Source: Xestospongia bergquistia
Taxonomy: Eukaryota > Porifera > Demospongiae > Haplosclerida > Petrosiidae
NCBI GenBank assembly: GCA_963965975.1
Contig: OZ014423.1
Location: 5,296,301-5,360,300 of the forward strand
Length of the DNA: 64,000 nucleotides
Reading direction: 5' to 3'
Shown here: piece after piece, positions 1 to 64,000 of the stretch
Numbering within the stretch: position 1 is the first letter of the stretch
How the letters are laid out: the number at the start of each line of letters is the position of its first letter
The notes under the pieces: generated by a model
Told to the model about the DNA's origin: nothing
The model's database searches: none
Seen by the model: the letters and a program-made list of their open reading frames with translations, nothing else
Translations under genes and position numbers: made by a program

Positions 1-130
1 TAATAATATAGGATAATACATCAAGGTTATACCACAGATAGAGAGGGTTAACATTTCAGAATTACACAAACACAGAAACAGGATCCTGCTAACACACACA
101 CACACACCCAATGGAAAGAATTACAAAACA
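1..130. repeat. Fragment of GGTTAAC minisatellite
   Basis: Short stretch with the same words (ACAGATAGAGAGGGTTAAC, GGATAATAC) that form the large array at 4808-5560. It is followed by a flank that also matches the flank of that array, so the two ends of this region look like copies of one larger duplicated unit. No coding potential. Confidence 0.6.
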
Positions 131-345
131 AGGACAACGCACACAAGGGATTTGAACAATGATGGGAGGGTCCGACATCGGGTTTAATATCAAAATGATG
201 GGTCACTGATATAGGAGGTTATACAGAGATAGTTTTGTATATAGCTATACAAATACAACACAAACTGATGTTCAACCAAAATCAGACACAAACAAACCCT
301 ATCAACCTCAACATCCAAAGTAGAACAACAACCAACTGATCAAAT
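121..345. repeat. Dispersed duplicate, copy 1 (partner at 5690-5895)
   Basis: About 200 bp that recur with few changes at 5690-5895. Shared blocks include the stretch from GGGTCACTGATATAGGAGG through the GTATATAGCTATACAAATAC word to CAACCAACTGA. In both places it lies just after GGTTAAC minisatellite sequence. It may be a non-autonomous element or part of a large segmental duplication. No terminal repeats or coding capacity were identified. Confidence 0.6.
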
Positions 346-954
346 AAAGAATGCTTTACTAGAACAACTAGAAAATAAAAATGATCAATTAGAATTAAGA
401 TATTATATAAAAGCTCAATCTTACATGGAGTAGTTATTAGAGAACCTCACTACATCATCTCCAATCCAGTTATCAATGTCTCACTATAAAATTAAAGGAA
501 ATAGTTTAGTACAACATTGTCAAAGTAATGATAGATCAAACTTACAGTCTAAGTTATCAGAGAACATTAACATTATGTATACCTATATACTACATCAACG
601 TCCCTATAAAATTAAAATACATATTAAGTACAGGACAGTCCATATTGTTATTACAGATATAACTTACAGTAGTCACCTATTAATGTAGATCAGATTATCA
701 TTACCACAGACCATTAAACCTGTCCATCCTATTATAAATCATAAAGTTCAGTCAGTAGACAATTATACTATTTGATTACAGTAAGTATAATATACTTACT
801 GACAAATGTCATCAGATCATCTCTAGTAGTTGTTATAAATATACCTGCTAATGCAGATCAGATCATCACTATCAATGACCATTAAACCTGTCAATATTGA
901 TCTAGTAGGCAATTGTACTATTTAATAAGTCAACTTACAGTAATCATCAGTTAA
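346..954. other. AT-rich non-coding DNA with internal duplicates
   Basis: Nothing here looks like a gene. Blocks around 470-680 (starting TCTCACTATAAAATTAAAGG) recur near 1310-1520 and 3945-4170, so this is the irregular edge of the minisatellite field. The 70-codon open frame at 476-688 consists of this repeated DNA. Confidence 0.6.
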
Positions 955-3900
955 TTTACATCAAACCATCACTAAGAACACTACCTATGACCATCACAAA
1001 TGTCCACCCTATTATTATAAAACAGAAAATTCATTTAGTAGACAATTGTACTATATAATAAGTCAACTTACAGTAGTCATCAGTTAATATAGATAAGATC
1101 ATAAATCTATTAGAGTGACAAAGGGTCAGTAGTATCGTACTTATAGCACAGTATAAGTATTATAATACAGTTGTCATCACTCCCAGCACTCAACTACAAC
1201 ATCAACTACAGAATAAAAATGATCAATTAGAATTAAAATGGATCTTACATACAATTAAGGAGTTATTAGAGAACCTCACTACATCATCTCCGATCCAGTT
1301 ATTAATTTTCTCACTATAAAATTAAAGGAAATAGTTTGATCTATCATTTAATTAACAATCTTGTACTAAACTAATGATAGATCAAACTTACAGTCTAAGT
1401 TATCAGAGAACATTAACATTATGTACACCTATATACTACATCAAAGTCTCTATAAAATTAAATGCTAAGTACAGGACAGTCCATATTGTCATTATAGATA
1501 TAACTTACAGTAGTCATCAGTTAATATAGATCACACCATCACTACCAGTGCTATCTATGACCATCACAAATGTCCACCCTATTATTATAAAAAATAACAT
1601 TAGACAATTGTACTATATAACAAGTCAACTTACAGTAGTCATCAGTTAATATAGATCACACCATCACTACCAGTGCTATCTATGACCATCAAACCTGTCA
1701 CCCTATTATTATAAAACGGAAATTCATTTAGTAGACAATTGTACTATATAATAAAGTCAACTTACAGTAGTCATCAGTTAATATAGATCAAACCATCACT
1801 ACCAGTGCTATCTATGACCATCACAAATGTCCACCCTATTATTATAAAAAATAACATTAGACAATTGTACTATATAATAAAGTCAACTTACAGTAGTCAT
1901 CAGTTAATATAGATCACACCATCGCTACCAGTGCTATCTATGACCATCAAACCTGTCACCCTATTATTATAAAACGAAAATTCATTTAGTAGACAATTGT
2001 ACTATATAATAAAGTCAACTTACAGTAGTCATCAGTTAATATAGATCACACCATCACTACCAGTGCTATCTATGACCATCAAACCTGTCACCCTATTATT
2101 ATAAAATGGAAATTCATTTAGTAGACAATTGTACTATATAATAAAGTCAACTTACAGTAGTCATCAGTTAATATAGATCACACCATCACTACCAGTGCTA
2201 TCTATGACCATCAAACCTGTCACCCTATTATTATAAAAAACATTAGACAATTGTACTATATAATAAAGTCAACTTACAGTAGTCATCAGTTAATATAGAT
2301 CACACCATCACTACCAGCGCTATCTATGACCATCAAACCTGTCACCCTATTATTATAAAACAAATTCATTTAGTAGACAATTGTACTATATAATAAAGTC
2401 AACTTACAGTAGTCATCAGTTAATATAGATCACACCATCACTACCAGTGTTATCTATGACCATCAAACCTGTCACCCTATTATTATAAAACGGAAATTCA
2501 TTTAGTAGACAATTGTACTATATAATAAAGTCAACTTACAGTAGTCATCAGTTAATATAGATCACACCATCACTACCAGTGTTATCTATGACCATCAAAC
2601 CTGTCACCCTATTATTATAAAACAAATTCATTTAGTAGACAATTGTACTATATAATAAAGTCAACTTACAGTAGTCATCAGTTAATATAGATCACACCAT
2701 CACTACCAGTGCTATCTATGACCATCAAACCTGTCACCCTATTATTATAAAACGGAAATTCATTTAGTAGACAATTGTACTATATAACAAGTCAACTTAC
2801 AGTAGTCATCAGTTAATATAGATCAAACCATCACTACCAGTGCTATCTATGACCATCACAAATGTCCACCCTATTATTATAAAAAATAACATTAGACAAT
2901 TGTACTATATAATAAAGTCAACTTACAGTAGTCATCAGTTAATATAGATCACACCATCGCTACCAGTGCTATCTATGACCATCAAACCTGTCACCCTATT
3001 ATTATAAAACGAAAATTCATTTAGTAGACAATTGTACTATATAATAAAGTCAACTTACAGTAGTCATCAGTTAATATAGATCACACCATCACTACCAGTG
3101 CTATCTATGACCATCAAACCTGTCACCCTATTATTATAAAATGGAAATTCATTTAGTAGACAATTGTACTATATAATAAAGTCAACTTACAGTAGTCATC
3201 AGTTAATATAGATCACACCATCACTACCAGTGCTATCTATGACCATCAAACCTGTCACCCTATTATTATAAAAAACATTAGACAATTGTACTATATAATA
3301 AAGTCAACTTACAGTAGTCATCAGTTAATATAGATCACACCATCACTACCAGCGCTATCTATGACCATCAAACCTGTCACCCTATTATTATAAAACAAAT
3401 TCATTTAGTAGACAATTGTACTATATAATAAAGTCAACTTACAGTAGTCATCAGTTAATATAGATCACACCATCACTACCAGTGCTATCTATGACCATCA
3501 AACCTGTCACCCTATTATTATAAAACAAATTCATTTAGTAGACAATTGTACTATATAATAAAGTCAACTTACAGTAGTCATCAACATCAGATCATCACTA
3601 CCAGTGTTATCTATGACCATCAAACCTGTCACCCTATTATTATAAAATGGAAATTCATTTAGTAGACAATTGTACTATATAATAAGTCAACTTACAGTAG
3701 TCATCAGTTAATATAGATCACACCATCACTACCAACACTACCTATGACCATCACAAATGTCCACCCTATTATTATAAAACATAACATTAGACAATTGTAC
3801 TATATAATAAAGTCAGCTTACAGTAGTCATCAACATCAGAGCATCACTACCAGTGACCATCAAACCTGTCCACCCTATTACTGTAAAACAGAAAATTCAA

Positions 3901-3960
3901 TTAATAGACAATTGTACTATATAATAAAGTCAACTTACAGTAGTTATCAATGTCTCACTA
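955..3960. repeat. 130-bp minisatellite array with 1,035-bp higher-order repeat
   Basis: More than 20 units of roughly 100-135 bp, each containing GTCAACTTACAGTAGTCATC, GATCACACCATCACTACCAG, CTATCTATGACCATCAAACC and TAGACAATTGTACTATATAA. Units differ by presence or absence of a short segment (AAACGGAAATTCATTTAGT versus AAAAAATAACATT) and by diagnostic point changes. The diagnostic ATCGCTACC variant occurs at 1921 and 2956, and the AGCGC variant at 2316 and 3351. Both pairs are exactly 1,035 bp apart, so a block of about eight units was duplicated as a whole. Confidence 0.9.
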
Positions 3961-4807
3961 TAAAATTAAAGGAAATAGTTTAGTACAAGATTGTTAAATT
4001 AATGATAGATCAAACTTACAGTCTAAGTTATCAGAGAACATTAACATTATGTACACCTATATACTAGATCAATGTCCCTATAAAATTAAAATAAATGTTT
4101 AGTACAGGACTGTACATATTGTCATTACAGATATAACTTACAGTAGTCACCTATTAATGTAGATCAGATCATCACTAGCAGTGACTATTAGACCGGTCCA
4201 TTCTATTAGTAGATCATTGTACTATATTATAAGTAAATCATTGTACTATTTGATAAGTTAACTTACTATAGGTATATTAACAAATGTCATCAGATCATCT
4301 CTAGTTGTTATAAATAGACCTACTAAATGTAACAGAATTTGTTTTGTTCTAACATTATAGTTAATATACAACTCACAACCATTACAACATTATATTATTA
4401 TACTACAGAACAATATATAGTTAGTAAATTAGTAATAAATAATAAATATAACTTACATATAGTATATTATGAGACCACAGTAGATCTAGATTATCTCAAG
4501 TTGTGTAGAACAAGTTACTATAAAATTGTAAGAGAAAAATAGTAACAACATTTATTTATAAAGTCTTTCTATTAACTTACTAGCAATATAACACTCATCT
4601 CCAGTAAATCAATCATCAAATTGTTCTATTCTAAAGAAATACTAATCTAATAAGATATCATTTTAATTGTTGAGTTTATAACAGCTCTAAATCAGTTGAT
4701 CATCATCTCTAGTAGATTAGTGAACAACAGTCCTACTATAAAATGAAAAGTAGTTATTATAAAAGTGAAATAAATTATGTTATAAATTAAAATGAGTTTG
4801 TTGTATG
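3961..4807. other. AT-rich non-coding DNA
   Basis: Contains degenerate pieces of the flanking repeats (3945-4170 resembles 475-680 and 1310-1520) and otherwise unique AT-rich sequence. No exon with coding character was seen on either strand. Confidence 0.5.
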
Positions 4808-5560
4808 ACAGACACAGAGAGTTAACAATACGAGATATTACCACAGATACAGAGGGTTAACAATACGGGATATTACCACAGATACAGAGGGTTAACAATA
4901 CGGGATATTACCACAGATACAGAGGGTTAACAATATAGGATAATACAACAGACACAGAGGTTAACAATATAGGAATAACACAACAGACACAGAGGGTTAA
5001 CAATATGGGATATTACCACAAATACAGAGGGTTAACAATATAGGATAACACGACAGACACAGAGGTTAACAATATAGGAATAACACAACAGACACAGAGG
5101 GTTAACAATATAGGATAACACAACAGACATAGAGGGTTAACAATATAGGATAACACGACAGACACAGAGGTTATCAATATAGAAATAACAAGACAGACAC
5201 AGAGGTTAACAATATAGAAATAACAAGACAGACACAGAGGTTAACAATATAGAAATAACAAGACAGACACAGAGGTTAACAATATAGGAATAACAAGACA
5301 GACACAGAGGGTTAACAACAGGATAATACCACAGATACAGAGGGTTAATAATATAGGATAACACGACAGACACAGAGGGTTAACAATATAGGATAACACA
5401 ACAGACACAGAGGTTAACAATATAGGAATAACAAGACAGACGCAGAGGGTTAACAACAGAGGATAATACCACAGATACAGAGGGTTAACAAAATAGGACT
5501 AGACACAGAGGGTTAACAACACAGGATAATACAACAAGATTAACATTTTAGAATTTCACA
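4808..5560. repeat. GGTTAAC minisatellite (about 33-36 bp unit)
   Basis: About 20 head-to-tail copies of a unit of the type ACAGACACAGAGGGTTAACAATATAGGATAACACA, with two main variants (GATATTACCACAGATACAG and GGATAACACGACAGACACAG). The 71-codon frame on the minus strand at 5241-5456 is only a translation of this array. Confidence 0.9.
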
Positions 5561-5689
5561 AACACAGAGGGTTAACAAAACACGATCATAACACAGACAC
5601 AGACACACAAAGGGAAGGATTACGAAACAAGGGGGTTAATAACTAAGATTATACAACAGACACAGATATAGAACATTTCAAGACACACA

Positions 5690-5895
5690 TAAAGATTTTG
5701 AAGGATCATGAGAAGGTCTGACATCAGGTTTACTATTAAGAAGATGGGTCACTGATATAGGAGGTTATACAGGGATAGTTTTGTATATAGCTATACAAAT
5801 ACAACACAACTGATGTTCAACTAAAATCAGACACAAACAAACCCTATCAACCTCAACATCCAAAGCAAAGCAACAACCAACTGACCAATGATGAA
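5690..5895. repeat. Dispersed duplicate, copy 2 (partner at 121-345)
   Basis: Matches 121-345 over about 200 bp and again follows the GGTTAAC minisatellite. The pair therefore lies about 5.56 kb apart with the same order of elements. Confidence 0.6.
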
Positions 5896-8119
5896 TAATT
5901 CTCCAGATCCTCAAACACAAGGAGTTGTCAATGTCCAGCAAATTGAACCCTATCAAAGAGACAAAAATAGTTAATAAGATTGTATATATAGTCCAGTTAT
6001 CAATATCTCACTATAAAATTAAAGTTAATAGTTTAGTTCAAGATTGTCAAAGTAATGATATATCAAATTTGCCTAAAAAGAAATAGTCTAAAAACTATCC
6101 TTTACGTCATGTTATATAGTATGTTATATAGTACCACTTTGAAATAGAATTTGTAATACGTAGGAAATATACAACAAACAAACAAATTAAAGACACAGAG
6201 AACTATACTAGGTATAGATATTACAGTACATGAACTCTGTGGGTCATACACAACAGGACTATAATACATATGATACAACATAACAATAGAATAACCTCTA
6301 GTCTATAAAAATACATCAAAATCAACGAAGGAGTACAAACAATGACATATGATATAACAAGGAGTTTATAATACTATGTGTTACAGAATGGTCTCAGGAG
6401 ATGGATATGCAGAATAACATATATAGCCACTATTACTGAACAAAATTAGAATATTCTACTGAACAAATATTAGAATATTCTAAGTACCAGAGCTGTTTTT
6501 AACAGTCACAAAAGGTAGAACTATAATTTAACAAAAACTCTGTAATGAATTAAAGTGACAATAGATCATTATATAAGATAGACACACAGGAGTTATAATA
6601 TTACCAAAATGATATGATGGCAACACAATAGCAATAAATTAATTGATAGAAACACAGGAGGTATTATTAGATCAAACATTATTAAACACTTGTCATAACT
6701 ATTTCAAGAAATGTAACACAAGTCAAATGTAACAATAATGTCAAGTACATGCAATAATAATGTCAAGTACATGTAACAATAATGTCAAGTACATGCAATA
6801 ATAATGTCAAGTACATGTAACAACAATGTCAAGTACATGCAATAATAATGTCAAGTACATGCAATAATAATGTTAAGTACATGCAATAATAATGTTAAGT
6901 ACATGCAGTCAAGTACTAGTACATGCAATAATGTATAATATAACAGGAAGTTGAAACAACATATCACAATGTGTTATACAACAGTCTCACAGGAATGTAT
7001 ATGCAAGGTAACATATACAGGAGTTATTGCTGAGAATAACTACAAGTTATAACAGTAACAGGAGTACAGCTATAATAGTATAACTTCATGCATAAAACAA
7101 GAGTAACAAGAACCTAATGTGACAGATAAACAACAATACTCTACACCAATAACTTGTAGACACTAGTAAACTTAGTGTGAAAAGGATATTTACAAAATTA
7201 TATAATTTTAGTGTATAAGATCACAAAAGGTTTGCTAAAAACAGAATTTATGCAAATAAAGATACAAATTTATTATGAATTTACCAACAGATTACAAAGA
7301 GATAGGCTAAGTGATATTGTAATACAAGACATTATGGTTGAGGTATGTACATGTCACAGGCCTGGGTTGGATTGTATTATAAGAGGTTGGGTATTAAGAT
7401 ATTTTATATACTAGGTGATATTATGTGTAAGAACATGTCAGAGGGTTAAATTGTATCATAAGGGTCTTTCTATAAGCCAGTCACAGAGTTAGGTTGTATC
7501 GTAAGACATTATGTGGTAAGGGTAATATAAAAATATGCCAAAAGGTTTGTTTGTTTATGTCACAGACCTAGTTGTATGATAAGATATTATATGTTGTTAG
7601 AGGTTTGTCACAAGGCTGTGTTTGGGTGATAACAGATTTGTATATGTAGAGTAAATATTACAATATAGATGGTCTAGGGAATATTGTAATGGACAAATAA
7701 GAGTTGAGACTCATAATAGACTTGTCATGTACATACATGATAGATAGGTAGACTATATGGATATCTGAATATTACCATAAATTAAAGGATTTAAAAGAAA
7801 ATTACAAGCTTGTCTGAATGTACATGTTATAGGGATCACAAGAGGTTGGTATATGTAGATGTTGTAGTCTTATAGGATTGCATGCATGTACAATAACAAA
7901 GAATGTGTACGCATACTTGTTATAAGGTCTACATGTTACTCACAAGAGTTAGAAGATTCACAGACAGGCTTTAAATATAACTACAGTTGACTTACAACTC
8001 TAGTACATGACTTGTTACAACAGTGGTTATCCAGTAGATATTACTGCACAACAAGAACATTACAGGAGGGTTGGAGTATGTTCTAAAATAAGACTCTTGG
8101 ACCCATAGAGTTCATGTAC
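5896..8119. other. Non-coding AT-rich stretch with a short tandem repeat at 6720-6925
   Basis: No gene recognised. At about 6720-6925 there are some nine copies of a 21-22-bp unit (ACATGCAATAATAATGTCAAGT). The rest is unique AT-rich sequence full of stop codons in all frames. The longest open frames (about 67 codons at 7211-7414) show no family resemblance. Confidence 0.55.
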
Positions 8120-8490
8120 TTAGCTGGGATGCTCTACTAGTATTATAGTTAACAAGATGACTCCTATACTACATGGACGCTCTACTAGTATTATAGTTAA
8201 CAAGATGACTCCTATACTACATGGACGCTCTACTAGTGTTATAGTTAACAAGATGACTCCTATACTACATGGACGCTCTACTAGTATTATAGTTAACAAG
8301 ATGACTCCTATACTACATGGATGCTCTACTAGTATTATAGTAAACAAGATGACTCCTATACTACATGGACGTTCTACTAGTATTATAGTTAACAAGATGA
8401 CTCCTATACTACATGGACGCTCTACTAGTATTATAGTTAACAAGATGACTCCTATACTACATGTGGTTAGAAGCTACAACAAAGAGGAAA
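8120..8490. repeat. 48-bp minisatellite, seven in-frame copies
   Basis: The unit beginning ATGACTCCTATACTACATGG recurs at 8157, 8205, 8253, 8301, 8349, 8397 and 8445, exactly 48 bp apart. Because 48 is a multiple of three and no unit contains a stop in one frame of each strand, both strands show long repetitive open frames (125 codons on plus, 107 on minus) with a 16-residue period. Nothing indicates that either is translated. Confidence 0.9.
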
Positions 8491-8960
8491 GCTATCCCTG
8501 CCACACCAGAACTGCTGGTATAGTCTCTAAGTAACTATATGTATATACTGAGTGGTTGAGTCTGATCTCTCTATACAGATATATGGGGTGAAGTTGCTTA
8601 TAAATGTTGAGAGGGATTAAGGATAGTACAAATAATAAGTATGTTCTAAAATTACACTCTTGGATCACAGAGTTCATGTACTTAGCTGAGATGCTCTACT
8701 AGTCATTATAGTTAACAAGTGACTCCTCATTAGCTAGACTACATGTGGTTAGAAGCTACAACATAGAGGAAAGCTATCCCTGCCACACCAGAACTGCTGG
8801 TATAGTCTCTAAGTAACTACATATATATACTGAGTGGTTGAGTCTCTCTAATACAGATATATGGGGTGAAGATGCTTGTAAATGATGCAAGTGATTAAGG
8901 ATAATACAAATTATGAGTATGTTCTAAAATTAGACCCTTGGATCACAGAGTTCATGTACT
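8464..8960. repeat. Tandem duplication flanking the 48-bp array
   Basis: A block starting GTGGTTAGAAGCTACAACA at 8464 is repeated at about 8742, including the word CTGCCACACCAGAACTGCTGG and the following AGTTCATGTACTTAGCTG segment. The unit is about 280 bp and also carries one degenerate copy of the 48-bp repeat. Confidence 0.75.
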
Positions 8961-9199
8961 TTATATTATACAAGTGAAGATGTTGAGAGAAGTGAGGGAT
9001 GGTACAATTTACAATGACTTAATTCTATCTAGTAGGAACTTGCAAGCAAGCTGTATATTCTATACAAGTGTCTAGGTTTCCAATCTGGTTCTCAATGTGA
9101 AGTTCAAGTACAACTACTCATTTTTCTCAGCTAGCTGCCAGGGCCATTTAACTTAAATCTTCATGCTTATTGTCAGATGTGGCTATGAATAAATCATAG

Positions 9200-9424
9200 T
9201 TTGGGAAAAGATTTGCACAAACTGTTCCAGCTCTGTTAAGTATTAAACCACAACAGCAAAAATCTCTCTATAGAATAAATAAGATTCTCAGTGGTTCTCA
9301 GTCTACTGACATAAAAGCTTTCTTTGTGCATAAATTACTACTTGGTCATCAAAATGACCAACTGAAGGCTGACTTAAAAACTGATGTGGAACTAGATTTT
9401 GCTAACAACATACTACAGAATTAG
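9200..9424 (+). other. Orphan open frame of 74 codons without a start codon
   Basis: Between the stop at 9197-9199 and the stop at 9422-9424 one frame stays open for 74 codons and has a balanced, protein-like composition (Phe-Gly-Lys-Arg-Phe at the start; a His-Lys-Leu-Leu-Leu-Gly-His motif in the middle). It has no ATG and no clear splice acceptor. It may be a decayed exon or chance. I do not recognise the sequence. Confidence 0.2.
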
Positions 9425-9864
9425 GCTCCTACAATAACTTAAAAGTCTCAAACTCATAACAAAGTATCTAGAAGAGACTATACACATGTGAAATGACAGC
9501 ATCTATCAGTCCAGACAGCTAAAACCAACAAGATTAGGCTTTCTACGTATACACATAATGTACATTTATTACTCTGACCTGGATACTTCGTCTTTCTCTT
9601 TTTCGAGCTGCAACAAGAGCGCTTGTCGTTGGCCTCAGTTCATGTTGACTGCGCTTTTCTACGAGAGGTGAGCAAAAACTGAAGGTATCCTGACTTGAGG
9701 CGATAGACTGTAGACGACATCAGCAGCAGTTATCTTCTTTAAAAGATGGTGGCCCTGCAGAAGCACCCATCCAACAGGAGTAGTTATCTTGAAGAAATGA
9801 GGCAGTCTAGCCAAAGCCTAGTATTTTGTAGGACTAAAATTGGCGCCACTACAGCGGTTTGTTA
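9425..9864. other. Unassigned sequence of higher GC content
   Basis: About 9570-9850 is visibly richer in GC than its surroundings. The minus strand is open for about 45 codons near 9670-9810 without a recognisable motif. It contains two similar words (AAGATAACTACTCCTGTTGG and AAGATAACTGCTGCTG on the minus strand). It could be a decayed exon or a regulatory stretch. Confidence 0.25.
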
Positions 9865-9930
9865 AACTGAGCATGCTCAGTTCCATAAAATTGACGTTAA
9901 TTAATAAACTGAGCATGCTCAGTTTATTAA
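9865..9930. repeat. Pair of perfect palindromes
   Basis: AACTGAGCATGCTCAGTT at 9865-9882 and a 30-bp perfect palindrome at 9901-9930 with the same 18-bp core (positions 9907-9924). They could be tandem sites for a dimeric DNA-binding protein or remnants of a small inverted-repeat element. Confidence 0.7.
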
Positions 9931-10346
9931 AGATGATAAGATTCTAAGAAAAATAAACTGATGATGAGCACAATATACATTCTATCTGATAGTACATTGC
10001 CTTTCTGTGTATCTTTGTAACAATGCATTGTGTGTAACTAACCTTAAAATTAATTCAGATGGTCCAGTCATATTATCAATGATTATAAATAATTAAAAGT
10101 TGTGTGTCATTAAAAGCTAATCATTGTTAATGGTACTACTGCTCTATTAGCACATGTATCTGTTCAATTACAAGTGTTATAGAATGTAATATGTAAAGTA
10201 AGTAACATATTACAGTCCTCCTTGCAATTAATGTCATTATATGGCAATAACATTGAGTAGTCATATGAATATGGGGAGCCAATAAAAAACATGAGATATG
10301 TTGATTTTTTTTACTGTATAGGCTCCTGATTGTGTATGTCACAATT

Positions 10347-10395
10347 TTGATTTAACAACTGGTATGTGTCACACATACCAGTTGTTAGATCAAAG
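10347..10395. repeat. Inverted repeat (hairpin)
   Basis: The left arm AACAACTGGTATGTGT is mirrored by CACACATACCAGTTGTT with almost no loop. The pairing extends outward with small mismatches into TTTGATT and GATCAAA. It lies about 500 bp downstream of the stop codon of the ABC transporter. Confidence 0.7.
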
Positions 10396-10898
10396 AAAAA
10401 GCTAGAGGACAATTTAGAAATGAGGATCAGAAAATCCTTCCCAATTCATATAAATAGAATTAGTGGTCAGATTGATAATTAATATCTCTTGTAGGAACTG
10501 CTCTGTCTCTAATATGCCCAAAAACAGGTGGAGTTCTGTCGACATTGATGGGTGTGGCAGTTATAGCATGGTTTATCTAAATGACAATTGATGCAATGAT
10601 CAAGTAGGAATGATACAATAGAAACAATACCATATGGACATAAGTAAATATCTACAAGTATTTAATACATCTACATGTATTTATATCTCTACATAATTTA
10701 TTTTATATATCAATACGTAACCAAATACTCTGTATGTCTTTGAATAGTTAGAGGATGTGTATATCATTAGTACTATCTCTTTTTTTAAAATAATAGCAAA
10801 CAGAAAATATTAAATGGTTCATTAGATAATATTAAATTTCAAGATAACATGGAATATCAAATTATTTTCATAAATTAAGTAGATCGTTTTCTTGCTAA

Positions 10899-16478
<5,580 letters not shown>

Positions 16479-16555
16479 GTTTCTAGCCACACCCTTGCAT
16501 GATGCAATAAGTAATGAACTGAATTGATTACAAAGGATTGAACAGTAATCTAACA

Positions 16556-16672
16556 AAAACTATTAGATGTATCTATAAATGATGTATCTATAAATGATGT
16601 ATCTATAAATGATGTATCTATAAATGATGTATCTATAAATGATGTATCTATAAATGATGCATCTATAAAAGG
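16556..16672. repeat. 15-bp tandem repeat
   Basis: Seven to eight copies of GATGTATCTATAAAT in the 417-bp gap between the transporter start codon and the end of the diacylglycerol kinase. The rest of that gap (16673-16895) is AT-rich and shows nothing else. Confidence 0.9.
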
Positions 16673-16895
16673 TAATTCTTTATTTTGGTTAGTGCTTCAA
16701 AAATAAACTTCATAATATCAGAAAAATTATTTCAGAAATAAAAAAATTAAATGCATGTATATAAAAATAATTGGACAAAGAAAAATAAGGGAGAGAGAGT
16801 TAAATGGCAACTTCCTGAAACTCAAGTTTTGATAATTGTTCTTTTTGTTTAACTAAACAAGCAAAAAAGAAAAGAAAAAAAGAAATTGAAAAATC

Positions 16896-18883
16896 TTATC
16901 TTTTCATCTCACCTTTTAAGTATTCCTGCAATTTGACATCTTCACTTTCAATTGATTTAAGATAAGGAGTATTACCCTAAACAACAGCAAAGTCAATCAA
17001 TTATTAACAAAAGACATCCTTCACATTCCTTCTCACTCACTTGATAGTCAGTTCTTACAAGAGAAGCACCAGCTTCAACCAAAATCTTACAGATTCCTTT
17101 GTAACCATACCAAGCTGCTTTATGAAGTGCAGTTTGAGCTCTAAAACAATAGAATAAATAAATAAATAAGTATTAAGATAGACATACTTGTCTTCATCTT
17201 GCAAGTCAAGTGCCTCTTTAGGAACTAGACAAGTAAAGGAGAGTCACCATTACTCAGATTATTACTTTGCATAAATACAGTGTAGCTAGATATGTCAAAG
17301 TTTCTTTTGCAACACCCTATAAAGCAGTCATCATCTATGACCTCTCTATAGATAACATTAACAATATGTGCAATGCCAAATATACTATAGAGTCTAGCTA
17401 TATATTGCCATCTTTGTAGTCTGTATTAGAGAGGACAATTACTAGGCTGGAAAGATGGCCATAGTAAAGAGGTTCCTAAATAACTTAATATTCTTCCTCA
17501 TCTCACTATTGTCCACAAGATATTGAACTACATCTTTTCTCCCTAGTCGTGCAGCATGATGTAGAGGTGTTAGTCCATTCTGATCTACATTAGCTAATCT
17601 AGCACCATTTCTGTGGGCCTCCATGATCTATAAATAAATAATGTTGAACAAATTATCATCTATATAAATAATGTGATAAAATGTGTGGAATTAATAGAGA
17701 TATATTTCAAGAGGATTACAGTAAAATTTCATGGCCTGTGCTTACTTTATCAATTTTTCCCCGTTTCACAGCATCAAAGAGTGATTTCTGAAGAGTACCC
17801 ATCGACACACTAACACAAACAACCAGAACAATTAATCCATTTTCTTTAAGCTATCAATTACTTACCCGTTATCAAAATCCTCCTCATCTTCTTGAGAACT
17901 AGAAAATAATAAATAGTACATCTCTCAAAACCAGTACCATCATATACATAATACTTATACCAGTATGAGGTACTGTAATTCTAGTTAACTCACTCTGATA
18001 AGTCAATATTAGCCAAAGGTAATAGTACTGATTGCGATACAGTTCTATCAGACACAATAGTCGTTAGTGAAAACAAGATAAACTAGTCTTACAAGTCTGT
18101 ATCTCCATCCAATCCCACATCTTCAAGATGACCTGATTCGGGACTCTTTGGAGGAGTGGAACTTAATGAACCTTTGTCCCCATTAACTTCAACATGCAAC
18201 TGAGTTTTACTAGTTTGACGGATTCCTTCAGTACTAAGTATAAAACAAAGAGAAAAAAATTAGTCAGATATACAATCAAATGTCTTACCGTTCCATCTTC
18301 TGATCAGATGTAAGTTCATTATCAGAGGTATCAGATGAAACAGCTATAGCTTTAAAAGAGATGTTCATTTTATTTATGAATGCAATAATATTATTACCAT
18401 AAGACGCACTTCTTCCTAATGAATGACTTTTTCTTTCACTTGAGTTGGGTTTATCAAGACTACAATAACACAAGGTAATATCAAAAACTTTTAAAAGGAT
18501 AACTTACTCTGTTATTTCTAATGCCAATCCTGCGGGAGAACATGGCGGAGTTTCATACTCAACAATTAAAATGCCATCTGATAACATATCTCCAACAGAT
18601 AGTGATTCTTCTTGTCCAGGTAAAACTTGGAACATCCTGTCTAAGCGACCATTAGAAGCAACTACACAAAAATATACTTGATACTTCTAAAATTAGAATT
18701 ATGGGATGGTTTACCATCTAAATATTGCCAAGTCTTTGATAACTGTTGTTTATCATATTCTCTTCCGCTAGTGAATTTATGAATTTGAGGCCGTAAACTA
18801 TGCAGCGTTTCTCCAGGTGTTGTGACAACAAAACCAAGGGGAACAGCTATTACAAGAGAGAATTTTAAAATCATGTAATTATT

Positions 18884-18922
<39 letters not shown>

Positions 18923-21900
18923 AACCAATTTTTCTAATCTCGTTCAAATCAAAGTGCAATCCTTCATATTGTTCTAACGTCACTTTTGACACAGAGACTT
19001 TCAATTGATGACTTGCACTTACACTACAAAGGAATAAAAATTCAAAAGAAACAATATAAAGTAAAAGAAAGGGGTCATCACACTTACCCTCTCAGAGGTG
19101 CCTGTAAAGTACGTAGTGGTTCCTTTCTGATCATCAATGCTTTGTTTTGTAGAACAACCTCTATAATTGATGGCTTTAATTTGCAGGCTTCACCATCAAT
19201 TTGTACAGGCAGAGAAATAAAAGTGTACAACTTTATATGTTGACACTGTGCTATCCGTTCACCATGAGCACCCATCAATAATTTGGGCTATAAAATACAA
19301 AATCCTCAAGTAAATATGCTGAGGAGAGCAATACATTTAATGCTATAACTTACAAAGGTGGACGCCCAGAATCCAACTATTTCAATCAGTCCATCATTCA
19401 AAGCCTGGGGCCCAAGTTTAAACTAATTTATAAACAATAAACAAAACTAAAATTAAGAAAAATCCAAACTTACTGCGCCACTAACTGTTCCTGGTGGAGG
19501 TGCACCCCAAGCATTATTCCCAGCACCATAAGAATTAATATTAAGAAAGCAAATAGCTTCAAGGCGTTGTTGGCGTATTATGGATGTTAAATCTATACCA
19601 TCACCCTGACAACAATGATATAACAAAATGTAGTAGTACTTCCATTTAAAGTCATAATTTAGAATATTATCTAATAGTCACTCACACTACAAACAGTACT
19701 GCCCACTTACCACTAATTTAACATGATCTGTGAGATTGGCAAACTTTCTTATGACAAGATCTTGTCCAGCTAGCTACAGAAAACAACAAACAGACAATTG
19801 AGTTGATATCAACTAGCAACTAGAGAGACATCAAATATTTGGTGTTCTCTATCACCTTACCTTGGAATAAAAGAATTTGTTTTTAAATCTATTGTTAAAC
19901 TTTTGCGGATTAGCCTCTGTACATATTAAAAAATATATAACATTTATATTTTTTAATTTTCATAATCTCTTACCTCTGCTCTCATGAAAATCTAATGAAA
20001 CCTGAGCATCAGCACCAATACTAAAGTAATTGTTGATGACATGAATTGGAACGTCATCTTTACCGTCTAAGTCAGCCCAATTCTAAAAACGGATAACACA
20101 AAACGACATGTTTAACACAAAGAACTATGAATCACATAAATTACTTTAACTTCTGGATTAGGCCATACTGATAACATCCATCTATCCATTTCAACAATAG
20201 GACCATCTTCAACGTGCATTAAAATGTTGTCTAGAGGTTCATCCCCATAAGCCTAATAGAGAAACATGAATACTATAGATACATTAAGTCATTAACACAT
20301 AATATTTAATCAAATGTTTTAATTAACTTTTACTATGTAAATTATACTGTCAGTCTAGACAAACTGAAAGTGTATAACAAAAATATGCAGTCACAACTTC
20401 CTTTTTAATAATAGTTTAGATCATGACACTAATTGTATAAGTGAATGCATTTATTATAATAAGGTCATATTTGAGGGATAACTTAATAGGATAGAAGATG
20501 TACTAGTATAATGACTTCATTGATACTTCAATAGAGCTGTATATACTGCACACTTAATTACTATCAAGTGAATGTATTTATTATAATAAGGTCATATTTG
20601 AGAGATAACTTAAATAGTACAGAAGATGTACCAGTATAATGATTTCATTGATACTTCAATAGAGCTGTATATACTGCACACTTAATTACTATCAAGTGAA
20701 TGTATTTATTATAATAAGGTCATATTAGAGGGATAACTTAAATAGGACAGAAGATGTACTAGTATAATAACTTCATTAATACTTTAATAGAGCTGTATAT
20801 AATGCACACTTAATTACTATCAAGTGAATGTATTTATAATAATAAGGTCATATTAGAGGGATAACTTAAATAGTACAGAAGATGTACTAGTATAATAACT
20901 TCATTAATACTTTAATAGAGCTGTATATACTGCACACTTAATTACTATTTGAACATATGCAGTTTAAAGGAGAATAAGAAGTGATTGATACTACTATCTA
21001 CTCAATTGAAGTCATATTCATATAACTTCTTTAATGTATTTTTATTTATATTTAGCTCATATTTTTTACCTACTTTTAAATTAGTTATTTTATTGGGCTG
21101 AAAGAGTAGTTAGTACACTTTCTCCATTGAATTCACAATTACCATTAAAAACACATTACGTATTTAAATAACTTACAGCTCCCCAGTTTAAAACTCTGGC
21201 TAGGTCATTACCAGTGCCAAGTGGTAGGACAGATACTGGAGGGAATGGTCTGATGTCCAGTTGATCAAGGATTGATAAGACCCAGCCAGCAGTACCATCA
21301 CCACCACAAGCTAAAATCCTTAAATTAGCACAATTCTTGAACATCTGTAGCCTTTAAAAAGACAGGTAAGGATAAAGCACAGATTAGAGAGAGAGAGAGA
21401 GTTACCCAAATTTAGGACCTCCACGAGACAAATCAAATATCTGTCTTGGATTAAGAAGCCATTGAAATGTCTGCATTAGTTTAGCTCCTTCGTTACCTCC
21501 ACTTTTAGGATTGATGAAAACCAGCACAGGTTTATTGTGACTAGAAGCTAACGGCTTAACCTAATAAAAGAATCCATACATTGTACAACAATCTTATTTC
21601 CCCACAAAGTACATAACATAGAGATAATATTGGAGATAAAGCAACTACATATACATAGTTAGAGTTAACTTACGGTATAAAATTTAGACGGTCGTTCCTC
21701 TGAGTTACTTACACGTCTTTTAGTACGTCTTTTGCTGGTTCTCTTTCTTCTACTGGTATGTGTACCAGAAGCTCCACTACTAGCTGTTGTACCTCCTGTA
21801 TCAGTTGGCTCCTATAAAATGTAGACTGGTCTAAATGTTGTGTATTATAAAATGGAGACTTTTCATCACTAGTTTCTGTGACTACATATAGTTGTGTCAA

Positions 21901-22390
21901 AAACCACAAAGTTTGTTCAATTGTTGGACCTTAATACTATAGTGTACATAATTACTTGTTTGTAAGTTAATTTGGAACTAAAAGATGTAACAAGTTAACT
22001 ACTCTCTTTAAAATAAACATGACTGTTCCAGTAGAACATCAACAGATATAGCAAATAATCGATACAAACTACATTCAATTAGAAGGTACTGCAGTACTAT
22101 TTGGTGATGTCTACTACATTTTGACAGCATTTCATTAACAATCCTATATTATCATAGAACTAGAACAACTTATATTTTAATATAATCATTTTTATTTAGT
22201 GATATTACAATTAATCTTACTGGTTCAATTTGAGGTAGTTTAATAATCCATGATGGAGGAATAATGACATTACGAAGAGGCCCCATATGACAACGTTCAT
22301 CTCTAAGTTTTTCACTAAAACAACCTAAATGATAAGCATCACCACACCAAGAGCAACTAAAGCCTTCAAAGGTCTGTGTGAGTAAGTGTA

Positions 22391-22481
<91 letters not shown>

Positions 22482-23458
22482 ATGAGCTAATGAAGTATCA
22501 TCTACTCACTCTTCCAGAGAAATTCTTCCAGTTCCCAAAACCTCTACTGCAGCTGGCACATTTACCTCCCATTTTTCTCCTCTTGAGAAAATGATGGACA
22601 ACATTTGTCTAAAGGATGTGATGACAACTTGTAAGTGGAAATTCCAAACAACCGCTGCCTTATTAGGAAGTTTGTGTTAACAAGTAATGACAGAGAGGAT
22701 GTGGAACTAAGCTTCTATATAATTGCATGTGTGTTTTACTCTATCAATTGGAACTAACTTATCATGTGGCAGGAAAAAACACACAGCACAATATCTATTT
22801 ATTATATATATATGTAAGTATATATATATGTCTTTAAAAAACACACAGTACATAAACAATACTGATATAATGGAATCGCTATTATCTAGATATACTAATA
22901 GCATATTAAAAATATTGTCTCTAATTACAGAAGTGTCCTATATTATACAGTATCCCCCACATACCACACACAACCAAGCATGTACACTACAAATTCTAAA
23001 TGTTGCCAAGAAATATTGTCTTATATGACAGTAATTGAAGTAAGCAATTACCATATAACATCTAAGTGTATATATACACACATATCTATTTCAAGCTTAC
23101 ATATACATATATATATATCAACAGAACTCAGATAAGGAAGGAAATTGACACAGAGTTATAGAGAATCCTATAAAATGTTTACATTACCTTTCCTATGTTT
23201 ACAAATGAGAACAGAAGTTTGACTAAAGAAACAAATTAATGTAAAGGTAATGTTTGTGCAATGCTTTCTATAAACTTTAAGAAAGCTTTAGTAGATCTAC
23301 TCTGTTCAACTAAAACACATACTGAGACTTGATTTTAAAAAGTTATGCTTACATCTTTAACTTTTTGCTTGATCTCTCGACAGGTTGGTTTACAAAAGAC
23401 ACCTTCATAATAGAGCTGTTTGATACAACCAGTATGAACAAGGACTTTACAGGCTGTG

Positions 23459-23496
<38 letters not shown>

Positions 23497-23497
23497 T

Positions 23498-23544
<47 letters not shown>

Positions 23545-24980
23545 ATTCAATCATACATTTAAATTTTTGTAATGACAAACCTGAGCATCTAACTTTTTGT
23601 CTTTTCTGCTGAAGCAACTTTTGATCTTGGCAAAACTGGGTTTCGTTAAGGTAGCACGCCTCTCTTGTTTCTCTCTCATGCCAATAATGGCAGGCATCAT
23701 CAGCCACTTCCTATAAACAAAGAACAATACCAGATATGATTAATAAATAAAACTCACTTCCCATACAACATTCTGCATGAGTTGAGACCAATTGTCCATT
23801 TGTAATGTGTATCGTTTACGAGATCTATAATAGAAAAACACAACAAAACATTTTATGGAACAACAACACCTAAAAGAGACAAAATTTTTAAGCAGTTTAA
23901 TTTACTACAACATAACACTTCATATGACTATATCTGATCTTATTACACAACTAATTACCCGACAAGGTTTCAATCCTATGACCATATCAGCTATCTCAAT
24001 TACATTCTTCTACATCCAAGCATGATGACAAACATCAACTCTATCTATACTAGTTACTACTCACTAAAAATAGGTGTGTGAGAGTCTTGGCTAAAGAGGT
24101 TATCAAAATAAGTTATTGTTACTACACATAATCTATACCTATTAAGCAATGGGGGTTCCCACTCTATTTTAAACACTGATTATTAACTCTTGAGAGTGAG
24201 ATTGTTGAAATAAAATATTGCAAACAAAATGAGAAGAATTTATAAATAAAAAAGCAACATATTACTAAAACAAAATAGACATGCTCACAAGAGTTTGCTC
24301 TTGATAAACAAGAACACTACTAACAGTGGATATATATATATATATATATACGTGTGTGTGTGTGTGTGTGTAATGACTGTAGATCTGTTTCTAAAGCTGA
24401 TTGTAATAGTGTTCAGTGTATGGATGTACTAGTTATCTAATTTCCGTTATCTTTCACTAGAATAAAGACACCTCAAGGAAATACACAGAATAAAAACAAT
24501 CTCTTTCATTTTATGATAACAAAGAACATACTCAGCTTGCTTATCCAATTGTTTCAGTACTTCTTGCATTGAAATAACATCTAAATCACCACTAGATGGT
24601 CTGCCACCTTGATAAGTCTGCTCAGAAAATATAGGCTGCCGAGGTTGAAGATTAGGGACAGAGGGTCCTTCTATATTAGGATCAAAAGTAGAGTCTCTAG
24701 AGACCTCTCTTAAATATTGTGCCAATTCTTGAGGACTTTTACTATTAGGATGACTAGAACCAGCTGCTCCAACACCAAAGAGAGGATGCTGTGTTCCTTG
24801 TTGTGAAGAAGATGGAGTGACACTAAGCACACGAGGAGAATGATGTTCGTGTTGACGACTCATTTCATCACTACCCTCTTGATTGTACTGTGCAAACAAA
24901 GACAATGGAACAGTTGACTGAACAAAACCAGCCAACGAGGACTTCCTATCTGGAGAATTAGAACTAGGAGATGAAGACAT
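16896..24980 (-). CDS. Diacylglycerol kinase, type IV (zeta/iota-like)
   Basis: Phosphorylates diacylglycerol to phosphatidic acid. The first coding exon is 24532-24980 (ATG at 24980), Ser/Pro-rich, and the stop is at 16896-16898. Order: two C1-type zinc fingers (the first split over about 23355-23710, the second about 22220-22612, with [13 protein letters not shown] at its start); an Arg/Lys-rich stretch (about 21700-21780) like the basic phosphorylation-site region of DGK zeta; catalytic domain with VFINPKSGG and the GGDGT glycine loop at 21291-21305, then [15 protein letters not shown]; accessory domain through about 19084 with [10 protein letters not shown] and VQIDGEACK; a low-complexity acidic linker (about 17880-18660); and C-terminal ankyrin repeats (about 16930-17630, [19 protein letters not shown]). 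Domain order matches vertebrate zeta/iota isoforms. Several introns carry CT arrays or minisatellites. The upstream end of the first exon is probably preceded by a 5' UTR intron, because an acceptor (CTGTAG) lies near 25010. Confidence 0.9.
20440..20950. repeat. 128-bp minisatellite in a DGK intron
   Basis: Four copies of a 127-128-bp unit (AAGGTCATAT at 20461, 20588, 20716 and 20844), each ending with GAGCTGTATATACTGCACAC. It lies within the intron between the DGK exons at about 20140-20255 and 21170-21345. Confidence 0.9.
22391..22478. repeat. (GA)n dinucleotide array in a DGK intron
   Basis: Uninterrupted GA array of about 88 bp on the plus strand, so (CT)n in the DGK pre-mRNA. It sits between the two exons of the second C1 domain. 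Confidence 0.95.
23459..23541. repeat. Compound (TG)n(GAGT)n(GA)n array next to a DGK splice acceptor
   Basis: On the sense (minus) strand this reads (CT)n, then CACTCACT, then (CA)n and TGCACAG, which is the splice acceptor of the exon encoding [10 protein letters not shown]. The whole array lies in the position of the polypyrimidine tract. Confidence 0.85.
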
Positions 24981-25847
24981 GAATTGAATAGGATGAATCC
25001 TACAGTGAAAGAGAAGGATACTTAAAGATAGGGTTTCTGTCCACAAGTTAATAATTTGGCACAAATTGACTAGCTACTTACTCTATAATCTATATAGTGT
25101 CATATTTATATTATTGTTTAGGTAAATGTTTATGCAGTTATATTAGTAGAAAATAAAGCAGTTTATTATTGTGTTTTTTTAAATACATTACAAGGTGTTA
25201 AAAGTAACACTGAAAGCTATCAGCACTTTCATTATGAATCATATAGCACCATACAGCAATTAATATTGAAAATATACCATTAACAAAAATAGATATTTTT
25301 ATATTAGTTACAAACATTATCTAATTTGTGTATCATTCACTTCCTAGGAAGAAAGGCAGAGAGTAATCATTAAGGTAGACTGTCAGACATATCAATTGAA
25401 TACTTACATAATGTATAGCTAATGGAAAAACTCGTGAGATAAGAATTACCTTTTTCAAAATATTAAGAGAGCAAAGTTTAGTACCAATGATCAATAAATT
25501 ACACTAACACGAAATTCTCACCTCGCTGCTCTCTCTTTCTTACGCGCATACGTATAAATTCTATATAAAAACTATGCATCTACATCTCATGAACATACCA
25601 GTTAGTTGGACACTTCGGTAGGGCTCTCAGCAACCATCGAACAAAAGATAACTGTCCACAGGTCTCTCAATTTCTAATTTACACACCCCGTACAGGAAGT
25701 ATTAGCAATTTATTATTATTAATCAACCAAGACAAAACACAATTAATATTGTATCACGTGATATATATATTTTTGCTTAATACGCCCTCCGGGGGGTAGA
25801 TGAGTTATAATTAGAATTTTAATGAGATTAGAAATGAGATTCTAGCC
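24981..25847. other. DGK upstream region and 3' flank of the glycosyltransferase gene
   Basis: No coding sequence seen. It contains a likely splice acceptor near 25010 (so DGK probably has an upstream non-coding exon), AT-rich spacer, and a GCGCATACG-containing stretch near 25550 that could mark the DGK promoter. It ends in a CACGTGATATATATATTT stretch and GC-rich CGCCCTCCGGGGGG at about 25780-25797. Confidence 0.4.
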
Positions 25848-27453
25848 TCAGTAACAAAAGGTCTTTTGCAATCCTTTCATGACTGGCTGTACATATTTTT
25901 CCATAACAGAGTCATAGACATGTTCAACACTTGTAGCATAAGAAGGATCAGGTGTACGATAATGATGACTCAAACCAATATTCACAGGCACTTGAAGTTC
26001 ACGATACTTACCTTTCAAATAACTTTGAACATTATGGACTTGTCCTGCCTCCACAAACTCTGTACGAACCATTAGCTTTGGTGCATGATTGTGCTGAGGA
26101 TAAGCTGTACGATAAGTACGATTAAAATAAATAGGCAAAGTCATATTAGGACAGTGTTCCTTAGAATTGTTAAACCACTGACCTGCAGTGGATAAAACAG
26201 CTTCTTTGAAATGCCAATAACAGTTATAAAACTGAAAGGATGCATACTGATCTAAATCTGCTATTTTCTCTAGTTCCGATAGCATCCCATACCAAGTGGA
26301 GTGATTGCAATGAGGAACTAAGACTTCATCAATGTCATGCAATGCAAGGTACTTCACACGAAACATATTGCGATAGATGCAATCATTGATTGTAGCACAT
26401 TGTCCATGATCACGTATCTGATGACTAGTCAAGTTAATGTTCCAATCAACAACTTCAAGTAGACCATCTTGTATGTAAGACTTCACATATGTGTAAAAGG
26501 TTTCTGAAACATTATGAAAATAGACAGTGATTTTTGAAGCTCCAAGTGCCTTGTTAATCTCAACCCAATTTGTCAATTGCTGAGGCTCTTTCAGTGAGTA
26601 AAGTGCTTTGTGAAGACAAACTCCAAATGTGCCTGGCTTTGATGGATGATCATAAAATACTTTTAACAATGCTGAAAGGGACTCTGAGCAATTATTTGAT
26701 TTTGTTATCTGCACAGAGTCTGGTTGAAAAATTGGTAGTGTTCCATTTGATCTGTAAAGGTAGTTTAAGTGGATTTCATATCTAGGATATGGTTTATAAT
26801 TTCCACTTTTTCTCCAAGGAATTAATGGTAAGCACAATGAAGACCAATTGATATAATGTACATTAATGTACAAGGGTTGGCGATCCTGAGGATCACGTTC
26901 AACAGAATCATTATGAAAGAGTGAGACAATAATTCGAGGAGGAACAGTACGAGTGTCAAAAAATGCTGTACGTCTAGCCTAGAGGAAGAATAAAATTAAA
27001 TGTTACAATAAAATATTAATTTCAACAATTTCATTGATTTTTTGCATATCAAATATATTTAAAGTTAAAATGTAATTCTATTTCTGTATATTATTAGTAA
27101 AAATAGAATTATTGATACTTCCACATGTTCTGATCTTGCAACATGAACATGTCTGTATATACCTGTGTCTCCTGATCAATCTTAGCCCACAAGTTCTCTA
27201 TCGGAGCTGGATGCACATCCCATGTCCAGAACATAGGAGGTAGTTCAGTTGATATCTGGGGCAGATCTTCTTCTTGTACTTGTTGCTGATCATATATGTA
27301 ATCATTAATAATCAGATCGAGAAGAACTGAAGTATCTCTTCTAACTTTTTCTGCTATTTTACTACTATACAATGCCATGATATAATGTGTGAATACAGTA
27401 ATTGTAGCAGTCACAATGACAGTAGCTACAAATAGTACTTTCGTTTCTACCAT
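25848..27453 (-). CDS. Family-92 glycosyltransferase (DUF23-type), type II membrane protein
   Basis: Two exons, 27163-27453 and 25848-26978, join in phase 0 to give 473 aa. An N-terminal hydrophobic anchor (VLFVATVIVTATITVFTHYI, about residues 5-25) follows a very short cytoplasmic tail, as in Golgi type II enzymes. The catalytic domain in exon 2 has the metal-binding HDIDEVLVP motif and a preceding VEINKALGASKITVYFHNVS segment typical of GT92 enzymes. Known family members add galactose to glycan cores in the Golgi (GALT-1 in nematodes). The acceptor here is unknown. The ATG at 27453 is preferred because the upstream in-frame codons contain no ATG and a CAG acceptor lies just before it. Confidence 0.85.
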
Positions 27454-27619
27454 GTCGACCCTGAATAAGTTACAGCTTTTCAATTATGCAAATTTTCACG
27501 ATCGTATAACACCGTATAACACCGTATAACATCATGAACTAACTTATGATCCGGGATACCCTTGGAAACTAAACGAATATCCACCTCCTTTCTTTTCTCT
27601 GAGAATTCTTCTGCAGCTA
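27454..27619. promoter_or_regulatory. Shared divergent promoter region (GT92 / Kintoun)
   Basis: Only 166 bp separate the start codons of two divergent genes, so both promoters and 5' UTRs must lie here. It contains three tandem copies of a 12-bp word (ACCGTATAAC type, about 27505-27532). Confidence 0.5.
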
Positions 27620-29126
27620 ATGGCAGAAAAAGAAGATTTCAAGCTAACTAAAGAAGTATGAAAACTTTATTTGACAGCTGACTCTAATGTACATATATCA
27701 TGTATGTGTATTTTACATGTTATATTAAACTCCTTGTATTGGGAACTTGGGACGGGTTCGTTCTTGCTTGTTGGTAGGAAGCAGATAGCCTGAGGGAAGC
27801 TTTTAAGAAGGAAGAATTTCGTAAGTTATTAGCAGAATATGCTGAAGAAATTTCAGATCCTGCAAACAAAAAAGTGAGTCAAAGGATTTTTTGAAGTGAC
27901 CACCATTATCAATATTTAACTGTTCTTTATATGTTGCAGCAATATGAGGAAGAAATAAAAAAGCTTGAAAATGAAAGAGGAGTTGATGTTCAGTTTGTAC
28001 ATCCAGTGGTATATATAGATTAACCAAAAATCTATTATTTCCATATCTTATGCATTTAGCCTGGACATGTGTTAAAAACTTGCTCTCTTCCTTCAAAGAA
28101 GAAACTATTTATTAACATTGCTATGTCTGACCTCATAGCGCCTGCTAAGCCTCAGGAGAAGAAATTGAAAGATAATCATTCAGGTCAAATGTGGAGTATT
28201 CCTTACAGTTTGACTCCGGCCAGAGATGACATTGATAAAGGTAATGGTTATACCTTATGTGTGTGTGTGCACTGGTATAAATTGTGTTTACAGCCAAAAA
28301 TAAAATTGTCATTGTTGATGCCATATTTCACACGGAGACTTACAAAAAAGGGCAGAAGGTTAAGACATCACTATTATCATAACTGATTGTGAATTCCATT
28401 TAGGAACCTCATTTCAATGATCTTCTTGAAGCAACTGCCTTGGATAGTATTGAAAATGATCTCAAGATAAAATTAGATCGTAAACACATCAAAAGACTCA
28501 AGCAACCCTACAAAGGTGTTCCTCATTCATCTGTTATAAGAAACCAAACAAACGATGTTAGCAACAAATTTGTTTTTAAAAAAATTGTATTAAAATTTTT
28601 TTTGCATATTTTAGCCAAAATCTCCAGAACCTATTGGCCCCCTTCAAATTCCTTACCCACCTTTAAAAGAACAGAACACAGAGAAAAAGAAGAAAAAATC
28701 ACAAACTACTCCCAAATCAAAACAAGAACCTAAGTAAATAAGATTATAACAAATACCATTTTATATTATATATATAATATATATATATATTATATACATA
28801 TAATATATATATAATGCATATATACATTTTATATTATACATATTATATACAGATATACAATAATACATCGTGGTGAGTTAGATATTCAAGATTACACTTA
28901 TGAGAGAACAAGTAAAGCTATTAAAAGACCCAAAGATCTTGTTGTCACTATTGAATTACCAGGAGTAGTATGTCATATCTATTTGAAATATTTACTTAAT
29001 CTATCTATGCATTGTTTACTAGGATACTGCTGCTAATTTGGAGGTGGACATATTTGAAAAGGCGGTTGTACTCAATCACACTCAACCACAATATCACTTG
29101 GAGGTTAGAACTATTGTATTGATTAT

Positions 29127-29168
<42 letters not shown>

Positions 29169-29611
29169 GTTGGCCTTACCATATCCAGTTGATGAAGATA
29201 CCAGTCAAGCTAAGTTCAACAAATCTAACCACACCCTTACACTTACTTTGCCGGTAGTTGGGTATGTGACCACACCCATCACTAATGAACCTATGCTGAC
29301 AAGTAGTGATTCACCAGACTTTACTGAGCAAATCAATGTGATCACTAGTAATAATGACATCATAACCACACCAACTGAAGATACTACTAAACCAACTGAT
29401 CAAGTGACAGAATGGGTATTACAGGATACACTCAGGAATGATGTTAAATCTGATTGGTCAATTCAAGAACAGTGGAAATGTCCACCTTTTAGTTATCAAC
29501 AAGAAGATGACATTATTTCATTTGTATTGCATATTGTGAGAGTGAAAGAGTCTACAGTAACAAAATACTTTGATGACCATTCAGTAAGTATATTGCTTTA
29601 TAATGAAAACA

Positions 29612-29661
<50 letters not shown>

Positions 29662-30316
29662 ATTTAGTTTCATCTGACTTTCAAAGGAGGAGAGAGTAGT
29701 CCATCAAGTTATTCATTCTATGTTGAATTCCCAATGAACTGTTTTTTAAATTCTGAACTCTGTGAAGTCAAATTATCAGAAACTAATATTGTCGTAATAG
29801 TTAAAAAGAAAATTGAAAACAAGAGAGAACAAAATGACAATGTTATCTCTTCATTGTGGCAAACATTCAAATTTGGAGTTAGTCCAAACAAAACTGAGGT
29901 AATTTTAATATAATTTAAATGTTATTTGACTAATATATTGTCTATTGTCTACAGAGCAAGTTGTTTCTTACTGAGGACAATGTCATAAATGAAATTTTGA
30001 ATTCAGAAGATGAGCAACCAAAGGTAACAGTTAATAACCTCTTTAATACTCAGTTATGTTTGTACAGAAAGGAGTTACAGAGCCTGTTCAATCACTTAAT
30101 GTCATTATTCCTACACAAGATGAAGCTATAGTGACACTTCCACCTAGTGTGAAGGAAGAAGTGAAAGAGAATGGTTTGGAAGTAGTTGAAGAGGAGAAAA
30201 TAAATCATGTATTGGAAGACACTGATCAAAAACAGGAGAGAACTGAAAGACAAGAGAGCAGGACTCTTCAACATGATGTGAAATTATCAAATACATTAAT
30301 ATATGATCTTGATTGA
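27620..30316 (+). CDS. DNAAF2: Kintoun-like dynein assembly factor (PIH1 and CS domains)
   Basis: Multi-exon gene starting MAEKEDFKLTKEEADSLREA. Exon 1 is 27620-27655 and exon 2 is 27778-27873. The stop is at 30314-30316. The N-terminal half is a PIH1 domain (CSLPSKKKLFINIA, then GQMWSIPYSL and VVDAIFH). A Lys-rich linker (about 28670-28735) is followed by a CS/p23-like beta domain (DLVVTIELPGV near 28935; VVLNHTQPQYHLELALPYPV near 29065-29190). The C-terminus is acidic. Kintoun works with HSP90/HSP70 in the cytoplasm to pre-assemble axonemal dynein arms, which implies motile cilia. Two introns end in CT arrays used as polypyrimidine tracts (29129-29168 and 29613-29656). Confidence 0.85.
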
Positions 30317-30445
30317 TAAGTTATTACAGTAAAGATAGATGTAAAATGGTTACGTTGTTTAGAAGTGTTTCCATTTATCACTTATGTAATGTGTGTTGTG
30401 TGCATTCCACCAGAAAGAGAAAGTACTTCACTTTCCACTAAAACA

Positions 30446-30504
30446 TTAAACATATCAAATTTAACAGTTCTATGATAGAACTGTTGAATTTGATATGTTT
30501 AATA
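30446..30504. repeat. Near-perfect hairpin between convergent genes
   Basis: Arms of 28 bp (starting ATTAAACATATCAAATTTAAC) separated by 3 nt, with one mismatch that would be a G-U pair in one RNA strand. It lies in the 338-bp gap between the convergent Kintoun and Tubby-like genes. It could be a tiny inverted-repeat element, a 3'-end structure or a miRNA-like stem. The rest of the gap (30317-30654) shows nothing else. Confidence 0.8.
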
Positions 30505-30654
30505 GACTTGTTCTGACATCAGAATCCCATTCAATGAAGAGTAATATAATTATTGTACCATACTAACTCTGATTCATACAGAATTTAAAATAGGATAGAA
30601 GTTACTTTAGAATCAAATATATATAAAGTTAAACTCTGTTCTCTAAATACAGGA

Positions 30655-32883
30655 CTATTCGCAAGCCCATTTAGAGTCAAAACTGCTCAAGGCAATACCA
30701 AATGCTTGTACTGCACACATTGGAAATCTGTAGTCTAATGTAAATGTGTTATCAGAAATACGTCCAAATTGTAACACTATATAATCCTCTGTAAGAGAAA
30801 CATAATATTGAACATGTCTTCATTCAAAAATATCTTACCTTTTGATGGATGAACTAATTGAAAATTCTTTACAGATGCTTGTGTAACACGACCATGAAAA
30901 TTTAATACATATGCTTGAGTATCTGAAACAATTTGGAAATTGACAAGCGATGAATTTTGTCTTAAACAGAATATTTGTACCTTCAGACCACAATGGTTGT
31001 TTGTTGTGTAATTTTAATAAATGTGTCATCTCATCATTCTTATAGCGTTCTAATAATGTCTCTGGTTCCTGTAATTATAATCAAATAAGGAATGCTATAC
31101 TTGTAGAAAACAATGAACCAGTTACCATGGTTGGTCTAACGTGAACTCTTTGTCTGTCTTTGTTCATAGCAGGAATGATCACATTCATTTTTCGAGGACC
31201 TTTAAAACCCAGTACATTAGTTTCCTATAGTACAGTGTATGATAACACTCACACAATAGGATATAAACCTCTTTACTTACATAAACAATGGCTGCTAACT
31301 CTTCCCTAAGTGTCTCTACACTGGGAGGTTTCTCTCCATTATCATATATAGTAAACCCAGTACCAACAAAATTAGATCTGTATATCATTACTTATATTAT
31401 CCACTAGTACTGTACCAAGTTATGTTACCTCAATTTAGCAACAAAATTTTCACCTCCTCTTGATAAATCAATAGGATCTATTGATATGATGTAATATGAT
31501 GAACGGGATCGTTTTCTTCTACGTGATGCCAACAAAAATACCTAAAGAAATTAAGAATCATTAAGTTATAAAACTAACTAAAAATCACGTAGTGTATTTT
31601 GTATATATACTTCAGATGATATCAGTACATACTTTACGACTGTTCTCTAGTTCTAAGTGAAGATAGTAGATTGGGTACATATGTTTGTCAAAACCATGTT
31701 TATCTCGAATGATACGACATTTCACAACCTCATCTTCGGAAGGTGGCCTAAACACATAGGAACAATTACTATGGATGTGTCCAAATGTGTGTATATAGTT
31801 TACTTGAAGACAACTTCCGTTAAATTTTCAACTTCATCCTCATTTAATGTAATACCAAGTGGCATTTTCTAATGGAGAGAATGACAAGTCAGTAACATTA
31901 CCTTGATTTTTAGAGTTAGGGTCTATAGCTAAACGACCACACCCACTTAAGGTGCTCCAAAGGACTCTTGCTAATAATGCTTTATTTACTAGTTATTAAG
32001 TTTTCACTTACATTAATTGAAGCATCATCAGGTAATTGACTTGACACTGATGTTTGCGGTTCTGGCACAACAGATACTTCATGTAATGGGGAAATACCAG
32101 GTGACTTTATTTCTGTGTTATCATCATCACCATCTGTTCAATAAAACCTCCAGTTAAAATAATTACTCATTAATATTGTAATTATACCACTAGAGCTATC
32201 ACTATTGTAGTCAACAGCTGCACTAAGTCCCATAGCAGAAAGTTTCTCAGATAACGGAACACTGGTCACTGTTTCCTCAGGTGCCTCCTGGTTATAGGTT
32301 TAAAATATTTAAGATATCACATTTAATATCAAACTATATTAAGTACTTACCTCTTGTGTTTCTGTTGATGGTGACTCCACGGGAGAAGTAGCAGGTAATA
32401 ATTGTTCACCTTCTTGTGACTCGTCATTCGTAACAACACTATCCACTTCTTCTTTGTCAATAGCATCTGGAATATGCATCAAATGAATTATGAATGTCGT
32501 AATAATATTAGTACCATTAGGATTGATGTTATCAGTATTACTAGTAGATGGTCTAGATCTACTACTACTACTGGTAGTTGGTCTACTACTAACTGGTCTT
32601 GATCCTATACCACTAGATTTAATCATTCCTAAAATAATACAGCAACATATCTAATAGTTAAGCTGTCTATCTATTACCTGTATGGAGTCGGAGTTGGCGT
32701 GCTTTTCTTTTTTGGTCTAAGAGTTGTCTCTACATTCAAATAAAACTCTTTCTATTGAAGCCCTTGCAGCTCCATCCATTTTTTTAACATTTGAAAGACT
32801 AACACAGTGACATAGCCTAAACTTACCTGTCTTTCCAATCTCATTTGATGCTGAGCTAAGGCTGGGTCGATTCCATGAGCCAT
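30655..32883 (-). CDS. Tubby-like protein (TUB/TULP family)
   Basis: ATG at 32883 ([20 protein letters not shown]), stop at 30655-30657. The N-terminal part is a short basic coiled segment followed by a low-complexity Ser/Thr/Glu-rich region (32340-32630). The C-terminal half is the tubby domain: [20 protein letters not shown] (about 31645-31725), [20 protein letters not shown] (about 31430-31510), [31 protein letters not shown], and the diagnostic ending [20 protein letters not shown] then [17 protein letters not shown]. Tubby domains bind PI(4,5)P2, and TULP3-type members carry cargo into cilia with IFT-A. That role is inferred. It fits a ciliated animal and the neighbouring Kintoun, but the adjacency is probably fortuitous. 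Confidence 0.9.
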
Positions 32884-32962
32884 TCTCGATGTATACCTAG
32901 AAAAAGTTCAACAAAGGCGTGGCTTCAAGACTCCGCCTTAGTGGGCAGAGCTGGTTGCAAAG
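32884..32962. promoter_or_regulatory. 79-bp divergent promoter (Tubby-like / ADHFE1)
   Basis: Start codons of the two divergent genes are 79 bp apart. The stretch has a GGCGTGGC box (KLF/Sp-like) and CTCCGCC, and no TATA element, consistent with a broad bidirectional promoter. Confidence 0.5.
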
Positions 32963-35305
32963 ATGGCTAGCAGGGAACTTGTAAAAAGAGTGCTTACCTT
33001 GGTGTCTGAGCAGAGGTGAGATAAGTAATGCCTTGTGCTCTCTTTCATTTGTTTCCTCTCTTCAATAGTTGCCAATGTCCAGCTCACTCTCACAAATACA
33101 GTAGCTCTCTGAAAAACATACCCTATTACTCCACATCAACAACTCACATTCAAAATGAATATGCATTTGAGGTGACTAGAGGAAGTTTTTTGCACAATAT
33201 AAATAATTTATAAAATAATCCTTTGATCATTATGCAGCTTGCTACCTCAACAATTCGATTTGGTGCTGGTGTGTCCAGAGAAGTAGGCATGGACTTAGTC
33301 AACATGAAGGCTAAAAATGTCCTCGTATTTACAGATCAAAATGTAAGATAAAAAAATAAAGCTAAGAAAATTGTTACCAAACAATATGGCAATCATTTTA
33401 ATGATTAACTATAATTGGTTTTATTATAGCTCCTTAGTCTTTCGCCAATGGCATCAGTTTTGGAGAGTCTGTCAAAGAACAAAATCAATTTCACAGTTTT
33501 TGACAAAGTTGAAATTGAGCCAACAGATTCAAGGTACAATACAATGTCTTCATTACCGTATTTTACTATATAAATTGAGTTAGTTGTTAAATAAGATGAT
33601 GTAGCTTGCATCTCATGAACCGAATTCATTCATAGATATTCCTTTTAAGTTACTTACTATATTCTTTCTTTTCAAATTTTCTTTTTTATAGTTTCAAGGA
33701 TGCTATACAATATGCAAGGGAAGGAGATTTTGATGTATTTCTGGCTGTTGGTGGAGGGTCTGTAATGGATACCGCAAAGGCAGCTAATCTTTACTTCTGT
33801 CATCCCAACAATGACTTTTTGGACTTTGTTAATGCACCAATTGGAAAAGGACTTCCTATTACTAAATCATTAAAACCATTGTTGTGTGGTAAATTTTTGT
33901 TCAGTGAGAATGCTATTAAGTGATTTGAATTATTCATTATAGTGCCTACTACTGCAGGAACTGGTAGTGAAACTACTGGAGTAGCTATATTTGATTACAA
34001 ACCATTACAAGCAAAGACAGGTATGACTTTGTTTGCAATCTGAATGTTAATTAACTATTAGTTAGGAATTGCCAATCGTGCATTAAAGCCTACGCTTGCT
34101 ATTATTGATCCAAATCATGTGATGTCCATGCCAAAGAATGTTGCAGCTTTTAGTGGTTTTGATGTTTTATGGTAAACTTTGGATAACCCAGTATCACAAT
34201 ACTTCTTTATTAGCCATGCTTTAGAATCATATACTGCTATTCCATTCACTGAAAGAGGCTCTTGTCCAACCAATCCACTGTTACGTCCTGCATATCAGGG
34301 TAGCAATCCTATATCAGATATATGGTCGAAAGAAGCATTAAAGACTATAAGTAAATATTTTATAAGGTACATAATATGAATTGGGATATCTTAGACTGTA
34401 TGGTATATATATGTGTATGTTTTGTATAGAGCTGTACATAATGATGAGGACTTTGAAGCTCGAAGTGCTATGCATTTGGCCAGTGTGTGTGCTGGAGTTG
34501 GTTTTGGAAATGCCGGAGTTCATCTTCCGTAAGTGCTGTATTTGTCATATAAATGAAAGGTTGGACTGATAGACAAATAAACAGATGATCTAGACTACAA
34601 TTAACACTGACAATATCATGATCAATATAATGATCAATATCATGATATTGATCATTATATTGATCATGATCAATATCATAATCAATACCATGATCAATAT
34701 CATGGTCAATATCATAGGCATGGCATGTCATATCCAATATCTGGTCTCATAAAGAAGTTTAGCTCTCCAGGATATAGTACTAATAAGTCTCTTGTAGTAA
34801 GTCATGCTGTGAATACATATATATGTTCCAATATCTACTACTGTTATTTAGCCACATGGCCTCTCAGTTGTAATAACAGCTCCTGCAGTTTTTGAATTTA
34901 CTGCTCCACTCTGCCCAGAGCGTCATTTGCATGCAGCTGAATTGTTAGGTAAATCTAATTTCTAAATCAAAATGCCAATCATCACATTTAATCATAAATA
35001 TAATATTAGGTGCTGACATTACTAGAACCAAGCTAGAAGATGCTGGTAAAATTCTTGCTGATACAGTATGCAGGTACATGTATGAAATGAATGTACCAAA
35101 TGGAATAAAGGCTTTTGGGTACTCCACTGACGACATCCCTTTACTTGTGAAAGGAACATTACCTCAGGTTAGTTCAATATTAAGAGATGCCCTCAGTTAT
35201 AGAGAGTACTATTTTACTTAGCATCGAGTGACACAGTTGTCTCCAAGACCTTTTACTGAGGAACAGTTAGCTAGTCTATTTGAGAAGTCATTGACTGTGT
35301 ATTGA
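32963..35305 (+). CDS. ADHFE1: Hydroxyacid-oxoacid transhydrogenase (iron-type alcohol dehydrogenase)
   Basis: Multi-exon gene from ATG 32963 ([18 protein letters not shown]) to TGA at 35303-35305. It oxidises 4-hydroxybutyrate while reducing 2-oxoglutarate, in mitochondria. The N-terminus lacks acidic residues apart from two Glu and is followed by [12 protein letters not shown], as in animal ADHFE1. Motifs in order: [35 protein letters not shown] (NAD-binding GGGS), [32 protein letters not shown] (metal-binding His, spanning a 42-bp intron at 34172-34213), [14 protein letters not shown], and [15 protein letters not shown]. One residue differs from the usual Cys before the metal-binding His (HLPHG). 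The intron before HGMSYP is built of palindromic ATGATCAATAT repeats. Confidence 0.9.
34618..34667. repeat. 50-bp perfect palindrome inside an ADHFE1 intron
   Basis: The intron at about 34530-34717 consists largely of an 11-12-bp word (ATGATCAATAT) in both orientations. 34618-34667 reads the same on both strands. The array runs into the 3' splice site, so the last repeat supplies the ATAG acceptor. Confidence 0.85.
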
Positions 35306-35386
35306 TATAATTTATTTATAATTGTGTATTGTGTGTGTAAAGGAAAAAATAGTTGTTACTGATACATTGTAAGTTTTAACATAAAG

Positions 35387-35899
35387 TTAAATTTTGTATG
35401 TTCTAAATTGTTTTAACAGACTTGAATTATGGCTTGTGCTCCCACTTCGAAACTGAATGTGTGAATGAGTGCTTCCACTAGATTGAAAGTGCTCTTTGCT
35501 CTTAGCTTTTTCCTGACTTTCAGTTTGTGGGTCTACTCTATCAGCTGGCAATGACAACTGTTTCGGAGGATCTTTGAAATGAAAAGATGGTTTCATTCGT
35601 TTATGAAGAGCAAGCCAGTCATCAAGAGGCATTTTTAAGCCACTTCTCCTCCAACTGTCGTAGCTTTGTCGTGACTCCTCGTTCGAGAGAATTTCGTGTG
35701 CTCTGTTTAACTTCCTAAACATTGATTCAGCTTTCAATCTCTCCTCTTCATCAGAAATACGATCAGGATGGTATACTTTGGCTCTAATATGATATTCTTT
35801 TGTGATTTGTTCACTTGAAGAGGACTCGTCACAGCCTAAAAGAGAATAGAAGTCCTCGTCTATTTCTCGAGCTACATCGTCCGTAAATATACCAGCCAT
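35387..35899 (-). CDS. DNAJC12: DNAJC12-like J-domain co-chaperone
   Basis: Single-exon gene of 170 aa. ATG at 35899 (the two upstream in-frame codons are not ATG). The J domain is at about residues 15-80 with FYSLLGCDESSSSEQI and the HPD motif in AKVYHPDR, then ILSNEESRQSYDSWRRSGL. The C-terminal SSLLKQFRTYKI matches the conserved end of DNAJC12/JDP1. In vertebrates this HSP70 partner assists aromatic amino-acid hydroxylases. The client here is unknown. It ends 81 bp from the end of convergent ADHFE1. Confidence 0.85.
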   Translation of the reverse strand: MAGIFTDDVAREIDEDFYSLLGCDESSSSEQITKEYHIRAKVYHPDRISDEEERLKAESMFRKLNRAHEILSNEESRQSYDSWRRSGLKMPLDDWLALHKRMKPSFHFKDPPKQLSLPADRVDPQTESQEKAKSKEHFQSSGSTHSHIQFRSGSTSHNSSLLKQFRTYKI

Positions 35900-35936
35900 T
35901 AACACTGGTGCCTAATTAAGGGGCTTTCTCTTGAAA
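35900..35936. promoter_or_regulatory. 37-bp gap between divergent start codons (DNAJC12 / claudin-like 1)
   Basis: Only 37 bp separate the ATG codons at 35899 (-) and 35937 (+). Either the transcripts overlap or transcription starts extremely close to the start codons. Confidence 0.5.
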
Positions 35937-36921
35937 ATGACGTTCAAATTTTTTTTCCTTGCTCCATCTATTGTGACTATTGGATTCTTGTTTTCTCTTA
36001 TCAGTATAGGATCAGAGAAGTGGTACAGCGAACGTAAACCATCAGTTTCTGCTTTTTATATGGGACTTTGGAAAAATTGTTCTCAAAGTCAGATACATGA
36101 AGACTGGACGTGTCGTAATATACACATTGGCGAATGTATGTAGACAATATGGTAACATTGGGTATACATTATTAAAAATAAACGTTACACTTTGAATTCA
36201 GTATAAAATTTTAGGGTTTAATATTTTAATTTATGACTTTGTAGGTTTTGGTAGTAAACTAATGTAATTTTCATATACTAACTGTTCTTATCCATGTGGC
36301 TATGTGTTATACTAAATATAGTAACATGAATCACATGTTACTATATTTAGGGTCTAGGAAGACTTGAGGTTTAGGATACAACCCAAGGTTATATCCCAGC
36401 AAAACATTCATAGTCTATACACAAAATATAGAAGTATTGCAAATAAAAGTATTTTATAAATTCTAATTTCTCATTACATAGCAACATCTCTCGATGCTGT
36501 CAGAGCTCTTGTTCTTATATCAGCACATATGTACTTTTTTTCTTCAATGATTGCACTAGTGGCATATATCAAAGACAGTTCTCGTTTTTCTGTTGCAGCT
36601 GTAGTTGTAACTAAACTAGAAGGTAAGATACTTAATTACATATGCCATTAGGCTACAGGCTATCCTAAAAAAAGAGTAAAAATTGTGTGTTAATAAATTG
36701 ATTAATCTTATCGCATCCATTTAGCTCTTCTTTTTGCTATTGGACTGATACTCTATGTAGTCCACTTGGTTCATAATGGCCACTCATCTAAAGGTCTTGG
36801 ATGGTCTTATGGCACTGGATGGGCAGCTGTCTTCATACTGTTACTTGGTACTGGTGCCTATGCATTTCAAGCATATTTCCTTAGGGTCTCAAAAAGGAAA
36901 ACTTATGTTCGAATTAACTAG
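35937..36921 (+). CDS. Claudin/PMP22-superfamily four-TM protein, copy 1
   Basis: Exons 35937-36135, 36482-36622 and 36725-36921 (199, 141 and 197 nt) give 178 aa. TM1 (FLAPSIVTIGFLFSLISIGS) is followed by a first extracellular loop with the claudin signature W...GLW..C...C (KWYSE, MGLWKNC, WTC). TM2 and TM3 are in exon 2 and early exon 3, and TM4 (WAAVFILLLGTGAYAFQAYF) precedes a short basic tail. Family members are adhesion or tight-junction-like membrane proteins. No C-terminal PDZ-binding motif is obvious (ends RIN). It is a tandem duplicate of the next gene with identical exon 2 and exon 3 lengths. Confidence 0.75.
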
Positions 36922-37196
36922 TTTGTCTGTCACAGTTCACAGCATGCTAGAATTGAAACATTCTCTTAATTTATTTTTTTTGTTATTTTGTAACATAGAG
37001 GGTTGTGGTGGTGAGGGATCAGTAAAGTAAAGATATTAATTTTTCTTTGTATCATATCCTCTAGTAATGTACTCTGATAACATAACGTTGATTATTAATA
37101 ATAAAATCACTTAATTTTGATAACCATGCCTACAAGACACACCTAGCCACACCCTAAAGTTAATTGTTCATTATTACAGCTAACTAAGTCGCTACG

Positions 37197-37925
37197 ATGG
37201 TGTTCAAGTGGTTTTTTCTTGCTCCTTCCATTGCTACAATCGGCTTCTTAATCTCTCTTATCAGTATAGGATCAGACAAGTGGTATAGTGGAGAAAGCGA
37301 AGAAGTTCCATTTTATGAGGGGCTTTGGAGAGTGTGTTCCCCTTATCAAGGACAGTGGACCTGTAGTAACATACACATTGGCGAATGTAAGTAGGTTGAT
37401 GTTGTTGGTTTAATATGGCAAATATGATTTATACCTCATCTATTATATGTCTCTGTAGCACATACTGTGGATGCTGTCAGAACTTTAGTTCTTTTATCAG
37501 TAATAGCCTATTTTGTAGCTGCAATAGTCGCTTTAGTGGCTTTCATCAAAGACAATGAATTTTTGTCTATTGGAGCAGCTGTTGCCACTTTATTTGAGGG
37601 TAAGAGTACTACTAGACACTTATATAAACTATGTCAGACTATTTATTAAGTGTTTACCTCTAAGGTTTAGAGTAGACATCAAGTGACTACTGTTGGCATA
37701 CTCTACAGGAAATTGTTTCATCATTTAGCACTTATCTTCGCTGTTGGGCTGATAGTGTATGTAGCCAAGATAGTTCATGATTTCCACTCATCTAAAGGTC
37801 TTGGATGGTCTTATGGCACTGGATGGGCAGCTGTCTTCATTCTCTTACTTGGTACTGGTGCCTATGTATTTCAAGCATTTTTGCTCAGGACCTCCAAAAG
37901 GGAATCTTATGCACCACTCAAATAA
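37197..37925 (+). CDS. Claudin/PMP22-superfamily four-TM protein, copy 2
   Basis: Exons 37197-37386, 37459-37599 and 37729-37925 (190, 141 and 197 nt) give 175 aa with the same phases as copy 1. It carries the same W/GLW/C/C signature (KWYSG, EGLWRVC, WTC) and four TM segments. Exon 3 is nearly the same as in copy 1 (SSKGLGWSYGTGWAAVFILL). A decayed third exon-3 copy lies at about 43345-43490, between methyltransferase copies A and B. Confidence 0.75.
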
Positions 37926-38957
37926 TCTAGTAATCCTATACATAAACAAACTTATGATATATTGCTGTTTTTTCTGTTTGATTTTTTATCATTAATTGAT
38001 TTAATTTGTTTAAATATCTAAATATACACTATATTCTATAATAATATAATTTGGATTAGTCTAGAGAGCTAACTAGTAAATCCATACTTTATTGTAGGTA
38101 TTAGGCTAACCGAAGTGTCTAGACAACTAGTTGAAGTCATGCTTTGTTACCATGGTATTAATTTTGTAAATTAATTAAGGTTAGGCAGGAACATTATTAC
38201 ATGGATCTAGATGCTTCAGAACATTATATATAATAATAATGTCTAATGTGGGCTTTCATGTACATGTACAAGTTAATGCACGTCACATAACTTAATAGAG
38301 GAAATTGTATTGCTAATCACATGATAGCAATGTGATTATGCCTCAGACATAATATATGATAATAATGTCTATCATGGGCTGTTAAAGCATGTGAAAGACT
38401 AATTTAATAAAGGAAATTGTATTACTAGTCACATGACAGCAGTGACTTATGTTATATTTGATAGTATTTAAAGGGTCCTTCTTGGTGTAACTTCTATGAT
38501 GATGTAACTTGTACTATGATGATGACATCACTATATTATCATTAACCACCCTATTTAAATGTATCATTGACACTAGTTTTACTTTTTCACTAAAAGCTTA
38601 AACTGTCCTAGATATCATTTAAACTGAGCAAGGTGTGGGTTTCCTGCTGGAAAAATAGCCACTTACATTATTAATATATAATTACACAGCTAGGAAATTG
38701 TCTTGCCACAAATTTTAAAAGTAAATATACCAATTGTCAATTGTGTTTTGGTAATTCAATCAATTAATAGCAAATACTTGGACGGAAATAACTTGCTTCC
38801 CATTTAATTAGTTGAATTATATATATAATAATTGATTGACACTACAATATAGTAGCTTGTTTATAATAGTAACTGATAGATTAAAAATCAAATTAACTTT
38901 ATTTATTTTAGTATAGTATTATTAATAATTGACTAATACATATATTATGTACAATCA
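37926..38957. other. Intergenic spacer with a tandem duplication at 38225-38460
   Basis: No gene. Two imperfect copies of a block containing TAATAATGTCTA..GGGCT and GGAAATTGTATT.CTA.TCACATGA..GCA lie at about 38225-38345 and 38350-38460. The remainder is AT-rich. Confidence 0.5.
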
Positions 38958-39138
38958 ATTAAGCTTATTAGTTGAGGTAGGATAACAATTAACCAAGTTA
39001 AGCATCTTCCTTTCATTCAATCTATAAAAGTAGCATGTTGCTGTCTGGTTACCATCAGTTCTGTACTGAGTATCTCACATTTGCTCCAAAGCAAAAGTTA
39101 TCTATTTGACTGTGAGTAGTATCTTCACCTTATCTCGG
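38958..39138 (+). promoter_or_regulatory. Promoter of methyltransferase copy A (TATA at 39023-39030)
   Basis: TATAAAAG at 39023-39030, preceded by CTTCCTTTCATTCAATC. The 180 bp upstream of the start codon match the same region of copy B (offset 5,160 bp) almost perfectly, and its core is also kept upstream of inverted copy C. This implies selection or recent duplication of the promoter together with the gene. Confidence 0.6.
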
Positions 39139-39141
39139 ATG

Positions 39142-42100
39142 ATGGAGTCTGTAAAAAAACTCTCTCCTTCCCAATTCAAGGAAGAACAGAAATGGAACTA
39201 TCTTACCAATTTCATATCTCATGATGCAAAGAAAATGAGTAAGATGGAATAATGGATGTAAATATATGTGTGTGTGTACTGTTTTTATGTTCATTCTCAT
39301 TAAAATATATCATTTGTTACATATATAAACTGTTTTCTCTTTTTCTTCTGATAGATTACTTTGAGTCAGATCCCAATTTTGCAAAGCACAAAGGATCTCT
39401 AGTTGTTATAGGGTCTGGTATCAAAAGTGTTGGTCAGTTTACTCTGGAAGCTGTGTCACATATCAAGTGTGCAGATAAAATCCTCTTCTGTGTTGCTGAC
39501 CCTGCAACTGAGGTCTTCATAAAGGATATGCGTCCAGATGCAATGGATCTATATGTTTTCTATGCTGATGACAAGAAACGTTATGACACATATGTCCAGA
39601 TGGCTGAGTCATGTCTCTTTTATGCTCGTAAGGGACTCAATGTTGTTGCAATATTCTATGGTCATCCTGGAGTTTTTGTGATGCCATCTCACCGAGCTAT
39701 CAAGATAGCCCTCAAACAAGGTATGTTGCCTTAAGCACAATAACAAACATATAAAGTTTAATTATTAATTATTATTTCAGGTATCAAAGCATACATGCTT
39801 CCTGCTGTATCTGCAGAAGATTGTCTTTTTGCTGACTTGGGAATCGATCCCTCTTTTCCTGGTCTACAAACCCTTGAAGCTACTGACCTATTACTACGTC
39901 AACGTCAAATCCTCACTGATGCTCATGTCATTATATGGCAAGTTGGATGCGTTGGAGATCTTGGATTTCGAAGAAGAGGCTATCTCAATGAGAATTTCCA
40001 CATTCTCATCAATCACTTGCAAAAGATATATGGAAACAACTATGTGATAACCCACTACATTGGTGCTCAATATCCAGTCTGCAAAGCACTTGTGGAAGAA
40101 ATACCTCTAGCTAATTTTTATGAGCCTGACATAGCCAAACGAGTGACTGGAATATCTACATTCTACATTCCTCCCATGGTTCTTAAGGATGTCAATCCTT
40201 CAATGGCTATGCAAATGGGAATAATTGCTAAGGAAGAGGAAGCAAAGAAATATGTCAAAGGAAAACGAGATGTCAGTAGGTATGGCCCTCGTGAGATCAA
40301 TGCTATTGACTCACTCTGTGAATACACTGTTCCTATGCCATATGCTCACACACCATCAGGCAATGCTGCTCGTTACCTTGGAGCTCTCAGTCAAGATGTG
40401 AAGCTTTTACGAGAACATATGGCAAATCCAGATAAAACTATGGACAAATTTGGCTTGAGTGACAGAGAAAAAGAAATCATCAAGAGTGGGCACAGTGGTC
40501 GTATTCGTATGATGATGAAAGCTGACACAGAGAGTGTTGCTGAGCAAGCTGCCATCCGTTTGGTGACTGATCCTCAATTTGCCTCCAACTATGCTGCTCA
40601 AGGACGCAAGTATGTTGATGATGCTGATGGTATTGAGAAGATACACGAATGGCTTGTTCTTCAGGGATACGACACAACACCTGACGACATCACAGCTGCT
40701 ATTACTAAGCTTCAAATGAGCTCTCTTATCATGTGGAGTGGAACATATTCAACTAATGTAAAAGATGTAACAATACTGGTGCAGGGAGAGAAACCACCAT
40801 CAGTTGGTAAAGTTTGGGTGAATGATGTTTATATCAAAGGCATTACCTTTGCTAACCAAACTCTCTCTTGGTCTGAATCTGGTGGTAACCAATCCAATGC
40901 TCAGCTAAAATTTACAGACAAAGGTGATGGAGTTTTTGCCATTAGCGGCAAATACTGGGAATCTGGCTCTACTAAGCCATCTTCTGATAATCTCATGGGT
41001 CAAAGTAAAGCCTTCACATCTGCACTAGCCAACTGGGTAGGCCAGTACAAAGGAACACTTGATTCCAAGCCTGGTCCAGAGCTTGACTTAGCTCCAATGT
41101 CCAGCTCATCTTCTACATCTGAGGCTGACTACATCCTCACAGTTGGTGGAAAGTCGATAAAAGGTTTCAAGTATGATGATGCCAAAAAAATGCTTTCATG
41201 GTCTGATGATAGCAATGATTCAAATGGTACTGTAGAGTTTTACACTAAGAAAGACAGCAACGATAATAATGCAGACGTTACTTTTCATTTCCAAGGAAGC
41301 TACTACAAGAAAGGAGACAAAAAGCCATCGAAGAATAATTACTTTGGTTCACTTGACACAAGTTACATTAATCCTTATTTAGGCCAGTTTAAGACAACCC
41401 AACAAACTGCACCAAATACTTACATTTCAGGCCCAGAAGTCTTTCTTTCAGTTGGTGACAAAAATGTCATCAATCTTAAGCTTGGAACTAAGACTATCGA
41501 AGCTCCTGTCTTTAACAATCCAATTCTCTCATGGTCCAGTGACAAAAATGACACCAATGGAGAGTTAACGCTCTATGTTGATCCTAAGAAAAACCAACCC
41601 GGTTTTGTCGGCATGTACTGGAAAAAGGGGGACAAGAAACCAACAAGCAACAACTTCTTTGGGTTACCAGATGAGCAATTTCTACAGCCATGGTCTGCTT
41701 ACTACAGCACACAATTTCTTGATATGGGTGACAAGCCAGAGCCTGGAGCAGCACTTCAAATCATTGGAGGAACAACTCCCGAAACAAGTTCTGCCATTTA
41801 TGGCAAAGAAAACATTAAAAGCATGCAGTTTAACAACCCCATTCTTTCTTGGTCTTCCGATGATGGTAATTCTTTTAATATCGAACTTACTTTTTACATT
41901 GACAAGACAACTCAAGGTCGTAAATTTTCTGCTTATTATTGGAAGAAAGGAGGATCTAAACCTTCTAAGCCCAACATGATTGGCTTTGTTGATCCAAAGT
42001 TCCTTCAGTCATGGACTGGAACGTACAACACCTCTCTTAAGGATGGTGACACATACAAACCAGGAGGCCCAGCTGTACAGATTATTGGAGGTAAAACTGT

Positions 42101-42824
42101 CGAAGACAGTACAATTCGTATCGCAGGAGATGAAATTAAGAACTGGAAATACAGTTCAGGAGCTAAGAATATTGGCACTGTTGAGTGGTCTACTGATGTT
42201 AACGCAACTGGAGGTGAGATGCGTTTCTACATTAGTAAAGATGGATATCAATCCTTTGCTGGCAAATATTACAAGAAGGGTTCCTCACCTCCAAAGGAGG
42301 ATAACTTCATTGGATCACTGAAGCCAGTTAGTCCTGTCAACCCAACACCAGGTGGTGGAAGTCCTTGGACATTCTCTAATGTAGCTTTTGCTTTAGTGAT
42401 GGGATTAGTGTCCCATGTCTTTATCAAAGCTGTCACTAAGGCGATTAATGCTTTGAAAAACTACATCAAGAATCCCAGTAAGGAAAATGAGAATGAACTT
42501 AATCGTGATAGAGAAGATGCAGATGATGCCTCAGAGAGGCAGTCAGAAGCTGAAGAGAATGTTAGCGAGCAAAATCCTGAGCTAGAAGCAACAGAACCTA
42601 CACCAAGTGAGCCCACTGTTACAACCGAAACTGAAACCACTGAAACATCGGAAACAACTGAGACAGAGACAACAGAAACGGAGACAACAGAAACGACTGA
42701 AACAACTGAAACTGAGACCACAGAAACTACAGAGACAACTGAGACAACTGAAACTGAAGTTGAAACTGCTGAAGTGGAAACAGCCGAGGTTGAAGTTGTT
42801 GAAGTTGAAATAATCGTTCTTTAA
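39142..42824 (+). CDS. Borosin-like peptide N-methyltransferase fused to repeats, copy A
   Basis: Exons 39142-39238, 39355-39720 and 39781-42824 encode 1,168 aa (a second ATG at 39139 adds one Met). No signal peptide. Residues about 45-300 form a SAM-dependent tetrapyrrole-methylase-fold domain: GSLVVIGSGIKSVG at 46-59, FYGHPGVF at 133-140, VSAEDCLFADLGIDPSFPG from 164. Tyr99, Tyr102, Arg108, Tyr112 and Tyr134 have the same mutual spacing as the active-site residues I know for the omphalotin methyltransferase. Residues about 360-402 resemble its clasp helices. Residues 406-466 (LVTDPQFASNYAAQ, then QGYDTTPDDITAAITKLQ) look like a Nif11-type leader. Five beta-rich repeats of about 107 aa (470-1005; W.G.Y at the start, KP..N..G at the end) match no family I know. 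A TM helix (about 1017-1039) precedes an acidic Thr/Glu tail ending VEVVEVEIIVL. Enzymatic activity and substrate are inferred. About 96% identical to copy B. Confidence 0.8.
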
Positions 42825-43208
42825 ACTAGCATCAGAACTCTGAAGACTAGTTTTGTAGATAGCTAATTTTTAGTTTTAGTGAACAAATATGATAACAATT
42901 TCATATACAACTATTAGCTCTTTATTAATTTTAGATTATTCCGTGTAACTACTCAATTTCATTTTATATAGATGACTAATTCTCTTAACAATTTAACAAA
43001 CAGACAACGCTCTAATTTATATGTAGATATCTCTTGCTATAAAGTGTATAAAATCCATGCAAAGATTAATTTCACTAAGATAGTTAACATTCATCAATGT
43101 CAACAATAAAACCATTTAAACAGAACCTTGTTGGTGAACAACACTCTGAGCACAATTTCATAACTGCATCACTGTAATCATTAAACTATTATATATATAT
43201 ATAATATA

Positions 43209-43258
<50 letters not shown>

Positions 43259-43344
43259 TTATAAGTATGTATATATATATATATAACTGTTCATGTATGT
43301 ACTTTGAACTGATAGTGTCGACATGGACAACTCGGTACCTGATG
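42825..43344. repeat. Spacer with (AT)n array at 43190-43284
   Basis: 3' flank of copy A. It is AT-rich, with an almost pure TA array of about 95 bp at 43190-43284 that could form a cruciform. No gene. Confidence 0.8.
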
Positions 43345-43490
43345 GTTTCATGTAAAGGTTTTGGATGGTCTTGTATGGTGCTAAGAAGGTGGGCAGAGCT
43401 GATATTCTAACTTGGTATACTAGTGCCTTATTTATTCAAGCATTCTTCTTTGGGATTTAAAAAAACAAGGTTATGAACCACTGAACTTAG
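43345..43490 (+). pseudogene. Decayed claudin-like exon 3
   Basis: Aligns by eye to exon 3 of the two claudin-like genes: TAAAGGTTTTGGATGGTCTTG, then GGTGGGCAGAGCTG, CTTGGTATACTAGTGCC, TTTATTCAAGCATTCTT, and a degenerate end (TTATGAACCACTGAAC versus TTATGCACCACTCAA). Frame-breaking differences and no exons 1 or 2 nearby mark it as a relic. It lies between methyltransferase copies A and B. Confidence 0.75.
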
Positions 43491-44117
43491 GCCTCAATTA
43501 ATGTATGAATTGACTACACTTTCATCCCAAGAAATTGTTGTTGTTCTTTTCATTATTTTGTGTGATTGTATGATTGAGTCTGTTTTACAATTACACTATT
43601 TTTATGAACATACTATTTTTGATATATAATTTTTGATATAAGTATAGGAAATCCTTATTTTACTGTGTGCTATACTAATCCAGCCACAAAAAATAGTTAT
43701 GAATTAAGTGTCTACAAGTCTGGAAGAAAATTAAATTAGTATTGGCGCTTTGATGATCAAGTCCAAATGCCACATTGGCACTTTGAACCTTTATAATATC
43801 ATGTCACAAGCAATGTTAACAAGTCCACAAGCATTAACAATAGCAATGTTTGAGTTTGTGGACTTCCTACTGGGTTTAACGATGAATAATATAGATTTCT
43901 TCTGAATCTCTAAGCACTTCAGTGTAATTTTTAGAATATTAACAATGCTAAAAGGATTCTGTGATAGACCTCTCAATCATGTATTTACACAAGCAAAGGC
44001 AAACCAATTTTAATAAGGAAATCATATTAATTGTCCTCATTAATGGTGTGGTTTGTTGATTGAAACAAACATATTAGATTAGGAACCAACTGACAATAGA
44101 TTTGATTAATATAATTA
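43491..44117. other. Intergenic spacer
   Basis: AT-rich sequence between the claudin relic and the copy B promoter. No coding region or structured repeat recognised. Confidence 0.4.
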
Positions 44118-44298
44118 ATTAAGGTTATTAGTTGAGGTAGGATAACAATTAACCAAGTTAAGCATCTTCCTTTCATTCAATCTATAAAAGTAGCAGGTTG
44201 CTGTCTGGTTACCATCAGTTCTGTACTGAGTATCTCACATTTGCTCCAAAGCAAAAGTTATCTATTTGACTGTGAGTAGTATCTTCACCTTATCTCGG
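44118..44298 (+). promoter_or_regulatory. Promoter of methyltransferase copy B (TATA at 44183-44190)
   Basis: Near-identical to 38958-39138, including TATAAAAG and the TTCCTTTCATTCAATC element just upstream. The conserved block begins abruptly near 44118, which marks the 5' edge of the duplication. Confidence 0.6.
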
Positions 44299-44301
44299 AT
44301 G

Positions 44302-47300
44302 ATGGAGTCTGTAAAAAAACTCTCTCCTTCCCAATTCAAGGAAGAACAGAAATGGAACTATCTTACCAATTTCATATCTCGTGATGCAAAGAAAATGAGT
44401 AAGATGGAATAATGGATATAAATATTTGTCTGTATGCTGTTTTTATGTTCATTCTCATTAAAATATATCATTTGTTACATATATAAACTGTTTTCTCTTT
44501 TTCTTCTGATAGATTACTTTGAGTCAGATCCCAATTTTGCTCAGCACAAAGGATCTCTAGTTGTTATAGGGTCTGGTATCAAAAGTGTTGGTCAGTTTAC
44601 TCTAGAAGCTGTGTCACACATCAAGTGTGCAGATAAAATCCTCTTCTGTGTTGCTGACCCTGCAACTGAGGTCTTCATAAAGGATATGCGTCCAGATGCA
44701 ATGGATCTATATGTTTTCTATGCTGATGACAAGAAACGTTATGACACATATGTCCAGATGGCTGAGTCATGTCTCTTTTATGCTCGTAAGGGACTCAATG
44801 TTGTTGCAATATTCTATGGTCATCCTGGAGTTTTTGTGATGCCATCTCACCGAGCTATCAAGATAGCCCTCAAACAAGGTATGTTGCCTTAAGTACAATA
44901 ACAAACATATAAAGTTTAATTATTAATTATTATTTTAGGTATCAAAGCATACATGCTCCCTGCTGTATCTGCAGAAGATTGTCTTTTTGCTGACTTGGGA
45001 ATCGATCCCTCTTTTCCTGGTCTACAAACCCTTGAAGCTACTGACCTATTACTGCGCCAACGTCAAATCCTCACTGATGCTCATGTCATTATATGGCAAG
45101 TTGGATGCGTTGGAGATCTTGGATTTCGAAGGAAAGGCTATCTCAATGAGAATTTCCACATCCTGATCAATCACTTGCAAAAGATATATGGAAACGACTA
45201 CGTGATAACCCACTACATTGGTGCTCAATATCCAGTCTGCAAAGCACTTGTAGAAGAAATACCTCTAGCTAATTTTTATGAGCCTGACATAGCCAAACGA
45301 GTGACTGGGATATCTACATTCTACATTCCTCCCATGGTTCTTAAGGATGTCAATCCTTCAATGGCTATGCAATTGGGAATAATCACTAAAGAAGAGGAGG
45401 CAAAGAAATATGCCAAAGGAAAACGAGATGTCAGTAGGTATGGCCCTCGTGAGATCAATGCTATTGACTCACTCTGTGAATACACTGTTCCTATGCCATA
45501 TGCTCACACACCATCAGGCAATGCTGCTCGTTACCTTGGAGCTCTCAGTCAAGATGTGAAGCTTCTACGAGAACATATGGCAAATCCAGATAAAACTATG
45601 GACAAATTTGGCTTGAGTGACAGAGAAAAAGAAATCATCAAGAGTGGGCACAGTGGTCGTATTCGTATGATGATGAAAGCTGACACAGAGAGTGTTGCTG
45701 AGCAAGCTGCCATCCGTTTGGTGACTGATCCCCAATTTGCCTCCAACTATGCTGCTCAAGGACGCAAGTATGTCGATGATGCTGATGGTATTGAGAAGAT
45801 ACATGAATGGCTTGTTCTTCAGGGATACGATACAACACCTGACGACATCACAGCTGCTATTACTAAGCTTCAAATGAGCTCTCTTATCATGTGGAGTGGA
45901 ACATATCCAACTAACGTAAAAGGTGTAACAATACTGGTGCAGGGAGAGAAACCACCATCAGTTGGTAAAGTTTGGGTGAATGATGTTTATATCAAAGGCA
46001 TTACCTTTGCTAACCAAACTCTCTCTTGGTCTGAGTCTGGTGGTAACCAATCCAATGCTCAGCTAAAATTTACAGACAAAGGTGATGGAGTTTTTGCCAT
46101 TAGCGGCAAATACTGGGAGTCTGGCTCTACAAAGCCATCTTCTGATAATCTCATGGGTCAAAGTAAAGCCTTCACATCTGCACTAGCCAACTGGGTAGGC
46201 CAGTACAAAGGAACACTTGATTCCAAGCCTGGTCCAGAGCTTGACTTAGCTCCAATGTCCAGCTCATCTTCTACATCTGAGGCTGACTACATCCTCACAG
46301 TTGGTGGAAAGTCGATAAAAGGTTTCAAGTATGATGATGCCAAAAAAATGCTTTCATGGTCAGACGATAGCAATGACTCAAATGGTACTATAGAGTTTTA
46401 CACTAAGAAAGTCAGCAACGATAATAATGCAGACGTTACTTTTCATTTCCAAGGAAGCTACTACAAGAAAGGAGACAAGAAGCCATCAAAGAATAACTAC
46501 TTTGGTTCACTTGATACAACTTACATTAATCCTTATGTAGGCCAGTTTAAGACAACCCAACAAACTGCACCAAATACTTACGGTTCAGGCCCAGAAGTCT
46601 TTCTTTCAGTTGGTGACAAAAATGTCATCAATCTTAAGCTTGGAACTAAGACTATCGAAGCTCCTGTCTTTAACAATCCAATTCTCTCATGGTCCAGTGA
46701 CAAAAATGACACCAATGGAGAGTTAACACTCTACGTTGATCCTAAGAAAAATCAACCCGGTTTTGTCGGCATGTACTGGAAAAAGGGGGACAAAAAACCA
46801 ACAAGCAACAACTTCTTTGGGTTACCAGATGAGCAATTTCTACAGCCATGGTCTGCATACTACAGCACACAACTTCTTGATATGGGTGACAAACCAGAGC
46901 CTGGAGCAGCACTCCAAATCATTGGAGGAACAACTCCCGAAACAAGTTCTGCCATTTATGGCACAGAAAACATTAAAAACATTCAGTTTAACAACCCCAT
47001 TCTTTCTTGGTCTTCCGATGATGGCAATCCTTTTAATATTGAACTTACCTTTTACATTGACAAGACAACTCAAGGTCGTAAATTTTCTGCTTATTATTGG
47101 AAGAAAGGAGGATCTAAACCTTCTAAGCCCAACATGATTGGCTTTGTCGATCCACAGTTCCTTCAGTCATGGACTGGAACGTACAACACCTCTCTTAAGG
47201 ATGGTGACACATACAAACCAGGAGGCCCAGCTGTACAGATTATTGGAGGTAAAACTGTCGAAGACAGTACAATTCGTATCGCAGGAGATGAAATTAAGAA

Positions 47301-47982
47301 CTGGAAATACAGTTCAGGAGCTAAGAATATTGGCACTGTTGAGTGGTCTACTGATGTTAACGCAACTGGAGGTGAGATGCGTTTCTACATTAGTAAAGAT
47401 GGATATCAATCCTTTGCTGGTAAGTATTACAAGAAGGGTTCTTCACCTCCCACAGAGGACAATTTCATTGGATCACTAAAGCCAGTTAGTCCTGTCAACC
47501 CAACACCAGGTGGTGGAAGTCCTTGGACATTCACTAATGTTGCCTTTGCTTTAGTGATGGGATTAGTTGGTCATGTTTTTATTCAGGCAGTTACTAAGGC
47601 AATTAATGCTTTGAAAAACTACATCAAGAATCCCAATAAGGAAAATGAGGATCAACTCAATCGTGATAGAGAAGATGCAGATGATGCCTCAGAGAGGCAA
47701 TCACAAGCTGAAGAGAATGCCGGTGAGCAAAATCCTGAGCTAGAGCCAACCGAACCTACACCTAGTGAGCCCACTGTTACAACTGAAACTGAAACCACTG
47801 AAACATCGGAAACAACTGAGACAGAGACAACAGAAACGGAGACAACAGAAACGACTGAAACAACTGAAACTGAGATCACAGAAACTACAGAGACAACTGA
47901 GACAACTGAAACTGAAACTGAAGTTGAAACGACCGAAGTAGAAACAACTGAAGTTGAAGCAGTTGATGTTGTCGCAGCTTGA
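44302..47982 (+). CDS. Borosin-like peptide N-methyltransferase fused to repeats, copy B
   Basis: Exons 44302-44398, 44513-44878 and 44939-47982 encode 1,168 aa, the same lengths and phases as copy A. The methylase-fold domain, the Tyr/Tyr/Arg/Tyr/Tyr set, the clasp-like and Nif11-like segments, the five repeats and the TM segment are all kept. Differences from copy A are scattered single substitutions until the tail. The last 22 or so residues differ more (ends VEAVDVVAA instead of VEVVEVEIIVL). Copy A's exon 2 differs at only a few bases. Both introns are also nearly identical between A and B, showing a recent tandem duplication. The protein should sit with the methyltransferase domain on one side of a membrane and the 130-residue acidic tail on the other. 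Function beyond peptide or protein methylation is not deducible. Confidence 0.8.
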
Positions 47983-48332
47983 ACAGCTATTTTAGAATTA
48001 ATTATAGACTGATTTAGTAGTTTCTCAAATAATTAATTATTAGTGAGCAATTTTGTAGCCATTTTTCATAATGATTGAAATAGTTCTATTAGCATTGTCA
48101 GTATAATTTGAGAAATTCATGATTTTTTCAACAGCTAACTAAATTTTCCAATTAATTGCAGACATCAGATAAATATTTTCTCTATTCATCTCACAATAGC
48201 CAACAATTGTAGGATTATATCTAAAATGTACCTTATTGAGATAGTTTCTTTCCCATTATTGAGGTCACCAAGAGTACACTTTATTACTTGAAACATAAAA
48301 CGTATAATATAAAATATCCAATTCTACTGTGC
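47983..48332. other. 3' flank of copy B
   Basis: AT-rich, no gene. Only the first few bases resemble the 3' flank of copy A, so the duplication ends close to the stop codon. Confidence 0.4.
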
Positions 48333-48622
48333 AGTTTTTCAAAAATATTCCAATTCTATTTTCTATCCTTTGATGGAATATTTAACAACTCAAAATCCTA
48401 TAGCCCCGCCCTAACCGGAAACATGTCGCTTAGCTCCATTCTTAACGGCTCGCTTTGCTTCATTGAGCTCAATACAATGAAGTGCGAGCACCGCAAGCTG
48501 TCTCTTAGAATGGAGCAAAACGACATGTTTCCAGTTAGGGTGGGAAGTATAGGATTTTAGCTGTTAAATATTCCGTCGAAGAATAGAAAATAGAATTGGA
48601 ATTGGAATATTCTTGGAAAACT
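48333..48622. mobile_element. Fold-back / MITE-like element
   Basis: A long imperfect inverted repeat of about 290 bp. The left arm (TTTTCAAAAATATTCCAATT, AATATTTAACA, ATCCTATA, CCCTAACCGGAAACATGTCG) is mirrored by the right arm (CGACATGTTTCCAGTTAGGG, TATAGGAT, TTAAATATT, AATTGGAATATTCTTGGAAAA). The centre, about 48435-48520, is GC-richer and itself partly self-complementary. No transposase. This is typical of a non-autonomous inverted-repeat element. A target-site duplication was not clear. Confidence 0.7.
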
Positions 48623-48815
48623 TCAAATTAGTATATGAAATTACGAAGTAGAATGGATGGCTATGTACAGTTAATTATACTTTTATAATATCTATTACAA
48701 TATACTTTATGTCAGTAAAGGTTATTGATTTGCTTTCAATGTTTAGGTATTTATCATTATGCTCCATTACAGAAATATCATGTACAGAGCTGATTATCTA
48801 CTTTGACAATGGTCA

Positions 48816-48823
48816 TATATAAG
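48816..48823 (+). promoter_or_regulatory. TATA box of the POT-like gene
   Basis: TATATAAG 34 bp upstream of the ATG at 48850. This would place the transcription start almost at the start codon. Confidence 0.35.
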
Positions 48824-48849
48824 TCCCAGTAGTTACATACCAGAGCAAA

Positions 48850-49932
48850 ATGGCAGCCAAGATAGAGGGTTCACTTGTTTCCAGATCACAGCGTATTGAT
48901 ATACCAGAAGCTTCACAAACATCAAGATCTTTTGTCCATTTTGTTAGTATGTCAGCAAGAAATAGCAGTATCACTGGCAAAACTAACAGTTGCTATGGTT
49001 GTAACTATCACATCCAATGTGCATTTTCTAAAGGAGCCCTTCTTGTTCTACTGTGGGGATTCATGACGCATGCTTTTATCCCTTTTTATATTTCATCATA
49101 TTTACTTCAACTGGCTCTAGCTTACAATCACAAAGTTCCTGACAGTATCCATGGAAACCTATACAGAGCTTTGTTTATCCTGTACCCATTCGTGGGTTGG
49201 ATAGCTGATGCTAAGATTTGTCGTTATAAAGCTATACAATGCAGTATATTCAGTATGTTTATTGCTTCTATATTAATGTCCATTGGATACATTGTACATG
49301 CCTTTAGTAACCAACAACAGTCCTCAGTTTAATTCATGGTCATGATAATTCTTGGTATAAGTATTGCCTTTAATTTAGTTGGATTTGCTTGTTTTGATGC
49401 TAATGTTATTCCTTTTTTAACTGACCAAACTCAAGGAGCCTCTGGAGAAATGTTAAGTGCTTTGATCCACTGGCATTTTTGGTGTAGAGCTGTAGCTGAA
49501 ATTGTTAATATTTTCTTATCAGAAATTTCTTCTATACTTAAAAGTCAGTATTTCACAATGACAATACTACTGGTTCATATAATACTGATTGGAATTATTA
49601 TTGTCACTATTGCCTTCTGTGAACATTGGCTGGATACTACCCCTCAAATTACCAACCCCATCAGATTGATTGTTAAAGTATTCAACTATGCAAGAAAGAA
49701 CAAACACCCAAGGAATCGTAGTGCTTTGACTTACTGGGAGGAGGACTACCCTTCACGACTGAACCTTGGTAAAGGAAAATATGGTGGACCATTTTCAGAG
49801 GAGCAGGTAGATGTTAAGACTACATTAAGATTACTACCAATTTCATTCCTTTTTGTTGGATTTGGTATTTTAATAAGTCCAATAGTATTCATAGAACATC
49901 TTCAGCTGTTGCTAATGAAATTGGTAAATTAA
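48850..49932 (+). pseudogene. Broken POT/PTR (SLC15-like) peptide transporter
   Basis: ATG at 48850 opens a frame of 160 codons with several TM segments (GALLVLLWGFMTHAFIPFYI) and a POT-type signature (RALFILYPFVGWIADAKICR). An in-frame TAA at 49330-49332 interrupts it. The same frame then continues from 49333 with the expected next motifs (FACFDANVIPFLTDQTQGAS) and ALTYWEEDYPSRLNLGKGKY, until 49932. Proton-coupled oligopeptide transporters have about 12 TM segments. Only about seven are present here, so the C-terminal half is missing as well. The continued reading frame on both sides of the stop suggests recent inactivation or, less likely, a short product. Confidence 0.7.
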
Positions 49933-50938
49933 TATCTGATCTTGAAGAGCATGAACAAAAGATGAAAGAGATTTCAAAAGAATTAGAATCATTTTCTTGT
50001 TGAACTATTTCCTTATTTGTTCATTTTAAAATTGTTATACATTAGTTTTTTTATAATCCATGCATTATCCATTTATACACACATCTGTCCATTCTATCTA
50101 CCTCTAGACAATTTTTGTCATACAGCTTGTGTTGTTCTTTTCATAGTTTTGTCATTTGTATACTTGTCTTTAATTAAAATGCTAGTTTGTTACTTAATTT
50201 GATTATATATTGAATAGCTAAACTAATTAACTTATTCATGACCACTATAAGTGTTTAGACACACCCACTTGAAGAAATTGCTGCTAAAAGTGAGACTATT
50301 TCTCAGGTCTCACAGCATCTTACTGGTAATTGTAAGTTCTTAATAATTTGAAAATTACTTAGTTTTTGTTTCTTTGTTTCTCTGATTATAATAGTACGTT
50401 CAGATAATGACATTTGTTAGTGGTCATCAAGAACAAAATGTAAACATCCATTAAATAATGAAGGGGCTTTCCATATTTCCTTACAAGATCCTCACACTGA
50501 CCCTGACTGTCTCCCTCTATCACTATATAATGATATATTACCATACTACACTATACCTATGTGGTAAGTTTGAGTGGGGCCCCATAGACAGTGATATATA
50601 CTTAATATATTGTAGTATTGTACTTAGATATGTACATATACTTTCAATATCATTACATTATCTATATTTGTACTATAATAATTATAAATGTAAATTTGTT
50701 CCTTTTATCTAGTCATCTCTTTATCTAGATTATATGTCTATATACTTTGTCCATCTTATTTTCTATTTAACTGTATTACATTTCAATTTTCTCTAGTGGT
50801 GTATATGGTATTGAAGATTACTACCTTACTGATCCATTGGTTATCATACTATTACTCAGTACCCCTTTAATTAAGTTATCTAATTATCACTTACATCGTG
50901 ATCTTCAATCATCATTATCACAGCATGTTAGTTAATGA
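49933..50938. pseudogene. Degenerate gene fragments, unassigned
   Basis: In a shifted frame, 49892-50002 encodes a helical, charged segment (ISDLEEHEQKMKEISKELES) ending in a stop. 50260-50330 gives another short coil-like piece (LEEIAAKSETISQVSQHLTG), and 50797-50935 an open piece (GVYGIEDYYLTDPLVIILLL) after a splice-acceptor-like TTCTCTAG. No family was recognised, and stops and frame changes argue for a decayed gene. Confidence 0.35.
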
Positions 50939-51745
50939 GGTTTGTCCATCTATCCAACCATTCATCCATTAATCATCTATTGTCCATCTATCCAACCATT
51001 CATCCATTAATCATCTATTTGTCCATCTATCCAACCATTCATCCATTCATCATAAATTTGTCCATCTATCCAACCATTCATCCATTAATCATCTATTGTC
51101 CATCTATCCAACCATTCATCCATTAATCATCTATTTGTCCATCTATCCAACCATTCATCCATTAATCATCTATTGTCCATCTATCCAACCATTCATCCAT
51201 TAATCATCTATTTGTCCATCTATCCAACCATTCATCCATTCATCATAAATTTGTCCATCTATCCAACCATTCATCCATTAATCATCTATTGTCCATCTAT
51301 CCAACCATTCATCCATTAATCATCTATTTGTCCATCTATCCAACCATTCATCCATTAATCATCTATTGTCCATCTATCCAACCATTCATCCATTAATCAT
51401 CTATTTGTCCATCTATCCAACCATTCATCCATTCATCATAAATTTGTCCATCTATCCAACCATTCATCCATTAATCATCTATTGTCCATCTATCCAACCA
51501 TTCATCCATTCATCATAAATTTGTCCATCTATCCAACCATTCATCCATTAATCATCTATTTGTCCATCTATCCAACCATTCATCCATTAATCATCTATTT
51601 GTCCATCTATCCAACCATTCATCTATTAATCATCTATTGTCCATCTATCCAACCATTCATCCATTCATCATAAATTTGTCCATCTATCCAACCATTCATC
51701 CATTAATCATCTATATGTCTATCTATCCAACCATTCATCCATCCA
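50939..51745. repeat. 37-38-bp minisatellite with higher-order variants
   Basis: About 21 copies of TCCATCTATCCAACCATTCA plus CCATTAATCATCTATTG or CCATTCATCATAAATTTG. The two end variants alternate in a recurring pattern, showing that blocks of several units were duplicated together. It sits between two decayed coding fragments. Confidence 0.95.
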
Positions 51746-52780
51746 TTTAATCCTTGTATCCTATCATTGATCCATTGATTCATTGTTCATCTACAATGAG
51801 TTATTATTAATCTATTATTAATTCATTATTAATTATAATTGTTATCTCTCTATTACAGGTAAAGTCATTATCAGAGGATGGTCTATTAGTAGTTCTGTTA
51901 GTACACAGTTTACCACAATTTGAATATGGGTTAGACCCTGCTATTAAACAAATTAATGTCATGTATCATACCTAAGGTAGAGTTTTTTGTTCAATTTTGT
52001 GTAACATAATCATATCTATTTGACATATGGAGCTCTCAATGATGTTATAAATAATGTCTTTAATTGATTACAGGCAGAATTAATTCTCTCAGTATGAAAC
52101 TTTTAGTCCTCCGTTAATAGGAGTACTTTAATATATTATTCAACCTCTATACTGAGGACATTTCTATACTGGGACAACATGATACAGTTAGAAGCAGAAA
52201 GAAGATTTTGTAGCATTAATGACATAAGCTGAAGAGTACAAGTCTAAATGACAAAAATATCATAAATTGAATCAACATTTAGATCAAGAGAGAGATAATT
52301 TAGCTTTGGAGCTCCATCAAAAAGATGACATTATTGATATTCTACACCAGCGAGTCCAGTATTTAAAAGGCAAAGAAAGCCATCCCCACAATGAGGGATA
52401 TATAGGTGATTATTCTGAATGAGATCATTTGAATGACAATGATAAACAGGGGAGTGGGTCTAATGACAGAGAGGTGGAGCTACATGTGCCATATGTATTG
52501 TCTGACTTACGTACTTGTACAAAACCTAAACCATTTAGCTGTTTTTCTATGGGATCAATGCATTACTTACCTCAAATGATAGTCAAAATTTCGACCACTC
52601 ATTAGTGAAGTGTTACCCTTATCTGATGACCCCATTTTGCCAACCACCAATCACATGACTTCAACACTTAGTTTATCGTCAGATAAACTACACCTCAAAT
52701 TCTCAACACATTATTTACTGTAAGAATACTGCAAAACCATTCCCACACCCTTTACAAATAGAGGGCTTCCCTCCAAGCTA
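51746..52780. pseudogene. Decayed coding fragments
   Basis: 51859-51976 is open (VKSLSEDGLLVVLLVHSLPQ) after an ACAG acceptor. 52270-52420 encodes a coil-like segment (ERDNLALELHQKDDIIDILH) that stops at a TGA near 52419 and continues in the same style (DREVELHVPYVLSDLRTCTK) up to about 52600. Several stops and lack of splice structure suggest a relic. I do not recognise the family. Confidence 0.35.
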
Positions 52781-53189
52781 GCACTGGTAGGTCTGAGTTC
52801 ATACAACTAGTCGGATACACTATGATAGCTGTCTACTAGTTTCACTAATTCATAATAATATATAGTGATATATATATATTGTAACAGAAAATGACTTTGA
52901 GACCATTAAACTGACTATAATTATAGTTTGGATTTTCTGACTGAAATATAGTACCCTATATCACATATAGACATTGTATTACAAATATATTTCTTTTCAG
53001 TAACAAGTAGAATAGTTAAAGTACTGTTTAAGACCTAATTAATTGTTAATTAGATCAATTAAAAATCAATTAACGTTGGTCACGTGGGTGGTGGTGAAGG
53101 TGACAAATTTTTCACGCGTTTTCTTGACTGATTGTCAAATTGAAGCGTGAGAAATATCTCTTGATAATATAAAAGGTACTCCATTTTTC
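52781..53189. other. AT-rich spacer with TATA-like element at 53168-53174
   Basis: No gene. The last 100 bp before 53190 contain CACGTGGGTGGTGGTG and TAATATAAAAGG, compatible with a promoter for the repetitive open frame that follows. Confidence 0.3.
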
Positions 53190-53507
53190 ATGTCTCTATC
53201 TTCTCTACGACTCGCCTCGTCGCTGGATCATCTCGTCACTTCGTTGGATCGACTCACCTCGTCGCTGGATCATCTCGTCACTTCGTTGGATCGACTCACC
53301 TCGTCGCTGGATCATCTCGTCACTTCGTTGGATCGACTCACCTCGTCGCTGGATCATCTCGTCACTTCGTTGGATCGACTCACCTCGTCGCTGGATCATC
53401 TCGTCACTTCGTTGGATCGACTCGCCTCATCGCTGGATCATCTTTTTGTTTTAGTTATGTCATCTTTTTATTTCTTTTCTTTTTTATTTTATTTTTTAAT
53501 TATTTGA
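53190..53507 (+). CDS. Hypothetical 105-aa protein from a 42-bp repeat (heptad leucines)
   Basis: ATG at 53190 opens a frame through five and a half copies of a 42-bp unit (53205-53440) encoding the 14-residue repeat LDHLVTSLDRLTSS, then a hydrophobic end (VMSSFYFFSFLFYFLII). Leu falls at positions 1, 4, 8 and 11 of each repeat, an ideal a/d heptad pattern for a coiled coil. A TATA-like TATAAAAGG lies about 20 bp upstream. The array is unusually CpG-rich for this region. The opposite strand is also open, so this may only be a minisatellite. No homologue is recognised and expression is unproven. Confidence 0.25.
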   Translation: MSLSSLRLASSLDHLVTSLDRLTSSLDHLVTSLDRLTSSLDHLVTSLDRLTSSLDHLVTSLDRLTSSLDHLVTSLDRLASSLDHLFVLVMSSFYFFSFLFYFLII

Positions 53508-53799
53508 TTGTGTAAAGATTTTTATTTTCACCCTTCGTTTCTATAGGACTCAACTTGGAAGTTCTTACTGTGATTGGCCTGATGTTCTTGACTGTTCTCT
53601 GATGTTTCTGTGATGTTTCTGATGTTCTTGACTGTTCTCTGATGTTCTCTGGATGCAAAAGATGAGTCGCTCTCCTGCTCACTCTTTCCTGTCTTCCTTC
53701 AAGCCTTCTTTCCTTTCTTTTAATTTTTTTTTAATTTTATTTTGGGCTATCTAGCCTATACACTATACACACACTCATACAATCTCTAAAAATCATATT
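53508..53799. other. Pyrimidine-rich spacer
   Basis: T-rich sequence with short imperfect repeats of TGATGTTCTTGACTGTTCTC (53580-53650). No coding region seen. Confidence 0.4.
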
Positions 53800-53864
53800 C
53801 CCCCTGCCGCCTGGCGGCCAAAAAAAATTTTTTTTAATATCCAAGGCCGCCAGGTGGCGGGGGG
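53800..53864. repeat. GC-rich hairpin with A/T loop
   Basis: The left arm CCCCCTGCCGCCTGGCGGCC (53800-53819) pairs with GGCCGCCAGGTGGCGGGGGG (53845-53864) around a 25-nt loop of A8T8-type sequence. It is a striking contrast to the AT-rich surroundings. It could be the core of a small inverted-repeat element. Confidence 0.85.
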
Positions 53865-54117
53865 AACCTCTGATCTTCTAGGGTGCGTGTGTGTGTGCTG
53901 TGTGTGTGTGTAGGTTGGTAGTCCTTTTTCACTTCCTCTGTCTCTCTTCTCTCTCTATCCATTCATTGTCACCAGTTCAGTTATGACTACTCTTTTCTTT
54001 CTTTCCCTGCAGGAGCAGCACTGTTGAAAGGTGAGCTACCTCTCCATCCATCCATCCATTCTTTAGTAATCCAGTTGTTCCAGATAACTTTCTTTTTCTT
54101 CCTCTATGCTCTCTACT

Positions 54118-54210
54118 TGTGGACTGACTGGAAGACTCTTATGGACTGACTGGAGGACTCTTGTGGACTGACTGAAAGACTCTTGTGGACTGACTGGAGG
54201 ACTCTTGAGG
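54118..54210. repeat. 22-bp tandem repeat, four copies
   Basis: Unit TGGACTGACTGGAAGACTCT plus two bases, with A/G changes between copies. It lies in otherwise featureless sequence (53865-54470). Confidence 0.85.
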
Positions 54211-54483
54211 ACTCTTCAACTATGGAGACTGTCTTATTTTAATTTTTTATTTTTTTTCTGTAATTTTTAATGCTCTTCTTTATAGTTTGTTTGTATATTG
54301 TTTAAAGTTCTCAATAACATTTTTTTTAATCTAAACTTTGTCAAAAGTCAATCTTCAGTTAAAATTATTTATTAATCCTCAAATCAAACATTCTCTGTTT
54401 TTTTTAACATTGAAATTGTTTCATAAAAATTGAGTTAGTTAAGAATTGAGTTTTTTACAAAATATCTTGGTGATCTTTTTACA

Positions 54484-54668
54484 ACTAATGTATTATACCA
54501 GTATAGATCATTTTTATTTTTGTTAGTAATTCTTTTGGAAAACTAAAAATACTTTATTAATATTAGTTTGTTATACTAATGTATTATACCAGTATAGATC
54601 ATTTTTTATTTTTGTTAATAGTTCCTTTGGAAAACTAAAAAAACTTTATTAATATTAGTTTGTTATTA
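54484..54668. repeat. Tandem duplication of about 95 bp
   Basis: Two near-identical copies beginning TAATGTATTATACCAGTATA and ending TTATTAATATTAGTTTGTTA. The flanking sequence up to 55430 is non-coding apart from an open piece at about 54967-55075 (ECAKNKSIERECQKTFHIYG) that may be a decayed exon. Confidence 0.8.
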
Positions 54669-55429
54669 TCATTAATGTTTTAGCAAATAGCTATACCAGT
54701 TAATTAATAATCTTTTTTTAATAATTAATTAAAAATCTATTAATATCTTGCTGTTCTCTTTACGCGTGCAATGTAATATTTCCCGCTAAAATAGTGGTGG
54801 TCACGCGTTTGTTATTCCTTCCAAGGTGTGTGCTCGTGATATTTTCCCGCCTAACCAACGTGTGAATTCTCATTGGCTAGAGACTTTTGATCCTTTGACT
54901 GGACTCTCTCCTTCCTTTGACTGATTCTTTCTGTTTTATGTTTCTCTATACTCACTTACTTCATAGAATGTGCCAAGAACAAGAGTATTGAAAGGGAATG
55001 TCAAAAAACTTTTCATATTTATGGATGTTATGTAGCCATGATTGATCAATGGATGAACAAAGCAATGATTGGAGGTAGTATGTTAGAAACTTAAAATTTG
55101 GCTATAATTTGACTATAGTTCTCCAATCAGTTATTTCAATCAACTTATTTGTTAAATTTTTATTTATTTTTGTGTTTTATTGTTAAAATTAAAGTTTATT
55201 TATCAGTTGCAGTATATTTACATGTAATACAGCAACATATGTAAATGGTTAATGAATAATTTTATTAATGACAAATTAGAACTGAATTGAGTGCATGTAA
55301 TGATATATTTCAAAATTCAGATTTTTATGAAAGCTGCCACTAGCTGATTGAAGTTCAGTTAGAGTAGTCAAGTTACCACAAATAGCAACTATGTACATGT
55401 AATAATATTAGATAATTTTGGTATGGAAA

Positions 55430-56005
55430 CTATCCTCAATAGGTACACAAGTACATGTATATGGTAATAATGGTACGGAAGCTACCCTCAATAGGTACAC
55501 ATGTACATGTAATATGGTAATAATGGTATCGAAACTACCCTCAATAGGTACACATATACATGTACATGTAATATGGTAATAATGGTATGGAAGCTACCCT
55601 CAATAGGTACACTTATACATGTACATGTAATATGATAATAATGGAATGGAAGCTACCCTCAATAGGTACACAAGTACATGTACATGTAATATGGTAATAA
55701 TGATACGGAAGCTACCCTCAATAGGTACACAAGTACATGTACATGTAATAGGGTAATAATGGTATGGAAGCTACCCTCAATAGGTACACTTATACATGTA
55801 CATGTAATATGGTAATAATGGTATCGAAACTACCCTCAATAGGTACACAAGTACATGTACATGTAATATGGTAATAATGGTATGGAAGCTACCCTCAATA
55901 GGTACACTTATACATGTACATGTAATATGGTAATAATGGTATGAAGCTACCCTCAATAAGTACACTTATACATGTACATGTAATATGGTAATAATGGTAT
56001 GTCTA
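55430..56005. repeat. About 60-bp minisatellite
   Basis: Nine or ten copies of a unit containing GGTAATAATGGTATGGAAGC, TACCCTCAATAGGTACAC and ACATGTACATGTAATAT. It lies just beyond the 3' end of inverted copy C. 56006-56222 is plain AT-rich 3' flank. Confidence 0.9.
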
Positions 56006-56222
56006 TCTGGACATATTGTATACAAGACTATAATTATTATAATACTAATTGCTTTGTACAGTACCAATGAAATTGTTTTAAAAATTTTATACAAAAACAA
56101 GTACTGAAATAGTAATGCTGCAACTATAATGGAAATGATTAATTTCATAGAAAAATTGCCTAAAAGCTCTAGTCATAACAAAAACTAATTCTTTTTTATA
56201 CAAAAACAATAGCTACAATGTT

Positions 56223-59200
56223 CTAATCAACAGTAACATCTGTTGCACTTTCAACAGTTTCTACTTCAGTAGTTTCCACTTCAGTTGTTTCAGTTGTCTC
56301 TGTAGTTTCTGTAATATCGATGTCAGTCGTTTCAGTTGTTTCGGTTGTCTCTGTAGTTTCTGTAATATCGATGTCAGTCGTTTCAGTTGTTTCAGTTGTC
56401 TCTGTAGTTTCTGTAATATCGATGTCAGTCGTTTCAGTTGTTTCTGTTGTCTCGGCTTCAGTTGTTTCAGTTTCAGTAGTTTCAGTGGTTTCTGTGGTTT
56501 CAGTTTCAGTTGAGACAGTGGGCTCATTTGGTGTAGGTTCTGTTGGCTCCAGCTCAGGATTTTGTTCATTGACATTCTCCTCAGCTTCTGCCTGCCTTTT
56601 TGAGGCATCATCTGCCTCATCTTGAGCCTTATCAAGTTCTTCCTTGTTTTCTTTACTTGGATTCTTTATATATTTATTGTAGACATCTATTAACTTCTTA
56701 ACCACTACCATGAGCTTCAGTGATCCTAATCCTGCCACTAATGATGCTATTATGCTTTTTAAGGACCAAGAGTCTTCTTCATCTTGTGCTGGATCAACAG
56801 GCTTCATTGAGCCAATAAAATTATCATCCTTAGGAGGCGGGGAACCCTTCTTATAATATTTACCAGCGAAAGATTGATACCCATCCTTGTCAATGTAAAA
56901 ACGCATTTGACCTCCAGTTGCATTGTCTTTAGTAGACCACTCCACAGTACCAATATTTTCTTTACTTGAACTATACCTCCAGTTCTTGATTTCATCGTCG
57001 TCCAGTTGTATGGTGCTATCTTCAACGGTCTCACCTCCAACAATTGTGACAACTGGGCCCCCTGGCTTGAAGTCATCACCATCTTTAAGAGAGGTATTAT
57101 ACGTACCAGTCCATGACTGGAGGAACTGAGGATCAATAAACCCAATAATGTTGGGCTCGCTTGGTTTTGATTTACCTTTCAACCAGTAGTAGCCAGAAAA
57201 TTTACGAGCTTGAGATTTCTTGTCAGTGTAGAAAGTCAGCTCTGCATTGAAGGGGTTGCCACCTTTAGCCATCCATGACATTACAGGGTTATTGAACTGC
57301 ATGTTCTTAATCATGCCTGTGCCATAAATGACAGAACTTTTTTCAGGAGTTCTCCCTCCGATGACCTGGAGTGCTGCTCCAGGCACTGGTTCATCCTCTC
57401 TATCGAGGAGTTGCGTGCTATAATAAGCAGACCATGGTTGTAGATACTTCCGATCTGCTTGGCCAGTAAAATTGTTGCTCTTTGGTTTTTTGTCTTTTTT
57501 TTGCCAATACATACCAACAAAACCTGCTTGATTCTTTCTTTGGTCAATATAGAAGGTTAACTCTCCATTTGTGTCATTTTTCTCACTAGACCACGAGAGA
57601 ACTGGATTGTTAAAGACGGGAGCATTGATTACTTTAGCACCAAGCTTAAGATTAATGACATCGTCATTGTCAACTGAAAGAAAAACTTCAGGACCTGGAC
57701 TATAAGTAACTGGTCCATTTTGTTCAATTGTCTTGAATTGACCTACATAAGGGTTAATGTAGGTTGTATCAAGTGAACCAAAATAGTTGTTTTCAGATGG
57801 TTTTGTCTCTCCCTTCTTGTAGTAGATTGCTCTGAAATGAAAAGTAACATCAGTGTTACCTTCGCTGGTGTCTTTCATGGTGTAAAACTCTACATTACCA
57901 CTTGAATTGTTGTCATTGGATGACCATGACAATAATTTCTTGTTATTATTGTACTTAAAACCTTTAATAGTTTCTCCACCTACACTGAGAATAAAATCAG
58001 CTTCAGTTGTTCCAGGAGACGAACTAGATAGTGGTTGCAGCACAAGTGCTGGACCTGGCCTTGAATTAAGCTTGGAATCAAGTGTGCCTTTGTACCGACC
58101 TACCCAGTTAGCTAGTGCAGATGTGAAACCTTTATTCTGACCTGTGATATTATCAGTGGATGGTTCTAAGGAATCAGTCTCCCAGTACTTGCCACTGATA
58201 TAGAAAACTCCATCACCTTGGTCTGAAAATGTTAGCCTTGCATTAGATTTATTACCACCAGACTCAGACCAAGAGAGAGTTTGATTGGTAAAGGAAATCT
58301 TTCTTATGCGAACGTTACTCACCCAAACCTTAGCAGTTGATGGTGGTTTTGTTCCCTCCACAATAATTTTCACACCCTTTATATTAGTTAAATATGTTCC
58401 ACTCCACATGAGCAAGGAGGTTTTTTGAAGGTTGGTCTTAGCATCTTCGATATCATCAATTGTAACATCATATCCTTGACGTGCAAGCCATTTCTCGATT
58501 TTCTCAAGACCATCTGGGTCTTCCTGATACTTCATACTTGCGTGCTTGAGCAGCATAGTTTGAAGAAAATTGTGGATCAGTCACTAAACGGATCACAACT
58601 TGTTCAGCAATGGTGTCTACATCAGCTTTCATCATCATACGAATACGACCGCTGTGCCCACTCTTGATTGCTTGCTTTTCTTTGTCATTTAAGCTAAATT
58701 TGTCCATAGTTTTATCTGGATTTGCCATATGTTCTCGTAAAAGCTTCACATCTTGACTGAGAGCTCCAAGGTAACGAGCAGCATTGCCTGATGGTGTGTG
58801 AGCATATGGCATAGGAACAGTGTATTCACAGAGTGAGTCAATAGCATTGATCTCACGAGGGCCATACCTACTGACATCTCGTTTTCCTTTGGCATATTTC
58901 TTTGCCTCCTCTTCTTTAGTGATTATTCCCAATTGCATAGCCATTGAAGGATTGACATCCTTAAGAACCATGGGAGGAATGTAGAATGTAGATATTCCAG
59001 TCACTCGTTTGGCTATGTCAGGCTCATAAAAACTAGCTAGAGGTATTTCTTCCACAAGTGCTTTGCAGACTGGATATTGAGCACCAATGTAGTGGGTTAT
59101 CACGTAGTCATTTCCATATATCTTTTGCAAGTGATTGATGAGAATGTGGAAATTCTCATTGAGATAGCCTTTCCTTCGAAATCCAAGATCTCCAACGCAT

Positions 59201-59938
59201 CCAACTTGCCATATAATGACATGAGCATCAGTGAGGATTTGACGTTGACGTAGTAATAGGTCAGTAGCTTCAAGGGTTTGTAGACCAGGAAAAGAGGGAT
59301 CGATTCCCAAGTCAGCAAAAAGACAATCTTCTGCAGATACAGCAGGAAGCATGTATGCTTTGATACCTGAAATAATAATTAATAATTAAACTTTATATGT
59401 TTGTTATTGTACTTAAGGCAACATACCTTGTTTGAGGGCTATCTTGATAGCTCGGTGAGAATGCATCACAAAAACTCCGGGATGACCATAGAAGATTGCA
59501 ACAACATTGAGTCCCTTACGAGCATAAAAGAGACATGACTCAGCCATCTGGACATATGTGTCATAACGTTTCTTGTCATCAGCATAGAAAACATATAGAT
59601 CCATTGCATCTGGACGCATATCCTTTATGAAGACCTCAGTTGCAGGGTCAGCAACACAGAAGAGGATTTTATCTGCACACTTGATATGTGACACAGCTTC
59701 CAGTGTAAACTGACCAACACTTTTGATACCAGACCCTATAACAACTAGAGATCCTTTGTGCTGAGCAAAATTGGGATCTGACTCAAAGTAATCTAAAGAT
59801 GAGACATAATTATTTGGTAAACAGAGTATTTATAATCTTACCCATTTTCTTTGCATCATGAGCAATAAAATTTGTAAGGTAGTTCCACTTCTGTTCTTCC
59901 TTAAACTGGGAAGGGGAAAGTTTCTTTGCAGACTCCAT
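56223..59938 (-). CDS. Borosin-like peptide N-methyltransferase, inverted copy C, frameshifted
   Basis: Exons 59842-59938, 59427-59792 and 56223-59366 on the minus strand. Exons 1 and 2 have the same lengths as in A and B. Exon 3 is 100 nt longer. The reading frame breaks at about 58526-58539, where AAGTATG/AAGTATC form a 7-bp tandem duplication. Upstream the frame stops at 58504. Downstream a 777-codon frame (to 56223) stays fully open through the repeats, TM and tail. Disregarding the 7 bp, the protein would be about 1,199 aa. The break falls inside the Nif11-like segment. The stretch 58696-59792 is nearly identical to A/B, intron 2 included, whereas exon 1, intron 1 and the 3' part differ clearly. 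The tail has three copies of a 51-bp unit encoding a 17-residue DIDITETTETTETTETT repeat and ends SATDVTVD. It is either a very young pseudogene, an allele, or an assembly error. Confidence 0.75.
56311..56463. repeat. 51-bp in-frame repeat in the tail of copy C
   Basis: GTAATATCGATGTCAGTCGT starts at 56311, 56362 and 56413, each 51 bp apart, and encodes the 17-residue acidic Asp-Ile-Asp-Ile/Thr-Glu-Thr repeat. It is absent from copies A and B, which have only TETTET runs. Confidence 0.9.
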
Positions 59939-59941
59939 CAT

Positions 59942-60060
59942 CAAGATTGGTTTCAATGAATACTCTTCTGTTGAGAACAGAATGTGAAAATTCAATACTG
60001 AACTGATGCAAACTAAACAGCAATCTACTGCATTTTTATAGATTAAATGAAAGGAAGTTG
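59942..60060 (-). promoter_or_regulatory. Promoter of copy C (TATA at 60033-60042)
   Basis: On the minus strand CTTCCTTTCATTTAATCTAT runs into TATAAAAA, matching the core promoter of copies A and B, about 100 bp upstream of the ATG. The region between TATA and ATG has diverged, unlike in A versus B. Confidence 0.6.
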
Positions 60061-60693
60061 TTTTATTTTGTTAATGGTTGTGTTCCCTCAAGTAATATAT
60101 TTAATTAATTATGTTAATCATTAATTAATTATGTATAAAGTCTATTGACCATTGCTTCCTAATCTAATATATCTGTTTGAAATTAACAAATCTCTGTTAA
60201 TGAGTGACAATTAATATAATTTCCTCTCTCTCAAATTTACTTGCCTATGGGAGTTATATGAATAGAAAGATTAATGGATAGCAAGATAAAGTGGATAGCT
60301 TAGTAACAATTAAATGGATTTAATTACTTTATTAATAGTTTTATAGTGGACGTAAGTGTAAACTCAGATCTTATAGTAAAAAATAATATCAAAAGCAGTA
60401 CTATTTGACTAAAGAAAATAACATGTTTGCATGATGGCAACACTCACTTTGATCTTTCATGAGGGAGAAGCTCAGTACCCTATTCAATTATCCAGTATGA
60501 AAATCAGGACTGAGTACATGAGGAAGACCCCCCTTTATTCTCCTTTTTTGCTAAACCAGTCACATAATTGCCACAAGTACAAAAATAATTATAATTTATT
60601 ATTAATAATTAATTCCTAACCACGTGGTATTATAAAAGGCGTAGTGTGTAGTCTTAGCAGCAGCTGTAGTTTGTACTACTACTACTTAAAAAA
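60061..60693. other. Divergent intergenic region (copy C / MSH4)
   Basis: AT-rich. No convincing gene. A CACGTGGTATTATAAAAGG stretch at about 60621-60640 could be the MSH4 promoter. Confidence 0.4.
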
Positions 60694-63600
60694 ATGAACG
60701 TGGAAAAGTTTAAGCCCAAATATGGTAGTGGTATTAAGAGCCATTATGATATAATAACACTATAAATTTATATACAATATCTAGATTTTTCCACTCTGCT
60801 CTCCACACCTTTGGCCAGTGATTCCGAAGGGTCATTTCTATCCTTGCCCACATACTCTACTAAAATAGCCAGTGCAGTAAGATCAGGACAACCTTGTACA
60901 CTAAGAAGAGGTGTAAAGCGACAATCACTACAAAATTCAACCTTTACACCACATACAGGTACAATACATTCATATAGGTTCAGTATCTGTTTTTAATCAT
61001 TAATAACTAATAATTATTGTTGTAACTAATATGTCTCCAGTGAGTCCACACACAGTCAGTTCATTTATTGGTTTTAATTCTTGATTTATAGGGTCTCATT
61101 CTCATTTTATTATAGGTTCTCATTCCTATGTGCCTGGATCTGCAGTGTTAAGCACCGTCACACCTGGCACTCCTGCATTACAATCTGCAGTAATAGTAGG
61201 TAATAGAATAGATACATCAGTCATTTTGCTATATAACATAATTATGATAATGCTCTCTGCTTTTTATAGCTCTTGTTGAAGGGCGTGGCCATGCACGAGG
61301 GGAGATCGGAATGGCTAGTATTGATCTCAAGAATCCAGAGATGATACTCTCTCAGGTACTGTATGCCTAATAATGTATAGTTACACAGTTTTAAATATTT
61401 TATTGTATTGTTAATGTCTTCATTCGCATTGTATTTTGTGTTAATTTATAATTGTTTTAACAGTTTCCTGATAGTCAGACTTACATGAAAGTAATGACTA
61501 AACTTGAAGTCTTGAATCCTATTGAGGTAAGACTCATGCACATTGTGATAATGTTTTATGATATTGACAAGAGATTCATACTAGAATCTCTTTTCTTTAG
61601 ATTGTAATGCCCAACACAGCTTGTGAAGGTGGTACGGCTACCAAATTGTTCTCAATGATTTCCAACTATTGTCCTCGTGTTAACTTAGCTACTGTACAAA
61701 GAAAGTACTTCAATGAAAGCAAAGGTGTGGTGGTATGGAGAAGAAGTGCTATTATTTATATCTTACTGTTCTTATAAGGTGTTCAAATGGTTCATCAGTT
61801 AGTCGTACCAGAATACAACAGTGTGGAGCTAGAAGTTGTATCCAAGTTAGCTCTTCTTAATTGTAGAGGAGTTTTTACTTTATATCTCATGTTTATATTT
61901 ATATGTGTTTGTATTGTTTGTAGGTATTACTGTTTAGCTGCAGCATCAGTTTAGTTGTTAAGTTTATAAAGAACCAGTTATTATGTGATTTCTATTCCTA
62001 TAGGCTTTACTTAAATATATAGAATTCATCCAAAACATTGTCTATGCTTCAAATTCTTTGAAGATAGTATTCCGTGGTAGTGAACAAACTACAATGATAG
62101 GTGAGTAATTAATAACTGGTACATTTGTTGTAACAAGAGTATAGACTGTTTTTTTATTACTATCTCTAAGAGACTACACTTCTTACTAATAGATATATCT
62201 ACTGTAAAAAATTTGGAACTTATTAGCAATGTTCGTGATCCAAAATCATGTCATAGTCTATTTGGAATACTTAATTACACAAAGACACAGCAAGGAGGTC
62301 AGTTACAACATGTATTTGATCAGACTCATTTGTGCATCTTATTCTATAGCTCGATTACTGAGATCCAATATTTTACAGCCACCATGTAGTATGTTGATAC
62401 ACAATGTATTAATAGTTATTAATAGTTTGTTCATTCGTTTACCTGTTTTCTCTTCAGGTTTGGAGACAATTAAATTACGTCAACAATGTATTCAAGGTAT
62501 CAAAAAAGTATACAATGATTTATTTTTAGCTCCTCTTTAGAATTCATTGACAATGAGGTGGAGTCTATTAGTAATAAATTGTATCATTAATCATATTCCC
62601 TTTTCAGGAAATGTTTTATGGACTTCAGTCAGGTATGTCCTCTAGTTCTATGTATTATTTATATTCACTATCTTTTAAAAGTATTGAAAAGATTTTTGGA
62701 TGTTGATCATCTGATTTCACTGTTAGTACAATTACCTAAGAATGAGACAGTTAAAAGTGCAGAAAACAAAATAACACTGGTGATCTATTTAAAGCATTGC
62801 TTGGAACTAGTAGAGCCATTAAGAACTGCTATTAGTACAAGTCAGAATCCACTGTTATCAACATTCCGTGAGGTAATCATTTTGACCAGTGCTTTGCATT
62901 AAAATTGTAATAGATATTAAATGACAAACGACTTCAAGATGTTCTTGTAAAAGTACAAGAGATAATTCATGAAGACGCTCACTATCAAAAAGGTGCTTTA
63001 AACATGAGAGCTCAAAAGTGCTTTGCTGTCAAGGTAATTAGTTGTCTTATTAACTTTCAATTACATATAAGTTTTCTTTGCAGCCTAATCTAAATGGTCA
63101 GTTCATAGCTCTGATTATCTCCAGTACTAACTAATGTATTGTACAGGTTATCTTGATGTTGCAAGGCGTACATACTCTGAAACAATTGATGATATTGTTG
63201 GTATGTCTTTCTTGTTACTAATGAATGCTATAGTCTAGTGTGCTGATAGAGATGGTGTCTCAACTTGGAGAGAAAGAAGGTCTAGCAGTGAAGACAAGCT
63301 ACAACAATTCCAGAGGATTTTTTATCCAAATTTATTCTGGTTCTGGGACTGATGAAAAGTACATAATACCATTAATGATATAACATAATGTAATTCCTGA
63401 TAATTTGTTTTAGAGTTCAACCAGTGGCTGTAGAAGATTTGCCTCCAATATTTATCAAGGCTATAAAATCTAAGAACACAATTAGTTGTACTACTGCTGA
63501 CTTGGTAGGTTTAAAACAATTTGGGTATTAATTATAGTGATAACTTTATTTTAGATTAAAATGAACGGTAAGTATGTTTTGACATAAAGCTCTAGTCCAA

Positions 63601-64000
63601 TGCTCTACAAATAGATCGCTGTAGGGAATCATTAAATGAAATCTACTTAATGACAAATGTGTATGTCCACATCAAATACACTATCTTATATCATATTTTA
63701 TACCACTATTCTTTTCTAGTGTAATAAGTGAACTATTGGAAGTATTACGGACTAATATTGGATGCTTTTACAAGCTCTCTGAATGTGTAGCTATGTTAGA
63801 TCTTCTTCTCTCTTTGGCCCACACATGCACTGTATCAAATTATGGTATGTCCACATTCAATAGTGCATGATATAAGTAGTAAGAGAGAAGGAGTGTGAGT
63901 CTCTCTCTTACCTTGTTCATCATGCACTCCTGGCACACTATATTAACTTACAACAAAAATGAGTCCTTTTCTGATGTCTATCACTATTATTCTTTGTGTC
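60694..64000 (+). CDS. MSH4: MutS homologue 4 (meiotic), 5' part, runs off the window
   Basis: Many short exons. The first secure exon is 60819-60959 and the last seen ends at 63842. A start at 60694 ([11 protein letters not shown]) is plausible but the first splice does not fit in phase, so the N-terminus is uncertain. Diagnostic stretches: [20 protein letters not shown] (about 61277), [118 protein letters not shown], and [19 protein letters not shown]. These cover the connector, lever and clamp domains. The ATPase and dimerisation part lies beyond 64000. MSH4 pairs with MSH5 to stabilise crossover intermediates in meiosis and, as usual for MSH4, no N-terminal mismatch-recognition domain is seen. 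Confidence 0.9.

Follow-up and report, generated by a model that had tools for sequence, protein, structure and literature searches.

The chemistry of self-directed backbone methylation has been worked out so far in fungi and bacteria, and the backbone N-methylated peptides of sponges are usually credited to their symbionts. The locus described here raises the question of whether a sponge chromosome itself carries a borosin-type enzyme, where such a gene came from, and on what its product would act. The window, a 64,000-nucleotide stretch of Xestospongia bergquistia DNA, lies within the 6.49-Mb contig C13 of an assembly of 21 contigs and 146 Mb. The original prediction was aware of no described animal system; a borosin of the octocoral Paramuricea clavata is in fact already in print, though only as a one-sentence mention in a similarity network, in a paper whose main text gives no sequence detail (Xu et al. 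2024; PMC11395268, section 2.1). We consider it probable that the genes form a demosponge borosin-type family of bacterial origin that is under constraint and N-methylates its own alternating-acidic tail.

Gene layout and the methyltransferase domain

The exons, which are open frames linked by predicted GT-AG joins from the DNA alone, give two intact forward-strand genes for proteins of 1169 residues each, gene A (39139..42824; exons 39139-39238, 39355-39720 and 39781-42824) and gene B (44299..47982; exons 44299-44398, 44513-44878 and 44939-47982). Gene C lies on the reverse strand, where exons 59941-59842, 59792-59427 and 59366-58504 encode the methyltransferase and binding domain; behind the two domains, 7 inserted bases near 58545 throw the reading out of frame, and the product stops at 442 residues. 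A second open frame of 785 residues (58580-56223, reverse strand) covers the last part of the Nif11-like segment together with five repeats, the hydrophobic segment and the tail. Three linked borosin-domain genes had been proposed, and of these A and B are intact, whereas C is broken. Stretches of 14 bases bounded by GT and AG in gene C and in a further copy on contig C7 are too short to serve as introns. The intron positions are common to A, B and C and apparently also to the C7 copy, and intron 39721-39780 falls within the methyltransferase-binding domain region of gene A. Alignment of the 5' flanks of the three genes reveals a common promoter-like element, at 39006..39029 on the forward strand upstream of gene A (CTTCCTTTCATTCAATCTATAAAA) and at 60034..60057 on the reverse strand upstream of gene C (CTTCCTTTCATTTAATCTATAAAA).

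In gene A, the borosin methyltransferase domain, clasp and borosin-binding domain span 39387..40553 on the forward strand. A phmmer search of the PDB aligns the encoded residues 45-413 with dbOphMA across all three parts (E 1.3e-86), and because the alignment reaches residue 413, a clasp and a borosin-binding domain can be assigned to the sponge protein by sequence. Every one of the 25 PDB sequences that score below E 1e-30 is a borosin methyltransferase, and some of the SonM records carry the label 'TP-methylase family protein'; SonM itself matches residues 47-303 (E 2.7e-39), and the binding domains of SonA match weakly (E 0.23-0.65) inside residues 349-400. Pfam places PF00590 in the domain at E 3.8e-13. 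A siroheme/cobalamin-type methylase is rejected, with siroheme synthase at E 0.27-0.79 in the PDB, and diphthine synthase is absent from the PDB matches of the domain. NCBIfam, which showed no borosin model, returned a YabN-type methylase at 2.1e-9 (36.9 bits, where the cut-off is 525), siroheme synthase at 9.6e-4 and precorrin methylase at 3.5e-3; each falls far short of its cut-off. Membership of the borosin family is established at the sequence level by these comparisons and the domain is no closer to cobalamin or diphthine methylases, as the original prediction held; the motifs that it quoted are present, and its match to the fungal enzyme 'over its whole length' holds for residues 45-413 but not for the other two thirds of the 1169 residues.

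The active site is kept as well. Mapped through the OphMA numbering with a shift of seven, which we take to apply here, the counterparts of KchMA Y70, Y73, R79, Y83, Y105, S136 and Q179 are conserved in A, B and C (7/7 in each). These residues are identified by the KchMA mutant data given in section 2.4 of PMC11395268, and the lists of active-site residues from SonM and KchMA mutants come from PMC8429565 and PMC11395268.

The remaining two thirds of the protein and its bacterial counterparts

Behind the binding domain lie four parts that the original prediction had overlooked. The first, in gene A, is a Nif11-like segment, presumed helical, at 40554..40724 (forward strand; approximately residues 414-470), recognized by BLASTP with the start of the bacterial partner protein L044. 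A Nif11 match appears in one of the four bacterial partners, L042, where it is weak and under the cut-off (E 0.004), and no Pfam or NCBIfam family, Nif11 included, was found in the sponge segment. The second part consists of five repeats of 100-114 residues, presumed beta-rich from their sequence, at 40725..42326 (forward strand), which follow the pattern WSGTY...LSWSS...FxGxYWKKG..P..N..G. A profile built from the repeat units of A, C and C7 (profile A2) finds five domains each in A, B and C, five in the bacterial protein L082, and three in each of the four bacterial partners. The repeats reach the cut-off of no Pfam or PHROGs family, and their single PDB match (E 0.75) is taken as chance; apart from Nif11, Pfam matches in the repeat-bearing frames are at 0.012 or weaker. 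The third part is a hydrophobic segment (42381..42437, forward strand; residues 1023-1041; Kyte-Doolittle mean 1.95 over 19 residues), possibly a membrane anchor.

The fourth part, a Thr/Glu/Val tail at 42564..42821 (forward strand) that ends TEVETAEVETAEVEVVEVEIIVL, is a putative multi-site core by its composition and by comparison with bacterial tails. It contains 38% Thr, and its acidic residues alternate in a style common to the tails of the bacterial partners. Against a role as core, the tail is Thr/Glu rich and not hydrophobic, and low-complexity tails arise easily; some 670 residues also separate this candidate core from the binding domain, whereas the core of fungal OphMA follows closely.

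The same plan is found in bacteria. The sponge repeat profile matches four of nine bacterial genomes with a borosin methyltransferase, in all four in the open frame directly downstream of the methyltransferase gene. In these systems (L042-L045, from Azorhizobium, Massilia, Nitrosospira and Methylumidiphilus), a methyltransferase-binding domain is followed, as in the sponge, by a Nif11-like segment, repeats and a TTEV/TTDV tail; unlike the sponge, they use two genes, and the partner protein opens with a Nif11-like part, has three repeats against the five of the sponge, and ends in a tail such as (TTEV)n...VEVVEVIVAL. All parts are fused in L082 (genome G035, from the phylum of Nitrosospira, contig C199), a protein of 1174 residues with methyltransferase, binding domain, Nif11-like segment, five repeats, hydrophobic segment and acidic tail in the sponge order, collinear with the sponge exon-3 product in a single comparison (29% identity over 869 positions, E 1e-98). 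It differs from the sponge genes in being one uninterrupted frame with 56% G+C, and in a tail where Asp and Ser exceed Thr, which makes up 6% of the last 110 residues. The sole methyltransferase relative in the viral collection (L051) lies in a frame without repeats by eye, and the L044 partner matches one plasmid record, from Cupriavidus, with 75% identity across 54% of the query.

Among characterized borosins, fungal OphMA and dbOphMA (type I) share with the sponge protein the methyltransferase, clasp, binding domain, active-site residues and a core in cis, the sponge core being putative. In these fungal enzymes, a short hydrophobic core stands close behind the binding domain, with no repeats and no long tail, whereas the sponge protein has the Nif11-like segment and five repeats in that place, and a type I omphalotin-like assignment is rejected. 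SonM and SonA of Shewanella (type IV, split) include a methyltransferase of the same family; unlike the sponge protein, SonM is a methyltransferase alone and its precursor carries the binding domain in trans. The sponge protein is fused and its tail alternates, and it might belong with the type III borosins, which are described as fused and as having a core that alternates acidic and other residues (PMC11395268, section 2.1). In the bacterial type III enzyme KchMA, compared here by description and not by sequence, the core is far C-terminal and self-methylation has been shown; according to section 2.2 of the same paper (Xu et al. 2024), up to 11 sites between residues 742 and 796 are modified, at Ala, Val and Leu and in some cases at Asp. 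This precedent makes a far C-terminal core plausible in the sponge protein.

Genomic setting and origin of the family

Sponges are full of symbionts, and the G+C content of the gene stretches (0.37-0.40) is slightly higher than in the rest of the window (0.30-0.36), as would suit a symbiont or fungal contaminant in the assembly. We regard this as scarcely credible: L082 has a G+C content of 0.56, matching intron positions are found in A, B, C and, it appears, the C7 copy, the neighbours are of eukaryotic type (GT92, DnaJ, MutS_V, PIH1_CS), and copies are spread over three large contigs. The mitochondrial contig (18,997 bases) carries 25 tRNA genes (12 + 13) and an atp9 frame found by eye, a make-up that we take to be demosponge-like and not octocoral-like; this and the relatives on two more chromosomes make contamination unlikely. 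The intron-bearing genes are integrated within a multi-megabase contig of an animal assembly, and their linkage to animal loci is probably genuine. The flanking genes named earlier fare less well, as the claudin label is weak (PF00822, E 2.4e-4, under the cut-off) and MSH4 was tested as its MutS_V domain alone. A search for a Cys-loop receptor domain gave no match, which shows little since the control also matched nowhere.

In a tree of 35 rows, the sponge genes join L082, L087 and L088 with support of 93/91, just under full support. A tree of 27 rows, without L067, L070, L073 (long-branched), L074, L077, L078, L080 and L081, has the same outcome; L075, with internal stops, was left out of both by hand, and L065 duplicates L044, L066 and L083 duplicate L082, and L084 duplicates L042. 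The bacterial clade joined by the sponge rests on three sequences. Plain identity to the sponge is higher for L042 (60%) and L044 (57%) than for L082 (54%); a grouping that joins the sponge to the split systems L042-L045 and to no others is rejected (p 0.004), and a single clade of all repeat-bearing proteins just escapes rejection without being favoured (p 0.052; 0.076 in the 27-row tree). Vertical inheritance, or transfer from fungi, could draw on the methyltransferase domain of dbOphMA, 52.3% identical to that of the sponge and little under L082, L087 and L088 (52.5-54.7%), and on a fungal sampling of one sequence, dbOphMA. Such an origin is nonetheless highly improbable, as bacteria possess the repeats, the Nif11-like segment and the tail, and a grouping of the sponge with dbOphMA is rejected (p-AU 0.018; 0.030 in the 27-row tree). 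The nearest kin in the tree are bacterial in place of the omphalotin-type fungal enzymes first proposed, and the sponge family was most likely acquired from bacteria.

Constraint and the proposed self-methylation

Related copies or fragments occur on contigs C7, C13 and C14, and two of the four long copies are broken, gene C by its frameshift and the C7 copy, which also has Asp at the counterpart of Y113, by a nonsense codon. Pairwise dN/dS among A, B and C is low (0.10-0.21): between A and B, it is 0.10 for the methyltransferase part, 0.12 for the repeats and 0.21 for the tail, and between the second part of gene C and gene A, with the tail excluded, 0.17. In gene C, the tract 58709..59798 (reverse strand) matches A/B at 92-100% identity per 50-base window, whereas the sequence on either side has diverged further; the tract likely reflects gene conversion of the methyltransferase exons. 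A and B differ at 43 of 1171 aligned columns, eight of which fall within the last 15 (hypergeometric 9e-9), an excess expected for a diversifying core that may instead reflect relaxation.

We propose that an intact protein serves both as precursor and as the enzyme acting on it, a backbone N-methyltransferase that depends on SAM and is equipped with a clasp and a binding domain. Two protomers would pair head to tail, as in OphMA, and the flexible tail of each would enter the active site of its partner, where several backbone amides, most likely of Val, Ile, Ala and Thr beside acidic residues, would be N-methylated. Beyond the enzyme and the Nif11-like segment, the five repeats and hydrophobic segment would hold or position the long Thr/Glu/Val tail. 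The protein might instead be a non-methylating scaffold, retained for its repeats and with a relic enzyme part, given that the repeats are equally constrained (dN/dS 0.12-0.18 against 0.10-0.21 for the enzyme part) and that continuity is lost in the C and C7 copies; the retention of all seven active-site residues in A, B and C and the homogenization of the enzyme part between A/B and C render this improbable.

If the tail is methylated, its fate may follow one of two routes. A cut after the hydrophobic segment could free it for export or cyclization as a classical defence compound, like omphalotin in fungi, which is possible though short of probable. The enzyme family is that of omphalotin, the extreme C-terminus varies between A and B, and the stretch from B to C contains a gene for an SLC15A4-like peptide transporter; this gene, however, has an in-frame stop, none of the 12 genome matches to Peptidase_S9 (the prolyl oligopeptidase family) is on C13, no tailoring enzyme was found among 11 other window frames searched in Pfam, and the long, acidic, repetitive tail is unlike known mature borosins. 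Alternatively, and we offer this as a rather unlikely reading, a membrane-anchored protein methylates the backbone of its own Thr/Glu/Val tail and retains it, with no small released peptide. The retained tail would, if this is true, equip an animal cell with a protein stalk that is backbone-methylated and protease-proof, and we know of no animal with such a protein modification.

The sponge genes point to a bacterial system, both split and fused, whose repeats have no Pfam, PHROGs or PDB family in the searches made. They show clearly how a multi-domain natural-product gene of bacterial type can live as an intron-bearing, duplicated and constrained animal family, and with a borosin-family enzyme encoded by the host, the idea that N-methylated sponge peptides come from the sponge itself can be put to a direct test.

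Genes A, B and C and their methyltransferase domain

The window corresponds to 5296301-5360300 of contig C13, in a 146-Mb assembly of 21 contigs. Its plus strand carries genes A (39139-42824) and B (44299-47982) as tandem copies, and gene C (59941-56223, minus strand) lies inverted about 8 kb beyond. The three share an exon plan, with a 100-base exon 1, a 366-base exon 2 and a long exon 3, and GT-AG introns read from the DNA. A and B, 96.7% identical in DNA, encode 1169 residues each; the frame of C is shifted by a 7-base insertion at about 58545, which leaves 442 residues, with the other parts in 785 open residues of a different frame. A 24-base element with TATAAAA is common to A, B and C (110 bases before the start in A) and was not found in the 5' flank of their relative on sponge contig C7 (the C7 copy) when this was compared with the other three. 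Elsewhere in the window, two abutting frames at 48823-49932 (+) have between them a TAA near 49330, suggestive of an intron or a broken gene; the second resembles the peptide/histidine transporter SLC15A4 (E 7.6e-7), and the first has no Pfam match. Apparent minisatellite arrays, in which several reading frames stay open, occupy 53150-53515 and 51359-51750.

The encoded domain matches TP_methylase in Pfam (E 3.8e-13). Against the PDB, residues 45-413 match the fungal borosin dbOphMA (E 1.3e-86), with OphMA and MroMA in that same range. A match over residues 47-303 is to SonM, the split borosin enzyme of Shewanella (E 2.7e-39). Kinship with siroheme synthase was rejected, with PDB matches at E 0.27 or weaker versus 1.3e-86 for dbOphMA; NCBIfam gave nothing above cut-off, the best match below it being YabN (2.1e-9).

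By a shift of seven from the numbering of the bacterial fused borosin KchMA to that of OphMA, we take Y100, Y103, R109, Y113, Y135, S166 and Q209 of A to be the counterparts of KchMA Y70, Y73, R79, Y83, Y105, S136 and Q179; on this mapping, A, B and C each retain the full set of seven, and the C7 copy has Asp in place of the Y113 counterpart. Section 2.4 of PMC11395268 describes these seven KchMA residues as important in mutants, and they are not equally telling, since the Y73F mutant retained most activity (PMC11395268).

The remainder of the protein and its tail

The binding domain is followed by a Nif11-like segment and five repeats, and then by a hydrophobic segment and the tail. The Nif11-like segment is presumed to be helical and the repeats beta-rich. 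Repeats are 100-119 residues long in A and C, and B was divided likewise by profile; they match no family above cut-off in Pfam or PHROGs, and their best PDB match has E 0.75. The hydrophobic segment is the top 19-residue window in five of eight proteins, namely A, B, C, the partner (second gene's product) of the bacterial two-gene system L042 and the fused bacterial homologue L082; in the partners of L043, L044 and L045, that window falls inside a repeat or the tail.

The tail measures 86 residues (115 in C) and ends in VEVVEVEIIVL in A, EAVDVVAA in B and ESATDVTVD in C. Eight of the last 15 aligned positions differ between A and B, gaps counted, in proteins that are otherwise nearly the same, a divergence that would suit a changing product and also a relaxation of constraint. 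According to section 2.2 of PMC11395268, KchMA methylates itself at up to 11 sites within residues 742-796, far along its own chain; the modified residues are Ala, Val and Leu, together with some Asp. A remote tail with acidic residues thus has a precedent as a substrate. As to a possible release of the tail, Peptidase_S9 has no match on C13 and 12 matches across the genome.

Bacterial counterparts

Two peptide patterns, run against 84,980 prokaryote genomes, returned 72 stretches and 9 loci, the best in Azorhizobium (48%). The sponge repeat profile matches four of these nine genomes (L042-L045), in each case in an open frame directly 3' of the methyltransferase gene. The partner proteins, counted stop to stop, have 571-582 residues and three repeats each, and their N-terminal segment resembles the sponge Nif11-like segment; the Nif11 profile itself matches one of the four, below cut-off (E 0.004). 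Towards the C-terminus they run into (TTEV)n or (TTDV)n tracts, to which L044 adds VEVVEVIVAL and a few charged residues. In single BLASTP comparisons, A matches the L044 partner at 2e-17 and C the L042 partner at 9e-16. Repeat-bearing bacterial systems may already be described in the papers defining types V-X.

In the phylum of genome G003, 15 of 398 sampled genomes have a methyltransferase match at 1e-20. One of them, G035, encodes a single 1174-residue protein (L082) with every part in the sponge order, including five repeat matches, and 29% identity to the sponge exon-3 product over 869 aligned positions (E 1e-98). In the class of G035 (48 genomes, 1e-45), the match occurs in G035 only. 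At 1e-60, one class sample matched in 1/369 genomes, G003 itself, and another in 3/385, namely G001 itself and two fused forms that carry different tails.

Among plasmid records, 13 of 72,556 have a methyltransferase match, and three of these loci were inspected. Those of Azospirillum and Mycetohabitans have at least two further genes ahead of the methyltransferase gene, the nearer one with (DV)n/(DI)n tracts. The repeat profile finds one repeat in the Azospirillum enzyme and, at the threshold used, none in those of Mycetohabitans or Burkholderia.

Genes before the methyltransferase gene in bacterial loci L087 (1906-3801) and L088 (1984-3837) carry (DV)n/(DI)n tracts; a stretch of about 180-190 residues comes after these tracts, near to the about 160 in the description of type VIII borosins. 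L085 and L086 are fused borosin methyltransferases with long terminal tandem units, of AELNDA and EQHETEQHE types, and are possible multi-core precursors. An IMG/VR contig classed as viral (L051) encodes a borosin methyltransferase with an N-terminal stretch resembling a binding domain.

Copies in the sponge genome and descent

The family has a fragment at C13:5365910 and, in the sponge genome, at least 46 matches, at least 32 of them on contig C14 within a 0.36-Mb stretch (3.695-4.051 Mb). The latter are mostly broken fragments, 24 of 32 with internal stops; pairs of them recur at about 63.8-63.95 kb, a spacing that suggests a large duplication. Pairwise dN/dS in the methyltransferase part is 0.10 for A-B and 0.15-0.21 against C, with 0.12-0.18 for the repeats and 0.21 for the A-B tail. 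The C7 copy, its introns apparently placed as in A, B and C, has its binding domain interrupted by a nonsense codon, and its dN/dS against A is 0.15-0.18 as far as that codon and 0.34 thereafter. In 50-base windows, C is 92-100% identical to A/B from 59798 to 58709. Identity is lower on both sides, at 84-88% in exon 1 and 56% over most of intron 1 immediately ahead of this stretch, and at 63-84% in the windows that follow it as far as 58059, a pattern likely due to gene conversion.

The mitochondrial contig has 25 tRNA genes, TGA codons within COX1 and what we take, by eye, to be an atp9 frame, and is presumably of demosponge type. Six COX1-like pieces at 3154917-3200446 of contig C6, each interrupted by stops, TGA included, when read with the standard code, are likely nuclear copies of mitochondrial DNA.

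Xu et al. 2024 (PMC11395268) mention a borosin of the octocoral Paramuricea clavata in a results sentence, and remark on metazoans or higher eukaryotes in their discussion and conclusions. Within the available portions of PMC11395268, PMC8429565 and PMC11285071, an animal borosin is mentioned only in the first.

In a tree built from 237 columns of 35 methyltransferase domains, with dbOphMA as the one fungal sequence, the four sponge copies group together at 100/99 and join L082, L087 and L088 at 93/91, below the full-support mark; sponge plus bacterial clade had 94/91 in a first, 27-row tree. Grouping the sponge with dbOphMA was rejected in the larger tree (p 0.018), with p 0.030 in the first; grouping it with the four split systems alone was likewise rejected in the larger tree (p 0.004). 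By plain identity to the sponge, L042 (60%) and L044 (57%) rank ahead of L087 (55%) and L082 (54%), so that the kinship with L082, L087 and L088 is carried by the tree and not by identity. From the diversity of the bacterial forms, we infer that the transfer would have run from bacteria to the sponge.
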